Of a DNA stretch of 64,000 bases, positions 1 through 64,000 are shown one piece after another. The stretch is taken from positions 1 through 64,000 of the forward strand of contig NZ_JAVFJK010000002.1 in assembly GCF_030908215.1 (NCBI RefSeq). Direction: 5' to 3'. Below the pieces are notes generated by a model. It was not told the DNA's origin, did not search any database, and saw only the letters and a list, made by a program, of their open reading frames with translations. The stretch comes from Sinomonas sp. ASV486 (GTDB taxonomy: Bacteria; Actinomycetota; Actinomycetes; Actinomycetales; Micrococcaceae). Position numbers and translations under genes: made by a program. Positions within the stretch are counted from its first letter, which is position 1. Each line of letters opens with the position of its first letter.

Positions 1-9
1 TTCCCTGGG

Positions 10-47
10 GTTTGTTGTCTGGGGACCGTATGGTGGACGCGTAGCAT
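10..47 (-). other. 23S rRNA processing stem, 3' arm
   Basis: This stretch, just downstream of the 23S 3' end, is nearly complementary to 3313-3346 just upstream of the 23S 5' end. Both arms share GTGGACGCG followed by AGCAT. Paired arms of this kind bracket 23S in bacterial precursors and are cut by RNase III. The pairing is seen in the sequence; the processing role is general knowledge. Confidence 0.6.
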
Positions 48-97
48 GGTTCCGTTTCCGCACCCGGGCCGCCCCGTGTGTGGGGTGGTGGGTGTGG

Positions 98-5292
<5,195 letters not shown>

Positions 5293-5527
5293 AAACAACG
5301 CCGACCCGGCACCCCAGGAAAATAGAGCAGCCAGGCCGACAGAAAATGATCCGGCATCAACAACCCGGCACCACACCACAGGGGCGGCACAGCACCGGAC
5401 AAAAGACACCAAAAAAACGGCATCAACAAAACTTGGCACACTATTGAGTTCTCAAACAACAGGCCCCCACACGTAACGATCCCAACCCGACTTCGAGCCG
5501 TTCACATCCCCGCGGAGCAACTTCTCA
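5293..5527 (-). other. rRNA operon leader
   Basis: Untranslated leader of the rRNA transcript. At 5431-5460 the minus strand reads GTTTGAGAACTCAATAGTGT, closely matching the element before 23S in the spacer; elements like this are conserved in actinobacterial rRNA leaders and are thought to act in antitermination or processing. No coding signal. Confidence 0.6.
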
Positions 5528-5556
5528 AACCTACCAGAGCTTCTCTTCCCGCACAA
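5528..5556 (-). promoter_or_regulatory. putative rRNA promoter P2
   Basis: On the minus strand TTGTGC (5551-5556) and TAGGTT (5528-5533) are separated by 17 bases, about 240 bases upstream of 16S. Both hexamers deviate from consensus, so this is a weaker candidate than P1. Confidence 0.4.
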
Positions 5557-5703
5557 ATTCCTTTATGGGAATTCGCTTCGGTTTCTAAAGTCCCTGCCCA
5601 CCGCTTTCGAAGACGCGTCAGCGCTTCCGTTTCCGGTCGGTTTGATTGGGGTTTGGCCGCCCTTGCCCTCCGCGTTTCCGCGGCGGTCCCGGCGACTCAG
5701 AAG

Positions 5704-5733
5704 ACTTTACCGGGATGGGGTGCGCTGGGCAAA
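5704..5733 (-). promoter_or_regulatory. putative rRNA promoter P1
   Basis: Minus-strand TTTGCC (5728-5733) and TAAAGT (5704-5709) with an 18-base spacer, about 410 bases upstream of 16S. The TAAAGT hexamer followed by CTTCTGAGTCGCC resembles stable-RNA promoters of related actinobacteria. Between P1 and the MBL-fold gene end at 5936 I see nothing else supportable. Confidence 0.55.
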
Positions 5734-5935
5734 TCGGCTGTCCCCCGGGCGTGTCGCCGCCGCTCTGGCACTGGGGCCCGTCCCCTCGCCAGATCTGGCA
5801 GCTACGCTTCGCGCGCTGCTGCCCGTTCCCCTCCCGGCACTCTCCTCGCCCTGCAGCCCGATCCCCGTCTGGCGCACTCCGCGCACTTCCGCCCGACCCC
5901 GACCGCTCTTCTGACTGGGGGCCGCGATGTCTCGC

Positions 5936-6583
5936 CTACGCCGCCATCTCCCGAACGCGACCGTGGCCGGGGCACAGCCACCGCGAGTCAAGACCGCGGA
6001 GGATCTCTGCCGATCGGACCGCTTCCGCGCGATCATTCGTGAGGGCCTGCGGGAAGAGTCGGAACTGGATGATCTCCGCCCCACCCGGCGACCGAGTGGA
6101 CTTGGCACGGATGGCGTCGCCGGCGAAGAGGACCTCGCCGGCAAGAAAGGCCACGTGCCCGTCCGTGTGACCGGGCGTTGGAACAGATGTGACGCCTGGG
6201 AACACTTCCTCGGCGCCGACGATTCCCCGGATGGGGCCGTTCAGCCGCCGGGCCGGCACCCGTGCCATGAGTTGACGGGGCCACGTTCCTGCTGGCCGCT
6301 TGCCCGCAAGCACCTCGGCATCAGCAGCGCCGATCCTGACCACAGCGCCCGTCTCATCCTGAAGGCGAGGCGCGGCACCTACGTGGTCAAAATCGTGGTG
6401 GGTCAAGAGGATGTGGGTCACGGACCCAAGGAGGCCAGCCTCCCGCAACTCCTCGACGATGCGCCCGGCGTTCAACGCCAGCCCAGGATCGATCACGGCA
6501 GTGCTCGATCCGGCACGCACCACATAGGTGTTCGAGCCGAAACTGCTCTGGAGTCGGAAGACGCCCGGGTACACACTTTGCAC
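5936..6583 (-). CDS. MBL-fold metallo-hydrolase
   Basis: A 215-residue metallo-beta-lactamase-fold protein. The metal motif is THHDFDHVG, the HxDxDH variant of the usual HxHxDH, followed by PGHTDGHVAFL, LFAGDAI and a C-terminal CPGHG, in the order expected for the fold. It is probably a small soluble hydrolase like the glyoxalase II group; substrate unknown. The start is a GTG (6581-6583) giving MQSVYPGVFRLQ; the ribosome site is weak. It stands alone, separated from the ribosomal protein operon by a strong terminator. Confidence 0.85.
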   Translation of the reverse strand: MQSVYPGVFRLQSSFGSNTYVVRAGSSTAVIDPGLALNAGRIVEELREAGLLGSVTHILLTHHDFDHVGAAPRLQDETGAVVRIGAADAEVLAGKRPAGTWPRQLMARVPARRLNGPIRGIVGAEEVFPGVTSVPTPGHTDGHVAFLAGEVLFAGDAIRAKSTRSPGGAEIIQFRLFPQALTNDRAEAVRSAEILRGLDSRWLCPGHGRVREMAA

Positions 6584-6668
6584 GGCCCCATCGCATCACC
6601 TCCAGCGGAATTGCGCCAGCATCGGGCCGGCGCATGCGTGGGACTCTGCTCAACCACCGCAGACGCCA

Positions 6669-6701
6669 AAGGGGCGGCACCCGTGGTGGGTGCCGCCCCT
6701 T
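6669..6701 (-). terminator. intrinsic terminator after rpsN
   Basis: A perfect 14-bp stem (arms 6669-6682 and 6688-6701, loop GTGGT), AAGGGGCGGCACCC on the plus strand. It lies just downstream of the rpsN stop on the minus strand. Confidence 0.8.
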
Positions 6702-6722
6702 CGGACGGTGGTCAGCTGAGGC

Positions 6723-7028
6723 TTACCAGGACGACTTGGTGACGCCCGGAAGCTCACCCTTGTGCGCCATGTCGCGGAAGCGGACGCGGGAGATGCCGAA
6801 CTTCTGGAACGTGCCGCGCGGGCGCCCGTCGATCTGGTCACGGTTGCGGAGGCGGACCGGCGAAGCATTGCGGGGCAGCTTCTGCAGGCCGAGGCGTGCG
6901 GCCTCGCGTGCCTCGTCCGTCGCGCTCTCGTCGACGAGGGTCTTCTTCAGCTCGGCGCGCTTCGCGGCGTAGTGCTCAACGATGGCCTTGCGCTGCTCGT
7001 TGCGGGCAATCTTGGACTTCTTGGCCAT
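6723..7028 (-). CDS. rpsN: 30S ribosomal protein S14, zinc-free form
   Basis: S14 of 101 residues, the long form lacking the CXXC pairs of the zinc-binding type (no cysteine at all). The C-terminal [18 protein letters not shown] segment is characteristic of S14. It is the last gene of rpmB-rpmG-rpsN, four bases after the rpmG stop, and is followed by a terminator. In Streptomyces and mycobacteria such cysteine-free paralogues are made under zinc starvation under Zur control; I found no convincing Zur palindrome upstream here. Confidence 0.95.
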
Positions 7029-7032
7029 GTGT

Positions 7033-7203
7033 TTAGCGCTCCTCTCGGAAGTCGACGTGCTTGCGGACGACCGGATCGTACTTCTTCATGACAAGACGAT
7101 CGGGGTCGTTACGGCGGTTCTTGCGGGTCACGTAGGTGTAGCCCGTACCAGCCGTGGACTTGAGCTTGATGATCGGACGTACGTCCTTGTCCTTCTTGGC
7201 CAT
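7033..7203 (-). CDS. rpmG: 50S ribosomal protein L33, zinc-free form
   Basis: L33 of 56 residues beginning [19 protein letters not shown]. It has no cysteine, so it is the C-minus type that cannot hold the zinc ribbon. Its ATG overlaps the rpmB stop codon by one base (TGATG), which implies translational coupling. Middle gene of the rpmB-rpmG-rpsN set. Confidence 0.95.
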
Positions 7204-7439
7204 CAGAGCTTCACACCCTTCGCAAGCAGCTCGGCGACCACGGAGTCGATGCCGCGGACGTCAATGGTCTTGATGCCGCGGGCCGAAACGGTCAGGGTGA
7301 CGTTGCGGCGCAGGGACGGGACCCAGTAGCGCTTCTTCTGGATGTTCGGATCGAACCGACGCTTGGTGCGGCGGTGCGAGTGGGAAATGCTGTGACCGAA
7401 CGAGGGCGATGCCCCGGTCACCTGGCAATGTGCTGCCAT
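7203..7439 (-). CDS. rpmB: 50S ribosomal protein L28, zinc-free form
   Basis: L28 of 78 residues starting [20 protein letters not shown]. Only one cysteine remains where zinc-binding L28 proteins carry CXXC, so this is the C-minus type. The start is set by a good ribosome site, GGAGGAGCGAAAC before ATG. It leads the three-gene zinc-independent ribosomal protein operon. The 7440-7671 region upstream has no other gene and no clear Zur operator. Confidence 0.95.
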
Positions 7440-7671
7440 GTTTCGCTCCTCCAAGGTGTAGTCAAACAGTTGCAGTAAAAATGGCGGTCCGCAGATGCGT
7501 CCCGCCACCTCGATGCACCGTTCGTTCTGCAGCTTTCCGGAGGGTGACCAGGCGGGGTGAGAACCAGCCGAAGTTCCTCGCCGCGGGCAATACGGTGACT
7601 TCAGTGCCGAGAGTGGACTCCACTGCATACGACAGCCTTAAATACTAGGCGCCGCGCGCAGGAGCCGCAAA

Positions 7672-8160
7672 TCAGCGGGCCTCGCGACCCAGAACCTCGC
7701 GACCCAAGACTTCCTTGAGCCGCGGGACAATCCTACCGCCCCAGCCGCCGCCCATGATCCGGCGTGCCATCTGGTCACCGGAGTGACCCGCACGGTAGCC
7801 GGCCTGGACCACGGTAAGGCGAGTGCCGCCGTCGTGCGCCTCGAGCCGGAAGGTGACGGTCGTCGCCATGTCGTTTTCCTCCGAATCGTCCGCCCACGAG
7901 ATGACGAGCAGCTCGGGTTCGCGGAGCTCGAGGACCTCGCACGCGATGACCCCGGAGAAGCGGGTCGGGGGAATGGGCTCGGTGCTGAAGTGGAAGCGGT
8001 GGCCGACGACGGGCGCGAAGTCGTTGGGCATGAGCCACTCCGCGAGGAGCTCCGGCGTGGTGAGGGCGCGCCAGACGGCAGCCGGCGGCTCGGCGAGGAA
8101 GTCCACTACGCGTACTTCGGTGGGGTTCTCAGCGCTTGCGGCGTCAATCGTGTCAGTCAT
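7672..8160 (-). CDS. SRPBCC (AHSA1-like) domain protein
   Basis: A 162-residue START/Bet v1-like protein of the AHSA1 type. It shows the VWRALTTPELLAEW entry helix, a central FSGVIACEVLELREPELLV strand pair and GGTRLTVVQAGY near the C-terminus. Such proteins bind small hydrophobic molecules; the ligand is unknown. Its ATG lies inside the end of the upstream ArsR gene (8-base overlap), so the two are translationally coupled. A copy of the recurrent 12-base word lies at 7827-7838, read here as AHDG. Confidence 0.85.
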   Translation of the reverse strand: MTDTIDAASAENPTEVRVVDFLAEPPAAVWRALTTPELLAEWLMPNDFAPVVGHRFHFSTEPIPPTRFSGVIACEVLELREPELLVISWADDSEENDMATTVTFRLEAHDGGTRLTVVQAGYRAGHSGDQMARRIMGGGWGGRIVPRLKEVLGREVLGREAR

Positions 8161-8506
8161 AGTCCTTGTCCTTGTCCTTGTCCTTCTGCAGGAGAGCTGC
8201 AAGGCGCGGGACCCGCCCACGCCAGAACTGCTCGTAGGGTTCGAGCCACACGCGTAGGAGCCGGAGCGGCTCGGGGGTGAGGGAGTAGTAGCGATGGCGG
8301 CCGGCCTGCCGCTCGTCGACGAGTCCGACGCCGCGCAGCACCTTGAGGTGTTCGGCGACGCTCGGGCGGGCCATCTCGTAGCGGTCCGCGAGCGCCTGCG
8401 CAGTCTGCGCACCGTCGAGGAGCGCGGCGAGGAGATCCCTGCGCACGGGGTGCGCGAGCGCCGCGAACACATGGTCCGTGGGGGTCTCCTTGCTCTGGCG
8501 GGGCAT
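8153..8506 (-). CDS. ArsR-family transcriptional regulator
   Basis: A 117-residue winged-helix repressor. ALAHPVRRDLLAALLDG, the recognition helix MARPSVAEHLKVLRGVGL and the wing GRHRYYSL follow the ArsR order. There are no metal-binding cysteines, so it is the ligand/partner type often paired with SRPBCC proteins. The C-terminus is KDKDKDKDYD, coded by four AAGGAC repeats. The promoter contains a palindrome and the mRNA appears leaderless, so autoregulation is likely. Confidence 0.9.
   Translation of the reverse strand: MPRQSKETPTDHVFAALAHPVRRDLLAALLDGAQTAQALADRYEMARPSVAEHLKVLRGVGLVDERQAGRHRYYSLTPEPLRLLRVWLEPYEQFWRGRVPRLAALLQKDKDKDKDYD
8162..8185 (-). repeat. four-copy hexamer repeat of Shine-Dalgarno cores
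   Basis: Four tandem GTCCTT units on the plus strand, read on the minus strand as AAGGAC x4, end two bases upstream of the SRPBCC start codon. They encode the lysine-aspartate tail of ArsR, and every unit holds an AAGGA ribosome-binding core for the next gene. Confidence 0.75.
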
Positions 8507-8512
8507 GAGTCG

Positions 8513-8542
8513 ACATTACGTAGGAAAAAACCTACACGTCAA
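8513..8542 (-). promoter_or_regulatory. leaderless ArsR promoter with operator in the spacer
   Basis: Minus strand: TTGACG (8537-8542), an 18-base spacer, TAATGT (8513-8518), then six bases to the ATG. The spacer holds the palindrome GTAGG-N6-CCTAC (8520-8535). Transcription would start at or next to the ATG. The geometry is identical to that upstream of the ArsR gene at 53.6 kb. Confidence 0.65.
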
Positions 8543-8589
8543 GGTCTTGCGCCCGGCCATCGACGGGCGGAATAGATCGGCCCCTTGCT

Positions 8590-8607
8590 TAGTTGTAACT
8601 TCAAGTA
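8590..8607. promoter_or_regulatory. putative MarR-like operator
   Basis: TAGTTG-N6-CAAGTA, an imperfect inverted repeat about 40 bases upstream of the dinucleotide-binding protein gene. It matches the perfect site TAGTTG-N6-CAACTA at 30037-30054. Confidence 0.4.
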
Positions 8608-8646
8608 AGGGCCGAGAAGGCCCGCCCGACGACGAAAGCCCGAGCA

Positions 8647-9330
8647 GTGAGCTTCCTGTCCCGCCTCTTTGGAAAGAAGAACCACATGAGCGACATCACT
8701 ATCATCGGCACCGGCAACATGGCCCGCGGTCTCGCGTCCCGCGCCGTCGCCGCCGGCAAGAGCGTGCAGCTCCTGGCCCACGAGGACAAGGCCAAGGCAG
8801 AGTCGATCGCTTCCGAGCTCGGCGGCACGTTCACCACCGGCGTGGTCGGCGACCCGATCGACGGCTCCATCGTGATCCCGGCCATCTACTTCGACGCCTC
8901 CAAGACCATCGCGACCCAGTACGGCGATTCGCTCGCGGGCAAGGTCTACGTGGACATCACGAACCCCGTCGACTTCTCGACCTTCGACGGTCTGGCCGTC
9001 CCTGCCGGCACCTCCGCCGCCGAGGAACTCCAGAAGGTCACCCCGGCCAAGGTCGTCAAGGCGTTCAACACGACGTTCGGCGGCACACTCGTCTCCGGCG
9101 CCGTCTCCGGGCAGCAGCTTGACGTCCTCATCGCCGGCGACGACGAGACTGCCGTCAAGGCCGTCTCCGACTTCGCCTCCGCCGCGAGCCTCAACCCGGT
9201 CGAGGTCGGCCCGCTGCGTCGCGCCCAGCAGCTCGAGCAGACCGGTTTCCTGAACATCCTGCTCTCCGCCAACGAGGCCCTCCCCGCCTACCAGTGGAAC
9301 TCGGCCCTGAAGTTCCTCCCGGCCGTCTGA
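8647..9330 (+). CDS. NADPH-dependent F420 reductase-like protein
   Basis: A Rossmann-fold protein of 227 residues if begun at GTG 8647. The core starts ITIIGTGNMARGLASRAVAAG, a GxGxxA-type dinucleotide site, followed by YVDITNPVDF and VVKAFNTTFGG, as in the F420-reductase/short oxidoreductase group. An ATG at 8686 with GGAAAG upstream is an alternative start. I prefer 8647 because the codons between (MSFLSRLFGKKNH) are strongly GC3-biased. Substrate and cofactor partner are unknown. A MarR-like operator candidate lies upstream. Confidence 0.8.
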   Translation: MSFLSRLFGKKNHMSDITIIGTGNMARGLASRAVAAGKSVQLLAHEDKAKAESIASELGGTFTTGVVGDPIDGSIVIPAIYFDASKTIATQYGDSLAGKVYVDITNPVDFSTFDGLAVPAGTSAAEELQKVTPAKVVKAFNTTFGGTLVSGAVSGQQLDVLIAGDDETAVKAVSDFASAASLNPVEVGPLRRAQQLEQTGFLNILLSANEALPAYQWNSALKFLPAV

Positions 9331-9358
9331 GCCTCCCCGCACAACGCCAGGCCCGGCA

Positions 9359-9391
9359 GGCGGCCCGCCAGATCTGATCTGGCCGGCCGCC
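9359..9391. terminator. bidirectional terminator
   Basis: A 15-bp stem with one mismatch and a three-base loop (arms 9359-9373 and 9377-9391) between two convergent genes. Confidence 0.7.
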
Positions 9392-9437
9392 TTCCGCGTG
9401 TCCTGCCGTCTACCCCCCTCTGTTGTCTTCCTGCCGT

Positions 9438-9923
9438 CTACCGCTCCTGTTCCGCGAGCGCCGCCAGCCGATCCACGGATGCCTGGAGCTTGTCGGCCGT
9501 CGTCGCGCGGGCGCGCGGGAGACGCTGCGGGTCCTCCAGCCGGGTCCAGTCGTAGGTGTGGCGCACGAGCGTCTGCGCCTCGCCGCGCGGCTCGAGCTCC
9601 CAGCGCCACAGCTGGCCGATCGGGGGCCTGCCCTCCTCGGCAGGCATCCATGCGATGCGGCGGCCCTCATCGAATTCGACCACGTGGTTCTCACGGACCG
9701 CGTCCTTCGTGAGGGTCATGGTGAAGACATCGCCCACAGCGGTGACGCGCTGGCCGGTCGGTGCCTCGCGAAGGTTCTCGTTGCCGTCCCAGCGGGGTTG
9801 GGCCGCAGGGTCAGCGATGAGCTCGAAGATGGCAGCAGCGGGCGCGTTGACCACACGCTCGTAGGCCACGGCACGGGATTCAGTGGATTCGGATTCGGAT
9901 TCGGATTCGGGGGAATCTGTCAT
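9438..9923 (-). CDS. SRPBCC family protein
   Basis: A 161-residue polyketide-cyclase/START-like protein. Features are the VVNAPAAAIFELIADPAAQP entry, the GDVFTMTLTKDAVRENHVVE strands and a C-terminal helix DKLQASVDRLAALAEQE. The start at 9923 gives MTDSPESESESE; the acidic serine-rich N-terminus is coded by a GGATTC hexamer repeat and is probably disordered. Ligand unknown. Convergent with the upstream-numbered reductase gene. Confidence 0.8.
   Translation of the reverse strand: MTDSPESESESESTESRAVAYERVVNAPAAAIFELIADPAAQPRWDGNENLREAPTGQRVTAVGDVFTMTLTKDAVRENHVVEFDEGRRIAWMPAEEGRPPIGQLWRWELEPRGEAQTLVRHTYDWTRLEDPQRLPRARATTADKLQASVDRLAALAEQER
9885..9908. repeat. four-copy GGATTC hexamer repeat
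   Basis: Four tandem GGATTC units in the N-terminal coding part of the SRPBCC gene, read on the minus strand as Glu-Ser x4. Copy-number change would stay in frame. Confidence 0.8.
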
Positions 9924-10041
9924 GGCGCCAGTCAAGCAGTCCATGCCGAATCCGGAAAGCGAGCGCAGGCGCGGAACCGGCGTCGTGCGCCGCAGAGTCG
10001 GACGCTGGTCGGTGATTCGCTGCGGTGGCTATCGTGGGCGC

Positions 10042-10782
10042 ATGACCGCCGCCGCGCCGTTCGTCCTCCTGCACGGCTGGGCATGCCCGACCGCGACCTG
10101 GAGGCCTGTCGCGGAGCGCCTCACCGCCGCGGGGCACCACGTGGTGGTCCCCGAACTCCTCGGATACGGGCCAGGCCCGTCGCGTCTTCAGGAGCGAGCC
10201 TGGACCCTCGAGGCCGCCGCGCACGACGTCGCACGCGTTCTCGAGCGTGCCGGCTCACCCGCCGTCGTGGCCGGCCATTCTCTGGGCGGGTCCGTGGCGG
10301 CGACCGTTGCCGCGCTCCGACCCGAGCTCGTGACCGCCGTGGCGTTCGTCGGGATGGTTCCCGTACCCCCGGGCGCCGCGACGGCCGAGCGCCTCTCGAG
10401 AATGTTCCTGGGGTCCGAGGGCCCACCCTCACGCGAGGCGATCGAGGCGTGCCTGGCGGCCTGGTACGGCACAGTCCCGGAGGATCCGGGGCTCGCCGCC
10501 GAGCTCAAGACGGCCTTCGGCGTGCCCGGACCCGTGCTGCGCGGCTCCCTACGGGCTGCGCTCGGCGGCGTGCAGCCCGGGGTGACCGAGACGCTCACCG
10601 GGCCAGTCGCCGTCGTGCTGGGAGCGAATGACCGCACCCGGCCGCCCGAGGACGTCGAACGCCTCCTCGCGGCCCACCCGGACTGGTCGCTGACGACGGT
10701 CCCGGACGCCGGCCACATGGTGCAGTGGGAGGCCCCGGACGCGTGCGCGTCTGCGCTCGCGTCGCTGGCCGAGGGACTTTAG
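10042..10782 (+). CDS. alpha/beta hydrolase
   Basis: A 246-residue alpha/beta-fold hydrolase. The oxyanion segment is LLHGWACP, the nucleophile elbow AGHSLGGS, the acid probably in GANDRTRPPED and the histidine in DAGHMVQWE, all in the family order. No signal peptide. The ATG has no clear ribosome site; TATCGT six bases upstream suggests a leaderless mRNA. The start agrees with the fold beginning at FVLLHGW. The substrate is unknown. Confidence 0.87.
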   Translation: MTAAAPFVLLHGWACPTATWRPVAERLTAAGHHVVVPELLGYGPGPSRLQERAWTLEAAAHDVARVLERAGSPAVVAGHSLGGSVAATVAALRPELVTAVAFVGMVPVPPGAATAERLSRMFLGSEGPPSREAIEACLAAWYGTVPEDPGLAAELKTAFGVPGPVLRGSLRAALGGVQPGVTETLTGPVAVVLGANDRTRPPEDVERLLAAHPDWSLTTVPDAGHMVQWEAPDACASALASLAEGL

Positions 10783-10785
10783 GCC

Positions 10786-10812
10786 TACCCGCCAGTAGGT
10801 ACTCGGAGTACC
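10786..10812. promoter_or_regulatory. two overlapping palindromes upstream of acyl-CoA dehydrogenase
   Basis: TACC-N8-GGTA (10786-10801) overlaps a perfect 15-bp palindrome GGTACTCGGAGTACC (10798-10812). Their shape is typical of TetR-type operators; the regulator is not in the neighbourhood. Confidence 0.5.
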
Positions 10813-10873
10813 ATGAAAAAAGAGCTCAAGGGTCACCGGCCCGCGGCGGCCCCGGGATGCGAAGGGAACCGCC

Positions 10874-12922
10874 ATGACCACGGATATCGGCCCGGCCGCC
10901 GCCTCGGCCCCGTCTACCACCGCCGGACCTGTCACGAGCGCGCCTTCACCCGCCGGACCTCTCCCCGCCGAGCCAGCCCGCAAACCGTCTGGCCCGGAGG
11001 AGTCCCGCGCCGTCATGGAGGCCAGCCGCCAGACGGAATGGGAGCGCCCGAGCTTCGCCAAGGCCCTCTACCTCGGGGACTTCCAGTGGGACCTCATCCA
11101 CCCGGTCCCCGAGTCCTCGGCGGGGGACGTCGAGCGTGGCGATGCCTTCCTCCGCAGCCTTGAGGAGCTCGCCCGGACGATGGACGGCTCACGCATCGAG
11201 GCCGAGGACCGGATTCCCGACGAGTACCTCCGCTCGCTCGCCGACATCGGCGCGTTCGGGATGAAGATCCCCGTGGAGTACGGCGGGCTCGGGCTCCCGC
11301 TCGCGTACTACGGGCGTGCCCTCATGCTCCTGGGGTCGGTGCACCCGTCCATCGGCGCGCTGCTCTCGGCACACCAGTCGATCGGCGTGCCGGAGCCGGT
11401 GAAGATGTTCGGTTCGGCCGAGCAGAAGCAGGAATTCCTCCCCCGGTGTGCCGCGGGCGCCGTCACCGCGTTCCTCCTCACGGAGCCAGACGTGGGCTCG
11501 GACCCCGCGCGGCTCACGACGACCGCGCAGCTGTCCGAGGACGGCCAGAGCTACATCCTCAACGGGTCGAAGCTGTGGACCACGAACGGGGTCATCGCAG
11601 AGCTCGTGGTCATCATGGCCAAGGTGCTCCCGCATGAGGCCGCCGGCGCGGCACCAGACACCGTTCCTGCCGGCAAGGGCGGCATCACCGCGTTCGTCGT
11701 CGAGATGGACTCTCCCGGAATCACCGTCGAGAACCGCAACTCCTTCATGGGGCTCAAGGGCCTCGAGAACGGCGTGACGAGGTTCGACGGCGTGCGGGTG
11801 CCGGCCGCGAACCGCGTGGGCCGCGAGGGACAGGGGCTCAAGATCGCGCTCACGACCCTCAACACAGGCCGCCTCTCGATCCCCGCGCTGTGCGCAGGCG
11901 GCGGGAAGTGGTCCCTCAAGATCGCCCGCGAGTGGTCCGCCGCGCGCGTCCAATGGGGGCAGCCGATCGGCGAGCACGAGGCCGTTGCCAGCAAGATCGC
12001 GTTCATCGCCGCAACCTCCTTCGCCCTCGAGGCGGTCTTCGAGGTGTACGCCGCGACCGCCGAGGCAGGCATGAAGGACGTGCGCATCGAGGCGGCGCTT
12101 GCGAAGCTCTGGACCTCTGAGATGTCCTACACCATCGCGGACGAGCTCCTGCAGATCCGTGGCGGCCGCGGCTATGAGACGGCCGAGTCGCTGCGTGCCC
12201 GCGGCGAGCGCGCGGTCCCGGCCGAGCAGCTCGTGCGGGACTTGCGCATCAACCGGATCTTCGAGGGGTCCACGGAGATCATGCGGCTGCTCATCGCCCG
12301 CGAGGCGGTGGACGCCCATCTGGCGGCCGCCGGGGACCTCGCGCGCGCGGACGCGACGTTCGCCGAGAAGGCCCGCGCCGCGAAGGACGCCTCGGGCTTC
12401 TACGCCAAGTGGCTGCCCAAGCTCCTCGCCGGCGAGGGCAACGACCCGCGTGCCTATCGGGAGTTCGGCGCGCTCGGGAAGCACTTGCGCTACATCGAGC
12501 GTGCCTCGCGCCGGCTCGCGCGGCACACCTTCGCCGGCATGGGCCGCTGGCAGGCCGCCCTCGAGCGCCGGCAGGTCTTCCTGGGGCGCATCGTCGACAT
12601 CGGCGCAGAGCTCTTCGCGATGGCGGCCGCGTGCAGCTGGTCCGAGCACCTGCGGATCGTCGGCGCCGATGGTGCCGACACGGCCCGCGACCTCGCGGAG
12701 GCGTTCTGCGAGCAGTCCCGCCGCCGCGTCGAGGCGCTCTTCAACGCGCTGTGGGACAACACGGACGACGCCGACCGGCACCTCGCGCGCCGCGTCCTCG
12801 CCGGGGAATTCACTTGGCTCGAGGCCGGGGTGCTCGATCCTTCCGAGGGGACCGGCCCATGGATCGCCCCCCGCCCCGAGGGGCACAGCACGAAGGCGGA
12901 CCTGCGCCGCAAAGTCAGTTAG
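10874..12922 (+). CDS. acyl-CoA dehydrogenase, long (VLCAD-like) form
   Basis: A flavoprotein of 682 residues that would oxidise acyl-CoA thioesters to enoyl-CoA. After a disordered Pro/Ala/Ser-rich N-terminus, the core shows PVEYGGLGLPLAYYGRAL, AFLLTEPDVGSDPARL and the C-terminal IRGGRGYETAESL and RDLRINRIFEGSTEI, the signature region with the catalytic glutamate neighbourhood. An extra domain of about 180 residues after EIMRLLIAREAVD is as in VLCAD/ACAD9-type enzymes. The start has a ribosome site GAAGGGAACCGCC. The upstream palindromes suggest repression by an acyl-CoA-responsive TetR protein. Confidence 0.92.
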   Translation: MTTDIGPAAASAPSTTAGPVTSAPSPAGPLPAEPARKPSGPEESRAVMEASRQTEWERPSFAKALYLGDFQWDLIHPVPESSAGDVERGDAFLRSLEELARTMDGSRIEAEDRIPDEYLRSLADIGAFGMKIPVEYGGLGLPLAYYGRALMLLGSVHPSIGALLSAHQSIGVPEPVKMFGSAEQKQEFLPRCAAGAVTAFLLTEPDVGSDPARLTTTAQLSEDGQSYILNGSKLWTTNGVIAELVVIMAKVLPHEAAGAAPDTVPAGKGGITAFVVEMDSPGITVENRNSFMGLKGLENGVTRFDGVRVPAANRVGREGQGLKIALTTLNTGRLSIPALCAGGGKWSLKIAREWSAARVQWGQPIGEHEAVASKIAFIAATSFALEAVFEVYAATAEAGMKDVRIEAALAKLWTSEMSYTIADELLQIRGGRGYETAESLRARGERAVPAEQLVRDLRINRIFEGSTEIMRLLIAREAVDAHLAAAGDLARADATFAEKARAAKDASGFYAKWLPKLLAGEGNDPRAYREFGALGKHLRYIERASRRLARHTFAGMGRWQAALERRQVFLGRIVDIGAELFAMAAACSWSEHLRIVGADGADTARDLAEAFCEQSRRRVEALFNALWDNTDDADRHLARRVLAGEFTWLEAGVLDPSEGTGPWIAPRPEGHSTKADLRRKVS

Positions 12923-13000
12923 GCCCGGCGCGGGCACACCGCACCCCGGGCACACGACGCGGCAGAACCACCGGGGCTTGCCCGCGTCATGACGCCCGGC

Positions 13001-14571
13001 TCAGCGGTCTAGGGTGACGGTGCGCAGGTCGAGGCGGCGCAGCACGCGGTCGACCAGCTCCGGGTCGATTCCCGGCTCATTGCGCGCCGCGAGCATCTCG
13101 CCGCGCGCCGCGTCCAAGGCGTCGCGCTGCGCGCGGTCCATGACGGCGAGCATGGCCTGGAGCCTGCGCATCTTCTCGGGGTCCTCTCCGTAGTCTGCCT
13201 CGAGGATTGTGTGCAGCGAGGACATCCGTCTCGTGAGGGCCTTGCGCCGTCCTTCCGGGAGCTTCTGCGCGGCTGGCGAGGTGCGCATGGCCTCGAGCGC
13301 CACTCGCTCCGCCCGGTGGGCGAGGGCACGCTGGGCGCGTCCCTCGGCCTGATGGTCGTCGGGCAGCTTGAGCACGCGGATGAGCCACGGGAGGGTGAGG
13401 CCGGGCAGCACGAGGGTGAACACCAGGACAGAGCAAGCCGCGGCGACCACGAAGTTCCGCCCCGGCGTCGGCGAGCCGTCCGCGAGCGTCGAGGGGAGCG
13501 CGAGAGCCAGCGCGAGGGTCGCGAGGCCGCGCATCCCGCACCACGTGAGCACCACGACCTCTCTGACCGACCCGGGGGCCCTCTCCCGCCGCTCGGCACC
13601 GCCCATCCTGTACAGCGCGTACATCCAGACGAACCGCACTAGGACAACCGTCGCGCAGATCGCCGTGATGCCCGGGACGAAGGTGAGGAGGTTGGGGCCT
13701 TCGGCCTCGACCACGTAGCGCATCTCGATCCCGACGAGCCCGAACGCCACCCCGGTGGTGAGGAGCTCGAGCACCTGCCAGAAGGCGGATCGCGTCAGCC
13801 GCTCCTCGGAATCCTGGGGGCGCGCCCGCCGCCCCAGCTCGACGGCGGTGACCACGACGGCGACGACCCCTGAGCAGTGGACCACATCCGCCAGCAGGTA
13901 CACGGTGTAGGGCGCAACGAGGGTGGCCGCGCTTCGCGCCACGAGGTTGGGGACGAACCGGGTGAGCGCACCGACGAGCCAGGCCATCGCGAGCCCGAGC
14001 AGGACGGCCCCGGCTGCGCCGAGGAGGAACCGCGGCGCGACGTCCCATCCAACCCCTCCGCCGTTGACTGTCGCGGTCACGGCGGCCTGGAAGATCACGA
14101 TGGCCATCGCGTCGTTGAACAGACCCTCAGTCTGGAGCACCGTGAGGAGGCGGCGCCGCATCCTCACGTTGCCCGCGATCGCCTCGACCGCGACCGGATC
14201 CGGCGGCGCGACGATCGCCCCGAGCGCAATCGCGAGCGGCACCCGACGGCTGGGACGAGCCAGGATGTCACCGCGGCCGCGGCGGCGACCGTCGCGACGA
14301 CCAGCAGGACGGCCAGCAGCACGAGCGAGCGCCAGCGCAGCCGGAACATCGACCAGCTCGAGCGCTGGGCGGCCGCGAAGAGCAGCGGAGGCAGGAAGAG
14401 CGGGAGGATCAAGTCCGGCTCGATGTGAACGTCCGGGACGAAGGGCAGGGACGCGAGAAGGGGGGAGAAGACGAGCATGAGAATCGGGTACGGGAGGCGA
14501 ATCCGCTCGCCGATCCCCACAATGAACACCGTCCCGAACAGCAGGCCGACAACCAGCAGCAGAAATTGCAT
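13001..14571 (-). pseudogene. Na+/H+ antiporter (CPA1/NhaP type), frameshifted
   Basis: Two overlapping reading frames form one cation/proton antiporter. The 5' part (14164-14571) starts MQFLLLVVGLLFGTVFIVGI after AAGGAGGGGC and gives the first membrane helices. The 3' part (13001-14242) carries the rest, with GAIVAPPDPVAVEAIAG, the LQTEGLFNDAMAIVIF core and a cytoplasmic tail. The frames would join as LVP-SRRVPLAIAL if the CCC run near 14255 had one more C. Either a real one-base deletion or a sequence error. As read, no full-length transporter is made. Confidence 0.85.
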
Positions 14572-14657
14572 GCCCCTCCTTGGGTCAGGAGCATTTTTTC
14601 ACGCTGCGCGGCCTGAAGGGCGAGGAGAGCGGCGCCGTCGGCTCGGCGCCCCCCTGC

Positions 14658-15650
14658 TCAGGCGAGCGGCCCGGACGACGCCGACCGCTCGCCGTCGTGC
14701 GCGGTCTCGCCTTTCTCCGGCTCGCCGATCACCCACTCGAAGGCGCGGGCGCGGGACCTGGCGCCCTGGGCAGTTCGCGATCGGTTCGGCTCGTCGAGGT
14801 CGGCGAGGAGCGACTCCGACATTCGGACGAGCTGGCCCAGCGTTTCCGGCGTGAACCAGTCAGGGCGTGTTGCGAAGAGGATGTCCTCGCTGGAGGTGTT
14901 GCCGCTCGCGCCCGGCGCGAACGGACACCCGCCCAGGCCACCGAGCGCGCCGTCGACCATCGTGACGCCCGCCTGGATCGCGGCAAGAGTGTTGGCCACG
15001 CCCAGCCCCCACGTGTCGTGTCCGTGGTAGACGATCTCGCGCTCCGGAGTCTCGTCCCGAACGCGCGAGATCAGGGCAGAGACCTGGGCGGGGACGGCCT
15101 GGCCGAGGGTGTCGCAGATGACAATCCCCTGGGCGCCCTCGGTCCTGGGGTCGTTGGCGATCGCGATGACCCTCTCCGGCGCCACCGGGCCGTCGAACGG
15201 GCAGGTGAAGGATGTTGCGATGCACAGCTCGACGGCCGCGCCCGCCTCTCTCGCAAAGCCGATCGCGGCCGGCATCGCCTCAAGGCTCGCGTCCGTGGTG
15301 CGGCCGATGTTCGCCTGGTTGTGGGCGTCCGTGGCCGAGAAGCAGTACTGCAGATTCCGGGCGCCTGCCTCGAGGGCGAGCTCGACGTGCTTGGGCGTCG
15401 CGACCCACAGCCAGCACGCGGCGAGCTCGTCGGGCGTGAGCGAGCGCACGACGTCGAGCGTATTCGCCATCGGCGGGACCTTGTCCGGCCTGGCCAGCGA
15501 GCCGATCTCGAGTGCCGGGACGCCGAGCCCGAGGAGCCTGCGCACGATCTCGACCTTCCGGTCCGTGGGCAGCAGCTTCCCCGTGAGCTGGAGGCCGTCG
15601 CGGAGCGTCACGTCCCGCAGGCGGGCGGCGGGGGCAAAGGAGTCGGTCAT
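14658..15650 (-). CDS. hydroxymethylglutaryl-CoA lyase family enzyme
   Basis: A 330-residue TIM-barrel aldolase of the DRE-TIM family. RDVTLRDGLQ near the N-terminus, HGHDTWGLGVAN and the GCPFAPGASGN loop with the conserved cysteine identify the HMG-CoA-lyase branch. It would cleave a 3-hydroxy-3-methylacyl-CoA to acetyl-CoA (or another acyl-CoA) plus a keto acid. Its ATG overlaps the CoA-transferase stop by four bases. It is the last gene of the ABC-importer operon. The C-terminal tail ends GETAHDGERSASSGPLA and contains the 12-base word at 14690-14701. Confidence 0.9.
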   Translation of the reverse strand: MTDSFAPAARLRDVTLRDGLQLTGKLLPTDRKVEIVRRLLGLGVPALEIGSLARPDKVPPMANTLDVVRSLTPDELAACWLWVATPKHVELALEAGARNLQYCFSATDAHNQANIGRTTDASLEAMPAAIGFAREAGAAVELCIATSFTCPFDGPVAPERVIAIANDPRTEGAQGIVICDTLGQAVPAQVSALISRVRDETPEREIVYHGHDTWGLGVANTLAAIQAGVTMVDGALGGLGGCPFAPGASGNTSSEDILFATRPDWFTPETLGQLVRMSESLLADLDEPNRSRTAQGARSRARAFEWVIGEPEKGETAHDGERSASSGPLA

Positions 15651-16954
15651 GCCGCCACCCCTTCGGCCTCCCGCAGGATGGCGCGGATCTCCTCGTCCGA
15701 CTTCTTCAGGAGGTTGCGGCACACTTCCTCGGTGTGCTCCCCTAGGTCGGGCCCGAGGGACTGGATCGGAAGCGACGCGGCGCCTAGAACCGGCACGATC
15801 CCGGGGAATCCGACACCCGGGATGATGCGCTCCCCCGTCGAGACGTCGAACTCCTGGATCATGCGCCGCGCCGCGTACTGCGGGTCGTTGCAGATGTCCT
15901 CCGCCGTGTAGATGGGACCCGACGGGACCCCGGCCCGGTCGAGCACCGCGAGCGCCTCGGGCTGGGCCATCGTGGAGGTCCACGCGCCGATGGCCTGGTC
16001 GAGCTCGTCCCGGCGCTCCCACCTGCCCGCATTGCTGGCCAGGGTCGCATCCGCAGCGAGGTCCGGGCGGCCGATGATCTCCATGAGCCGCTGGAAGATC
16101 GAGTCGCCGTTGCCCGCGATCACGATGCTGCCGCCGCCCCTGCACATGTACGCATTGCTGGGCGCAATCCCCTCCATGCGGCCGCCGGTGCGCTCGCGCC
16201 GGACCCCATAGGCCTCGAAGTCCGGGATGAGCGACTCCATCATCGAGAACATCGCCTCATTCAGCGCGACGTCGACGAGTCGATCGGACAGCGGTCGGCT
16301 CGTCTGCGAACCCTTGTCACGCTCTCGCTGAAACAGGAGCATTACGGAGCCGAACGCCGCATAGAGGCCGGCGATCGAGTCCCCGATCGAGATCCCCACG
16401 CGCACCGGCGGCCGGTCCGGGTCCCCCACGAGCTCGCGGAACCCTCCCATCGCCTCCGCGACGGCGGCGAACCCCGGGCGGTCGGACATCGGGCCGCTCT
16501 GGCCGTAGGCAGACAGCCTGGTGACGATGATGTCCGGGTTCGCATCATTGAGGACCTCCGGGCCCAGGCCCCAGCGTTCGAGCGTCCCTGGGCGGAAGTT
16601 CTCGAGGAGGATGTCGCAGTGCCGGACCAGGTCCAGCACCAGCGCGCGGCCGGTGTCCGAGCGGAGGTCAAGCGCCACGGACTTCTTGTTCCGGTTGATG
16701 GTCCTGAACAGCATCGAGGTGGTGCCCTCGTAGAGCCGCCAGTTCCGCAGCTCGTCGCCGGTTCCGGGGCGCTCGACCTTGATGACCTCGGCGCCGAAGT
16801 CCGCGAGCATCCGCCCGGCGGTGGGGGCCGCGATGTAGTTGCCCAGCTCGAGGACCCGGATTCCTGCAAGGGGCGCCGGGAAGTGGCCGTCAGAGGCGCT
16901 CGTCGCCGGGCGCTCGCCGGCGCCCTTGCCTGCGTCAGGCCTTGACGTAGTCAT
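15647..16954 (-). CDS. CaiB/BaiF-type CoA-transferase (class III)
   Basis: A 435-residue family III CoA-transferase. IRVLELGNYIAAPTAGRMLADF, GAEVIKVERPGTGDELR and NRNKKSVALDL form the N-terminal Rossmann part; the likely catalytic aspartate is in RVGISIGDSIAG. It would activate a free carboxylic acid as a CoA thioester. It overlaps the binding-protein gene upstream by 20 bases and the lyase downstream by four, so the acid imported by the ABC system is probably its substrate, passed on to the lyase. Confidence 0.92.
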   Translation of the reverse strand: MTTSRPDAGKGAGERPATSASDGHFPAPLAGIRVLELGNYIAAPTAGRMLADFGAEVIKVERPGTGDELRNWRLYEGTTSMLFRTINRNKKSVALDLRSDTGRALVLDLVRHCDILLENFRPGTLERWGLGPEVLNDANPDIIVTRLSAYGQSGPMSDRPGFAAVAEAMGGFRELVGDPDRPPVRVGISIGDSIAGLYAAFGSVMLLFQRERDKGSQTSRPLSDRLVDVALNEAMFSMMESLIPDFEAYGVRRERTGGRMEGIAPSNAYMCRGGGSIVIAGNGDSIFQRLMEIIGRPDLAADATLASNAGRWERRDELDQAIGAWTSTMAQPEALAVLDRAGVPSGPIYTAEDICNDPQYAARRMIQEFDVSTGERIIPGVGFPGIVPVLGAASLPIQSLGPDLGEHTEEVCRNLLKKSDEEIRAILREAEGVAA

Positions 16955-18050
16955 TGCTGTACGTCTTGCTCAGGTCGATGTCCTTGCTCCCGACCTCGGG
17001 GTTGGCCACACGCTGCGTCTTCAGCACGGCTTCCGTGCCGTCGGCAGTGAAGACGCCGTCCTTGCTAAGCGTCTTCTTGAGGTCGTCGATGACCTTCGCG
17101 TACTGGGTCTTGTCGCCGCCCGCGAACTTCTCCGGCATCTTGTCGGCAATCTCCTGGCCAGAATGCTGGTCCACGTACTTGAGGGTGCGCTTGATCGCCT
17201 TGGCGAGCCTTCCCGCGGTATCGGAGTTCTTCTCGATCCAGTCCGTCTTGGCGTAGAGGCACGCGGACGGCCAGGAGTCAGCGCCGAATACCCCCTTGAG
17301 CCCCTCGACCGTCCGGACGTCCTCGAGGATGACCAGCGACTTCCCGATCTGCTTGGCGAGGACCGAGATGTCCGGCTCGAGCATGACGGCTGCGTCCACC
17401 TGGCTGTTCTGCACCGCGGCGACCGCGCTCGAGCCCGCGCCGATGGCGGAGACCGAGGCGTCGGTGGGCTGGAGTCCGTTCTTGGACAAGACGTACTTGA
17501 CGAACATATCGGTCGAGGAGCCGGGGGCCGTCACCCCCACGTTCTTGCCCTTGAGGTCGGCAATCCCCTTGATGGTGCCCTCACTCTTGGGTGCCACGAT
17601 GAGGGCGAGGCCCGAGGAGAGGCCCATGTCCACGAAGGCCTTGATGCCCTGGTTCTTGGCCTGCATCTGGATCGTGTGCTCGTAGTAGCCGCTCGTAACC
17701 TGGGTGCTGCCACCGATCATGGCGGTGAGCGCCTTCGAGCCGCCCTGCAGGTCCTGGAGCTCAACGTCGAGGCCCTCTTCCTTGTAGTAGCCAAGCTGCA
17801 AGGCGAGGGTGGTGGGGAGGTAGGTGAGGAGGGTCTGGCCGCCGACGCCGATCGTCACCTTGGTTCCCGCCCCTCCGGCGCCCCCGGTGGCGCCGGCAGT
17901 GCCGGTCTGCCCCGGCGGCGCTGCCGCGGGGGCGCCGCAGGCCGCGAGCGCGAGTCCGGCCGCAGTCACGCCCGCCGCAGAGAGGACGCGGCGGCGCGTC
18001 CAACCATGGGAGACTGCCGGGATGTGTGCCATCGATTCGTAAGAGGTCAT
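16935..18050 (-). CDS. ABC transporter substrate-binding lipoprotein (NitT/TauT type)
   Basis: A 371-residue binding protein with a twin-arginine-like start TRRRVLSAAGVTAAG and lipobox LAAC, so it is exported and lipid-anchored. A Gly/Ala-rich linker leads to VTIGVGGQTLLTYLPTTLAL and YYKEEGLDVELQDLQGGSKA, the SsuA/THI5-like fold used for sulfonates, nitrate, pyrimidines and other small organic acids. It is the first-acting component of the importer with the permease and ATPase upstream. The ligand is inferred to be a carboxylic acid from the CoA-transferase next to it. Confidence 0.9.
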   Translation of the reverse strand: MTSYESMAHIPAVSHGWTRRRVLSAAGVTAAGLALAACGAPAAAPPGQTGTAGATGGAGGAGTKVTIGVGGQTLLTYLPTTLALQLGYYKEEGLDVELQDLQGGSKALTAMIGGSTQVTSGYYEHTIQMQAKNQGIKAFVDMGLSSGLALIVAPKSEGTIKGIADLKGKNVGVTAPGSSTDMFVKYVLSKNGLQPTDASVSAIGAGSSAVAAVQNSQVDAAVMLEPDISVLAKQIGKSLVILEDVRTVEGLKGVFGADSWPSACLYAKTDWIEKNSDTAGRLAKAIKRTLKYVDQHSGQEIADKMPEKFAGGDKTQYAKVIDDLKKTLSKDGVFTADGTEAVLKTQRVANPEVGSKDIDLSKTYSNDYVKA

Positions 18051-18090
18051 GGATGTTGGTCCTTCCTTGGACAGGTGCTGCGTGCTGGTT

Positions 18091-18942
18091 CTAGGCGGAC
18101 CGCTGGGCCGGGCGCCAGCGGAGGAGGTGGCGCTCGATGCGGTTGACGCCGAGGTCGACGATCAGCACGACGATCATGAGGATGAACATCCCCGCGAAGA
18201 CACCCTTCGTGTCGAAGACGCCCTGCGCCTGGGCGATCGCATAGCCCATCCCGGCCGAGGCGCCGAGGTACTCACCCACGACGGCGCCGGTAATCGCGAA
18301 GCCGACGCTGATGTGAAGGCTCGAGAAGATCCATGTCAGGGCGCTCGGGATGAAGACATGGCGCAGGAGGTGCTTCTCGGTGGCCCCGAGCATCCTCGCG
18401 TTGTCGATGAGCACGCGGTCCACGCTCTTGACGCCCTCGAGAGTGTTGAAGAAGACGATGAAGAACACGAGCGTGAAGCCGAAGGCGACCTTGGACCAGA
18501 TGCCGAGGCCGAACCAGAGCAGGAAGATCGGCGCCAGGACAACGCGCGGGAGCGCGTTGAACATCTGGAGGAACGGCTGGAAGAGCCGCTCCAGGAAGCC
18601 GACCCGCGCCAGCGCGAAGCCGAGGCCAAGACCTCCCGCCGCGCCGACCACGAAGGCGAGCAGCGACTCCTCCAACGTGATCCAGAGGTGCGGGAAGACG
18701 TAGCCCGACGACACCCACGCCCACACCGTCTGGAAGATCTCCGAGGGCAGGGGGAAGAAGAACTCATCGATGACGTGGGCGCGGACGAGGAGCTCCCACA
18801 CGACGAGCACGACGACGGCGAGCGCGAGCTGGAGCGCGCGCATCCCCGCAGTCGTCGCATCGCGCGTGCGGGTCCTGCGACGGGGGCGGGGCGCGCTGGC
18901 CGTGGTCTCGGATGCCTGCCCATTGACGCCTGCGAGTGTCAT
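18091..18942 (-). CDS. ABC transporter permease (NitT/TauT type)
   Basis: A 283-residue membrane protein with about six hydrophobic segments. The EAA loop region is DNARMLGATEKHLLRHVFIPSA cut by ALTWIFSSLHISVG, as in SsuC/TauC-type permeases. A basic cytoplasmic N-terminus (RPRRRTRTRD) precedes the first helix. It overlaps the ATPase gene by four bases (ATGA) and is followed after 148 bases by the binding-protein coding region's start side at 18050, in one operon. Confidence 0.92.
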   Translation of the reverse strand: MTLAGVNGQASETTASAPRPRRRTRTRDATTAGMRALQLALAVVVLVVWELLVRAHVIDEFFFPLPSEIFQTVWAWVSSGYVFPHLWITLEESLLAFVVGAAGGLGLGFALARVGFLERLFQPFLQMFNALPRVVLAPIFLLWFGLGIWSKVAFGFTLVFFIVFFNTLEGVKSVDRVLIDNARMLGATEKHLLRHVFIPSALTWIFSSLHISVGFAITGAVVGEYLGASAGMGYAIAQAQGVFDTKGVFAGMFILMIVVLIVDLGVNRIERHLLRWRPAQRSA

Positions 18943-19775
18943 GCTGCCACACCTCCCGAGACGGGCGAGGACTGGTACGTCTTGGAGACTTCGACGCGCA
19001 GGCGACCCCAGATCTCGCGGTGCAGCTCGACGAACTGGGGGTCATCACGGATCTCCAGCAGGTCCCGCGGCCTCGGGATGGTGATCTCGTAGGACCCCAC
19101 GACCGTGCTGCCCGGTCCGGCGCCGAGGATGACGACTTCGTCGGAGAGCGCTATGGCCTCGTCCAGGTCGTGGGTGATGAAGATGACGGCCTTGCCAGAC
19201 TCCTGCCAGAGGGCCAGCAGCTCGTTCTCCATGATCTGGCGCGTCTGGACGTCGAGGGCCGAGAACGGCTCGTCCATGAGCAGGATGTCAGGGTTCACGA
19301 TCCACGCCTGCGCCACCGCGGTGCGCTTGCGCATGCCGCCGCTGAGCTGGTGCGGATAGCGGTCGGCGAAGTCCCTGAGCCCGACCTTCTCAAGCCACCT
19401 GCGGGCCTCATCCCGGGCATCGGCCTTGCTCACCCCGGCCATGGTGAGCCCCAGGCTCACATTGTCGATGACGCTCTTCCACGGCAGGAGGGCATCCTGC
19501 TGGAACATGTAGGCCGCACGCCGGTTCACCCCCCTCACCGGCTCCCCGAAGCTGCGCGCCGTTCCCTGCGTCGGGGACAGGAGCCCCGCCGCCATGTTCA
19601 GGATCGTGGACTTGCCGGATCCGGTCGGGCCGACCACGGACACAAAGCGTCCGGGCATGACCCTGAGGCTGATGTCGCTCACGGCAACGTAGGTCTCGCC
19701 GCTCGGAGTGGTGAACTCCTTGGTGCAGCCCTCAAGGTCCACCGCGTACTCGTCGACAGATGTCTGCCGGAGCAT
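18939..19775 (-). CDS. ABC transporter ATP-binding protein (NitT/TauT type)
   Basis: Nucleotide-binding subunit of about 278 residues. Walker A is GPTGSGKS, the signature LSGGMRKR, Walker B ILLMDEPF and the switch histidine is in ITHDLDEA. The start is set at ATG 19775 because AGGGGG lies six bases upstream; the GTG at 19790 is less likely. First gene of the operon, divergent from the IclR regulator, with candidate operators in the shared upstream region. Confidence 0.92.
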   Translation of the reverse strand: MLRQTSVDEYAVDLEGCTKEFTTPSGETYVAVSDISLRVMPGRFVSVVGPTGSGKSTILNMAAGLLSPTQGTARSFGEPVRGVNRRAAYMFQQDALLPWKSVIDNVSLGLTMAGVSKADARDEARRWLEKVGLRDFADRYPHQLSGGMRKRTAVAQAWIVNPDILLMDEPFSALDVQTRQIMENELLALWQESGKAVIFITHDLDEAIALSDEVVILGAGPGSTVVGSYEITIPRPRDLLEIRDDPQFVELHREIWGRLRVEVSKTYQSSPVSGGVAA

Positions 19776-19794
19776 CACATTCCCCCTCACCCCA

Positions 19795-19852
19795 CCACAT
19801 TGTGGGTTCGAGTTCAGATTATGGGCCGACCCTAGCAGTGGTGTGCATCACT
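19795..19852. promoter_or_regulatory. divergent control region with two palindromes
   Basis: CCACA-T-TGTGG (19795-19805) and AGTGGTG-TG-CATCACT (19837-19852, one mismatch) lie between the ABC operon and iclR. A leaderless-type promoter for iclR is TCGACG-17-TACACT (19873-19901), six bases before its ATG. Probable IclR binding region. Confidence 0.5.
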
Positions 19853-19907
19853 CTCAACCCCGGAGACCGCAATCGACGCGCACGCGAGCCGCCCCTACAC
19901 TCAAGCC

Positions 19908-20687
19908 ATGACGGACCGGGACTCCGGAGCAGCTCCGCTCCTCGTGCTGAAGAAGATCACGGCGATCCTCAGCTCCTTTTCCCTCTCACGGCCGGAGCTG
20001 GGCCTCGCGGACATCCGCGCCTCCACCGGCATCCCGCATTCGACCGTGCAGCGCCTCGTGGCCAACATGGTCCAGGAGGGCCTCCTTGACCGGCACGACG
20101 ACCGGTACAGAGTGGGACTCAAGGTGGCCCGCTGGGCGGCGCCCGCAACCCAAGGTCTCGACTACCTCGAGCTCATCACCCCGGTGCTTCAGCGGCTGCG
20201 GGACGAGCTCACGGAGACCGTGTGCGTGTTCCGCGCCTCGGGAGGCAAGCGGGTATGCATCGCACTCGCCGAGACCCGGCACATGCTCAGGCGCGCCGTC
20301 GAAGTCGGGAGCATCATGCCGCTCCACGTGGGATCCGCCGGCCGCGTCATCCTGGCGTGGACCCCGGAGCTCGCGGAGGAGGTCTACTCCTGGGGCCTGG
20401 ACGCGATCACGGACCAGACCATCACCAGCCCCGAGGCCCTCCGGCTCGCCGTCGTCCAGACCCGCGCCGACGGATTCGCCATCACCACCGGCGAGCGGGT
20501 CACGAGCGCGAGCGGAATGTCAGCACCGATCTTCGGCCCTCAGGCTGAGCTCTACGGTGCCCTCACCGTCATGGGCCCCACGGCCCGGATGCCCCTTGAC
20601 GTCTGCCAGTCCTGGGTCGAGCCCCTCCTCGCCGCGGCAGAGGAGGCGACGCGCCTCTTGGGAGGGCGCATCCCAGCGTCCCCGTGA
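19908..20687 (+). CDS. IclR-family transcriptional regulator
   Basis: A 259-residue IclR protein. The N-terminal winged helix spans LVLKKITAILSSFSL to GIPHSTVQRLVANMV; the C-terminal effector domain has VEVGSIMPLHVGSAGRVILA and ERVTSASGMSAPIFG. It is divergent from the ABC/CoA-transferase/lyase operon and is its obvious candidate regulator, with the imported acid or its CoA ester as the possible effector. The ATG has no ribosome site; a -10 hexamer six bases upstream suggests leaderless expression. Confidence 0.92.
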   Translation: MTDRDSGAAPLLVLKKITAILSSFSLSRPELGLADIRASTGIPHSTVQRLVANMVQEGLLDRHDDRYRVGLKVARWAAPATQGLDYLELITPVLQRLRDELTETVCVFRASGGKRVCIALAETRHMLRRAVEVGSIMPLHVGSAGRVILAWTPELAEEVYSWGLDAITDQTITSPEALRLAVVQTRADGFAITTGERVTSASGMSAPIFGPQAELYGALTVMGPTARMPLDVCQSWVEPLLAAAEEATRLLGGRIPASP

Positions 20688-20718
20688 CGGCGTGGTGAAC
20701 ACCAAAATGCTGAACGCG

Positions 20719-20756
20719 AAGGGCGGCGGCATCCCGATGGGGGTGCCGCCGCCCTT
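20719..20756. terminator. bidirectional terminator
   Basis: Perfect 13-bp stem AAGGGCGGCGGCA / TGCCGCCGCCCTT between the convergent iclR and permease genes. Confidence 0.8.
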
Positions 20757-20778
20757 GGTTCACCTGCTCAGCGAAGCG

Positions 20779-22275
20779 TCAGGCGACGTGCTCCACGGAA
20801 GGCGACAGCTCGGCGTCGTCCGCCGAGCTCGCGACGGAGTCGGTCCGATCGGCCCTGCCGCCACGCTCGGCACGACGCCGAACGAACGGGTACACGACGA
20901 GGAGCAGGGCGAGCGCACCGAGGCTGAGCCAGACCTGCGGTGCAGCCTCGGGGTCGAAGGCCATGACGATCACGATGAGCCCCACGGCGGCGAGGACCAC
21001 GGCGTTGAGCCAGGGGTGCAGCCACATCTTGAGCTTGAGGCCCGCCCGCTCGTCGGCGCTCATGCGGTTGCGCAGGCGCCACTGGGTCACGGCCACGAAC
21101 GCGTAGACGAAGAGCGCGACACAGCCCGCGGAGTTCATGATGAAGTCGAAGACGTCCTTCGGGGCCACGTAATTCGCGCCGATGGCCGCGTAGCCCACGA
21201 CGGTCGAGAGCAGGATCGCCTTCCACGGCACCCCCGCGTGGTTGCGGTCCTCGACCCATCGCGGCGCGTAGCCGTGCTTCGAGAGCGCGAACAGCATGCG
21301 CGAGCCGGAGTACAGGCCGGAGTTGAGCACCGAGAGCGCGGCGGTGAGCACGACGGCGTTCATCACCTGCTCGGCGCCTGGGAGCCCGAAGCGGCCGAAG
21401 GCGAAGGCGAAGGGACTCACCTTGGCCGGGAGCTCGTCCCACGGGACCACCATGAGCAGGATCGCGACCGAGCCGACGTAGAAGAGCAGGATGCGCCAGA
21501 CCACTGTGTTGGTGGCCTTCGCGACGCCCTTGGCCGGCTGGTCGGACTCGGCCGCGGCCATCGTGACGATCTCCGTGCCGAAGTAGCTGAAGATCACGAC
21601 GGCGACGCCGTTGAGCACCGCGGTCCAGCCGAAGGGCATGAACCCGTGGTCCGTGATGTTTGAGAGGGATCCCGTTGAGCCGGGGATGATGCCGAGGACG
21701 TAGAGGGTGCCGACGCCGAGGAACACGACGATGGTGGTGACCTTGATGGACGCGAGCCAGAACTCGGTCTCGCCGAACGAGCGCAGGGACATGAGGTTCG
21801 TGAAGGTGAAGACCAGCATGCCCGCGAGCGCAAACGTCCAGTCGGGGACGCTCGGGAACCACTCGTGGAAGATCCGGCCGACGACGACGGCCTCGAAGGC
21901 CACGACGCCGACCCAGAAGTACCAGTAGAGCCAGCCGATGGTGAACCCGGCCCAGTTGCCGAGGCCGTCCCGGGCGTACTCCATGAAGGAGCCCACGACG
22001 GGGCGGTTCGTGGACATCTCGCCGAGCATCCGCATGACGAGCACGACGAGGGCGCCGCCGATCGCGTACGAGAGGAGGGCGGCGGGGCCCACTGTGCGGA
22101 TCACCGAGCCTGAGCCCACGAAGAGGCTCGCTCCGATGATGCCGCCGAGGGCGATCATGGTCAGGTGCCGCGGCCTGAGCCTCGCGCGGGTCTCGGACTC
22201 CGCTGTCCGGCTCGCGAGGGTATCGGCGGCTGAATCTTCTCGGTGGGGCGCAGCCAGGTTGTCAGGTGCCTGCAT
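20779..22275 (-). CDS. amino acid permease (APC superfamily, GabP/AAT-like)
   Basis: A proton-coupled amino acid importer of about 498 residues with 12 membrane segments. HLTMIALGGIIGASLFVGSG is the signature first helix; GEMSTNRPVVGSFMEYARDG and FSYFGTEIVTMAAAES are typical of the amino acid transporter (AAT) family. The start ATG 22275 has GGAG seven bases upstream. Monocistronic, ending at a shared terminator. Substrate unresolved; gamma-aminobutyrate or a basic/aromatic amino acid are possible. Confidence 0.9.
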   Translation of the reverse strand: MQAPDNLAAPHREDSAADTLASRTAESETRARLRPRHLTMIALGGIIGASLFVGSGSVIRTVGPAALLSYAIGGALVVLVMRMLGEMSTNRPVVGSFMEYARDGLGNWAGFTIGWLYWYFWVGVVAFEAVVVGRIFHEWFPSVPDWTFALAGMLVFTFTNLMSLRSFGETEFWLASIKVTTIVVFLGVGTLYVLGIIPGSTGSLSNITDHGFMPFGWTAVLNGVAVVIFSYFGTEIVTMAAAESDQPAKGVAKATNTVVWRILLFYVGSVAILLMVVPWDELPAKVSPFAFAFGRFGLPGAEQVMNAVVLTAALSVLNSGLYSGSRMLFALSKHGYAPRWVEDRNHAGVPWKAILLSTVVGYAAIGANYVAPKDVFDFIMNSAGCVALFVYAFVAVTQWRLRNRMSADERAGLKLKMWLHPWLNAVVLAAVGLIVIVMAFDPEAAPQVWLSLGALALLLVVYPFVRRRAERGGRADRTDSVASSADDAELSPSVEHVA

Positions 22276-22665
22276 GCGGATCTCCGTTCCATCCGGGGCG
22301 ATCGACGTGGTGCCGATCACAGTGCCCCGTCAGGATGCGCGATCCTGGTCGCATGGCGCGATGGATGAACCGTCCCGGCCCGGGATCATCGCCTGTGCGG
22401 TTCATCCTCTTGCCCCGCCCTGCACGCCGATCGATGTGCGGCATGGAATGAAGCAATCCTCTGTGGCTGCCCAATGTAAATCCTGTCTTTTTATATGTAA
22501 CCCGGAAACGGTTCAGGGGTCCGCGAGCCATCTTCTGTCTACCCACGCAAGAGAACCACCCGACAGATCCGGCCGCCGGGAGACGCGACGTCATGGAGTG
22601 GCGCAGTCAGTCAGGGTCTTGCGCTGAGAAATAATTCATGTTTATAGTTTTTTCATTCGGCGACA

Positions 22666-22791
22666 GTGTGGCCGCCCGAGGACCCCGAAGGCCCTGCCGA
22701 AGACCGGCGCGCGCTGTTCGCGGCGTTCGTCGCCCAGGCCCGTGCGGCTGCCGGTGCCCCCACGCTGGCGGGAGAACCCGCGCACCGCTGA
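22666..22791 (+). pseudogene. probable 3' remnant of an unidentified gene
   Basis: A 41-codon open frame, VWPPEDPEGPAEDRRALF..., with about 80% GC at third positions, ending in TGA and followed 22 bases later by a strong terminator. Upstream, in frame, is a TAG within AT-rich DNA. It looks like the C-terminus of a gene that lost its front. I do not recognise the family; a tiny intact GTG-started gene is the alternative. Confidence 0.35.
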
Positions 22792-22812
22792 GGCGAGCCG
22801 GGCACGTCAGCC

Positions 22813-22856
22813 AGGGGCCGTCGTCGTGCGTGTCAGGACGCGCGACGGCGGCCCCT
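22813..22856. terminator. strong intrinsic terminator
   Basis: 18-bp stem with two G-T pairs (arms 22813-22830 and 22839-22856) followed by TTTGT on the plus strand. It can serve the remnant on the plus strand and glgX, whose stop is at 22860, on the minus strand. Confidence 0.75.
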
Positions 22857-22859
22857 TTG

Positions 22860-25097
22860 TCAACTGGTCGCCGGCTCCGCTATGGACCGGAGGACCCAGG
22901 CGGTGCGTCCCGGCACGCTGTATGAGCTGCCGGCCAGAATCCGCGTCGGTACCGGGCCGTCCCAGCTTGTCAGGACGACCTCCCACTCTGCCGGGAAGTA
23001 CTCATTCGGGGCCCGGTGGAGTACGGACCGGGAGGATGCGTTGAGGACGACGAGGAAGTCGTTCTCGGGTTCGTTCGGGCGGGTCCGCACGGCCTTCCCG
23101 CTCAGGTAGCAGGCCAAGGACTTGCTCCAGGACTCGCCCCACTCGTTCTCTGTCCGCGGCGTTCCGTCCGCGTTGAGCCACAGGATGTCGGGCAGCCGAA
23201 TGCCCTCTGCCGGGGCCACGGGCCTTCCGTCGAAGAAGGTTCGCCGCCGGAACACGGGGTAGTCGTGGCGAAGCCGAACGAGCTTCGAGGTGAACGCGAT
23301 GAGGTCTTCGTCGGCCGAGGCCCAGTCAATCCAGGAGATCGGGTTGTCCTGGCAGTAGGCATTGTTGTTGCCTTCCTGGGTGTGGCCGAGTTCGTCTCCG
23401 TGGCGCAGCATGGGGACTCCCTGGGCCAGGACGCAGCTGATCATCAGGTTGCGCGTCTGGCGTGCGCGGAGCGCGGTGATCTCGGGGTCCTGGGTGGGTC
23501 CCTCAATGCCGCAGTTCCAGGAGTGGTTATCGGACTCGCCGTCGCTGTCCCCCTGCCCGTTCGCCGCGTTGTGCTTGCTGTTGTAGGAGACGAGGTCCCG
23601 CAACGTGAGGCCGTCGTGAGCCGTCACGAAGTTCACGGACGCGCTGGGTTGCCGGCCGTCGTCCTGGTAGAGGTCTGCGGAGCCTGTCAAGCGCTTGGCG
23701 AGCTCGGCCACGACCCCCGGCTTGCCCCGCCAGAAGTCTCGGACGACGTCGCGGAACCTGCCGTTCCACTCAACCCATCGGGGAGGAAAGTTGCCGAGCT
23801 GGTAGCCGTCGGGGCCGAGGTCCCATGGTTCGGCGATCAGCTTGATCCCTTCGAGCACCGGGTCGGAGTCCATCAGTTCGAGAAGGGTGGACAGCATATC
23901 GACCCGCTCGGACGCGCGGGCCAGCGCCGGGGCGAGGTCGAATCGGAAGCCGTCCACGTGCATTTCCTGCACCCAATAGCGGAGCGAGTCCATCACCATG
24001 CGCAGGACCGTCGGAGACCCCACGTTGAGGGTGTTGTGGGTCCCCGTGTAGTCCTCGTAGTTGGCCTCATCGCCGGGGACCAGATGGTAGTAGGCCGCGT
24101 TGTCGATCCCGCGGAAGCACAGATTGGGGCCGTCGGCTCCCCCTTCGCCGGAGTGGTTGTACACCACGTCGAGGAAGACCTCGATGCCAGCCTCGTGGAG
24201 GGTCTTGACCATGTCCTTGAACTCCGCGACCTGTCCGCCACATGGTGCTGCCCGGCGTTCGGGGCCGCGTCCGGTGGCCGGGACGGGTTCTCTAGAGCCG
24301 CAAGCGGCCGCATACGCGTTGTGGGGCGCGAAATAACCGATGGGGTTGTAGCCCCAGTAGTTCGACCTGCCGTCGCGGGGCTCGTCGTTGACGAACTGTT
24401 GGACGGGAAGGAGTTCCACAGCCGTCACGCCGATCCGCTTGAGGTGCGCCACGACCGATGGATGGGCAAGCCCGGCATAGGTTCCGCGGTGCTGGACGGG
24501 GACGTCCGGATGCAGCTTCGTCAGGCCCTTGACGTGGGCCTCGTAGATCACCGTCCTGTTGAACGGGGTCCTGGGGCGAGTCTCCTTTCCCCAGTCGTAA
24601 GCGGTGTCGACGACGACGGACAGGAACGTCTTGTCCCGGTTGTCCGCGCGGTCCGGCTTGGACGGGTCGGTGAGGTCGAAGGCATACATCTCGGGTCCCC
24701 ACCGGAGCCGGCCGTCGATAGCCTTGGCGTAGGGGTCCAGCAGGAGCTTGTGGGGATTATGGCGCAGGCCCCTGTTCGGGTCCCAGGGTCCGTCGACGCG
24801 GTAACCGTACCGCTGACCCGCGCGGACCCCTGGCACACGCGCGGTCCAGAGCCCGCGGTCCGCCGACATCGGGTACCGGGTCTCGACCCCGGACTCGTCC
24901 AACAGGCACAGATCGACCGCGTCCGCTGTCGTGGAGAGAAGCGCGAAGTCCGCGCCGCTCTCGGTCAACGTCGCTCCAAGGGCGGCAGCATGGCCGGGGG
25001 CCTCCGCCAGCGCTTCCACGGGGCCACGGTACATGATGAACGTGAACCGTCGGAGTCCGCGCGGATGATGCCCGACACGGTGCGCCGTGGCAGTCAT
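22860..25097 (-). CDS. glgX: glycogen debranching protein GlgX
   Basis: GH13 isoamylase-type debranching enzyme of about 745 residues, hydrolysing alpha-1,6 branches of limit dextrin. An N-terminal CBM48-like part (DFALLSTTADAVDLCLLDES) precedes the barrel. EVFLDVVYNHS, VDGFRFDLAPAL (nucleophile Asp), IAEPWDLG (acid Glu) and FVTAHDGLTL are the four conserved regions. SNYWGYNPIGYFAPHN is typical of GlgX. The start is uncertain: 25097 (MTATAHRVG) chosen, 25034 (MYRGPVEAL) possible; neither has a strong ribosome site. Confidence 0.93.
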   Translation of the reverse strand: MTATAHRVGHHPRGLRRFTFIMYRGPVEALAEAPGHAAALGATLTESGADFALLSTTADAVDLCLLDESGVETRYPMSADRGLWTARVPGVRAGQRYGYRVDGPWDPNRGLRHNPHKLLLDPYAKAIDGRLRWGPEMYAFDLTDPSKPDRADNRDKTFLSVVVDTAYDWGKETRPRTPFNRTVIYEAHVKGLTKLHPDVPVQHRGTYAGLAHPSVVAHLKRIGVTAVELLPVQQFVNDEPRDGRSNYWGYNPIGYFAPHNAYAAACGSREPVPATGRGPERRAAPCGGQVAEFKDMVKTLHEAGIEVFLDVVYNHSGEGGADGPNLCFRGIDNAAYYHLVPGDEANYEDYTGTHNTLNVGSPTVLRMVMDSLRYWVQEMHVDGFRFDLAPALARASERVDMLSTLLELMDSDPVLEGIKLIAEPWDLGPDGYQLGNFPPRWVEWNGRFRDVVRDFWRGKPGVVAELAKRLTGSADLYQDDGRQPSASVNFVTAHDGLTLRDLVSYNSKHNAANGQGDSDGESDNHSWNCGIEGPTQDPEITALRARQTRNLMISCVLAQGVPMLRHGDELGHTQEGNNNAYCQDNPISWIDWASADEDLIAFTSKLVRLRHDYPVFRRRTFFDGRPVAPAEGIRLPDILWLNADGTPRTENEWGESWSKSLACYLSGKAVRTRPNEPENDFLVVLNASSRSVLHRAPNEYFPAEWEVVLTSWDGPVPTRILAGSSYSVPGRTAWVLRSIAEPATS

Positions 25098-25195
25098 CGA
25101 GGCGCTGGCCCCACCCGAATAGTCGCCGATGCTGGGGACTGCCTTCGACGCCGCGGGATAGCTTGACGCTGGTTGAGGCCCCCGCTCAAACTGGC

Positions 25196-25429
25196 GTGGT
25201 GAGCGAAACTGAGACCGATAAGGACGCAATTGTCCGCGCCGTTGCAGGGCGCCTTTCGGCCCGATTTCCAATGGTGCCGCGACCACATCTCGAAGGCATC
25301 GTAGGGGAGGAATACGATGCCCTGGCTGAGGGTCGGATCACGACCTACATTCCCACCCTGATCGAACACGGGGCCAGGACTCGGCTTCGTCAGGAATCCA
25401 GCGTGAAAGCATCCGGTCGGCCGTTCTGA
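25196..25429 (+). CDS. small three-helix-bundle domain protein
   Basis: A protein of about 77 residues, divergent from glgX. DAIVRAVAGRLSARFPMV, LEGIVGEEYDAL and YIPTLIEHGARTRLRQ form three predicted helices and resemble a small actinobacterial family annotated as three-helix-bundle dimerisation domain; function unknown. Adjacent GTG codons at 25196 and 25199 are the likely starts; a TTG at 25163 would add 11 residues. Confidence 0.6.
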   Translation: MVSETETDKDAIVRAVAGRLSARFPMVPRPHLEGIVGEEYDALAEGRITTYIPTLIEHGARTRLRQESSVKASGRPF

Positions 25430-25497
25430 GACGTGGACTTGGTCCCTCGCGGTCAGAGCCCTGCCGTCATCGGCTGCCCCCCGCGATGAACACGGGG

Positions 25498-26202
25498 TCA
25501 GCGCGGCGTCAGCACCGTGTATCCAAGCCCTGGGACGTCAAGCGGGATGAGGACCGAGTCGCTGGGCTCGCTACGCACGCGCTCGCCGACCAGGTAGCGG
25601 CCCGAGTTGCCGATCACCACTCTGCCCGAGGCATTCAGGAGCGCCGCATCGCCGGGAATCGATCGAAGAGCCGGCATGATGGCGGCCTCGAGGTCGCGGA
25701 TGCGCATGTCGTAGCCGGCCACCGCGGCGAGGCGGCCCGCGACGGCGAAGGGCGCCGTGTGCGTGAGGATGTACTCGTCCGAGCCGAGGTAGTCCACATA
25801 CGGCCCCCAGATGGTCTGCTGTCCGGTGGCGAGCGCGGTCGTGAAGAAGGGCAGCTTCTCGTAGTCGTAGTAGCGCGGGCCACCCGGCGTGAGGTCGAGG
25901 ATGAGCTTCGTGGGGCGGGCGTCCGGCTGCGCCACCCACCACTCGAGGACGCGCGCGCCGTCAGACACGATCTCCGGCGAGAAGATCGCCCCGGCGCCGA
26001 TGGCCAAGGGATGGGCGTCGAGGAACTCGGCGGAGAGTCCTTCGAGGCCAGCGAGGTCCCCGGGCCGGACGTTCGTGCGGGCGCCCAAGCGGGCAGCGAG
26101 ATCCGCGGCGACGTCGCGGGCGAGCCGGCCCACGTCCTCGCCAGTCCGCTGGAACCACTTGGCGATCCTGGCCACACCCTCGTGGCCCACGTCAACAGTC
26201 AT
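25498..26202 (-). CDS. cache-domain-containing protein
   Basis: A 234-residue protein resembling a stand-alone cache sensor domain without membrane segments. Recognisable parts are EFLDAHPLAIGAGAIFSPE, LEWWVAQPDARPTKLILDL and DYLGSDEYILTHTAPFAVA followed by a second small ligand pocket. Cache domains bind small ligands such as amino acids and organic acids. It follows the GntR gene after 15 bases, so the pair may sense one effector. Possibly a cytoplasmic ligand-binding partner of the regulator (inference). Confidence 0.75.
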   Translation of the reverse strand: MTVDVGHEGVARIAKWFQRTGEDVGRLARDVAADLAARLGARTNVRPGDLAGLEGLSAEFLDAHPLAIGAGAIFSPEIVSDGARVLEWWVAQPDARPTKLILDLTPGGPRYYDYEKLPFFTTALATGQQTIWGPYVDYLGSDEYILTHTAPFAVAGRLAAVAGYDMRIRDLEAAIMPALRSIPGDAALLNASGRVVIGNSGRYLVGERVRSEPSDSVLIPLDVPGLGYTVLTPR

Positions 26203-26217
26203 GCGTTCTTCGGTCCT

Positions 26218-26988
26218 TTACTCGTCAAGGTCGTCGCTGGGCATGGCCGCGCTGTACTCGAGCGCAAGCTTGGTGTCGATGAGATGGTGGACCGCGCGCC
26301 GGACGTGGAGACGCATGAGCCGCTGCGCGTCGTCGGGCCTGTCTTCGGAGACGGCACGCACGAGCGCGAGGTGCTCCGCGGCGGCCTGCTCCGAGTCGAA
26401 TCCATGGGCAAGCGGCGCCCAGAGGAGCTGGACGGACTCGGCCTGGAGCCGGATCTCCGCCGAGGTCAGCCGCGGCGACTGGGCGGTCACGGCGAGCTCG
26501 ATATGGAAGCGGCTGTCGGCCTGTGCGCGCCCCTCCGGCGTGTTAGTGAAGACGAGCGCACGGCCCAGCTCGAGCAGCCGCTCTACCTCGTGCGGCTCGG
26601 CGCGCTCGCAGGCCAGGCGTACGGTCTCAGCGGCGACGGCTACGTGCTCGTCCCCGAAGTCCCTGATGTCGGCGATCGAGACGCTGGCGAGATGCACGCG
26701 CATCTCGTCGGGCGACGTCGTGGGCTGCTTGACGATGAAGGTGCCGCCATTGCGGCCACGCCGAGTCTCGACGATCCCCTGATCGCGCAGCTCGGCGAGC
26801 GCATCGCGCAGCGTCGCGGCGGCGACGCCGAACTTCTCGGACAGATCAGCCTCGGTGGGCAGACGCTCGCCGACCCTCAGCATGCCGAGCGTGATCGCCT
26901 TGGAGATGCGGTCGACGATCGAGTCGGCGCGCTCCATCTCCGGCAGGGGCCGGTAGATCTGGGACTGGAAGGCGATCGAGGGGGCCAC
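26218..26988 (-). CDS. GntR/FadR-family (FCD) transcriptional regulator
   Basis: A 256-residue regulator. The winged helix runs from SIVDRISKAITLGMLRVGER to LRDQGIVETRRGRNGGTFIV; the all-helical FCD effector domain carries DSRFHIELAVTAQSPRL and ends near HVRRAVHHLIDTK. The metal ligands D, H, H of FCD proteins appear present. It forms a pair with the cache protein and lies downstream of the M20 amidohydrolase, probably with its own promoter at 27057-27084. Confidence 0.9.
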   Translation of the reverse strand: MAPSIAFQSQIYRPLPEMERADSIVDRISKAITLGMLRVGERLPTEADLSEKFGVAAATLRDALAELRDQGIVETRRGRNGGTFIVKQPTTSPDEMRVHLASVSIADIRDFGDEHVAVAAETVRLACERAEPHEVERLLELGRALVFTNTPEGRAQADSRFHIELAVTAQSPRLTSAEIRLQAESVQLLWAPLAHGFDSEQAAAEHLALVRAVSEDRPDDAQRLMRLHVRRAVHHLIDTKLALEYSAAMPSDDLDE

Positions 26989-27056
26989 GGTCCTGCTTCT
27001 GTCGGGGCGCCCGCACTTTGCGGTGGCGCCAGGGAGATAAATCCTCTAAACCTAGA

Positions 27057-27084
27057 TTTTTACGCATCTGGGCTCTAGATTCAA
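27057..27084 (-). promoter_or_regulatory. putative gntR promoter
   Basis: Minus-strand TTGAAT (27079-27084), 16-base spacer, TAAAAA (27057-27062), in a local AT-rich stretch upstream of the regulator gene. Confidence 0.5.
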
Positions 27085-27100
27085 GGTACGAGCTACGCGC

Positions 27101-27146
27101 GGCGGGGGCCCCCCCGGGCCGGGGGGGGCCCCCCGGGGGGGGGGGG
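27101..27146. repeat. 46-base pure G/C homopolymer tract
   Basis: Blocks of G5, C7, G3, C2, G8, C6 and G12 with no A or T, between the M20 stop and the gntR promoter. It may be a sequencing or assembly artefact, or a very stable self-pairing element. The flanking genes are intact. Confidence 0.7.
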
Positions 27147-27162
27147 TAAGAAAACCGGCGAG

Positions 27163-28428
27163 TCAGTCCTTCCCGAGCCACGCCGACGCGGCGACCACGA
27201 GGGCAGCTGTGCCGGTGGTGAGGGTGGGCTGGATGACGGGCGCGAACATCGGTGAGTGGTTCGCGGGGATCGAGCTGACAGCGCCTGCGGCATCGGCGGC
27301 CGCGTAGGCCTGAGGGTCGATGCCCCCAACACCCCAGTAGGTGTACGGCGTGCCGAACGCGGTGGGCACGTCGCTGAAGTCCTCGCTCGCGGTCTGCCGT
27401 CCATAGTCCTGCACGGTCTCCGCGGGGAAGTACTCCTCGAACGCCGCCGTGACCTTCGCGGTGACGTCGGCGTTGTTGTCGGTGAGCGGGTAGCTGTTGT
27501 AGATCTCGAAATCCGGCTCTTTGGGCGAGCCCGACGCCGCGGACTCGGCCTTCGCGACGCGCTCGATCGCAGCGAGGAGCTGGTCGCGGATGGCCTTGCT
27601 GTACGTCCGGATGTTGAGCTCGAGCACGGCGTGGTCGTCGATGATGTTGCTCTTGGCGCCGACGGCGATCTTCCCCACCGTGAGCACGGCGAACTCCCCG
27701 GGCTGGACCTCGCGGGCCACGACACTCTGGAGCCGCACCACCACCATCGAAGCGAGCACCGCCGGATCGATCGAGAGGTGCGGCATCGAGCCGTGGCTGC
27801 CGCGCCCGTGGAGCGTGACGCGGACGCTGTCCGCCATCGAGAGGAACGGGCCTGTGTGGGGCCCGATCGTCCCGGCGGGGTGGACGAGGACGTGCTGGGC
27901 GAGCGCGACGTCGGGCTTCGGCACAAGCCCCATGAGACCGCCCTCAACCATCGTCTTCGCGCCGTCGCCGAGCTCCTCCGCGGGCTGGAACAGGGCGATC
28001 AGGGTCCCGGCCCACGCGTCGCGCTGTTCGGCGAACAGCTTGGCCGCGCCGAGCAGGCTGCTCATGTGGAAGTCGTGGCCGCACGCATGCATGACGGGCG
28101 TCTGGCCGCCGGAAGCATCGATGGCGACGGCGGCGCTCGCGTAGTCGAGGCCGGTCGCCTCCTTGACTGGCAGGGCATCTATGTCGGCACGGAGCAGCAC
28201 CGTAGGTCCATCGCCGTTGGCGAGGACTCCCACGACGCCGGTGCCGCCGACCTTCTTGTGGACCTCGAGCCCGAAGCCTGTGAGCTGGTCCGCGATGATG
28301 CCTGCGGTGCGCTCCTCGTGGTGGCTCAGCTCAGGATTTCTGTGGAAGTCCTTGTACAGGTCTTCCTGCCAGCCGGTGATCGCGCCCTGGCCTGCGAGGA
28401 TCTTGCCTGCGGATTCGGTGGATGCCAT
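27163..28428 (-). CDS. M20-family metallo-amidohydrolase
   Basis: A 421-residue zinc/manganese peptidase-like amidohydrolase of the M20D group (hippurate, indole-3-acetyl-amino-acid or N-acyl-amino-acid hydrolases). Metal ligands are in MHACGHDFHMSS, PAEELGDGAK and the late ANHSPMFAP; HGRGSHGSMPHLSIDP is the lid-domain motif. No signal peptide. It lies 57 bases downstream of the MFS transporter, suggesting uptake and hydrolysis of the same amide. Substrate not determined. Confidence 0.9.
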   Translation of the reverse strand: MASTESAGKILAGQGAITGWQEDLYKDFHRNPELSHHEERTAGIIADQLTGFGLEVHKKVGGTGVVGVLANGDGPTVLLRADIDALPVKEATGLDYASAAVAIDASGGQTPVMHACGHDFHMSSLLGAAKLFAEQRDAWAGTLIALFQPAEELGDGAKTMVEGGLMGLVPKPDVALAQHVLVHPAGTIGPHTGPFLSMADSVRVTLHGRGSHGSMPHLSIDPAVLASMVVVRLQSVVAREVQPGEFAVLTVGKIAVGAKSNIIDDHAVLELNIRTYSKAIRDQLLAAIERVAKAESAASGSPKEPDFEIYNSYPLTDNNADVTAKVTAAFEEYFPAETVQDYGRQTASEDFSDVPTAFGTPYTYWGVGGIDPQAYAAADAAGAVSSIPANHSPMFAPVIQPTLTTGTAALVVAASAWLGKD

Positions 28429-28485
28429 GGTGTTCCTCTTCCTGCCGTCTGCTCCTGCTGATCCCTGTGGTTCTTCCCGCGAAGC

Positions 28486-30003
28486 CTACTTCGCTGCCTC
28501 CACCGACTCCTTGCCCTTCGGCACAGCGACCACGATCGAGACAATCGCGATGATGACCATCACGAGATTGAACACGAGCGCGACGACGGCCGCCTGCCGG
28601 ATCGCCGTGTTGTCGGTGCGGCCCTGGTTGATGAGCACGTCGCCGACGAACTGGGCCCCGGAGCTGCTGAAGGCCGTGAAGAGTGCCAGGGAGATCGCGG
28701 CACCGATCGCGCTGCCGAGCGAGGAGGCCATCTTGTAGATGCCCGCCCCCGCGCCTGCCTGATCCGCGGGGAGATTGGCGAGGGCGGCGTCCGTGGACGG
28801 CGTCGCGTAGAAGGCGAGGCCGAGGCCGAAGAGCGCGTAGGCTGCGACGGCGAGCCAGCGGTACTCCGTCAGCAGGAGGTTGGTGGGCATGAGGAGGAGC
28901 GTCGCGACGCCCACGATGGCGGAGCCCCAGATCATCGGCTGCCGGGGCCCGAACCGCTGGAGGAGCTTCTCACCAAGCCGGATGAACGCGATGATCGCGA
29001 CGGCGTAGCCGATCGTCAGGAGGCCCGCGTCCGAGGCCTTCATCCCGCCGCCGATCTGGAGGAGCTGCTGGGTCACGATGAGCAGGCCGATCGTGCCGTT
29101 GAGCAGGAAGTTGGAGATCGTGGCACCGGTGAACGTGCGGTTCCGGAACAGTGCGAAGTCGATGAACGGCTTGTTGGCCCGGCGCTCTATCCGCACGAGG
29201 GTATAGAGGCCCACGACGGCGACGATGACCAGCACGATGGTGATCGGCGACCCCCACCCGATCTTCGAGCCGAAGATCAGCACGATCATGAGCGCGAGCA
29301 TCGAGACCATGAAGACGCCGATGCCAGGGACGTCCAGTGTGAACCGGCCCGTCTGGGCGACCTTGCTCTCGGGGGTCCCCCACATCAGCAGGATCGAGAT
29401 GACCGAGATGACGATGGAGGCGACGAAGATCCACCGCCAGTTCACCAGCGTTGACATGTAGCCGCCGAAGATCGCGGCCAGCCCCGAACCGCCCCACGAG
29501 CCGATCGACCACATCGACACGGCGCGTTGCCGTCCCGGCCCGTCCCAGTACGTCTTCACGAGGGCCATGGTCGCCGGCATGATGCACGCCGCCGAGAGGC
29601 CCTGGATGGCGCGGCCTCCGAGCATGAGCGGCAGCGCCACCGGGCCGGTCGCGAAGACGATGAGGAGCGAGCCGAGGATCCCGAGCCCGTTCCCGGTCAG
29701 CGCGATCTTGACGCGGCCGATCCTGTCGGCCAGACCTCCCGCGACCACGATGAACATGCCGGAGAACAGCGCGGTGATCGACACGGCGAGGTTCATGGCA
29801 TCGACGGCGACCAACGGGTTGGCCCACGTCTTCTTGACGGGATCCGCGTACGCTCCGTTGACGTCCAGAAGGATGTTCGGGGCGACGGTTCCCATCGTGC
29901 CCGCGAACAGCCAGAACGTGATGACGCCGAGCACGATCCCCAACAGCAGCTTGTCGTTGCCCTGGAACCTGGTCTGGGCGGGTAGGGGGGCGATGCTTGC
30001 CAT
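28486..30003 (-). CDS. MFS transporter (14-helix, DHA2-like)
   Basis: About 505 residues with many hydrophobic segments. GGLADRIGRVKIAL is the loop 2-3 motif and GGRAIQGLSAACIMPATMAL is motif C-like for antiporters of the drug:H+ antiporter type. The start ATG 30003 has GAGGAG at good spacing. A perfect palindrome lies just upstream. Operon with the M20 amidohydrolase; it may import an amide substrate or export its product. Confidence 0.9.
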   Translation of the reverse strand: MASIAPLPAQTRFQGNDKLLLGIVLGVITFWLFAGTMGTVAPNILLDVNGAYADPVKKTWANPLVAVDAMNLAVSITALFSGMFIVVAGGLADRIGRVKIALTGNGLGILGSLLIVFATGPVALPLMLGGRAIQGLSAACIMPATMALVKTYWDGPGRQRAVSMWSIGSWGGSGLAAIFGGYMSTLVNWRWIFVASIVISVISILLMWGTPESKVAQTGRFTLDVPGIGVFMVSMLALMIVLIFGSKIGWGSPITIVLVIVAVVGLYTLVRIERRANKPFIDFALFRNRTFTGATISNFLLNGTIGLLIVTQQLLQIGGGMKASDAGLLTIGYAVAIIAFIRLGEKLLQRFGPRQPMIWGSAIVGVATLLLMPTNLLLTEYRWLAVAAYALFGLGLAFYATPSTDAALANLPADQAGAGAGIYKMASSLGSAIGAAISLALFTAFSSSGAQFVGDVLINQGRTDNTAIRQAAVVALVFNLVMVIIAIVSIVVAVPKGKESVEAAK

Positions 30004-30035
30004 GACAACTCCTCGCTGTGAGCAGCTACAGATCA

Positions 30036-30055
30036 ATAGTTGATTCTTCAACTAT
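30036..30055. promoter_or_regulatory. perfect palindromic operator before the MFS gene
   Basis: ATAGTTGA-TTCT-TCAACTAT, perfect 8-bp arms, 33 bases upstream of the MFS start codon. The form is typical of MarR-type repressors and matches the imperfect site at 8590-8607. Confidence 0.65.
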
Positions 30056-30153
30056 GCTCTTCGGAAGCGGCGTCCACGACGGTGTTGCCGTCCCATGCCA
30101 AGTCTGGTCCGTCACACAGGTGTCCACAACGGGCCGTTCGACCCCCGCCGCCA

Positions 30154-31575
30154 TCACACCCGGAGCGCGAGCCAGAGGTGCGCGGCGACGTCGGGATCGT
30201 CGAGGTCGACGCCGAGCAGCTCCGCAGCGCGGGCGATCCGGTGCCGCACGGAGTTGCGGTGCACGCCCAGGTCGCGGGCCGTCGCCTCCCATTGGCCGCG
30301 GTTCGCTAGATACGCGCGGACCGTCGCCAGAAGTTCGCCGCCCGCGTCAGCGAGCACCTTGGCCCACTCGTCAGCCGGAAGCTCGAGTCCGTGCCCCACC
30401 CGGACCACGCGACCCGCTGGAGCCTGCCCGGCGGCGTCGGCCACTTGGCCGACCATCTCACGGACACGGCGAAGCGGCACTGGGCCGCCCCAGGCGCCGC
30501 GCGAACCGGGCGCGAGGCGCGGCCGGGCAGCGTCGGTGGGCAGCAGCACGTAGAGGAGGCCACCCAGCTCGAAGGCGAGCGCGTCCGCCTCGATGGCCGA
30601 CTCGCCGCGCTTCGGACCGGCATCCAGGACCGCGAGGTACACGGATTCCGGGAGGACGCAGTCCATCTGCCGGGCGAGGAGGCGGGCCGCGTCGTCGTGC
30701 CCGGCAAGCACCAGCGCAACCAGCATCCCGTCACTGCGGGCACGCTCCTCCTCCGCACGGCGCAGCCCGGCGGCGCGATGGGCGAGCAGGGTCGAGGCCG
30801 TGAGGAACAGGTGCCGCTCTGCCGGTGCGAGCTGACCGCCGCGGCCCAGGGCCAAGTAGGCGGTGGCCCTCCCGCCGTCCGTGACCGGGTAGAGGGCCGC
30901 GGGGCCACAGGAGAGCTGCAGGGTCGCCGTGGCGCCGCGGCCAGCCCCGCGAAGGGCCGTTGCCTCGCGGCGCAGCTCGTCGAGGAGACCCGCCGGCGCG
31001 TCCTCGGGTCCCCCCCGCCCCGAGCACGACGCCGGGGCGTCACCGTCGGGGAGGTAGGCCACCCAGGTGCCAAGCGCGTGGGCGAGCTCGCGCACGATGG
31101 CGGGCTCTGCGTCGCCCTTCGAAGCGGCACGGGTGAGCGCGACCTGGAGGCCGAGCAGCGCCGTGAGCTCGGCTTCTCCCCCGCGCCGCACGATCTCCCA
31201 GTACGCACGGGACACCGCGAGGAACGGCGACTCGCGAGGCACGGTCAGGAGCGGCATCCCGGCCTCGATGCACGCGGCCCGGAGCTCGTCCGGGACCATG
31301 GCGTGGCCCGATCCGAGGCCGAGGCCGAGCGCCGCGACGCGTCCCTTGACGAGCCTCGCGACGTAGGCACGCGCGGCCTCTTCGCGTTCTGGGCCGTCTC
31401 CTCCCGAGAGCTGCATCCCGACCGTCAGGAGGAGCTCCCCGCCGTCCAGGAACACGGTGGGATCCTCGAGCTCGGAGACGTGGACACCCGTGAGCTCGAC
31501 CCGTGGCAGCGGCACGGGCCAGTACGGGACAAGGTCGCCGCGCGCGGCGTCGGCGAGCTGGGCGAGGGTGATCAT
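30154..31575 (-). CDS. PucR-family transcriptional regulator
   Basis: A 473-residue PucR-type activator. The N-terminal purine-catabolism-regulator-like domain includes VHVSELEDPTVFLDGGELLLT; the C-terminal helix-turn-helix is YLANRGQWEATARDLGVHRN followed by SVRHRIARAAELLGVDLDDP. A central GGDEF-like segment is degenerate. Such proteins regulate amino-acid and purine catabolism. It is divergent from the aminotransferase operon, its likely target, with palindromes between. Confidence 0.9.
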   Translation of the reverse strand: MITLAQLADAARGDLVPYWPVPLPRVELTGVHVSELEDPTVFLDGGELLLTVGMQLSGGDGPEREEAARAYVARLVKGRVAALGLGLGSGHAMVPDELRAACIEAGMPLLTVPRESPFLAVSRAYWEIVRRGGEAELTALLGLQVALTRAASKGDAEPAIVRELAHALGTWVAYLPDGDAPASCSGRGGPEDAPAGLLDELRREATALRGAGRGATATLQLSCGPAALYPVTDGGRATAYLALGRGGQLAPAERHLFLTASTLLAHRAAGLRRAEEERARSDGMLVALVLAGHDDAARLLARQMDCVLPESVYLAVLDAGPKRGESAIEADALAFELGGLLYVLLPTDAARPRLAPGSRGAWGGPVPLRRVREMVGQVADAAGQAPAGRVVRVGHGLELPADEWAKVLADAGGELLATVRAYLANRGQWEATARDLGVHRNSVRHRIARAAELLGVDLDDPDVAAHLWLALRV

Positions 31576-31619
31576 TCACAGATCGTAGTGGATGGAATGC
31601 CTCTTGAAAGGCTCACAAG

Positions 31620-31675
31620 GGATGAATCATCCAACGACTCGAGCTGCGGCTGTCCCTACTGTGGTCTCAACCACA
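31620..31675. promoter_or_regulatory. palindromes between pucR and the aminotransferase operon
   Basis: GGATGA-A-TCATCC (31620-31632) and TGTGGT-CTCA-ACCACA (31660-31675) are perfect inverted repeats. Two further ACCAC half-sites follow within 31690-31710. Candidate PucR binding sites. Confidence 0.5.
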
Positions 31676-31719
31676 CGCTCAGCCTCGACCACACCGTTTT
31701 CAACCACGGGGGAGAACCC

Positions 31720-33183
31720 ATGACCGTCACGACCGATACCGCCGTCGTCGCACCTGCCGACGTCCCGCAGCGCGCGCGCCGCCTCGCGACCGCCCTGCCC
31801 GGACCGCGCTCCCGCGAGCTTGAGGCCGAGCGCCGCCGCCACGTCACCGAGGGCTTCGGCGTGACGCTGCCGGTGTTCATCGACCGCGCCGAGGGCTCGC
31901 TGCTCGTCGACGTCGACGGGAATCGCATCATCGACTTCGCCTCCGGCATCGCTGTGACAAGCGTGGGCGCCGCGAACCCACGGGTGGCGGAGCGCGCCGC
32001 CGCGCAGCTGTCCCGGTTCACGCACACGTGCTTCATGGTCACCGAGTACTCCTCGTTCACCGAGGTCTGCGCATGGCTCAACGAGCACACGCCGGGCAGC
32101 TTCGAGAAGCGCACCGCCCTCTTCTCGACGGGCGCGGAGGCCGTCGAGAACGCGATCAAGATCGCCCGCTCGGCGACCCGGCGGCCCAACGTCCTCGTCT
32201 TCGACGAGGCCTACCACGGCCGCACCCAGCTCACGATGGCGATGACGGCCAAGGAGAACCCGTACAGCCTGAACTTCGGCCCGCTCCCGGGCTCGGTCTT
32301 CCGAGGCCCGACGGCGCCCGCGCATCTCGTGCCTTCGGGTGATTCAGGAGCGTTCGTCGCCCAGGCCCTGGCCGGCGTCGAGTCCGTCCTGGCAGAGGCG
32401 GGCGCCGAGACATTCGCGGCGATGGTCATCGAGCCGATCCAGGGCGAGGGCGGCTTCATCGTCCCCGCGGCCAGCTTCCTCTCCGGGCTCCGAGAGATTG
32501 CGACGCAGCACGGGATCGTCCTCGTGATCGACGAGATCCAGGCCGGGATGGGCCGGACGGGAGCCCTCTTCGCGTCCGAGCACGAAGGCATCGCCGGGGA
32601 CATCACCCTCTCCGCGAAGGCCCTCGGGGCCGGGCTTCCGCTCTCAGCCGTGACGGGCCGCGCTGAGCTCATGAACGCCGTCCACACGGGCGGCCTCGGC
32701 GGCACCTACGCGGGCAATCCCGTTGCGTGCGAGGCCGCGCTCGCCGTCTTCGAACTCCTCGAGGACGGCTCGCTCCTCGCCGGCGCGCAGCGCATCGAGG
32801 CGGCCGTGAGGGAGCGCTTCGAGCCGCTGCTCGCCCCTGGCGCGCACGACGGCGCGGGGCCCGCGTCCGGGCAGGCCTCACCTGCTGGGATCATGGGGGT
32901 CTCCGCCGAGAGCCCTGCCTCCACTGGCACCGCCCGCGCCGGCGTCGTCTCCGTGCGCGGACGGGGCGCCATGATGGCCATCGAGTTCGCGGACGCCTCA
33001 GGCCCGCGCGCCGATGTCGCGAAGGCTGCGGCGGCCGCCGCGAACGCCGCCGGCGTCCTGACGCTCACCTGCGGCACGCACGGCAACGTCATCCGGCTCC
33101 TGCCGCCACTCGGCATCGAAGCCGAGGTACTGGAGGAAGGGCTCGAGGTGCTCGAGGCCGCCATCCGCGGGGCCCTCTCGTGA
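31720..33183 (+). CDS. gabT: 4-aminobutyrate/5-aminovalerate aminotransferase
   Basis: A 487-residue class III PLP-dependent omega-aminotransferase. FSTGAEAVENAIKIARSAT binds the cofactor phosphate, VLVIDEIQAGMGRTG holds the conserved Asp, and the Schiff-base lysine is about residue 300 in LSAKALGAGLPLSAVTGR. The operon context (CoA-transferase, glutaryl-CoA dehydrogenase, semialdehyde dehydrogenase) favours 5-aminovalerate (DavT role) over GABA. A 35-residue low-complexity insertion after FEPLLAP, beginning GAHDGAG, is unusual and holds the 12-base word. The ribosome site is GGGGGAGAACCC. Confidence 0.9.
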   Translation: MTVTTDTAVVAPADVPQRARRLATALPGPRSRELEAERRRHVTEGFGVTLPVFIDRAEGSLLVDVDGNRIIDFASGIAVTSVGAANPRVAERAAAQLSRFTHTCFMVTEYSSFTEVCAWLNEHTPGSFEKRTALFSTGAEAVENAIKIARSATRRPNVLVFDEAYHGRTQLTMAMTAKENPYSLNFGPLPGSVFRGPTAPAHLVPSGDSGAFVAQALAGVESVLAEAGAETFAAMVIEPIQGEGGFIVPAASFLSGLREIATQHGIVLVIDEIQAGMGRTGALFASEHEGIAGDITLSAKALGAGLPLSAVTGRAELMNAVHTGGLGGTYAGNPVACEAALAVFELLEDGSLLAGAQRIEAAVRERFEPLLAPGAHDGAGPASGQASPAGIMGVSAESPASTGTARAGVVSVRGRGAMMAIEFADASGPRADVAKAAAAAANAAGVLTLTCGTHGNVIRLLPPLGIEAEVLEEGLEVLEAAIRGALS

Positions 33184-34568
33184 ACGCAGAGTCGGGCAAC
33201 CCGCCCACGGGCAGCAGCCCGAATCACGCGGCGAACCTGTCGGCGGAAGGCGACCACGCGCCGTCGTACGCCGCCGGCTCCTCCGAAAGCACCCCCGCTC
33301 TTGGACAGAACCACCGTCTCCAGCGCGGGGCAAAGACCGAAACGGACGGTACTTCCGCGGCCCCCGCGGGGACCTCGCCCCTGGACGCCGGTACTTCCGC
33401 AGCCCCCGCGGGGACCTCGCCGCTCGAGGGGATCCTCGTTGCGGACTTCTCGCGGGTGCTCGCGGGGCCGCTGGCCACGATGACGCTCGCGGACCTCGGA
33501 GCGCGCGTGGTGAAGGTCGAACGGCCCGGGACCGGCGACGACACGCGGCACTGGGGCCCGCCGTTCTCGGCGACGGGCGCAACGTACTTCGAGAGCGTGA
33601 ACCGCAACAAGGAGTCCGTGGAGCTGGACCTCTCGGACCCCCAGGACCTTGAGCTCGCGCGGGAGCTCGCGCTGCGGGCCGACGTGCTCGTGGAGAACTT
33701 CAAGCCCGGCGGCCTCGAGAAGCTCGGCCTCGGCTACGAGTCGCTCGTGGAGGAGAACCCGGGGCTCGTGTACGCGTCGATCTCGGGGTTCGGGTCCGTG
33801 GGCGGCCGCGACCTGCCCGGGTACGACTTCATCGTCCAGGCCCTCGGCGGCCTCATGTCCATCACCGGGGCGCCGGACGGCGAGCCGGGCGCCGGCCCGA
33901 TGAAGGCAGGGGTCGCGCTCGTCGACGTCCTGACTGCGAAGGACGCCACAATCGGCATCCTCGCGGCCCTGGCCGAGCGGGCCCGGACCGGGCGCGGTCA
34001 CCGAGTCGAGGTGAACCTGCTGTCCTCGCTGCAGGGCGCACTCGCGAACCAGGGGCAGGCGTACCTCGGCGCCGGGGTGGTGCCGGGCAGGATGGGCAAC
34101 GACCACCCCTCGATCGTCCCGTACCAGCTGCTCGCCACCGGGGACGCGCCGCTCGCCGTCGCTGCGGGGAACGATGGACAGTTCGCGCGACTGTGCGACG
34201 CGATCGGCTCTCCGGAGCTCGCCTCGGACCCGCGCTTCGCGACGAACAAGGCGCGGGTCGCACACCGGGCGGAGCTCGTGCCGCTGCTCGAGGCCGGGCT
34301 CTCCACCGCCTCGGCGGAGGTGTGGCAGGACAAGCTCACCCCCCTCGGAGTCCCGTGCGGGCGTGTGGCCGGGATCGGGGAGGGACTCGACTATGCCGAA
34401 TCCCTCGGGCTCGAGCCAACGATCTCCGTGCACGACCGGTCGGGAACCTTCACGGGACGGCAGATCCGCCATCCGATCACCTGGACGCCCCCGTTGCCGC
34501 CCCGCACCCAAGCTTCACCCGCGCTGGGAGCCGACACGGCCGACGTCGTGCGCTGGCTCCGCGCCTAG
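33180..34568 (+). CDS. CaiB/BaiF-type CoA-transferase, probable glutarate CoA-transferase
   Basis: A family III CoA-transferase of 462 residues beginning with a GTG that overlaps the aminotransferase stop by four bases. About 80 disordered residues include a 14-residue tandem duplication (AGTSAAPAGTSPL). The fold then starts at LEGILVADFSRVLAGPLATM; the catalytic aspartate is probably in GVALVDVLTAKDA. Next to glutaryl-CoA dehydrogenase, it is best read as succinyl-CoA:glutarate CoA-transferase (SUGCT-like), an inference from context. Confidence 0.9.
   Translation: MNAESGNPPTGSSPNHAANLSAEGDHAPSYAAGSSESTPALGQNHRLQRGAKTETDGTSAAPAGTSPLDAGTSAAPAGTSPLEGILVADFSRVLAGPLATMTLADLGARVVKVERPGTGDDTRHWGPPFSATGATYFESVNRNKESVELDLSDPQDLELARELALRADVLVENFKPGGLEKLGLGYESLVEENPGLVYASISGFGSVGGRDLPGYDFIVQALGGLMSITGAPDGEPGAGPMKAGVALVDVLTAKDATIGILAALAERARTGRGHRVEVNLLSSLQGALANQGQAYLGAGVVPGRMGNDHPSIVPYQLLATGDAPLAVAAGNDGQFARLCDAIGSPELASDPRFATNKARVAHRAELVPLLEAGLSTASAEVWQDKLTPLGVPCGRVAGIGEGLDYAESLGLEPTISVHDRSGTFTGRQIRHPITWTPPLPPRTQASPALGADTADVVRWLRA
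33348..33431 (+). repeat. about 42-bp tandem duplication in the CoA-transferase gene
   Basis: Two near-identical units (33348-33389 and 33390-33431) encode the repeated AGTSAAPAGTSPL(D/E) in the disordered N-terminus. In frame, few differences, so recent. Confidence 0.75.
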
Positions 34569-34598
34569 CCGCACTTTCCGCTTCACCCGCCCCTCCCC

Positions 34599-34680
34599 GT
34601 TGCGGGGTCTCTGGCGGCGCGTTGTGGGGTCTCTGGTCTCGGCCAGAGACCCCGCAACCGCCCGCCAGAGACCCCACAAC
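34599..34680. repeat. four-unit nested inverted repeat
   Basis: Four 16-bp units with 6-bp spacers: GTTGcGGGGTCTCTGG, GTTGtGGGGTCTCTGG, then the exact reverse complements of each in the same order (34599-34614, 34621-34636, 34643-34658, 34665-34680). The whole can fold as one long hairpin with mismatches, or units 1-3 and 2-4 can pair exactly. It ends 18 bases before the start of the dehydrogenase gene, inside an operon. Confidence 0.9.
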
Positions 34681-34698
34681 CAGAAAGGAAACCCACCG

Positions 34699-35997
34699 AT
34701 GACTGCCACCGCTAGCCTTGCGGGCATGGACACCGACGCTGTTGCCTACGATGCTGCCTCCGACTCTGCCTCCGACTCTGCCTCCGGCTCTGCCCCATCC
34801 TCCGGCCGGCTCCCCGACCCCGCGGACCTGATCTCCTTCGACTCGCTTCTCAGCACGGAGGAGCTCGCCCTGCGAGACCGCGTCCGGGCGTTCGTGGACG
34901 CAGAGATCAAGCCGAACATCGCCCGCTGGTACGAGGACGCGCACTTCCCGCTCGAGATCGTGCCCGAGCTCGCCAAGCTCGGCCTGCTCGGCATGCACCT
35001 GCACGGCTACGGCTGCGCGGGCCGCTCCGCGGTGGAGTACGGCCTGGCCGGGGCCGAGCTCGAGGCCGGCGACTCCGGTCTGCGCACGTTCGTCTCCGTC
35101 CAGGGATCCCTCGCCATGTCCGCGATCCACAAGCACGGCTCCGAGGCCCAGAAGCAGGAATGGCTCCCGCAGATGGCCGCGGGCGAGGCGATCGGCTGCT
35201 TCGGCCTCACCGAGCCCACCGCCGGCTCCGACCCGGCCTCGATGGCCACCCGCGCCCGACGCGACGGCGACTCCCCCACCGCGGACTGGATCCTCACCGG
35301 TGCCAAGCGCTGGATCGGCCTCGCGAACGTGGCCAAGGTCGCCGTCATCTGGGCCCAGACGGGAGAGCCCGGCGACGCCCGCGGTATCCGCGGCTTCGTC
35401 GTCCCGACCGCCACGCCCGGCTACACGGCCACCCCGATCGAGCCCAAGCTCTCGATGCGCGCCTCGATCCAGTGCGAGATCGACCTCGACGAGGTCCGCC
35501 TCCCCCACGACGCGATCCTGCCGGGCGCCGTCGGCCTCAAGGGCCCCTTCTCGTGCCTGAACGAGGCCCGCTACGGCATCATCTGGGGCGCCATGGGCGC
35601 GGCCCGCGACGCCTTCGAGGACGCCCTGGAGTACTCCAAGGAGCGCCTCCAGTTCGGCAAGCCGCTCGCCAGCTATCAGCTCACCCAGGCCAAGCTCGTC
35701 GACATGGCCCTTGAGATCAACAAGGGCTTCCTCCTGGCCCTGCACCTGGGCCGCCTCAAGGACGCCGGCAAGCTCCAGCACCACCAGATCTCCGTGGGCA
35801 AGCTCAACAACTGCCGCGAGGCCATCGCCATCGCCCGCGAGGCCCGCACCATCCTGGGCGGCAACGGCATCACCCTCGACCACTCCCCTCTCCGCCACGC
35901 CAACAACCTCGAGTCCGTGCGCACCTATGAGGGCACCGACGAGGTCCACACCCTCATCCTCGGCCAGCAGCTCACCGGAGAGGCGGCGTTCCGGTGA
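34699..35997 (+). CDS. glutaryl-CoA dehydrogenase-like acyl-CoA dehydrogenase
   Basis: A 432-residue flavoprotein. After a repeat-rich N-terminus (ASDSASDSASGSAPSSG), the fold has LHGYGCAGRSAVEYGLAGAE, matching the GYGCxGxSxxxYGL motif of glutaryl-CoA dehydrogenases, then GCFGLTEPTAGSDPASM and the catalytic-base segment RTYEGTDEVHTLILG. It would convert glutaryl-CoA to crotonyl-CoA and CO2. The ribosome site AAAGGAAA fixes the start. Its GTGA stop overlaps the next gene. Confidence 0.9.
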   Translation: MTATASLAGMDTDAVAYDAASDSASDSASGSAPSSGRLPDPADLISFDSLLSTEELALRDRVRAFVDAEIKPNIARWYEDAHFPLEIVPELAKLGLLGMHLHGYGCAGRSAVEYGLAGAELEAGDSGLRTFVSVQGSLAMSAIHKHGSEAQKQEWLPQMAAGEAIGCFGLTEPTAGSDPASMATRARRDGDSPTADWILTGAKRWIGLANVAKVAVIWAQTGEPGDARGIRGFVVPTATPGYTATPIEPKLSMRASIQCEIDLDEVRLPHDAILPGAVGLKGPFSCLNEARYGIIWGAMGAARDAFEDALEYSKERLQFGKPLASYQLTQAKLVDMALEINKGFLLALHLGRLKDAGKLQHHQISVGKLNNCREAIAIAREARTILGGNGITLDHSPLRHANNLESVRTYEGTDEVHTLILGQQLTGEAAFR

Positions 35998-37607
35998 GCG
36001 CGGGTACCGTCACCGAGCACGACGACGCTCTGGTCGCCCCGCTCGGCGGTGTAATCTCAGCCGCCAGCTCTCCCGTCCCGCTGCGTCTCCTCATCGGCGG
36101 CGAGTGGCTGATGGGCGACGGCGCGCCGCTCGCCTCGCGCAACCCGGCGCGCCCCGACGAGGTGGTGGCGGAGGGCACCCAGGCCGTCGTGGCCGACGTC
36201 AACCGCGCCATGCGTGCTGCCCGCGCCGCAGCCCGCGAGTGGTCCCGGACCCCGATCCACGAGCGGGGCGCCGTCCTGGCCCGCGCGGCCGCGGCCCTCG
36301 AGGCGCGCGCGGGGCAGCTCGGGCTAGAGCTGGCGCGCGAGGAGGGCAAGACCCTCGCCGAGGGCACGGGCGAGGTAATGCGCGCGGCGCAGATCCTCCG
36401 CTACTACGCCGCCGAGGGCGATCGTTCCGCCGGGGAGCACTTCGCGTCCCCGCGCCGCGGCGAGCGGATCCTCGTGACGCGCAAGCCGCTCGGCGTCGTC
36501 GGCATTGTCACGCCGTTCAACTTCCCCATCGCGATCCCGGCGTGGAAGATCGCGCCGGCACTCGTGTACGGAAATGCGGTGGTATGGAAGCCGGCCTCGA
36601 CCGTCCCGCTGCTCGCGATGCGCCTCGCGGAGGCGCTCGCGGACGCATTGGCAGAGGCCGGGCTGCCCGCCGGAGTGCTCAACCTGATCATCGGACCCGG
36701 GGCCCTCGGCACAGAGCTCGTGCGGCATCCGGATCTCGACGGGCTTTCATTCACCGGCTCGACCGGCGTGGGCCGGATGCTCGCGGGCGAGGCGGCCTCG
36801 CGCGGCGTCCCGTTCCAAGGCGAGATGGGCGGGAAGAACGCCGCGATCGTGCTCGCCGACGCCGATCTCGACCTCGCCGCCGAGCAGGTCCTCTTCGGGG
36901 CCTTCCGCTCGACCGGGCAGAAATGCACCGCGACGTCCCGGCTCATCGTGGTCGAGGAGATCGCGGACGCGTTCCTCGCGAAGCTCGCCGCGCGGCTCGA
37001 CGCCTGGCGTGTCGGCAATCCGAGCGACCCGGCCGTGCATATGGGTCCGCTCGTCACCGCAGCGGCCGCGGCGGGCGTGCGTGACGCGGTCGCCACGGCC
37101 GAGCGCGAGGGCGCACGTGTCGCGTACCGGGGCCAGGCTCCGGAAGCCGCGACGCACGACGGCGGGGCCGCACCTTCCGCGTTCGTCCCGGCGACGATCC
37201 TCGAGATCCCGGGCGAGGCAGCGGGAGTCGGCGACGCGGCGTCGTCCACCGACTCCGCCGGCGCCCCCGATACCGCCGCCGCGCCAGCCAACATCGCCTG
37301 GCGCGAGGAGCTGTTCGGCCCAGTGCTCGCGGTGCGGCGCGCCGCGTCGACCGAGGAGGCCTTCGCCCTCGCGGAGGACTCCGAGTTCGGCCTGACGGCA
37401 GCACTGTTCACCCGCGACATCGCCACTGCGCTCGACGCTGTGGACACGCTCGACGTCGGCATCCTCCACGTCAACTCCGAGTCCGCCGGCGCGGACCCGC
37501 ACGTCCCGTTCGGCGGCGCGAAGAAGTCGGGCTACGGGCCCAAGGAGCAGGGCGGAGCAGCGAAGGAGTTCTTCACCCACACCACGACGGTGTACCTGCG
37601 GGGCTGA
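35994..37607 (+). CDS. aldehyde dehydrogenase, probable glutarate/succinate semialdehyde dehydrogenase
   Basis: A 537-residue NAD(P)-dependent aldehyde dehydrogenase. GVVGIVTPFNFPIAIPAWKI, FTGSTGVGRMLAG, the general-base region QGEMGGKNAAIVLAD and nucleophile FRSTGQKCTATSRL are all present. Position suggests oxidation of glutarate semialdehyde (DavD role). A disordered insertion with ATHDGG and GDAASSTDSAGAPDTAAAPAN lies before the C-terminal WREELFGPVLAV and includes a 12-base word copy at 37153-37164. GTG start coupled to the dehydrogenase stop. Last gene of the operon. Confidence 0.9.
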   Translation: MSAGTVTEHDDALVAPLGGVISAASSPVPLRLLIGGEWLMGDGAPLASRNPARPDEVVAEGTQAVVADVNRAMRAARAAAREWSRTPIHERGAVLARAAAALEARAGQLGLELAREEGKTLAEGTGEVMRAAQILRYYAAEGDRSAGEHFASPRRGERILVTRKPLGVVGIVTPFNFPIAIPAWKIAPALVYGNAVVWKPASTVPLLAMRLAEALADALAEAGLPAGVLNLIIGPGALGTELVRHPDLDGLSFTGSTGVGRMLAGEAASRGVPFQGEMGGKNAAIVLADADLDLAAEQVLFGAFRSTGQKCTATSRLIVVEEIADAFLAKLAARLDAWRVGNPSDPAVHMGPLVTAAAAAGVRDAVATAEREGARVAYRGQAPEAATHDGGAAPSAFVPATILEIPGEAAGVGDAASSTDSAGAPDTAAAPANIAWREELFGPVLAVRRAASTEEAFALAEDSEFGLTAALFTRDIATALDAVDTLDVGILHVNSESAGADPHVPFGGAKKSGYGPKEQGGAAKEFFTHTTTVYLRG

Positions 37608-37612
37608 CGTCC

Positions 37613-37672
37613 CGACGGGAGGCCGGCACGGCACGTCATCCACATCGGCGCCGTGTGACAGGCCTCCCGTCG
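37613..37672 (+). terminator. nested-hairpin terminator of the aminovalerate operon
   Basis: Outer 12-bp stem CGACGGGAGGCC / GGCCTCCCGTCG (37613-37624, 37661-37672) encloses a smaller GC-rich inverted repeat. It lies five bases after the dehydrogenase stop. Confidence 0.65.
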
Positions 37673-37742
37673 CCCTGGCTGAGAGAATCCGAGCGGGGCC
37701 ACTCGGCCCTCAGCGAAGGAAGCACTGCATCGGGGGGCCCCT

Positions 37743-38603
37743 ATGGAACAAACACCGAAAGTCCGGACAACAGCTCGTTTTCTGCTCTGGCTCCTCTGGC
37801 CGCTCGGAGCCCTCATCGTGCTCTTCGTGGTCGGCCAGACCATCGAGAACATCGTCGGGAAAGACACGCGTGAACTCTGGGTCTACCCGATATATCTGGC
37901 CATTCTGGCGGCCATGGCAGTCTGCGCGGTCTGGATGGCTGTTCACGTCGTCCAAGCCCTCGGGATGGTACGCAGGCGCGCCGGGTGGCATACGAGGGCT
38001 GAGAGACTGCGCATGGATCACGAGGCTGCGCACCGCGGCGGCTTCGAACGAGCTGTGGCACTCAAGGCCTCCCTCGCCGACGGCGGTCAGCCGCTGCGCC
38101 TCCAGCCGTGGGACGTAATGCTCGGGGAAGGGGAAGTGCTCCTCATGGACGTCCCCCTCCAGTACTCCCGCTGGTATGGGACCCACGGAGGCTTCACCCA
38201 GTCATCGATGTTCGCCGTGGGCCAGCCTTCGTTCGTGGCCGCCGCTCTCATCGGGAACGCCGTGGGGAACACGGTTCGCCGAAACAGGGCGGAGGCTGCA
38301 GCGCAGGCCATGTGGCGCGAGCAGCAGACGGTGCGGACTCTTGTCACGGATCGCAGGGTCATGTGCCGAACTGGCGGCCGCTGGCTGAGCTTCCCGTTTG
38401 GAGCAGTCAGCGCGAGCTACCCGGACCCACTGGGGGCCACACTCATCCTTGAGTTCCACGACACGGCGCCGCTGCTTCTCCACGGATACGAGGGTGCCTC
38501 CGTGTGCGTCTTCGCGACCGCATCGCTCCAGGGCCGCGATGCTCTCCGGAGCCATCCTGCCCTCGCTGCTCTGCCCGAGCCCCAGGTCATGGGAGAGCAG
38601 TAG
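37743..38603 (+). CDS. hypothetical membrane protein
   Basis: A 286-residue protein I do not recognise. Two membrane helices near the N-terminus (FLLWLLWPLGALIVLFVVG and YPIYLAILAAMAVCAVWMAV) are followed by a basic amphipathic stretch and a soluble domain of about 190 residues. TLVTDRRVMCRTGGRWLSFP resembles the strand pattern of bacterial PH-like domains, a weak inference. GGGGGG lies six bases before the start. Stands alone between the aminovalerate operon and a convergent TetR gene. Confidence 0.6.
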   Translation: MEQTPKVRTTARFLLWLLWPLGALIVLFVVGQTIENIVGKDTRELWVYPIYLAILAAMAVCAVWMAVHVVQALGMVRRRAGWHTRAERLRMDHEAAHRGGFERAVALKASLADGGQPLRLQPWDVMLGEGEVLLMDVPLQYSRWYGTHGGFTQSSMFAVGQPSFVAAALIGNAVGNTVRRNRAEAAAQAMWREQQTVRTLVTDRRVMCRTGGRWLSFPFGAVSASYPDPLGATLILEFHDTAPLLLHGYEGASVCVFATASLQGRDALRSHPALAALPEPQVMGEQ

Positions 38604-38660
38604 GGAACTCGGCGTGGGGGCCGGTGAACGCGGCTGCTCTCGGGAGTTCGCGCTCAGGAT

Positions 38661-39323
38661 CTAGGCGAGCTTCAGCCCGGCGAGCGCTGCGGGGTCAGCG
38701 CCAACCGAGGCGAGCCGCGCCTCGATCGCCTTCAGCGCACGCCCATAGGGCTCGTTCGAGTCCAGGAGCAGCGAGCGGTTGTTCGCCTCGTTGAACACCG
38801 CATCGATCTCGAAGGCGAGCTGCGCGGCGTCGTCCAAACCGGGCAGCTCGCCAAGATCCATCGCCGTCTGGACCGCATGGGCGAGATAGGAGTCCCAGTC
38901 CCGGAGGGCATCGGCAAGCGCATCGCGCACCGGCCCTGGCTGCGAGTCGAACTCGACCCCCGTGGCCTGGAAGAAGCAGCCACCCACGAACACCCGGCTG
39001 CGCGAGTAGTCGAGCCAGAGGCGCACGATGGCGCACAGTCGCCGCAGGCCCTTCGGCTCGTCGCCGGCGGGCATGAGGATGCGCTCCACGAAGATCTCGC
39101 GCGCCGCACCGACCGTGGCGACCTGCAACGCCTCCTTCGTCCCGAACAGGGCGCCGACGCCGCTCTTGCTGGCCCCGACGGCCGTCGCCAGCCGCCCGAT
39201 CGACAGGCCCTCGAGGCCCTCAACCGAGGCCAGGTTGATCGCTTCCGCGAGCACAGCCCGACGCGATTGCTCACCGCGGGCTCGGCGGCCATCCACGTGG
39301 ACCGTGCCTTCAACCGTCGTCAT
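38661..39323 (-). CDS. TetR-family transcriptional regulator
   Basis: A 220-residue TetR repressor. The helix-turn-helix is LSIGRLATAVGASKSGVGAL followed by FGTKEALQVATV; the C-terminal part resembles the TetR_C domain with ALRDWDSYLAHAVQTAMDLG. The start at 39323 (MTTVEGTVHVDG) is chosen over upstream codons, which would run into the operators. Divergent from the alpha/beta hydrolase gene, which it probably controls together with itself. Confidence 0.9.
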   Translation of the reverse strand: MTTVEGTVHVDGRRARGEQSRRAVLAEAINLASVEGLEGLSIGRLATAVGASKSGVGALFGTKEALQVATVGAAREIFVERILMPAGDEPKGLRRLCAIVRLWLDYSRSRVFVGGCFFQATGVEFDSQPGPVRDALADALRDWDSYLAHAVQTAMDLGELPGLDDAAQLAFEIDAVFNEANNRSLLLDSNEPYGRALKAIEARLASVGADPAALAGLKLA

Positions 39324-39377
39324 GGTCGGCCTCCCTGCATTCGCCGCATTCTGCTCTTGAACATCCGCACTTAAAGA

Positions 39378-39421
39378 GTACGATCGACCGTACAGAAATA
39401 AATTAGCACGACCGTCCGTAT
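39378..39421. promoter_or_regulatory. paired TetR-type operators
   Basis: GTACGATCGACCGTAC (39378-39393) and GCACGACCGTCCGTAT (39406-39421) are similar near-palindromes 28 bases apart centre to centre, in the tetR-hydrolase divergent region. Confidence 0.55.
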
Positions 39422-39444
39422 AGTTATCAACTCGGGAGGGTGTC

Positions 39445-40362
39445 ATGTCCGCTCAAGCCGCCACAGGAACAGCAGCAGGCCCTGCCACCGTCCGCCGACC
39501 CGCCACTATCCGGGAAGCTGCGCTCAGGTCGGCCTTGGACGCGATCCGCCTGCTCCCACCGAGGGCCGCGGCCGCAGCGGCACTGCCGTTCTTCATGAGC
39601 GTCGGCCCCCGTCGCACAGTCCAAACCGAGGAGGAGCAGACCCACCTCATCTCCGAACGGTCCCGGATACCGGTGCCGGGGCTGCACGGCAAAGGCGGGG
39701 AGGCCGTCGCGTACGCGTGGGGCTCGGGCGATCGGCCCGTCCTCCTCGTCCACGGGTGGGGCGGCCGCGCTTCGCAGTTCGCGGCGCTCGTGCAGGAGCT
39801 GCGCTACGCCGGTGTGGCGGCAGTCGCCTTTGACGCACCGGCGCACGGCGACGCGCCCGGCCGTGGCACGTACATCCTCGACTTCATCGGAGCCATGGCG
39901 GAGCTCGAACGGAGGCACGGCCCGTTCCGCGCCGTCGTCGCCCACTCCTTCGGTTCCCTCGCCGCCCTCGTAGCCATCTCGGAAGGGCTGGTGGCCGATC
40001 GCGTCGTCACGGTCTCCGGGATGGGCGACGCCGACCACCTGGTCGCGTCCTTCGCCGCTGCCGCTGGCTTGGGGCCGGCGGCGGCCGCCGCCCTCCGCGA
40101 GCGCTTCGCCCGGCGCATCTTCCCGCTCGAGCCCGACGTCTACGGGCGGTTCTCCGCGGTGCAGCGTCCTCTCCCCGCGTCGGTTCCGCTGCTCGTCGTG
40201 CACGACGCCGCCGACCGCCGGGTGCCCTTGACCGAGGCCGATCGTCTGGTCGCCGCCAACGCGGGCCACGCCTCGCAGTTCTCGACCCGCGGCCTCGGCC
40301 ACCAGCGGATTCTGGCCGACGAGCGCGTGCTCGCGGAGATCACACGGTTCGTCGCGGGCTGA
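39445..40362 (+). CDS. alpha/beta hydrolase
   Basis: A 305-residue alpha/beta-fold hydrolase. The oxyanion loop is VLLVHGWGGRASQF, the nucleophile elbow VVAHSFGSLAAL, the acid in HDAADRRVPLTEAD and the histidine in RGLGHQRILAD. An N-terminal helical part (LRSALDAIRLLPPRAAAAAA) precedes the fold. GGGAGGG upstream supports the ATG. Divergent from the TetR gene; substrate unknown, probably an ester or lipophilic compound. Confidence 0.85.
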   Translation: MSAQAATGTAAGPATVRRPATIREAALRSALDAIRLLPPRAAAAAALPFFMSVGPRRTVQTEEEQTHLISERSRIPVPGLHGKGGEAVAYAWGSGDRPVLLVHGWGGRASQFAALVQELRYAGVAAVAFDAPAHGDAPGRGTYILDFIGAMAELERRHGPFRAVVAHSFGSLAALVAISEGLVADRVVTVSGMGDADHLVASFAAAAGLGPAAAAALRERFARRIFPLEPDVYGRFSAVQRPLPASVPLLVVHDAADRRVPLTEADRLVAANAGHASQFSTRGLGHQRILADERVLAEITRFVAG

Positions 40363-40377
40363 TCCCAGCGAGTCGAG

Positions 40378-41460
40378 CTAGTCCCCGCCGAACGCCGCGC
40401 GGACCTCGGCCGGATCGACGTCCTCGATCCGCGCCGGGGACCAGTGCGGCGCTCCGTCCTTGTCGACGAGGAGGGCGCGGATGCCCTCGCGCATATCGTG
40501 ACGCCCGATGAGCGACGCGCCGAGCCGCAGGTCCTGCGCAAGCACATCGATCAGATCCAGGACGGCTGCGCGGCGCAGGGACTCGAGCGTGAGCACAACG
40601 GAGAACGGGCAGGCGGCGCGTATCGCCTCCTCGGCCGCCCGCGCCCCCTCCTGCCCGTCGGACGCGAGCTCGTCGAGCCGGTCGAGGATCGTCTGTGGGT
40701 CGCCGCCCGCGTAGGCTTCGTCGATCCACTCGCGCTCGGCCGCCAGCGGGGCAGCCATCCGCGGATCCGCGGGATCCAACGCCAGGCCCCGCACGACGTC
40801 GTGCGTCACCGAGAAGGCGGACGGGCCGGCGGCGTCGGACTCGGCGAGGCGCGCGGCGAGCGCCGCGATGAGTTCCTCTCCGCGCTCGCCGAGGCGTTCG
40901 GACGGCACGAAGTGGTCGGCCCAACCCAAGTACAGGGCATCGGCGCCGGTCGCCGTCGACGACGTGAGCGCGAGGTGGATCCCGACCTCCCCCGGCGCGG
41001 CCGCGAGCAGCTTCGCCATGCCGACGTCCGGCGTGAAGCCGATGCGGACCTCCGGCATCGCGACCCTCGTCCGCTCGGTCACGACCCGCACCGAGCCGTG
41101 CGCCGAGATCCCGAGGCCGCCGCCCATCGTGATCCCGTCCATGAGAGCCACATATGGCTTCGGGTATTCCGCGATAAGCGCGTTGAGCCGGTACTCATCA
41201 CCCCAGAACGCGACGGCGTCCTCGTCGTGCCCCGTCCGGAGGGTCCGCACATCGCCGCCCGCACAGAGTCCACGTCCCTCACCGCGCACGACGACGCCCC
41301 GGACCTCGGGCGCATCGGCCCACTCCTCGAGGGCGTGCCCCATGTTCAGAACCATGGTGTGGTCGAGGGAGTTGAGGGCGCTCGGCCGGTCGAGGGTGAG
41401 GATGCCCAGCGGGCCCCGGACCTCGGTTCGGATGCGCTGGACCAGGCTTCGCGGGCTCAT
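40378..41460 (-). CDS. 3-hydroxyisobutyryl-CoA hydrolase / enoyl-CoA hydratase family
   Basis: A 360-residue crotonase-fold protein of the HIBCH branch (valine catabolism). GRGLCAGGDVRTL, GITMGGGLGISAHGSVRVVT and AMPEVRIGFTPDVGMAKLLA match the hydrolase pattern, and the length fits HIBCH rather than a 260-residue hydratase. The ATG overlaps the glutamine amidotransferase stop by four bases. Last gene of a coupled three-gene operon. Confidence 0.88.
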   Translation of the reverse strand: MSPRSLVQRIRTEVRGPLGILTLDRPSALNSLDHTMVLNMGHALEEWADAPEVRGVVVRGEGRGLCAGGDVRTLRTGHDEDAVAFWGDEYRLNALIAEYPKPYVALMDGITMGGGLGISAHGSVRVVTERTRVAMPEVRIGFTPDVGMAKLLAAAPGEVGIHLALTSSTATGADALYLGWADHFVPSERLGERGEELIAALAARLAESDAAGPSAFSVTHDVVRGLALDPADPRMAAPLAAEREWIDEAYAGGDPQTILDRLDELASDGQEGARAAEEAIRAACPFSVVLTLESLRRAAVLDLIDVLAQDLRLGASLIGRHDMREGIRALLVDKDGAPHWSPARIEDVDPAEVRAAFGGD

Positions 41461-42239
41461 CGCACCGCCTCCCGACCCCGCACCGAGCGCTCCCGGCACG
41501 CGCTGGCGAACGCGCCTACGATCGCGGCGAGCTGGGCGGGTTCGGCCGCCCCTTCATCAGCCGCAGTCTGGGCGTCCTCGGGGTGCCACTGGACGGCGAC
41601 CAGCCACGAGTCCCGATCAGTGGACTCGAGCGCCTCGATCACCCCGTCAGGCGCCGTGGCCGCCACGCGCAGCCCGGCGCCGACGCGAGCGGCCGCCTGA
41701 TGGTGGCCGGACACGACGGTCGCCGTGTGCCCGAGCATCCCCCACAGCCTCGTGCCCGGTTCGATCGCCACGTCGTGGAGCACCATCGGCCCCTGGGGGT
41801 TGGCGTGGTTGCGGTGCGGTCCCCCCGCGCCGAGATCTTCGTGCAGCGTCCCGCCCAGGGCCACGTTGATGAGCTGGAGCCCCCGGCAGATTCCTAAGAC
41901 CGGGCGGCGCGCGGCGAGGGCGTCGCGCACGAGGCGAGCCTCGGCGTCGTCCGCCGCGCGGTCCACGCCATCAATCGTGGGGTGCGCGGCATCGCCCCCG
42001 TACAGCGCGGGGTCCACGTCGCCGCCGCCCATGACCAGCACGCCGTCGAACGTCTCCGCGTCCGGCAGGCCGCCCGCCGCCGCGTCGAGGATGACGGCGT
42101 CGCCGCCCGCCGCTTCAAGGCCCGCCACGGCATTGGCGGTCAAGGTGGCGAGTTCCTCGTGGAACCATGGCTCGTGCGACGCCGCGGTGGCCGCCCACGT
42201 GACCGCGATTCGCGGAGCGCGCTGGCTGTCCGCGGTCAT
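41457..42239 (-). CDS. class I glutamine amidotransferase / gamma-glutamyl hydrolase-like
   Basis: A 260-residue protein of the PuuD-like peptidase C26 group. VLVMGGGDVDPALYG, the nucleophile elbow LGICRGLQLINVALGG and the VQWHPEDAQ histidine-glutamate pair are intact. Such enzymes hydrolyse gamma-glutamyl amides such as gamma-glutamyl-GABA. It overlaps both neighbours by four bases, so it is tightly co-expressed with the quinone reductase and the hydroxyisobutyryl-CoA hydrolase; why is not obvious. Confidence 0.88.
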   Translation of the reverse strand: MTADSQRAPRIAVTWAATAASHEPWFHEELATLTANAVAGLEAAGGDAVILDAAAGGLPDAETFDGVLVMGGGDVDPALYGGDAAHPTIDGVDRAADDAEARLVRDALAARRPVLGICRGLQLINVALGGTLHEDLGAGGPHRNHANPQGPMVLHDVAIEPGTRLWGMLGHTATVVSGHHQAAARVGAGLRVAATAPDGVIEALESTDRDSWLVAVQWHPEDAQTAADEGAAEPAQLAAIVGAFASACRERSVRGREAVR

Positions 42240-43336
42240 GCCCGGTCGCCCGGATACAACGGGTTGTGGCCTGCGGCGATGCGCTCTCCCGCGGGCGGCG
42301 GCCCTGGCGGAGAGCCGTCGCCGAAGGGGCGGCCACCCAGAGCCTCACGGCCGTGCGGGGTCAGCCAGTTCGCCAGATCCGGGCCGGCGGGAACGATCTT
42401 CGTCGGGTTGATGTCCTCATGGACGATGTAGTAGTGCTGCTTGATCTGTACGAAGTCGATCGTGTCGCCGAAGCCCGGCGTCTGGAACAGGTCGCGAGCA
42501 TAGGCCCACAGGGCCGGCATCTCGGTCAGCCTGTTGCGGTTGCACTTGAAGTGGCCGTGGTAGACCGGGTCGAAGCGCGCAAGCGTCGTGAAGAGGCGCA
42601 CGTCCGCCTCGGTGATCGTGTCCCCGACGAGGTAGCGCTGACCCATGAGTCGGTCCTCGAGCCAGTCCATCGCGTCCCAGAGTCGGGCGTAGGCGCGGTC
42701 ATAGGAGGCCTGGGACCCCGCGAAGCCACAGCGGTAGACGCCATTGTTGACCTCCGTGAAGACGCGCGCGTTGACCTCATCGATCTCTTCGCGGAGAGCA
42801 TCCGGGTAGAGGTCCGGCGCACCGTCCCGGTGGAACGCGGACCACTCGCTCGAGAAGTCGAGGGTGATCTGCGGGTAGTTGTTGGTCACGACGGCGCGGC
42901 TGGCCTCATCAACGATGGCGGGCACGGTGATGCCGCGCGGGTAGTCGGGGAAACGGCGGAAGTAGGCCTCCTGGAGGCGCTCGATGCCGAGCACGGGGTC
43001 GCGGCCGTCCGGGTCGAGGTCGAATGTCCAGGAGCGGACGTCGTGGGTAGGGCCAGGGAGGCCCAGCGAGATGGCGTCCTCCAGACCCAGGAGCCTTCGG
43101 ACGATGACGGTCCGGTTGGCCCACGGGCAGGCACGCGCCGCGACGAGGCGGTAGCGGCCGGCTTCGACGGGCCAGGCCAATGCGCCGTCGGGCGCGGGGC
43201 TGCCCGGAGGAAAGGTCCCGTCGCGGGTGATCCGGTCCTCGATGTAGTTCGTGTCCCGCGTGAACTCCTCGCCCGAATGCACGTAGGCACCCTTGGTGCT
43301 GAACTCGCTGCGGGTCTGGGGCTGCTCCGTCGCCAT
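42236..43336 (-). CDS. glutathionyl-hydroquinone reductase-like protein
   Basis: A 366-residue GST-Xi/YqjG-type thiol transferase. The active cysteine is in RLVAARACPWANRTVIVRRL; TNNYPQITLDFSSEW and LMGQRYLVGDTITEADVRLF follow the family order. It removes thiol groups from quinone conjugates; in actinobacteria the thiol would be mycothiol rather than glutathione (inference). ATG coupled downstream to the amidotransferase. First gene of its operon. Confidence 0.9.
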   Translation of the reverse strand: MATEQPQTRSEFSTKGAYVHSGEEFTRDTNYIEDRITRDGTFPPGSPAPDGALAWPVEAGRYRLVAARACPWANRTVIVRRLLGLEDAISLGLPGPTHDVRSWTFDLDPDGRDPVLGIERLQEAYFRRFPDYPRGITVPAIVDEASRAVVTNNYPQITLDFSSEWSAFHRDGAPDLYPDALREEIDEVNARVFTEVNNGVYRCGFAGSQASYDRAYARLWDAMDWLEDRLMGQRYLVGDTITEADVRLFTTLARFDPVYHGHFKCNRNRLTEMPALWAYARDLFQTPGFGDTIDFVQIKQHYYIVHEDINPTKIVPAGPDLANWLTPHGREALGGRPFGDGSPPGPPPAGERIAAGHNPLYPGDRA

Positions 43337-43392
43337 GCGGTCAGCCTAACGCCATGGGCTGACAGTCTTCGCGACCGCGGGAAGCGGTCGGC

Positions 43393-44034
43393 TCAGAGGA
43401 GGGCCGCAATGAGAGCTTTCGCAACCCAGTCGCGATAGCGGTCGAGGTCCCAACCGCGCTTGACAACGAGCAGCTCAAACAGCTCCGGCGAGTTATAGGC
43501 CCAGAGGACGTCGCGGGCGTCCTCGGCGATGACCCCGTCGGCGAGGCAGCCCGCCTCGGCCAGGTGCTGCGCGAGCCGCCGCATTCCGGCGAGGCGCTGG
43601 GATTGGAGCCTGTTCCACAGCTCCCGCACGGCGGGATCGGCCTCGGCGGCCGATTTCACCATGAGGTGGAGGCGGCCGGATCTCCCAAGCGTCTCGGCGA
43701 GGCCGCGCGTGTACAGATCGATCTTGGCCGCCGGGTCCGGCTCCGCGAAGATCCGCTGCGCACGCTCGCGCTGAGGCACCGGCGTCTCGTCGAAGTCTCC
43801 GGCCATGGCGACGTCGATCACGGTCTTCACCAGGGCTGCCTTGTCGCCGAACGCCTTGTATACCGTATGCGGGGACACCCCCGCGGCCTCCGCCACTCCC
43901 GCCACGGACGTCCCCGTGTAGCCGTTGGCGAACAGTTCCCCACGGGCCGCATTGATGATGTCGCGCCGCGTCTGCTCGGCCTGCTCGCGGCGCCGGCTGC
44001 TGTTGTAGTCTCGTCGCCCCTTGACTTCGACCAT
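43393..44034 (-). CDS. TetR-family transcriptional regulator
   Basis: A TetR repressor of about 213 residues. The helix-turn-helix runs through GTSVAGVAEAAGVSPHTVYK and AFGDKAALVKTVIDVA. The start at 44034 (MVEVKGRRDYN) has GGA nearby; 44049 would add five residues but overlaps the palindrome at 44048-44060. Divergent from the glycosyltransferase gene, its probable target. Confidence 0.88.
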   Translation of the reverse strand: MVEVKGRRDYNSSRRREQAEQTRRDIINAARGELFANGYTGTSVAGVAEAAGVSPHTVYKAFGDKAALVKTVIDVAMAGDFDETPVPQRERAQRIFAEPDPAAKIDLYTRGLAETLGRSGRLHLMVKSAAEADPAVRELWNRLQSQRLAGMRRLAQHLAEAGCLADGVIAEDARDVLWAYNSPELFELLVVKRGWDLDRYRDWVAKALIAALL

Positions 44035-44047
44035 ATTCGATCCAATC

Positions 44048-44060
44048 ATTTATATTAAAT
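44048..44060. promoter_or_regulatory. AT-rich palindrome between tetR and glycosyltransferase
   Basis: ATTTA-TAT-TAAAT, perfect, in a 40-bp divergent intergenic region and unusually AT-rich for this genome. Candidate operator or -10 region. Confidence 0.4.
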
Positions 44061-44088
44061 AGAGAGATATGGAACGAGGATAGTCGCG

Positions 44089-45405
44089 ATGACACGGTTC
44101 CTGGTAGCAGTCACCCCCGTGACGGGCCACATGCTTCCTACATCGGTGCTGGTCGCCGAGCTCGTCCGCCGCGGGCACGACGTCGCGTGGTACACGGGGG
44201 CGGCCTTCCGCACCTTGGTCGAGGGCTCCGGCGCCCAGTGGTTCCCCCTTCGGAGCGGCCCGGACTGGAGCGTGACCAAGCCGTACGACGTCGTGCCTGA
44301 ACTGCGCACCACGCGCGGCGTCGCCCAAGTCCGCACGGCGTTCTCGAAGCTCTTCATCGACGGCGCTCCGCCGGCCCTCGCCGACCTAGGGGAGATCCAC
44401 GCGGGCTTCCGCGCCGAGGTGGTCCTCGGCAATGCGCTCTCGTTCGCGGCGCGCTGGTTCAGCGAGCTGCACGGCGTGCCCCACGCGAACATCGGCACAA
44501 CGGTGTTGGGCATCTACAGCAGAGACACCGCGCCAATGGGCCTGGGGCTCCCGCCGTTGCCGGGCCCGATCGGCCGGGCCCGCAACGCCGTGCTCACCGC
44601 TGCGCACCGCCGGATCATCTTCGGTCCCGTGAGCCGGCACCTCGACGACGTCCGGTCGTCGGTGGGGCTGCCGCGACAGGGACGCGACATGGTGGACACC
44701 TTCGCCACCCCCTACCTGTACCTCCAGGACACGGCTGAGTCGTTCGAGTATCCCCGCTCAGACCTGCCTCCACAGGTCCATTTCATCGGCCCCCTCCTGA
44801 CCGCGGATCGGACGCTGCCCAAACGGCCGCAATGGTGGGACGAGGCAACGTCGGGCAGGCCGGTGGTGCTCGTGACCCAAGGAACCGTGACTAATGTCGA
44901 TGACCATCTCATCGGTGCCACGGTCGAGGCCCTCGCAGGGAAGGACCCGCTCGTGATCGTTGCAGGAGCGGACGCTTCGCTCCCGCTGCCCGACCCGCTC
45001 CCCTCGAATGTGCGTATCGAAGGCTACGTCCCGATGGCGGCACTGATGCCCCACGTGACCGCTTATGTCACCAACGGCGGCTATGGCGGCGTGCAGCGGG
45101 CGCTGGCCCAAGGCGTGCCGATCGTGGTCGCCGCCGGCTCCGAGGACAAGCCTGAAGTGGCCGCGCGCGTTGCGTGGTCCGGGGCTGGCATCCGTCTTCC
45201 CCAGCGTCCTTCCGCCGCAGAAATGCGCCGGGCCCTCGAGGCCCTTGACACCGATCCCCACTACCGAGCCAACGGCCGGCGCATCGCCGACGACATGGCC
45301 TCCCATCGTCCCGCCGAGGAGGGTGCGGACCTCCTCGAGCAGCTCGGCCGGACGCAAAGCCCGGTCATCCGGGGCGCCTGGGATGGCTCAAGCCAGCCGA
45401 ACTGA
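44089..45405 (+). CDS. GT1-family glycosyltransferase
   Basis: A 438-residue GT-B glycosyltransferase of the UGT/MGT type, which glycosylates small hydrophobic acceptors. The N-terminal acceptor domain begins FLVAVTPVTGHMLPTSVLVA; the donor-binding region is YVTNGGYGGVQRALAQGVPI followed by SEDKPEVAARVAWSGAGIRL. GAGGATAGTCGCG precedes the ATG. Control by a divergent TetR suggests a detoxification role, like macrolide glycosyltransferases; the acceptor is unknown. Confidence 0.88.
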   Translation: MTRFLVAVTPVTGHMLPTSVLVAELVRRGHDVAWYTGAAFRTLVEGSGAQWFPLRSGPDWSVTKPYDVVPELRTTRGVAQVRTAFSKLFIDGAPPALADLGEIHAGFRAEVVLGNALSFAARWFSELHGVPHANIGTTVLGIYSRDTAPMGLGLPPLPGPIGRARNAVLTAAHRRIIFGPVSRHLDDVRSSVGLPRQGRDMVDTFATPYLYLQDTAESFEYPRSDLPPQVHFIGPLLTADRTLPKRPQWWDEATSGRPVVLVTQGTVTNVDDHLIGATVEALAGKDPLVIVAGADASLPLPDPLPSNVRIEGYVPMAALMPHVTAYVTNGGYGGVQRALAQGVPIVVAAGSEDKPEVAARVAWSGAGIRLPQRPSAAEMRRALEALDTDPHYRANGRRIADDMASHRPAEEGADLLEQLGRTQSPVIRGAWDGSSQPN

Positions 45406-45486
45406 TCTGCGTTATGACGCGTCTGAACACGCGATGCGGATGTCGCACCGTGGGAAGCGGTCAGATGGCGCACGACGTGAGGCAGA

Positions 45487-47259
45487 TCAGAAGGGCGGCG
45501 GTTTGGGCTCACCGGGGGTGGTGACGTGGGTGCGGCCCAGGGGAGACGTCCACGTGATCGTGCCGCCGTGCGAACCCTGTTCCGCGTTCCACACACCAAT
45601 CGTCTTGAGTCGATGGTGTTCGGGGCACAAGAGTGCGAGATTGGTCAGCTCTGTGCTGCCGCCCCGTGCCCATTCGAGGGTGTGGTCCACTTCGGTGTGC
45701 GCGGAGGGGCGATCGCACGCCGGGAAACGGCAGTTCGCATCCCGAAGCACGATTTGTCTTCGGAGCACGGGCGGCGGGGTATATCGGCTTCGCCCGAGGG
45801 CCAGAGGCTCGCCCGTGTCCGGGTCGGCGAGCATGCGCAGCCACGTGCTGGCTCGGGCGGCGAGGCGTCGAGCCGCCGCCGCGGAGATGAGCCCATAGCC
45901 GAGGATCTCGCCGGGCTCGCGGTCGAACGCGACCTCCCACGCCTCCTCAGCACGGGCCGCGCGTGATGCTCCGTCAGGATCGGCCTCGCGTGATGCCTCT
46001 TCAACACCGGCCCCGCGTGGTCCCTCCTCAACACCGGCCTCGGGCGGCTGACGCCGGCGGACCACCGGCACCACGGTGGCCAATGGAACGGTGACCACGA
46101 GCTCGGTGCGCACTCCTCCTCGCGGGGACGGCGCACCTCCACCCGCATCGGGACCGGTGAGGGCGAGGAGAAGGGCGGTGAAGGCGTCGAGACGGGCCTG
46201 CGTGACCGTGCGGGGGTCGTCGGCGGGCTGGTTGCGCGCAATCGCCTGAAGACGGGTGTCGATCGCCGCCCCATCTTCCAGCGGAAGCCAGGCGGAGAGA
46301 TGGCACATGCCGTCGTCAGCGGGCTCGATGTCGACCCGACGATGATCACGCGCAATGCGTGCCCGTTCCTCGAACGTCTCGGACGAGTACTTCTGAGCCA
46401 GCCGGCGTACGGCACACTGAAGGGCAGGCAGTGAAGGGAGCGGCCCGTCCTCGCCGCCAGCCACCGCAAGTGCCACCGCGCGCGTCATGAATTCCAAGGT
46501 TGCGGACACCGGAACAGCCACGGCCGCCCGCAGGATGGTCTGAGCGCGAGGACGATCCAGCTCGCCATCGTCCATCGCGGCGAGGAGCGGTGCGGCGTAG
46601 GTCTCGGTCAGGGCCAGACACTCGGCCACGAGCGCTCTCGCGGCCCGCGGAGGCAGGGACAGCTCGGCGGCGACCTCCGCCGCGGCCAGTGACGGAGCTT
46701 GGACGCGCTCGTGGGGATCCTCGGACTCTGCGCCCAGCAGGATGGCGATCCGACGGACGTCCCGGGCCCGATCAGCGTGAATCTGGGCCTCGGTGGCCTG
46801 ATGCCGGGACAGCCCGCCCACGAGCATCTCGACCCGCCGGACGCGCAGTTCGGCCCGGAGCGCGGCCGGAGGGAGCTCCTCGGCCAGCGCGGGATCGACC
46901 GCCGCCGGGTCGAGGCTCTCGGGACCGAACCCGGTCACGTCGCGTCCGTTGGCATCAACAACCGTGTAGAGCGCCCCGGCCTCCTCGAGATCCGCCACAT
47001 CGAAGCCCTCGGAGCCGCGCTCCTCGAGCCCGGCGGCCGTCCGCGCCGCGGGAATCCGCGCCTCAGAAGTCTGCGCCTCCGCCTCCGCGGCCCACTCATC
47101 GAAGTCCGCGCGCCCCGGATCTGCCGCCGGATCGTCGAGGTATGAAGGCCACGGGTACGCGCTCGCCCATGAATCCTCGGGAACGGGCCCGAGCGCGGGT
47201 GCGCCGACATTGCGCGGCGACCACCCGCCGTCGTGCGCCGAACCCGTGAACCTGTCCAT
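45487..47259 (-). CDS. DUF222 / HNH endonuclease domain protein
   Basis: About 590 residues of the DUF222-HNH family (REP13E12-like), abundant in actinobacteria. The DUF222 part includes ARALVAECLALTETYAAPLL and MCHLSAWLPLEDGAAIDTRL. The C-terminal HNH has DANCRFPACD, HTEVDHTLEW and LALLCPEHHRLKT, with zinc cysteines and the catalytic histidine. An acidic repeat-like insertion (GVEEGPRGAGVEEA) splits DUF222 from HNH. Start 47259 (MDRFTGSAHDGG) chosen; 47307 is possible. A 12-base word copy lies at 47226-47237. Role unproved; possibly mobile-element derived. Confidence 0.88.
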   Translation of the reverse strand: MDRFTGSAHDGGWSPRNVGAPALGPVPEDSWASAYPWPSYLDDPAADPGRADFDEWAAEAEAQTSEARIPAARTAAGLEERGSEGFDVADLEEAGALYTVVDANGRDVTGFGPESLDPAAVDPALAEELPPAALRAELRVRRVEMLVGGLSRHQATEAQIHADRARDVRRIAILLGAESEDPHERVQAPSLAAAEVAAELSLPPRAARALVAECLALTETYAAPLLAAMDDGELDRPRAQTILRAAVAVPVSATLEFMTRAVALAVAGGEDGPLPSLPALQCAVRRLAQKYSSETFEERARIARDHRRVDIEPADDGMCHLSAWLPLEDGAAIDTRLQAIARNQPADDPRTVTQARLDAFTALLLALTGPDAGGGAPSPRGGVRTELVVTVPLATVVPVVRRRQPPEAGVEEGPRGAGVEEASREADPDGASRAARAEEAWEVAFDREPGEILGYGLISAAAARRLAARASTWLRMLADPDTGEPLALGRSRYTPPPVLRRQIVLRDANCRFPACDRPSAHTEVDHTLEWARGGSTELTNLALLCPEHHRLKTIGVWNAEQGSHGGTITWTSPLGRTHVTTPGEPKPPPF

Positions 47260-47364
47260 GACTCGATCCCACCACTGGGGTCCGACATTTCTCAGCGCCC
47301 CGCCCATCCCTGAACGAACCCGATCCGGGCGGTCCCACCCAGCGGAAGCCGTCCGCAGTGCGTC

Positions 47365-47382
47365 GATCAGAGCGCCCTGATC
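47365..47382. promoter_or_regulatory. inverted repeat between HNH gene and enoyl-CoA hydratase
   Basis: GATCAG-AGCGCC-CTGATC, perfect 6-bp arms, in the divergent intergenic region. Candidate operator of unknown regulator. Confidence 0.3.
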
Positions 47383-47470
47383 AGAGAGCGGTGAGACCCA
47401 GTTTCACGGACAGGGCCCCGCCCGCTAGCGTGGGACGTGGACCACAGGAATCAACGGCGAGGACCTGACC

Positions 47471-48298
47471 ATGAATGCCAGCACCCCTGACCTGGGCACC
47501 TACGAAACCCTCGAACTCGATCTCACGGACCATGTCCTGACGCTCACGGTGAACCGCCCCAAGGCACTCAACGCGCTGTCCCAGCAGGTCGTGGCGGACC
47601 TATGGAAGGCGCTCACTGCGATTCAGGATTCCTGCACGCACGACGCCGGGTGGCCGGTTCGCGGCGTGATCGTCACCGGCGCTGGGGGCAAGGCCTTCGT
47701 TGCAGGCGCGGACATCCGTGAAATGTCAGCGATGGATCCTGACACCGCCTCCGAATACGGCCGGTCGATGCACGCCGTCACCCTCCTCCTCGAGAAGGTC
47801 CCGGTCCCTGTCATCGCTGCGGTTGACGGCTTCGCGCTTGGCGGCGGCTGCGAGCTGGCTCTCGCGTGCGACTTCATCTACGCTTCCGAAGCCGCCCGGT
47901 TCGGCCAGCCCGAGGTCAATCTGGGCCTCGTGCCGGGCTTCGGCGGATCGGTCCGTCTCCCCCAGCGCGTGGGACTCGGTCCCGCCCGGGAGCTCATCTA
48001 CACGGGACGCCAGGTCGACGCCGCCGAGGCGCTGCGCCTCGGGCTCGTGAACCGCGTCCTTCCCACGCGGGACGAGCTCTTCGAGGCGGCGCGCGCCACG
48101 CTCGCCGAGGTCATCGGGAAGGCCCCGCTCGCCGTCGGACTCTCGAAGCAGTCGATCGCCGGGGCCGTGGGCCGCCGCACCAGCAAGGGACTCGAGGTCG
48201 AAGCCGAGGCGTTCCGCGAGGCCTTCACGACCGCCGACATGCGGGAGGGCACCGCGGCGTTCCTCGAGAAGAGGAAGGCCGTCTTCATCGGAAGGTAG
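47471..48298 (+). CDS. enoyl-CoA hydratase/isomerase
   Basis: A 275-residue crotonase. KAFVAGADIREMSAMDPDTA is the first oxyanion-hole region and DGFALGGGCELALACDFIYA the second; FGQPEVNLGLVPGFGGSVRL carries the catalytic glutamate region of true hydratases. It would hydrate crotonyl-CoA or longer enoyl-CoAs, and could take up the product of the glutaryl-CoA route encoded 10 kb away. A near-copy of the 12-base word (47637-47648) encodes THDAG in a loop. Confidence 0.92.
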   Translation: MNASTPDLGTYETLELDLTDHVLTLTVNRPKALNALSQQVVADLWKALTAIQDSCTHDAGWPVRGVIVTGAGGKAFVAGADIREMSAMDPDTASEYGRSMHAVTLLLEKVPVPVIAAVDGFALGGGCELALACDFIYASEAARFGQPEVNLGLVPGFGGSVRLPQRVGLGPARELIYTGRQVDAAEALRLGLVNRVLPTRDELFEAARATLAEVIGKAPLAVGLSKQSIAGAVGRRTSKGLEVEAEAFREAFTTADMREGTAAFLEKRKAVFIGR

Positions 48299-48319
48299 GC
48301 GCCCCGGAGGTGGGGGCGC
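48299..48319 (+). terminator. possible terminator after enoyl-CoA hydratase
   Basis: GCGCCCC-N7-GGGGCGC hairpin directly after the stop codon; no T-tract, so weak. Confidence 0.35.
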
Positions 48320-48504
48320 GGGGGGCTCTGGCTCAGGCCGCGGCTCGCCGTCACAGACGCTCCGGATGGCCGTGGACCCGCCGGATGCAACCCCTCACAC
48401 CCGACCGCAAGCCCAGCGGGCAGCGGTTGACGATTCAAGCACCCATTGCCGACAACAAGCCCCCCCACAGCAAATCGAAAGGGTGCGGCAGCAGAGTTGT
48501 AGGC

Positions 48505-49959
48505 ATGACGGCGACACTTCCCACCCCCCAGCCACCCACCCAGGCGCTTCCCCTAGCGACCGGACGCGCGGCTCTGGGCCGTGAGCTCAGGGCGCGGGGC
48601 CGGCGTCGTCTGCTCGGTGCCGATCTGCTCTCGGTCGCGGCGTGGGGCTCGGCGGCAGCTGCCGTCGCGCTCTACCTTGCGGACGGCGCGGCCGGGCAGT
48701 TCGGCACCGTGCCCCAGGCACTCACGGCGATCGGAATCATCGCCGGACTCATCGGCACCGACCTGGTGCTCGTGATGATGCTCCTCGCGGCGCGCCTCCC
48801 GTGGATCGACCGGGCCATCGGGCACGACCACGCGATGTCGGTCCACGGAAAGCTCGGCAAGCCCTCCCTGTACCTCATCCTGGCCCACATGGTGTTCCTG
48901 CTCCTCGGCTACGGCGCCTCCGAGGGCCTCAACCCGATCGCCGAGGCCGTGTCCCTGTGGAACCTCGTTCCGGACATGTGGCTCGCGTTCGTCTCCATAG
49001 CACTGTTCATCGCAGTGGTCGTGACCTCGCTCGTCGCTGTGCGGCGCAAGATGCCGTACGAGTTCTGGCACGCCATCCACCTCCTCACCTACGCCGCGGT
49101 CCTGACCGGCCTCCCCCACCAGTTCAGCGTGGGCGGGCTGTTCGCCGAGGGCCATTGGCAGCGGCTCTACTGGGAGCTCTTCTACTGGACAGTGGTCGTG
49201 GCCCTCGTCGGGTTCCGCGTCGTGGCACCGCTGGTCCGCACGTGGAGGCACCAGCTCACGGTGACCCGCGTGATCGAGGAAGCCCCCGGCGTCGTGAGCA
49301 TCGAGATGACGGGCCTGCGCCTGGCCGAGCTTACGGGCGAGGGCGGAAGGTTCTTCATCTGGCGCTTCCTCGCCCCGGGCGTGTGGTGGCACGCGCACCC
49401 GTTCAGCCTCTCCGCAGAACCGAGCGGCCGCGGCGCTCCCTACGGCATCCGGATCACGGTCCGCGACCTCGGCCGCGGCACGGCGGCACTCCTGCGGATC
49501 CGGCCGGGAACCAAGGTCGCTCTCGCAGGCCCCTACGGCAACTTCGCCCACTCGTCCCGCACCCGGCCCGGCCTCGTGATGGTCGGCTCGGGCATCGGCA
49601 TCACCCCGATCCGCGCGCTCCTCGAGCGGGCCGAGTTCGCCCCCGGTGACGCGACCGTGATCCTGCGCGGCGGCGACCCGAGCCGGCTCTACCTCCGCGA
49701 CGAGATCGCCGCCCTCTGCCGGGCGCGCGGGGCCGTGCTCTACGAGCTCGTGGGGCACCGCGCCCGCGGCAAGTCATGGCTCCCCCGCCACCAGTCGGGC
49801 CTGCACCTGACTGACTATCTCCCCGAAGGCGCACCCCCACTCACTGATTCCGACATCTACGTCTGCGGGCCCCGCGACTGGTCCGACGCCGTCCTCGCGG
49901 ACGCGAAGGCCTCCGGCGCCGCAGATGCCCAGCTCCATCGCGAAAGGTTCGACTGGTGA
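48505..49959 (+). CDS. membrane ferric-reductase-like flavoprotein (ferredoxin reductase family)
   Basis: A 484-residue protein. About six membrane helices carry the paired histidines of b-type haem sites (MSVHGKLGKPSLYLILAHMV, FWHAIHLLTYAAVLTGLPHQ). The FAD domain has WHAHPFSLSAEPS and the NAD(P) domain VMVGSGIGITPIRALLE, ending YVCGPRDWSDAV. It would pass electrons from cytoplasmic NAD(P)H across the membrane. The stop overlaps the next gene (GTGA), which codes for a secreted flavin protein, the likely acceptor. Confidence 0.9.
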   Translation: MTATLPTPQPPTQALPLATGRAALGRELRARGRRRLLGADLLSVAAWGSAAAAVALYLADGAAGQFGTVPQALTAIGIIAGLIGTDLVLVMMLLAARLPWIDRAIGHDHAMSVHGKLGKPSLYLILAHMVFLLLGYGASEGLNPIAEAVSLWNLVPDMWLAFVSIALFIAVVVTSLVAVRRKMPYEFWHAIHLLTYAAVLTGLPHQFSVGGLFAEGHWQRLYWELFYWTVVVALVGFRVVAPLVRTWRHQLTVTRVIEEAPGVVSIEMTGLRLAELTGEGGRFFIWRFLAPGVWWHAHPFSLSAEPSGRGAPYGIRITVRDLGRGTAALLRIRPGTKVALAGPYGNFAHSSRTRPGLVMVGSGIGITPIRALLERAEFAPGDATVILRGGDPSRLYLRDEIAALCRARGAVLYELVGHRARGKSWLPRHQSGLHLTDYLPEGAPPLTDSDIYVCGPRDWSDAVLADAKASGAADAQLHRERFDW

Positions 49960-50486
49960 GAACACGAGCAGCAATCTCAGCCTCCCTCGCCTCCCTCGGC
50001 ATCCTCGCCGTCGGCTGGCAGGCCGGAGCCCAGGCCCTCGAAGCGCAGGCAACCGCCGGCGGGGCCGCAGGGACGACAGGCACGACGGGAACCACCGGAA
50101 GCACGACGGCGTCCGGCACCTCGGGCGCGTCCGGCACCTCGGGCTCCGCCTCTTCGGGGACCTCGTCCGGCACGAGCGCGAGCCAGACGACCGGCTCTCA
50201 GGCCAAGGCCCAGACGACGTATGCCGGGAAGGCCGTCTCGACCAGGTTCGGAAATGTCCAGGTGCAGATCACCGTCCAGAGCGGCAAGATTACCGAGGTC
50301 ACGGCCCTCCACCTCACCGACGCGGAGATGAGGTCGCAGATGATCAGCGCCACGGCCGCTCCGATCCTGCGCTCCGAGGTGCTGCAGGCACAGTCGGCAA
50401 ACGTCCAGACCGTCAGCGGGGCAACCATCACCTCCGATGCCTACCTGACCTCCCTCCAGGCGGCCCTCGATGCAGCCCATCTCTGA
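49956..50486 (+). CDS. secreted FMN-binding domain protein
   Basis: A 176-residue protein with an N-terminal export signal (MRTRAAISASLASLGILAVG), a long Thr/Ser/Gly linker and one FMN-binding domain. VSGATITSDAYLTSLQAAL holds the S/T-GAT-x-T motif that receives covalent FMN from ApbE. Its start overlaps the reductase stop and its end overlaps apbE by 17 bases. So it is likely flavinylated by the next gene product and reduced by the previous one. Confidence 0.9.
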   Translation: MRTRAAISASLASLGILAVGWQAGAQALEAQATAGGAAGTTGTTGTTGSTTASGTSGASGTSGSASSGTSSGTSASQTTGSQAKAQTTYAGKAVSTRFGNVQVQITVQSGKITEVTALHLTDAEMRSQMISATAAPILRSEVLQAQSANVQTVSGATITSDAYLTSLQAALDAAHL

Positions 50487-51621
50487 TCCCACGCCCGTGC
50501 AGGCTCCCGGCGAGCCGTCCCTCCCCGGTTCCGGAGAGCCCGCCCTGCAGGCCAGGACGTTCGTGTGCATGGGGACGGTCGTGAGCCTCACGATCCCCGT
50601 GGGGGCCGGTGCAGCGGATGCAGGCTCGGCTGTTCGTCCTGTGCTGTCAGGCGACACCGACACGGGTTCTAAGGCTTCTACCGCCGGCTCTGCCGCCGCG
50701 CGCGACGCGCAGGCCGTCGTCGACCGGCTCGAAGCGGCCACAGCCGTCGTCGAGGACCAGTTCGCCGGCCTCGACGCGCAGTTCAGCCTCTACAAGCCCA
50801 CCTCAGAGGCGAGCCGGATCGCGCGCGGTGAGCTCTCGCTCATGGAAGCGAGTCCGCTCATGCGGGACCTGTATGCGGACGCCATCCGCTGGCGGCGGCG
50901 CACCGATGGTGCGTTCACGCCCGAGCGGCCGGACGGGCTCCTGGACCTCAGCGGACTCGTCAAGGGCTATGCGATCGCCGAGGCGGGGCGGTCCCTCGCG
51001 GCCCTCGGCCTCACGGACTGGTGCCTCAACGCGGGTGGGGACGTGCTCGTGTCCGGCTCGCCGACACCTCGACCGCCGATCTCCCGGGACGGCGGGCCAC
51101 GCGGGGGCGCTGGGGCCTCCGCGTGGCTCGCGGGAATCGTGGACCCAGGGGATAGGCGCACACTCCTGGGCGCCTACCCGCTGGGTGGAACGGGGGCGGC
51201 CCCGGACTCGGTCATGGACGCGGTCATGGGCGCGGCCCCAGGCATGGGAACCAGCCCCGCGGTGTCCGGCCGCGCGCTGTCCGGCCGCGCGCTGTCCGGC
51301 CGCGCGCTGTCCGGCCGCGCAGTGTCCGGCCGCGCGCCGCGGCTGGCCCTCGCGACATCTGGCTCGGCCGAGCGCGGCGACCACATCTGGACGGTCGGCA
51401 TCCGCCGCGCTGGAGGCGGCGCCCAGCGCCCGGACTTCGTCCAGGTGAGCGTCGCGGCGTCGGACGTCGTCACGGCCGATGTCCTGGCCACCGCCATCGT
51501 GGCCGGCGGCCGCGCGACCCTCGATACCGTCACCGCCCGCTGGGACGTGGACGTGCTCGTCGTCACGCACGACGGCGCGCTGCTCGCCACGCCTGGATTC
51601 CGCGCCCCGAGCGCGGCGTAG
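50470..51621 (+). CDS. apbE: FAD:protein FMN transferase (ApbE)
   Basis: A 383-residue ApbE. DLSGLVKGYAIAEAG, WCLNAGGDVLVSG, RLALATSGSAERGDHIW and the metal-binding DVVTADVLATAIVAGG are in family order. It attaches FMN to threonine of the FMN-binding domain encoded just upstream. Two loops are expanded: VRPVLSGDTDTGSKASTAGS and the five-copy SGRAL repeat. No clear export signal. The end carries a 12-base word copy (51566-51577) within VVTHDGALLAT. Confidence 0.9.
   Translation: MQPISDPTPVQAPGEPSLPGSGEPALQARTFVCMGTVVSLTIPVGAGAADAGSAVRPVLSGDTDTGSKASTAGSAAARDAQAVVDRLEAATAVVEDQFAGLDAQFSLYKPTSEASRIARGELSLMEASPLMRDLYADAIRWRRRTDGAFTPERPDGLLDLSGLVKGYAIAEAGRSLAALGLTDWCLNAGGDVLVSGSPTPRPPISRDGGPRGGAGASAWLAGIVDPGDRRTLLGAYPLGGTGAAPDSVMDAVMGAAPGMGTSPAVSGRALSGRALSGRALSGRAVSGRAPRLALATSGSAERGDHIWTVGIRRAGGGAQRPDFVQVSVAASDVVTADVLATAIVAGGRATLDTVTARWDVDVLVVTHDGALLATPGFRAPSAA
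51263..51337 (+). repeat. five-copy 15-bp tandem repeat in apbE
   Basis: Five near-identical units of about TGTCCGGCCGCGCGC encode SGRAL x3, SGRAV and SGRAP in a loop of ApbE. In-frame, so copy number could vary without frameshift. Confidence 0.85.
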
Positions 51622-51700
51622 GGCGTGTCGGTGCAACGCGCCGGCTGAGGCGCCGGCCTGACTGCCGACCGTGACCAGAAAGGCCCGGGGTTCGGGCGGG

Positions 51701-52144
51701 TCAGTGCCAGTCGCTGATCTGCTGATCGTCCGGGTCGGGCGAACCGGCACCGGACTCGAGCAGCTGTTTGAGGCTGAGCAGATAGGTGGCCCACTTGGTA
51801 CTGCAGTGGTGCATGAACTCGACCGGCTCTGCCCAGCCCTCGTGGGCGAACAGCACGATCGTGTAGTCGCCGGCCTGGCTGAGGTCCCAGCTCACATGGG
51901 TGCCGATCCATTCCGCCGGGCCGTCCACGACCTCCCAGAGGACCTTCTTCCCGGGCACCGACTCGATGACCTTCATGTCGAAGCCACCGGGGACGAAGCG
52001 GAAGGCGATCACGCCGCCCACGTCCGTTTTTCCCGTCGTGTTGCGGGCCCACCAGCCGGAGAGCCCCTCGATCGTTGTGAGCGCCGCGTAGACGTCGTCC
52101 GGCGACGACTTGGCAACTCCGATGCGATGCAGGATGTCGACCAT
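51701..52144 (-). CDS. SRPBCC domain protein
   Basis: A 147-residue AHSA1/START-like protein. DILHRIGVAKSSPDDVYAAL, GLSGWWARNTTGKTDVGGVI and VEFMHHCSTKWATYLLSLKQ fit the fold. It is the last gene of the second ArsR/SRPBCC operon (53647-54051 onwards), 56 bases after its neighbour. Ligand unknown. Confidence 0.82.
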   Translation of the reverse strand: MVDILHRIGVAKSSPDDVYAALTTIEGLSGWWARNTTGKTDVGGVIAFRFVPGGFDMKVIESVPGKKVLWEVVDGPAEWIGTHVSWDLSQAGDYTIVLFAHEGWAEPVEFMHHCSTKWATYLLSLKQLLESGAGSPDPDDQQISDWH

Positions 52145-52200
52145 TTCCGTGTCCTTCTTCTCTGCGTGGGGCCCTCTCTTGGTCGTGGGTCCCTTGGTGG

Positions 52201-52665
52201 CTATCCCCGCGCCTCGAGGATGTCCTTGATCCGCGCGAGGTCTTTGACATTGGCGCGCCGCATCATCGCCTCCATGAGCGGAGCCGTGAGGGCCGCGAAG
52301 CCGCGCGGCGCGCCGTCGTTGCGGAGCGTCATGACCGTGCTTCCGGAGTGGTCAACGGCCCACGTGTAGGTGGTGCGCATCGGGAACGGCCCCTGCGCGG
52401 TCGCCATGACGAGTCGTTCACCGGGCACGAACTCCTCGACGCGGTACGTGTACGCGAGGTCGCGGCCCATGAACCGGGCGCGGAAGTCGATCTCGCTTCC
52501 GACCGCCAGTGGTTTCGGTGTACGCCATACTGCGGAGCGGATGTTCGCGTACCACTCGGGCGCATTGTCCGGATCCGCGGCGTAGGCGGCGACGACGGCG
52601 CACGGCCGCGCGATCGTCGTCGCGACCTCGACATCGACCCGGCGGCCAGCGAGACGTTCAGCCAC
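52201..52665 (-). CDS. SRPBCC family protein
   Basis: About 154 residues from a GTG (52663-52665) that overlaps the upstream stop by eight bases. VATTIARPCAVVAAYAADPD and FRARFMGRDLAYTYRVEEFV suggest a polyketide-cyclase/START-like fold; the end AAYA to MEAMMRRANVKDLARIKDIL gives the C-terminal helix. Second SRPBCC member of the ArsR operon. Confidence 0.78.
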   Translation of the reverse strand: MAERLAGRRVDVEVATTIARPCAVVAAYAADPDNAPEWYANIRSAVWRTPKPLAVGSEIDFRARFMGRDLAYTYRVEEFVPGERLVMATAQGPFPMRTTYTWAVDHSGSTVMTLRNDGAPRGFAALTAPLMEAMMRRANVKDLARIKDILEARG

Positions 52666-53650
52666 GGGAGGCCACCCGCCCGGTGAAGGCAACGAGGCGG
52701 TCGAGTGCGTGAGCGGACTCGTCGACGAGCTTGGCCCCGGCAAACGAGCCACTCGCCCGGACCTGGTCCGTGATGGTTTCCTCGGCGAGCCCGAGGACGT
52801 ATTGGGACAGCTCGGCGGAGACCTCGAGGTCTCGCCCGAGCGCCGACGCGTAGTCCCACGCGTGCACGAGCAGCTCGATGTTGAGGATGTTGGCCACGCT
52901 CGTCGCGGGCATCACGGCGAAGCCCATGTCAACCGTGCCGTCAAGGCCGCGGTGCGCGAGCGCCTCGAGCGTCGGCTGGATGACGACGGCGAGGCGCGCC
53001 TCGGCGTCGAACGTCACCGACGAGGACGGGAATTCAGCAGGGAACTGGGCGCCTATGGCCGTACCGATGCTCACGATGCTCCCGTGCAGGTGGTCGGTGA
53101 GGGCAGCGACGTTGAAGTCCTCGCACGGCGTGGGGCGCGCGGCGGCGTCGGGCGTCACGGCGGCGAGTACCCGGTCGAGGACGGCGAACGATGCGTCCGC
53201 GCCCGCGATCTGGTCGAAGTGCTCGGGCTGGACCCACACGTCGAGGCCTGCATCGCCCGTCCCTGCAAGTGCCGCAAGACGGCCGAGGTAATGCGTCCAC
53301 CCCTGGGCGTGATCCTCCTCCTGCGCTGGGCTCAAACCAGCGTGGACGAGGGTGAGGTTCGTGCCGCCCTCGGCAGGCTCGAGCGTGATGGTGAGGTCCG
53401 AGGACCCGGGCGGCACCTCTCCGTGGCCCTCCCAGCCGAAGGCGAAGGCGATCCGGCGCCCGGGCTCGACCTCGGTGACGGTGCCTGCGGCGTAGGCGCC
53501 GGGGACAACGGTCCAGCGGAAGTCCCCGCCTGCGCGCAGGTCGATGCGGGAGGTGATGGTCATCCAGCGGCGCAGGCGCTCGGGCTGGGTAACGAGGCCG
53601 AACGCCTCGTCCGGAGTGACGGGCAGGAACACGGTCTGTGCGAATGTCAT
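52658..53650 (-). CDS. SRPBCC / TIGR03086-type (DinB-like) fusion protein
   Basis: A 330-residue two-domain protein. Residues 1-125 form an AHSA1-like SRPBCC domain (PERLRRWMTITSRIDLRAGG, GGTNLTLVHAGLSPAQEED). Residues 140-330 form a TIGR03086/DinB-like metal-binding helical domain (TPCEDFNVAALTDHLHGSIV, NILNIELLVHAWDYASALGR) seen in mycothiol-dependent enzymes. Overlaps ArsR by four bases and the next SRPBCC gene by eight. May be a thiol-dependent transferase or maleylpyruvate-isomerase-like enzyme (inference). Confidence 0.85.
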   Translation of the reverse strand: MTFAQTVFLPVTPDEAFGLVTQPERLRRWMTITSRIDLRAGGDFRWTVVPGAYAAGTVTEVEPGRRIAFAFGWEGHGEVPPGSSDLTITLEPAEGGTNLTLVHAGLSPAQEEDHAQGWTHYLGRLAALAGTGDAGLDVWVQPEHFDQIAGADASFAVLDRVLAAVTPDAAARPTPCEDFNVAALTDHLHGSIVSIGTAIGAQFPAEFPSSSVTFDAEARLAVVIQPTLEALAHRGLDGTVDMGFAVMPATSVANILNIELLVHAWDYASALGRDLEVSAELSQYVLGLAEETITDQVRASGSFAGAKLVDESAHALDRLVAFTGRVASRG

Positions 53651-54051
53651 GACGGTCCTTCGGATGGGGTCTGGCCTTCGGATAGGTTCTGGCCTTCGGA
53701 TGGGGTCTGGCCTTCTGATGCGGTTTGGCCTGTAGGCCCTGGAGCCGGACCGGACGCCGCGAGGGCGTGCGCGTCTGCGACCAGGAGGTTGAGCTCGTTC
53801 GTCCAGAACACGGCTACCTGCTCGTGCAGGCGGGCCATGCCCTTGGCCGATAGCCGATAGAGCCGGTTGCGGCCCTCCTTGCGGACCTCGACGAGGCCCA
53901 CCTCCGCGAGGAGGAGGAGGTGCTGGGAGATGGCGGATCGCGTCGCCGCAAAGCGATCAGACAGCGGCGTGACCGCGGACTCCCCTGCCGCGAGCAGCTG
54001 GAGGATGCGGCGGCGCGTAGGCTCCGCAGCGACTTCCAGGAGATCGGGCAT
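53647..54051 (-). CDS. ArsR-family transcriptional regulator
   Basis: A 134-residue winged-helix repressor. EPTRRRILQLLAAGESAVTP, FAATRSAISQHLLLLAEVGL and RKEGRNRLYRLSAKGMARL follow ArsR order. The tail is a degenerate repeat of SEGQTP units, coded by imperfect 18-bp repeats (53660-53730). It controls the SRPBCC operon that follows it and probably itself through the 24-bp palindrome in its promoter. No ribosome site; leaderless. Confidence 0.9.
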   Translation of the reverse strand: MPDLLEVAAEPTRRRILQLLAAGESAVTPLSDRFAATRSAISQHLLLLAEVGLVEVRKEGRNRLYRLSAKGMARLHEQVAVFWTNELNLLVADAHALAASGPAPGPTGQTASEGQTPSEGQNLSEGQTPSEGPS

Positions 54052-54057
54052 GAATAT

Positions 54058-54087
54058 ACGTTAGCCATCACTAACGTATTAAGTCAA
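54058..54087 (-). promoter_or_regulatory. leaderless ArsR promoter with 9-bp-arm operator
   Basis: Minus strand TTGACT (54082-54087), 18-base spacer, TAACGT (54058-54063), six bases, ATG. The palindrome ATACGTTAG-CCATCA-CTAACGTAT (54056-54079) covers the spacer and -10. Confidence 0.7.
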
Positions 54088-54131
54088 CGGGTCGGAGGGA
54101 CATGCCTTCGGTCCAGTGCCTGGAATGAGCT

Positions 54132-54899
54132 CTACAGGCGGGTGAGGATGGGGTACTTCGGGCTCAGGCCGTCGCCCGAGGAGCGGCCCGTGAGCCGGCG
54201 CATGACCCAGGGCCCCGCGAACTCGCGGACCCACACGGCATTGGCCCTCAGCTGCTCAACACGGCTGAGGACGGGCAGCTCCGGCATCTCTGGGACGTCG
54301 GCGAGGCCCTCGTGCTCGAGGACGCTGAGTACCCGGTTGGCCATCGTCGCGTGGCCGAGGGAGGACATGTGCATGCGGTCGGTGTCTCACATGCGCCAGT
54401 CCTGGAATTCATGGAACCGCCAGTAGTCAACCAGCGCTGCGCCGTGGCGCTCGGCGATCCAGCGGACCTGCTCGTTGTAGATCGCGGTCCGTCCGCGCAT
54501 GGCTCCGAAGACCTTCGAGGAGCCTGCGTCGAACCCAGTGAAGAGGAGCACGCGGACCCCCGCCCCGACGAGCCGGGCGACCGCCGCGTCGTAGTCCTCC
54601 AGCAGCGCGTCGATGTCTACCTTGTGCCGCAGGATGTCGTTCCCGCCCGCATAGAGCGTCACAAGCGTGGGCCGCAGCGCGAGCGCCGGCTCGATCTGCT
54701 CGGCCAGGATCGCGCGGATCTTGCGTCCGCGGATCGCCAGGTTCGCGTAGCCGGTTGCAGGGTCCGCAGCCTGGAGCTGCTCCGCAACCCGGTCGGCCCA
54801 GCCCCGCACGCCGTTCGGGCGGGACGCGTCCGGATCGCCCACGCCCTCGGTGAACGAGTCGCCCAGAGCCACGAAGCGAGTGGTGAAGTCGACGCTCAC
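54132..54899 (-). pseudogene. SGNH/GDSL hydrolase with in-frame TGA
   Basis: A SGNH-fold esterase that starts with GTG 54899 coupled to the MarR stop: TTRFVALGDSFTEGVGDPDA (nucleophile Ser), YANLAIRGRKI and LYAGGNDIL. At 54387-54389 the frame has TGA where homologues, to my knowledge, read WDTDRMHMS; the frame then continues intact through DTDRMHMSSLGH, which contains the catalytic Asp-x-x-His, to 54132. One base change (TGG to TGA) thus removes the catalytic end. Real nonsense mutation or sequence error. Confidence 0.85.
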
Positions 54900-55543
54900 G
54901 GTGTGGCCTCGCCGTCGTGCGTCTCGGCTTCGGCAGCGGGCGCTGTCGTCCCGGCGGGCGCTGTCGTCCCAGATGTCAGCTCGGCGGCCCCAGCCGGCGC
55001 CGCCCTCCCGGCTGGCTCTGTCGCCCCAGCCTGCGCAGCCTTGGGACGCTCGCCCTCGATCCGGACCTGGTCCCGGAAGATCCAGTGGTCCGCCTGCAGC
55101 TTGCCAACAATCTTCTCCGCGATCTCGGCCAACCGGGCCACGTCCTGCGGGTCGAGGGGGTCGAGGACGATCTGCCGCACCCGCTCCACGTGGTCGGGGG
55201 CGAGGTCCACGATGGTTTCCCACCCGGCGTCGGTCAGATGGGCGGTGGTGACGCGGGCGTCGTCGGGCGAGGGGCGGCGGTCGATCCAGCCGCGTGCCTG
55301 GAGCTTGGTCACAACGTGCGAAAGCCGCGACAGCGACGACGAGGTGCGCGATGCCAGCTCCTTCATCGGGAGCAGACGCCCTTCGGCCTCGGAGAGCATC
55401 GCGAGGACGTTGTAGTCGAACAGGGAGAGCTTGTTCAGCTGGGTCAAGTGGGCATCCAGTGCAGCAGGCAGGAGGGTGCTCACGCTCAACAGGGCCAGCC
55501 AGGCCCGGCGTTCTTCGGCGGTCAGCCAACGGGGTTCCGTCAC
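54896..55543 (-). CDS. MarR-family transcriptional regulator
   Basis: About 215 residues. LSLFDYNVLAMLSEAEGRLL, MKELASRTSSSLSRLSHVVT and GWIDRRPSPDDARVTTAHLT are the MarR winged-helix pattern. The long C-terminal tail (PAGRAAPAGAAELTSGTTAP) is low-complexity and ends AEAETHDGEATP with a 12-base word copy at 54910-54921. GTG 55543 is preferred to TTG 55552. It could read the TAGTTG-N6-CAA sites at 8.6 and 30.0 kb, but that is only a guess. Confidence 0.88.
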   Translation of the reverse strand: MTEPRWLTAEERRAWLALLSVSTLLPAALDAHLTQLNKLSLFDYNVLAMLSEAEGRLLPMKELASRTSSSLSRLSHVVTKLQARGWIDRRPSPDDARVTTAHLTDAGWETIVDLAPDHVERVRQIVLDPLDPQDVARLAEIAEKIVGKLQADHWIFRDQVRIEGERPKAAQAGATEPAGRAAPAGAAELTSGTTAPAGTTAPAAEAETHDGEATP

Positions 55544-55662
55544 GGATACCAAGCATAGGCTGTGAACATCCTGAACCGGCTGCGCGGACCGTTCCGCGCG
55601 GGCTGCCGCGGGCCCTAGCCTGACGTCGCAGGCTCCACCGACCCCAGCGCGAAGGAACAGCC

Positions 55663-56985
55663 ATGGCTCCAGGACTCGCCGGCATCGACCACATCGTGGT
55701 CCTCATGCTCGAGAACAGATCGTTCGACCACATGCTCGGCTACCTCTACCACGGCTCGGGAAACGTCTCGCCGAGCGGGGCGCCGTTCGAGGGGCTCACG
55801 GGCACCGAGAGCTGCCCTGGCACAGACGGCAAGCCCGTGCCCGTCTACCCCATCGCCCCGACCACCCCGGACGCGTACTTCATGCCCGGCGCGGACCCGG
55901 GCGAAGGGTTCGCGAAGGCCAACAGCCAGCTCTTCGGGACCACGCAGCCGGCCCCCGGTGCCGCCCCCACGATGACCGGATTCGTCACCGACTACGCCCA
56001 GGCCATCAAGGACAACCAGGCGAAGAAGTGGTACGTGGTCCCGGGAACGGCGCCGAACTGGATCATGGGCTGCTACGCGCCGGACACCCTGCCGGTGCTG
56101 AGCGGGCTCGCGCGCGGATTCGCCGTGTGCGACCACTGGTTCAGCTCCGTGCCTACCGAGACCATGCCGAACCGCGCCTTCACCTGTGCCGGGACGAGCC
56201 AGGGCCACATGGACGACGTCACCAAGTCCTACACCGTCCCCAGCATCTTCGGGCTCCTCGGCCAGCACGGCATCCCGTGGAAGATCTACGGATACAGCAA
56301 GCCGCCGCTCACGCGCCTCAACTTCCCCGACACCCAGAAGGCCCCGGCAGCGAACATCGGCCTATTCAAGGACTTCCAGGCCGACGCTGCGGCGGGGACG
56401 CTCCCGGGTTTCGCCTTCGTGGAACCCAGCTGGAGCTCGACTGGCAACAGCCAGCACCCCAACTACAGCATGGCCGCAGGCGAGCAGCTCATCCTCGACA
56501 CCTACCATGCGCTCCGCTCGGGGCCCGGCTGGGCCAAGACGCTCCTCATCGTCACCTACGACGAGCACGGCGGCTGCTATGACCACGTCCCGCCGCCCTC
56601 GGGTGCCACGCCACCGGACAGCTCCCCAGGCGAGTTCGGCTTCGACTTCACCCGTTTTGGCCCACGTGTGCCCACCGTCCTCGTGAGCCCCCTCATCCCC
56701 GCCGGCACGGTGTTCCGCGTAGCACCGGGGACCACGCCCCTCGATCACACGAGCATCCTCGCCACGGTCGAGCACCGGTTCGGCCTCACGCCGCTCACCC
56801 GCCGGGACGCGGCTGCGCCCGACGTCGGCGCCGCCCTCACGCTGTCTGCCCCCCGCACGGACGACCCCCTCGCCGGCGTCTCCGCACCCACGCAGCCGGC
56901 CCTCCCCGCCGCGCTCGTCGCGACGCCGTCCCACCTCGCCGATGTCCGCGACGAGCTCATGGCGAAGTTCACGCCCGCCGGCTGA
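55663..56985 (+). CDS. phospholipase C / acid phosphatase-like (alkaline phosphatase superfamily)
   Basis: A 440-residue phosphoesterase of the bacterial PLC/AcpA type. The metal and nucleophile motif is LENRSFDHMLGYL near the N-terminus; TYDEHGGCYDHVPPP and LDHTSILATVEHRFG are the later signatures. Family members are usually exported by Tat, but this one has no signal peptide, so it may be cytoplasmic or non-classically located. The ribosome site is GAAGGAACAGCC. Followed by a duplicated 28-mer and a strong terminator. Confidence 0.9.
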   Translation: MAPGLAGIDHIVVLMLENRSFDHMLGYLYHGSGNVSPSGAPFEGLTGTESCPGTDGKPVPVYPIAPTTPDAYFMPGADPGEGFAKANSQLFGTTQPAPGAAPTMTGFVTDYAQAIKDNQAKKWYVVPGTAPNWIMGCYAPDTLPVLSGLARGFAVCDHWFSSVPTETMPNRAFTCAGTSQGHMDDVTKSYTVPSIFGLLGQHGIPWKIYGYSKPPLTRLNFPDTQKAPAANIGLFKDFQADAAAGTLPGFAFVEPSWSSTGNSQHPNYSMAAGEQLILDTYHALRSGPGWAKTLLIVTYDEHGGCYDHVPPPSGATPPDSSPGEFGFDFTRFGPRVPTVLVSPLIPAGTVFRVAPGTTPLDHTSILATVEHRFGLTPLTRRDAAAPDVGAALTLSAPRTDDPLAGVSAPTQPALPAALVATPSHLADVRDELMAKFTPAG

Positions 56986-57005
56986 GAAGGCGCCTGAGGG
57001 CCCGG

Positions 57006-57061
57006 GGGGTCACTGACAGGCGAGGCGCGGAGCGGGGTCACCGACGGGCGAGGCGCGGAGC
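57006..57061. repeat. 28-bp tandem duplication
   Basis: Units 57006-57033 and 57034-57061 differ at two positions. They lie between the phospholipase stop and its terminator; noncoding. Confidence 0.8.
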
Positions 57062-57090
57062 GGACGACGGCGGGCACGCGCCGTCGTCCG
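57061..57090 (+). terminator. terminator built from the 12-base word
   Basis: Perfect 12-bp stem CGGACGACGGCG / CGCCGTCGTCCG with a six-base loop; flanking GAGGCGCG and CGCGCCTC extend it past a bulge. The arm is one base from the recurrent CGCACGACGGCG. Confidence 0.75.
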
Positions 57091-57248
57091 CGCGCCTCCC
57101 TTCTGCTACGGCGCGGCGTAGAATCGAAGCGGCCGACGGTTCTGCGCAACCGGCCGCCGATAGGCGCGGAAGCCAGCTGGGGGGCCAGCTCCGCATCAGC
57201 CTTTGCTGGGGAGGCGCTCCAAGACCCTGCGTCCCAAGAAGCTCCACC

Positions 57249-57752
57249 ATGCGTATCCGCAGATTCCTGTCCATCCTCGCCGTCACCCTCCTCGCCGTTT
57301 TCGCGATCGGCGCGCCCGCTCAGGCCGCCTCTGGCGGCGGCGGCAATCCGCACTTCATCTACGTCAACGCCCAGCTCGTCGGCAGTGACCTCCAGGTGAA
57401 CTTCAAAGAAGCCGGCGTCGGAGCCGGGGCCACCGTGGACGTCACGACCACGGCGACGTTCTCGTTCGTCCTCGGCTGCATCAACGGCGGCTCCAACCAT
57501 CCGAAGGCCTCCAACAAGACCGCTTTCTCGAACACGGTGTCCAAGTCCGAGCCCTTCACCGCCTCCGCGGGCGGCAACGTGATCGCGAGCGAAACGCTCA
57601 ACGCGCCGTCGATGGGTACCATCCTTTCGAATCTGATCTGCCCGCCCGGACAGACCACAACGCTCCTGAGCGCCGCCTGGACCAACCTCAGCGTGACGGA
57701 CACGACGAATGGCATCACAGTCAACGTTCCCGGCACGTGGACCGTGTTCTAG
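57249..57752 (+). CDS. small secreted protein of unknown function
   Basis: A 167-residue protein with a clear signal peptide (MRIRRFLSILAVTLLAVFAI, cleavage after AQA). The mature part is rich in small residues and threonine, with VYVNAQL-like beta pattern IYVNAQLVGSDLQVNFKEAG and two cysteines (LGCINGG, LICPPG) that could form a disulphide. It resembles an actinobacterial family of unknown function. Alone, followed by a terminator. Confidence 0.75.
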   Translation: MRIRRFLSILAVTLLAVFAIGAPAQAASGGGGNPHFIYVNAQLVGSDLQVNFKEAGVGAGATVDVTTTATFSFVLGCINGGSNHPKASNKTAFSNTVSKSEPFTASAGGNVIASETLNAPSMGTILSNLICPPGQTTTLLSAAWTNLSVTDTTNGITVNVPGTWTVF

Positions 57753-57793
57753 GAACCTCTTCTAGGACCGTCCCACACCAGAACCGCGATGCG

Positions 57794-57826
57794 GAGGGCC
57801 GTCCCTGTTTCAGGGAGGGCCCTCCC
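57794..57826 (+). terminator. intrinsic terminator
   Basis: GGAGGGCC-N-TCCCT stem with one mismatch and a five-base loop, 41 bases after the secreted-protein stop. Confidence 0.65.
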
Positions 57827-57913
57827 GTCGATCCCGGCACCATCCAGGCACGGAGGGACGCAGAATCCGATGCCGCGGGAATACGATCGTGATGGTTGAA
57901 TGTTCAAGTGACT

Positions 57914-58963
57914 ATGGACTTCGGCATCTTCACGTTCGGCGAGCTCACTCGCGGAGCCTCAGGCACCTCCCGCTCGGCCGCCCAGCGCATCGACGAGACC
58001 ATCCGGCTCGCTAAGGCCGCGGACCAGGCGGGGCTCGACATCATTGGCCTCGGCGAGCACCACCGCCACGACTTCGCGTTCTCCGCGCCGGAGATCGTTT
58101 TAGCCGCAATAGCACGCGAGACCGAGCGGATCCGGCTCACCACAGCGGTCACCGTCCTCTCGACCCAGGACCCGGCCCGCGTCTTCGAGCAGTTCGCAAC
58201 CCTGGACATCATCTCCGGCGGCCGCGCCGAGATCATCGCCGGGCGCGGCGTCTTCCCCGAGTCCTTCCCGCTCTTCGGCTACGACCCCGCGAACTACGAC
58301 GCCCTGTTCGAGGACAAGTTCGAGCTCCTCCTGCAGATGCGGGAGCAGGCCGACGTCACGTGGCCGACACCCGGATCCGCGAATGGCAGGCAGCGCGCCC
58401 ATCACGCCCTGCAGGACGCCGCGATCGCGCCGCGGCCCGTCCAGGACCGGCTCCCGATCTGGCGCGGCGTGGGCGGCACGCCGTCGAGCTTCGTCCGCGC
58501 TGGGCAGGCCGGGGTCCCGCTCTTCCTCGCGCTCCTGTCGGGACCCCAGCACTTCGCGCGGCACGTCGAGCTCTATCGGGCAGCCGCCGCCCAAGCCGGC
58601 CACGCGGCGTCGTCCCTCAGAGTCGGAACCGGCAGCCACCTGTATGTGGCGCGGACGTCGCAGGAGGCCCGCGATACGTTCTACCCGCACTACGCGGCGT
58701 ACATCGAGCAGAACATGCCGCGCCCCGCCGATGGATTCCCGCGCGAGCAGTTCGATGCGTGGGCGGGTCCGGGCGGCGGACTCCTCGTGGGCAGCCCCGC
58801 ACAGATCACCGAGCGCATCCTCGCGACGCACGAGATGCTCGGCACCGACCGCTTCATGGCCCAGGTGGGCCTCGGGACACTGCCCTTCGCCGAGACCTCG
58901 GCGTCGATCGAACTGTTCGCCACGGAGGTAGTTCCGGCGGTCAGGAAGGCGCTGGGCCAGTAG
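57914..58963 (+). CDS. LLM-class flavin-dependent oxidoreductase
   Basis: A 349-residue luciferase-like monooxygenase-fold protein. It opens MDFGIFTFGEL, then LDIIGLGEHHRHDFAFSAPE and LDIISGGRAEIIAGRGVFPE, typical of the TIM-barrel family that uses FMN or F420. The ATG 57914 gives the usual family start; GTG 57908 and TTG 57896 are possible. It lies just upstream of gluQ. Substrate unknown. Confidence 0.88.
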   Translation: MDFGIFTFGELTRGASGTSRSAAQRIDETIRLAKAADQAGLDIIGLGEHHRHDFAFSAPEIVLAAIARETERIRLTTAVTVLSTQDPARVFEQFATLDIISGGRAEIIAGRGVFPESFPLFGYDPANYDALFEDKFELLLQMREQADVTWPTPGSANGRQRAHHALQDAAIAPRPVQDRLPIWRGVGGTPSSFVRAGQAGVPLFLALLSGPQHFARHVELYRAAAAQAGHAASSLRVGTGSHLYVARTSQEARDTFYPHYAAYIEQNMPRPADGFPREQFDAWAGPGGGLLVGSPAQITERILATHEMLGTDRFMAQVGLGTLPFAETSASIELFATEVVPAVRKALGQ

Positions 58964-58989
58964 CGGCTCGGACCAGTAGCCTTGTGCCC

Positions 58990-59910
58990 ATGAATCACGG
59001 CGCCGGCCGCTTCGCCCCCAGCCCTTCCGGCGAACTGCACGTCGGCAACCTGCGCACGGCGCTGCTCGCGTGGCTCTTCGCGAGGTCCACGGGCCGTCGC
59101 TTCATCCTGCGCGTCGAGGACCTGGACCGGGCCCGCGCTGGAGCCGAGGCCGTCCAGCTGCGGGACCTCGCCGCCGTCGGCCTCGACTGGGACGGCGAGG
59201 TGGTCCGCCAGACCGAACGCGGCTCGCTGTACGACGACGCGATCGCGCGCCTCACCGCGGCGGGCCTCACCTACGAGTGCTACTGCACGCGCCGTGAGAT
59301 CCAGGAGGCGCCCAGCGCCCCGCACGCGCCGCAAGGGGCGTACCCCGGGACATGCCGCGACCTCACCGAGGCGCAGCGCGCACGACGCCGCGCGGAGCGT
59401 CCCGCCGCGATCCGCCTCCGCGCCGGGGTCACCGAATGGGCCGTCACCGACGGCCTGCACGGGCGGTACACGGGCGTTGTCGACGACTTCGTGCTGCGGC
59501 GCAACGACGGGGTCGTGGCGTACAACCTCGCGGTGGTCGTGGATGACGCCGCGCAGGGTGTGGACCAGGTGGTCCGCGGCGACGACCTCCTGCCCTCCAC
59601 CCCGCGGCAGGCGTACCTCGCGGGGCTGCTCGGCGTGCGCGTGCCCTCGTACGCGCATGTGCCGCTCGTGCTCAACCCAGCTGGCCGACGGCTCGCGAAG
59701 CGCGACGGCGCGGTGACCCTTGCGGCCCTCGCGCTCCTGGGGGTGCCAGCCGAGCAGGTGACAGCGCTCCTCCTCGAGTCGCTTGGCCTGCCTAGCGCGC
59801 TCGGGGACGCACTCCGGGACTTCCGCCCCGAGGCGCTCCCCCGCGATCCGTGGGTCCTCCACCCGGCCGCTCTCACCGCCCGGGCGCGACCCCGCGAACT
59901 GTCGGGTTGA
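58990..59910 (+). CDS. gluQ: glutamyl-Q tRNA(Asp) synthetase
   Basis: A 306-residue truncated glutamyl-tRNA synthetase paralogue that glutamylates queuosine in tRNA-Asp. FAPSPSGELHVGNLRTALLA is the HIGH region, RRLAKRDGAVTL the KMSK equivalent, and YECYCTRREIQEA contains part of the zinc site. It lacks the anticodon-binding domain, as the family does. The ATG 58990 has no strong ribosome site; TAGCCT seven bases upstream hints at leaderless expression. Confidence 0.92.
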   Translation: MNHGAGRFAPSPSGELHVGNLRTALLAWLFARSTGRRFILRVEDLDRARAGAEAVQLRDLAAVGLDWDGEVVRQTERGSLYDDAIARLTAAGLTYECYCTRREIQEAPSAPHAPQGAYPGTCRDLTEAQRARRRAERPAAIRLRAGVTEWAVTDGLHGRYTGVVDDFVLRRNDGVVAYNLAVVVDDAAQGVDQVVRGDDLLPSTPRQAYLAGLLGVRVPSYAHVPLVLNPAGRRLAKRDGAVTLAALALLGVPAEQVTALLLESLGLPSALGDALRDFRPEALPRDPWVLHPAALTARARPRELSG

Positions 59911-59977
59911 TGCGGGGTGCGGGGCCACTCAGACCGGCACTAATCCGACACATGCGCCCGGCCCTCACGCTGCGTGA

Positions 59978-61165
59978 TCAGCTCTGCATCGTGAAGCGCG
60001 CCGCCGTGCGGCCGCCGAGCCAAGGGACGCCGTAGAGCCTGCGGAACGCTGCGTTGCGCGCGGCCATGAGCGGCGGCGGGAGGGCCCTGCCCAGGGTCAT
60101 ATTGACCCCCGCCTGCCGCGCGGCCGCACGCGCCGCACGCAGCCGCTCGCGCTCGGCCGCGGCCCAGAGTTGGGACCAGCCGGAGCCGGAACCACCCCTG
60201 GCACCACCGCCGCTACCGATGGAACCACCGCAATCGAGTCCGGCAGCGATGAGCGGGGCGAAGGCCTCGGCATCGAGCCATCCCAGAGTCATGCCCTGGC
60301 CGCCGATGGGGCTCACCTCATGGGCGGCATCCCCCGCGAGCAGCACGCGCCCGACCACCATCCGTGCCGCAAGCCGCTCCGTGACCGTGAAGGCACTCAG
60401 CATCGTGCACGTGGAAGTGTCGAGGCCCGCGCCGGTCCGCTCCTCGATGATCTGCGCGAGGTCCCTGGCAGAGGGGTCGACGGCCGGCTCGTCCAGATGC
60501 GCCACCCATCGACGTACCCCGCCCGGCAGCGGGAACGATTCGACGATTCCTGCCGCCTCGAGGTGCAGCACGGCGAGCGCGCCGTCGCCCGTCGCGTCCG
60601 CGAAGTCCCCCATGAGGTACGCGTCGCGGAGCGGGTGCCCGTACGTGGGGACGCCGAGGCACGAGCGCAGCGGCGAGCGCGCGCCGTCGGCCGCGACGAC
60701 CCAGCGCCCCGCGTACGTGCCGTCCTCGCAGCGCACGACGGCGCCGCCCTCCGTCTGCTCGGTCCGCACCGCGCGCACGCCGCGGCGGAGGGCACCGGGG
60801 GCGATCGCGGCGAGCCGGGACTCGAGCGCCTCCTCCGTGGCCCACTGCGGCACGGCGAGCACGGGAGGATCGAAATGCAGCCTTGCTATCTCCTCCGTCC
60901 GGCCCGAGGCCCGCGAGCGCGCGACGCCCTCCCCGATCTGCACCCCCTGCGCCACGAGGGCCCCTGCCACGCCGGCCCGCTCCAGGACGCGCAGACCGGG
61001 CGGATGGATGCCGATGGCGCGGGTGTGGCCGAGCCGTTCGGGCCTCGCCTCGAGGACTACGACGTCCGCCCCGTGGAGCGCCAGGAGGATTCCGAAGCAC
61101 ATCCCCACCGGCCCCCCGCCGACGACGACGGCGTCGTGCACCTCGCGCCGGCCGTGCGCCTCCAC
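59978..61165 (-). CDS. FAD-dependent monooxygenase
   Basis: A 395-residue class A flavin monooxygenase. VHDAVVVGGGPVGMCFGILL is the FAD site, WVVAADGARSPLRSCLG the DG motif and VLLAGDAAHEVSPIGGQGM the GD motif. It starts 15 bases downstream of the type III PKS stop, so it probably hydroxylates the polyketide product. A Gly/Ser insertion (GSIGSGGGARGGSGSG) near the C-terminus is unusual. A 12-base word copy at 60732-60743 reads AVVRC here. Confidence 0.9.
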   Translation of the reverse strand: MEAHGRREVHDAVVVGGGPVGMCFGILLALHGADVVVLEARPERLGHTRAIGIHPPGLRVLERAGVAGALVAQGVQIGEGVARSRASGRTEEIARLHFDPPVLAVPQWATEEALESRLAAIAPGALRRGVRAVRTEQTEGGAVVRCEDGTYAGRWVVAADGARSPLRSCLGVPTYGHPLRDAYLMGDFADATGDGALAVLHLEAAGIVESFPLPGGVRRWVAHLDEPAVDPSARDLAQIIEERTGAGLDTSTCTMLSAFTVTERLAARMVVGRVLLAGDAAHEVSPIGGQGMTLGWLDAEAFAPLIAAGLDCGGSIGSGGGARGGSGSGWSQLWAAAERERLRAARAAARQAGVNMTLGRALPPPLMAARNAAFRRLYGVPWLGGRTAARFTMQS

Positions 61166-61180
61166 CCTCCTGCCCCGCCG

Positions 61181-62356
61181 CTACGGCAGGAGTCGGGTCA
61201 TGAGTGCCGTCTCGACGGTGAGGCCGGGGCCGAACGCCATCGCGCACACGCGCTCGGCGCCGGCGGCGCGCGAACCCGGCCCGGCGCCGTCGTGTGCGCC
61301 AGCGCCAGTCGCCACGGGCAGCGCGAGGATCTTCTCGAGGACGAACATGATCGTGGCGCTGGACATGTTGCCGAACTCGCGGAGGGTGTCGTAGGCGGGC
61401 GCGGCCTGCGCCTCGGACAGCCCAAGGCGCGCGGCAACCTTGTCCACGATGCTGCGGCCGCCGGGGTGTACGGCCCAGTGGTCGATTTCCGCGTGCGGGC
61501 GGCCGGCAAGCTCCGGGTCCCGCGCGAGCAGCGGCTCGAGCGCACCGGTGATGTGGTCGTCGATGATGTGCGGGACGTAGGTCCCGAGGACCATCTCGAA
61601 GCCCTCGTCGCCGATGTTCCAGGCCATCGTCTCCTCGCCCACAGGCGTCAGGGTCGTCTCGAACGCGTCGAGCGAGAGGGCCGGCCGCGTGAGCGGGAGG
61701 CCGCGCGCGGTCACGACGGCCGCCGCGGCGCCGTCGGCGAACAAGGACGCCCCGAGGATGGTGTCCGGGTTGTTCGAGCTGCGGACGTGGAGCGTGCAGA
61801 GCTCGACGATCGCCACCAGCACGACGGCGTTCGGGTCCGCGTCGCAGAACGCCTTGGCCATGCGCAGCGCCGGGAACGCGGCGTAGCAGCCCATGAAGCC
61901 GAGGTGGAAGCGCTGCACGGAGGGGCTCAGGCCCAGATCGCGCACGATCCGGTAGTCCGGTCCGGGGTTGAAGAAGCCCGTGCACGAGACCGTGACCACG
62001 TGGGTGACATCCTCGGGCGCGATGCCATCCGCGTTATCGAGGGCGCGGCGGGCCGTCTCCGTGAAGAGCGGGGTGGCCTCGCGGACGAAGAGGTCGTTGC
62101 GCGTCTTGGTGCTCGGCGTCAGGAGGGTCCCGGTGCTGGGGTCGAAGAAGTCCGGGTCATGGTCGGGGCGGTCCCACGAGAACTCTGCGATGGCCGAGTA
62201 GCGGGTATCGATCGCGGCCGCGTCGAAGCATGCCGTGACGAGCCGCTGGCCGAGGCGTGTCAGCCCCTCCTGCGCGGCGAAGACGTCTCGGGCCTCGGGC
62301 TGTTTGAGGAGGGTGGACGGGACGGCGGTCTCAAGGGACCTCACGAGGACGGTCAT
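61181..62356 (-). CDS. type III polyketide synthase
   Basis: A 391-residue chalcone/stilbene-synthase-like enzyme condensing acyl-CoA with malonyl-CoA. The catalytic Cys is in FHLGFMGCYAAFPALR, the His in HWAVHPGGRSIVDKV and the Asn in LREFGNMSSATIMFVLEKIL. A short insertion after VATG reads GAHDGAGPGSRAAGA. First gene of a two-gene operon with the FAD monooxygenase, pointing to an alkylresorcinol- or pyrone-like product later oxidised (inference). Confidence 0.92.
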   Translation of the reverse strand: MTVLVRSLETAVPSTLLKQPEARDVFAAQEGLTRLGQRLVTACFDAAAIDTRYSAIAEFSWDRPDHDPDFFDPSTGTLLTPSTKTRNDLFVREATPLFTETARRALDNADGIAPEDVTHVVTVSCTGFFNPGPDYRIVRDLGLSPSVQRFHLGFMGCYAAFPALRMAKAFCDADPNAVVLVAIVELCTLHVRSSNNPDTILGASLFADGAAAAVVTARGLPLTRPALSLDAFETTLTPVGEETMAWNIGDEGFEMVLGTYVPHIIDDHITGALEPLLARDPELAGRPHAEIDHWAVHPGGRSIVDKVAARLGLSEAQAAPAYDTLREFGNMSSATIMFVLEKILALPVATGAGAHDGAGPGSRAAGAERVCAMAFGPGLTVETALMTRLLP

Positions 62357-62451
62357 GGGCCATTCTTCCCCCGGGAGGGGGTGGAGAAACAAGGGGTCGG
62401 GGGATCCGATCGAAAGCTGTCGGTGGGGCGACCCCAGACGGGAGGCGGCGC

Positions 62452-63585
62452 CTACACCACTCCGGCGGCTTCGAGCTGCGCGGCGAGCCCCGCACCGTCG
62501 GGCGCCGACGCCCACACGACGTCCTGACGGGAGGCGACCGAATCGCCGTCATGCGTCGTGCCCCCGGAGAAGACCGCCTGCCCCGGGGAGAGCTGCCGGA
62601 TGGCGACTGCCCCGACGGAGGCGGGGTGCTCCGCGGCGAACTCGGCGTAGATCGATTCGTCGTGCTGGCCGTTGTCCCCGACGAGGAGCCAGCGGATGTC
62701 CGGGAACTCGGCGGCGAGCCGCTCGAGGTTCTCGCGCTTGTGCTCGCGGCCGGAGCGGAACCAGCGGTCCGGCGTCATGCCCCAGTCTGTGAGCAGGAGG
62801 GGACCGGCCGGGTACAGGTTGCGGCCCAGGAACCGCTGGAGCGTGGGCGCGGAGTTCCACGGCCCGGTCGATAGGTACACGACCGGCGCCTCTGGGTGCT
62901 CGGCGGCGAGCCGGTCCAGCAGGACCGCCATGCCCGGCGTGGGCGTGCGGGCGCGCTCGCTCAGCACGAACGTGTTCCACAGCGCGAGGAACGGGCGCGG
63001 CAGCGCGGTGACCATCACGGTGTCGTCGATGTCCGAGACGATCCCGAACCGTGCCCCTGGCTCGACGATCATCACCTGGGCCACAGACGGCTCGGCGCCC
63101 TCGGCGCTCATCCGCACCTCATGCCATCCCGGCTCGAGCTCGACGTCGACGAGCACATCCACCACGCCGCCGCCATCAGCACGCACGACGGCGCGCGCAC
63201 CCTCGATCTCGACCGTCACCTCCGCATGCTGGATCGGAACAGACGTGAAGGAGACCCACCCGCGGAAGTTGTTGAAGGCGTCCGAATTCCCATGCAGCCC
63301 CGGCCGCGAGTAGAGGACGCGCCCGAGCACACGCACTCGGCGGGTGCTGCCGTAGCCCCGGTACGCCACGACCTGGGCCACATAGTCGCCATGCCGGGCC
63401 TGACGGGTGCGGAGGTCGTTCCACCCCTGTGCGAACCGCCGCGCCACGTGGAAGAGCGGCTTGAGCCGCGGCGTCACGGGGGTGCAGCGGGAGGACGGGC
63501 CGTCCGATGCCGTCCCGCTGGTCGTTGGCCCCGAGTCTTCAGTGCCGCGGGGCGCGTCGACGGCCTGGACCTCCTGCGCTGTCAT
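62452..63585 (-). CDS. App1-like phosphatidate phosphatase (DUF2183)
   Basis: A 377-residue HAD-like protein. An N-terminal beta domain (YVAQVVAYRGYGSTRRVRVL) precedes the catalytic part with FGIVSDIDDTVMVTALPRPF (DxDxT), VYLSTGPWNSAPTLQRFL and LLVGDNGQHDESIYAEFA. The App1 family acts on phosphatidate in fungi; the bacterial substrate is unproved. The same strand as the PKS operon, 95 bases upstream. Word copies at 63182-63193 (AVVRA) and near-copy 62544-62555 (THDG). Confidence 0.87.
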   Translation of the reverse strand: MTAQEVQAVDAPRGTEDSGPTTSGTASDGPSSRCTPVTPRLKPLFHVARRFAQGWNDLRTRQARHGDYVAQVVAYRGYGSTRRVRVLGRVLYSRPGLHGNSDAFNNFRGWVSFTSVPIQHAEVTVEIEGARAVVRADGGGVVDVLVDVELEPGWHEVRMSAEGAEPSVAQVMIVEPGARFGIVSDIDDTVMVTALPRPFLALWNTFVLSERARTPTPGMAVLLDRLAAEHPEAPVVYLSTGPWNSAPTLQRFLGRNLYPAGPLLLTDWGMTPDRWFRSGREHKRENLERLAAEFPDIRWLLVGDNGQHDESIYAEFAAEHPASVGAVAIRQLSPGQAVFSGGTTHDGDSVASRQDVVWASAPDGAGLAAQLEAAGVV

Positions 63586-63705
63586 AGGAACACTCTCCCA
63601 CGAGGGAGGGGCTCAGTTCACATCGGCGCCACAGCGGACTCACAGCATTCCGCGGCCGCACGCTCCGGCGGGCGCCAGGGCAGCCCGCCTGAGGGAAGGC
63701 CTCCG

Positions 63706-64000
63706 TCACGCGCGGGCGAGCTCCTCGATGTCCTCGAGGAAGGCCGCCGCGACCTCCTCGCTCACGGTCGTCTTGGTCTCGGCGATCGCCTCCAGGTAGT
63801 CCTCCGTGGTAGGCCCCCGCCGCCCGTTCGCGGCCCCGGCGTCGGCGGCCAGCTCGCCGTCGTGCGGGGAACCGTGCGCGACGTCGTGGTGGGAGCCGTG
63901 CGCGACGTCGTGCGCGACGCCGCCCTCTAGCTCCGAGGCGTCGCGGTGGAGCGCACCTCCAGCGGCCGCGGACCCCGCGGTGCCGAGCACCGGGACGCGC
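63706..64000 (-). CDS. C-terminal part of a gene running off the window
   Basis: The minus frame is open to the right edge; at least 98 residues including RVPVLGTAG. A repeat-like, His/Asp-rich stretch (VAHDVAHGSHHDVAHGSPHD, with a 12-base word copy at 63855-63866) leads to the conserved-looking tail TTEDYLEAIAETKTTVSEEV and ends IEELARA. I do not recognise the family; the N-terminal part is outside. Confidence 0.6.
   Translation of the reverse strand, partial: RVPVLGTAGSAAAGGALHRDASELEGGVAHDVAHGSHHDVAHGSPHDGELAADAGAANGRRGPTTEDYLEAIAETKTTVSEEVAAAFLEDIEELARA

Follow-up and report, generated by a model that had tools for sequence, protein, structure and literature searches.

A 12-base word repeated across the Sinomonas genome resembles DNA uptake sequences

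Why should one 12-base word, CGCACGACGGCG, recur ten times in a 64,000-nucleotide stretch of the genome of Sinomonas sp. ASV486 (contig NZ_JAVFJK010000002.1, hereafter the window), mostly read as (A/T/P)HDG in unrelated proteins? A preliminary description of the window proposed selection on, or spread of, the DNA word itself. To address this question, we counted the word in the window, in the genome and in related genomes, and examined its spelling, its placement and the machinery that might read it.

Abundance of the word in the window and genome

The observation held and was, if anything, understated. All ten exact copies were confirmed, five per strand, at the following positions, together with one inverted pair of a second spelling, CGGACGACGGCG (G-numbers label the family genomes compared; CGG and CGC denote the two spellings by their first three bases):

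7827..7838 (-): exact copy; AHDG in called gene 7672-8160(-)
14690..14701 (-): exact copy; AHDG in the C-terminal tail of called gene 14658-15650(-)
32843..32854 (+): exact copy; AHDG in called gene 30391-33183(+)
37153..37164 (+): exact copy; THDG in called gene 35994-37607(+)
47226..47237 (-): exact copy; AHDG at the N-terminus of called gene 45487-47259(-)
51566..51577 (+): exact copy; THDG near the C-terminus of called gene 50470-51621(+); exact in G002, G003, G008, G012, CGG form in G004, other forms in G013, G009, G001, G005, G006, G007
54910..54921 (-): exact copy; THDG close to the end of called gene 54896-55483(-)
60732..60743 (+): exact copy; AVVR on the antisense strand of called gene 59978-61165(-); exact in G002, G003, G004, G011, G012, CGG form in G008, G013
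63182..63193 (+): exact copy; AVVR on the antisense strand of called gene 62452-63585(-); exact in G003, G011, G012, G013, one or two bases off in G002, G004, G008 and in the same-species genome G058
63855..63866 (-): exact copy; PHDG in called gene 63706-63990(-)
57061..57090 (no strand assigned): inverted pair, two copies of CGGACGACGGCG facing each other over a 6-base loop, its core starting 78 bp after the 3' end of called gene 55663-56985(+); terminator-like hairpin

Eight of the ten copies read as (A/T/P)HDG on the coding strand, and the other two read AVVR on the opposite strand. Four lie near an end of their called gene (codons 317-321 of 330, 366-370 of 383, 188-192 of 195 and 8-12 of 590). 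Gene positions, here and below, come from a home-made caller and not from a curated annotation, and the gene names given in the preliminary description (GabT, ALDH, HMGL, MarR) were not examined. That description listed six one-mismatch copies, but we found 27, giving 37 matches within one mismatch, compared with a mean of 3.84 and a maximum of 9 in 100 dinucleotide shuffles. Its hand estimate of about 0.1 exact copy per window was close to the 0.14-0.17 expected under Markov models of order 1-3; models of order 4 to 6 expected 0.3-1.6, although these were trained on the window with the word in it.

In the whole 4.28 Mb genome the word occurs 498 times, 257 and 241 by strand, as opposed to 9 times (4 and 5) for the word read backwards. 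A count equal to the Markov or codon-usage expectation had been named in advance as the outcome that would overturn the observation; in 464 kb of this genome we instead found 62 copies where an order-4 Markov model expected 2.2, and 43 genic copies where synonymous shuffling left 5.9. The tripeptide HDG is 2.4-3.1 times expected. HDG was less dominant here than in the window, accounting for 20 of 43 genic copies, followed by AVVR (14), RTTA (6), RRRA (2) and AARRR (1). The remaining 19 of 62 copies were intergenic, although only about 12% of the DNA is non-coding.

We next asked which positions of the word tolerate change. Positions 9, 11 and 12 had no variant in excess, and positions 5-8 had at most 5 copies per variant (C5T 4 against 0.7 expected, G6T 2 against 0.3), whereas A at position 1, G or T at position 3 and C, T or A at position 10 were enriched 5-13 fold, and position 2 variants 4-6.5 fold, revealing a strict core with tolerant other positions.

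These counts contradict a codon and protein composition artefact of a GC-rich genome, which we consider very unlikely. Variants at position 10, which change the amino acid in the HDG frame, are enriched (45 against 5.1), while those at position 11, the glycine wobble base, are not (1 against 1.8), and a shuffled expectation near the observed 43, which would have favoured the artefact, was not obtained. In its favour, a moderate excess over the reversed control is common in GC-rich relatives, and small samples of other genera also show HDG or DDG excess (G141, HDG 8 against 2.7; G118, DDG 15 against 7.5).

Clade-weighted spellings and conservation

Amplification of the word is restricted: nine genomes of one Sinomonas clade (clade A) hold 246-663 copies, whereas 280 other family genomes, which like those of the phylum search were samples drawn evenly from a larger group, hold at most 75. 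The sister clade (clade B) prefers CGGACGACGGCG, with 63 copies against 8 of CGCACGACGGCG in 500 kb, counted in samples of 17.5-133 kb each and not in whole genomes. The split between the clades is fully supported (100/100). In seven clade A whole genomes the CGG spelling occurs 135-320 times and CGC is ahead in each, although in three species CGG is nearly as common (CGC/CGG 370/320, 246/204 and 253/208 in G011, G004 and G008). The two spellings thus behave as dialects that follow phylogeny. Tripeptides follow the spelling as well: HDG is at 2.37x and DDG at 1.28x of expectation in clade A, but HDG is at 1.63x and DDG at 2.47x in clade B.

Conservation across related genomes, another comparison called for at the outset, was examined by aligning orthologous sites, which keep the word more often than neighbouring 12-mers (27 of 51 alignments against 13%). 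Of 17 sites, two (47226 and 54910) had no usable alignment; of 76 alignments, 16 were gapped in the word and were left out of this count, as were the 9 ungapped clade B alignments. The spelling change is seen at such sites as single C/G swaps in intact flanks. Together with the counts above, these results provide good support for maintenance at the DNA level.

A tiny insertion element or transposon footprint, one of the options raised in the preliminary description, would account for many dispersed identical copies, but is contradicted and very unlikely: no flanking column is strongly conserved between copies (at most 0.71 bits), and orthologous sites mostly differ by substitutions inside the word, although the 16 gapped alignments were not inspected for clean insertions.

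Genomic placement and competence machinery

Copies favour intergenic DNA and gene 3' ends. Intergenic copies of both spellings are 7 times denser between convergent than divergent genes, and inverted pairs gave 13 intergenic matches representing 11 distinct terminator-like hairpins (6 convergent, 5 tandem, none divergent), all 10-78 bp from a gene 3' end; 9 more matches lay in called genes and 1 at an edge. Perfect pairs, many with A and T tracts, also occur in Paenarthrobacter and Arthrobacter, and core hairpins were found in 73 of 120 family genomes (again an evenly drawn sample), with 0-2 per genome for the reversed control. This raises the possibility that the word is the stem of a favoured intrinsic terminator and that single copies are decayed or half terminators. 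We regard this as quite unlikely, since most copies are inside genes (43 of 62) and since four genomes of one genus (g19), with 25-37 core hairpins each, have only 38-59 exact copies.

Strand balance and spacing had likewise been singled out beforehand for testing. Neighbouring copies share orientation in 32 of 66 cases, so that KOPS-like polarity is not seen; replichore polarity on the R1AF57 chromosome (27 'leading', 22 'lagging', p 0.57) was set aside because base 1 of that record was not shown to be the origin. Exact copies are spaced as at random (CV 1.02), whereas the enriched forms are more even (CV 0.82), with 0.3% and 4% of simulations, and 5 of 300 control 8-mers, as low; results on even spacing therefore point both ways. 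A smaller control of 62 8-mers had given none as even, and a permuted-pattern control yielded one qualifying pattern, as even as the word, which proved to be the same pattern under another name. Density is one exact copy per 8.6 kb, or one locus of enriched forms per 2.0-2.4 kb, falling short of the one per kb typical of uptake sequences.

Neither exact spelling occurs in 202 kb of small replicons of similar GC, where about 25 copies would be expected at chromosomal density. These replicons were read in part (82 of 82 kb, 80 of 203 kb and 40 of 60 kb); two of the three carry relaxases, and that the 60-kb contig is a plasmid is assumed.

Two intracellular alternatives share some of these properties. 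A binding site of an abundant chromosome-organising or segregation protein (nucleoid-associated, Noc-like or similar) would fit the even spread of the enriched forms, the lack of polarity, the absence from the small replicons read and the strict core, and is not excluded, though we consider it unlikely. Such sites are usually degenerate or placed towards the origin or terminus (position along a chromosome was only sampled here, in 20 blocks of 20 kb), and a third-base switch between sister clades at many sites, with protein sequences remodelled to hold the word, would need strong selection at each site. Less likely still is a recombination hot spot, a Chi-like word read by an AddAB, AdnAB or RecBCD-type nuclease-helicase and accumulated by recombination-driven bias. 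The absence from the small replicons read, the non-palindromic and DNA-level character of the word and its different spellings in related clades are compatible with this, as Chi words differ between bacteria. However, E. coli Chi is strand-biased whereas no orientation preference is seen here (the response to a nuclease-helicase was not measured), 12 bases is long for Chi, and neither the hairpins at 3' ends nor the scarcity between divergent genes is explained.

To examine whether Sinomonas could take up DNA, we searched for competence genes. ComEC was present in 14 of 14 Sinomonas genomes searched, a ComEA-like protein lies beside it in G001, the only genome inspected for it, and a Flp/Tad locus was found in G000. 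ComEC was also present in 12 of 12 non-Sinomonas genomes searched, most of them poor in the word, and the strongest Tad ATPase type is in 8 of 13 genomes but not in G173, which has 156 CGG copies, so that machinery does not predict the word. The type IV pilin signal PF07963 was not found in any of 13 family genomes; since a Flp- or TadE-type receptor was not sought, this does not settle whether a sequence-specific (ComP-like) pilin receptor exists, and none has been identified. Literature searches found no such word in Actinobacteria, and no paper in the library searched joins Sinomonas with natural transformation.

A possible uptake word and its known counterparts

The interpretation given in the preliminary description, that the DNA word itself is selected or spreading, is supported, and of the options it named an uptake site fits best. 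What the analysis demonstrates is that CGCACGACGGCG and its enriched variants (A at position 1, G or T at 3, any base at 10) are a chromosome-wide iterated DNA word of Sinomonas, kept as DNA, with at least two clade-weighted spellings (CGC commonest in one clade, CGG in the other) and with inverted pairs forming terminator-like hairpins at gene 3' ends. That it is a DNA uptake sequence is our inference, which we hold to be about as likely as not; neither uptake nor transformation was assayed, and restriction to the chromosome and the 3'-end preference could also arise under the rival explanations. In this model, a surface DNA receptor of the Flp/Tad pilus and ComEA/ComEC competence machinery would prefer DNA that carries the word, and fragments with the word would be taken up and recombined more often, such that copies and near-copies accumulate at permissive places (intergenic 3' ends, protein loops and tails). 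A change in the receptor would shift the preferred third base, and the genome would follow, site by site, giving dialects.

Taken further, Sinomonas may have a true uptake sequence system with dialects working through a Flp/Tad pilus, a reading that we place slightly below even. This would be, as far as we know, the first outside the Gram-negative Neisseriaceae and Pasteurellaceae, and would imply that self-recognition in transformation evolved independently in a Gram-positive phylum with a different pilus. The two clades would then offer a natural experiment for finding the receptor and for testing whether uptake drive alone can remodel proteins and terminators. Even if it is not uptake, a dialect-forming word that is absent from the plasmids read and inflates HDG or DDG tripeptides in its host's proteins points to an unknown sequence-specific process in Micrococcaceae.

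Among known systems, Micrococcus luteus, like Sinomonas a member of Micrococcaceae, needs Flp pili and com genes for transformation (PMC4322843), and like genes occur in Sinomonas, but the term 'uptake sequence' does not occur in the main text of that paper. HIP1 of cyanobacteria is also a highly iterated short word, but is a palindrome, whereas this word is not its own reverse complement. Uptake signal sequences of Pasteurellaceae are likewise iterated in genes and between them, with 65% in ORFs against about 86% coding in H. influenzae (PMC2346458), compared with 43 of 62 in genes here. One orientation is favoured in reading frames there, while here 27 copies are same-sense and 16 opposite, a weak difference. 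These sequences have AT-rich flanking parts, which are not seen here, and the bias to gene ends reported there is weak here (deciles 23, 11, 20, 21, 14, 19, 15, 12, 14, 22 for enriched forms). The DNA uptake sequences of Neisseriaceae differ in that Sinomonas is an actinobacterium with fewer exact copies (2,245-3,603 in the Neisseriaceae genomes named in PMC3630211), in which no ComP was sought by name. As in Sinomonas, however, they comprise a 10-12 bp word in very high copy with an invariant core (CTG in their case), dialects that differ by few bases and follow phylogeny, and intergenic inverted pairs linked to terminators (PMC3630211).

An iterated DNA word with two clade-weighted spellings

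All ten exact copies of CGCACGACGGCG in the window, five per strand, were confirmed at their positions, so the observation in the preliminary description holds. With one mismatch allowed we found 37 matches, compared with a shuffle mean of 3.84, while Markov models of order 1-3 expect only 0.14-0.17 exact copies in the window. The window is part of contig C12 of a 4.28 Mb genome (G000) carrying 257 forward and 241 reverse copies, whereas the word read backwards occurs 4 and 5 times.

To examine where the word occurs, we scanned named genomes for the perfect inverted pair, which returned 56 stretches, all titled Sinomonas, Arthrobacter or Paenarthrobacter. Exact copies number 43-663 in 15 Sinomonas genomes, at most 75 in 280 other genomes of the family, at most 69 in 22 other genomes of the order and at most 46 in 245 other genomes of the phylum sample. 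These sets are samples, and a moderate excess over the reversed control is common in GC-rich relatives and is not counted here as amplification.

Comparing the counts with Markov and codon-shuffled expectations had been set out in advance as a test of whether the word is maintained as DNA. In 464 kb of the genome we found 62 copies against 2.2 expected (order 4). In 421 called genes there are 43 copies, whereas synonymous shuffling within genes leaves 5.94 on average (largest of 200, 13) and codon-order shuffling 1.09. Single-base variants in G000 reveal a strict core: positions 9, 11 and 12 have no variant in excess, and at positions 5-8 no variant exceeds 5 copies, though C to T at 5 (4 against 0.7) and G to T at 6 (2 against 0.3) stand above expectation. 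By contrast, A at 1, G or T at 3 and any base at 10 are enriched 5-13 fold, and C or T at 2 by 4-6.5 fold. In the HDG frame position 11 is a wobble base without enriched variants (1 against 1.8), while position 10, which changes the amino acid, has 45 variants against 5.1. HDG occurs 48 times against 15.4 expected, and 20 of the 35 occurrences with the codons CAC GAC GGC carry the full word, where 1.8 would be expected. The preliminary reading, that selection on, or spread of, the DNA word itself underlies the repeats, is supported.

In G001, a same-genus species, CGGACGACGGCG (the CGG spelling) occurs 18 times in 80 kb (0.67 expected) and the window's form (the CGC spelling) once. A tree of two proteins, rooted at the midpoint, splits the 15 genomes with full support into clade A (9 genomes) and clade B (6 genomes). 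Clade A genomes have 246-663 exact CGC copies and clade B genomes 43-92, and 500 kb sampled from clade B hold 63 CGG and 8 CGC copies (the 17.5-kb sample of G007 holds one of each). Clade A also keeps CGG, with 135-320 copies in the seven genomes counted; CGC is ahead in each, but narrowly in G011 (370/320), G004 (246/204) and G008 (253/208). Tripeptides move with the spelling (observed/expected): HDG 118/50 and DDG 162/127 in clade A, and HDG 23/14 and DDG 100/40 in clade B, with the reversed peptides GDH and GDD at 0.9-1.2. However, HDG is not inflated in the small G004 and G008 samples, and small samples of other genera also show excess (HDG 8/2.7 in G141, DDG 15/7.5 in G118). In G118 and in G173, another family member, the ten-base words GACGACGGCG are themselves enriched (25 against 4.7 and 27 against 4.5), so a weaker form of the same phenomenon may reach beyond Sinomonas. 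G173 has 156 CGG copies and, in contigs C1-C2 (loci L147-L150), the separate iterated words GTCGAGACCC and AGCCTGTCGAGA.

Other words, 12-mers in G000 and G003, are also highly over-represented in Sinomonas (observed against expected):
G000, C1:1-400000 plus the window: CACACGGGGTGA (17 against 0.1), GCCAGAGACCCC (16 against 0.07) and CGAAGTCACCCC (14 against 0.15)
G003, a same-genus genome, sample L087-L106: CGAGGTCACCCC (23 against 0.9)
Clade B words, samples of G009 (L115-L118), G005 (L119-L122) and G001 (L123-L126): GTACCCGAAACG (7 against 0.01), CAAGCAACGGCG (6 against 0.02) and CCAGGGAGTCCG (9 against 0.01)

Conservation and genomic placement of the word

Conservation across related genomes was another test named beforehand. 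For 17 copies in C12:44001-124000, clade A relatives keep the exact word in 27 of 51 ungapped alignments, whereas nearby 12-mers in the same codon phase are kept in 13%. Over 60 ungapped alignments of both clades, word identity is 0.89 against 0.79 for the flanks. The 12 single differences fall mostly at position 3 (G five times, A twice) and position 1 (T three times); at window position 60732 the relatives G008 and G013 have CGG with the same flanks. Sixteen of 76 alignments, eight per clade, were gapped in the word, and eight clade A alignments differed at four or more bases. So many sites are old and kept, while others are gained or lost.

We found that 19 of 62 copies are intergenic, where about 12% of the DNA is non-coding. 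In the G000, G003 and G002 samples, intergenic copies of the two spellings number 36 between tandem, 23 between convergent and 6 between divergent genes, on 66.5, 21.8 and 40.7 kb, respectively. Core hairpins outside genes gave 13 matches, of which 11 are distinct (6 convergent, 5 tandem, 0 divergent), all 10-78 bp from a gene 3' end; 9 further matches lay inside called genes and 1 at an edge. In Paenarthrobacter and Arthrobacter loci (among L031-L086) the perfect pairs are often flanked by A and T tracts, as in intrinsic terminators, although terminators alone seem an unlikely account of the word. These hairpins share the same stem with loops such as GGAGGT, GCAGGT or their complements, and in four loci (L053, L057, L081 and L084) two lie within 0.8-3 kb of each other. 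Core hairpins occur in 73 of 120 family genomes, with 39-63 in each of five Sinomonas genomes and up to 37 in genus g19, against 0-2 for the reversed control.

Strand balance and spacing had likewise been proposed as checks. Neighbouring copies share orientation in 32 of 66 cases. Exact copies are spaced as at random (CV 1.02), whereas enriched forms (C or A at 1, C or G at 3, any base at 10) are more even (CV 0.82 and 0.80; 0.3% and 4% of simulations as low; 5 of 300 control 8-mers as low), so that the two sets give different answers on even spacing. In window 1-5935 the exact word is absent and our gene caller found no typical coding sequence, possibly reflecting atypical or acquired DNA.

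We next examined small replicons of two relatives, G013 and G009:
G013:C2 (82 kb, read whole; L211-L215): plasmid with a relaxase, TraG, type I restriction genes, an IS1595-type transposase and an RHS/HINT protein
G009:C2 (80 of 203 kb read): relaxase
G009:C3 (40 of 60 kb read): no plasmid hallmark in the five proteins scanned

On these 202 kb neither exact spelling occurs, against 11 and 13.5 per 100 kb in samples of their chromosomes, which gives about 25 expected. The core nine-mer ACGACGGCG occurs 20 times against about 97 expected at chromosomal density. GC content is similar (0.68-0.69 against 0.72 and 0.68).

Competence machinery and comparison with known uptake sequences

ComEC is present in all 26 genomes searched, 14 of them Sinomonas, and a ComEA-like protein with SLBB and helix-hairpin-helix domains lies beside it in G001. 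G000 has a Tad/Flp locus at about C1:248482-255733, in which Pfam confirms the ATPase, a T2SSF protein, a ParA/CpaE-like ATPase, TadE, a TadG-like protein and one Flp pilin; a second Flp pilin and a further TadC-like gene were recognized by eye. Type IV pilin signals were not found in 13 genomes. Micrococcus luteus needs Flp pili and com genes for transformation (PMC4322843).

Searches of the open-access PMC literature for the word itself, for uptake sequences with Actinobacteria, Arthrobacter or high-GC Gram-positive bacteria, and for Sinomonas with natural transformation returned no paper, whereas uptake sequences with Micrococcus and competence did return papers, among them PMC6370729.

That this is a DNA-level, dialect-forming word we hold to be nearly certain, whereas its function is inferred. 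We judge an uptake sequence the most likely explanation, at about even confidence; as uptake was not assayed, we do not classify the word as a DUS. A binding site of a chromosome-binding protein comes next, as a possible but less likely alternative, followed by a Chi-like word, which we consider doubtful, and then by terminators alone. The anatomy of the word matches that of DUS (PMC3630211) and USS (PMC2346458), except for its density, its weak gene-end bias within genes and the lack of a known receptor.
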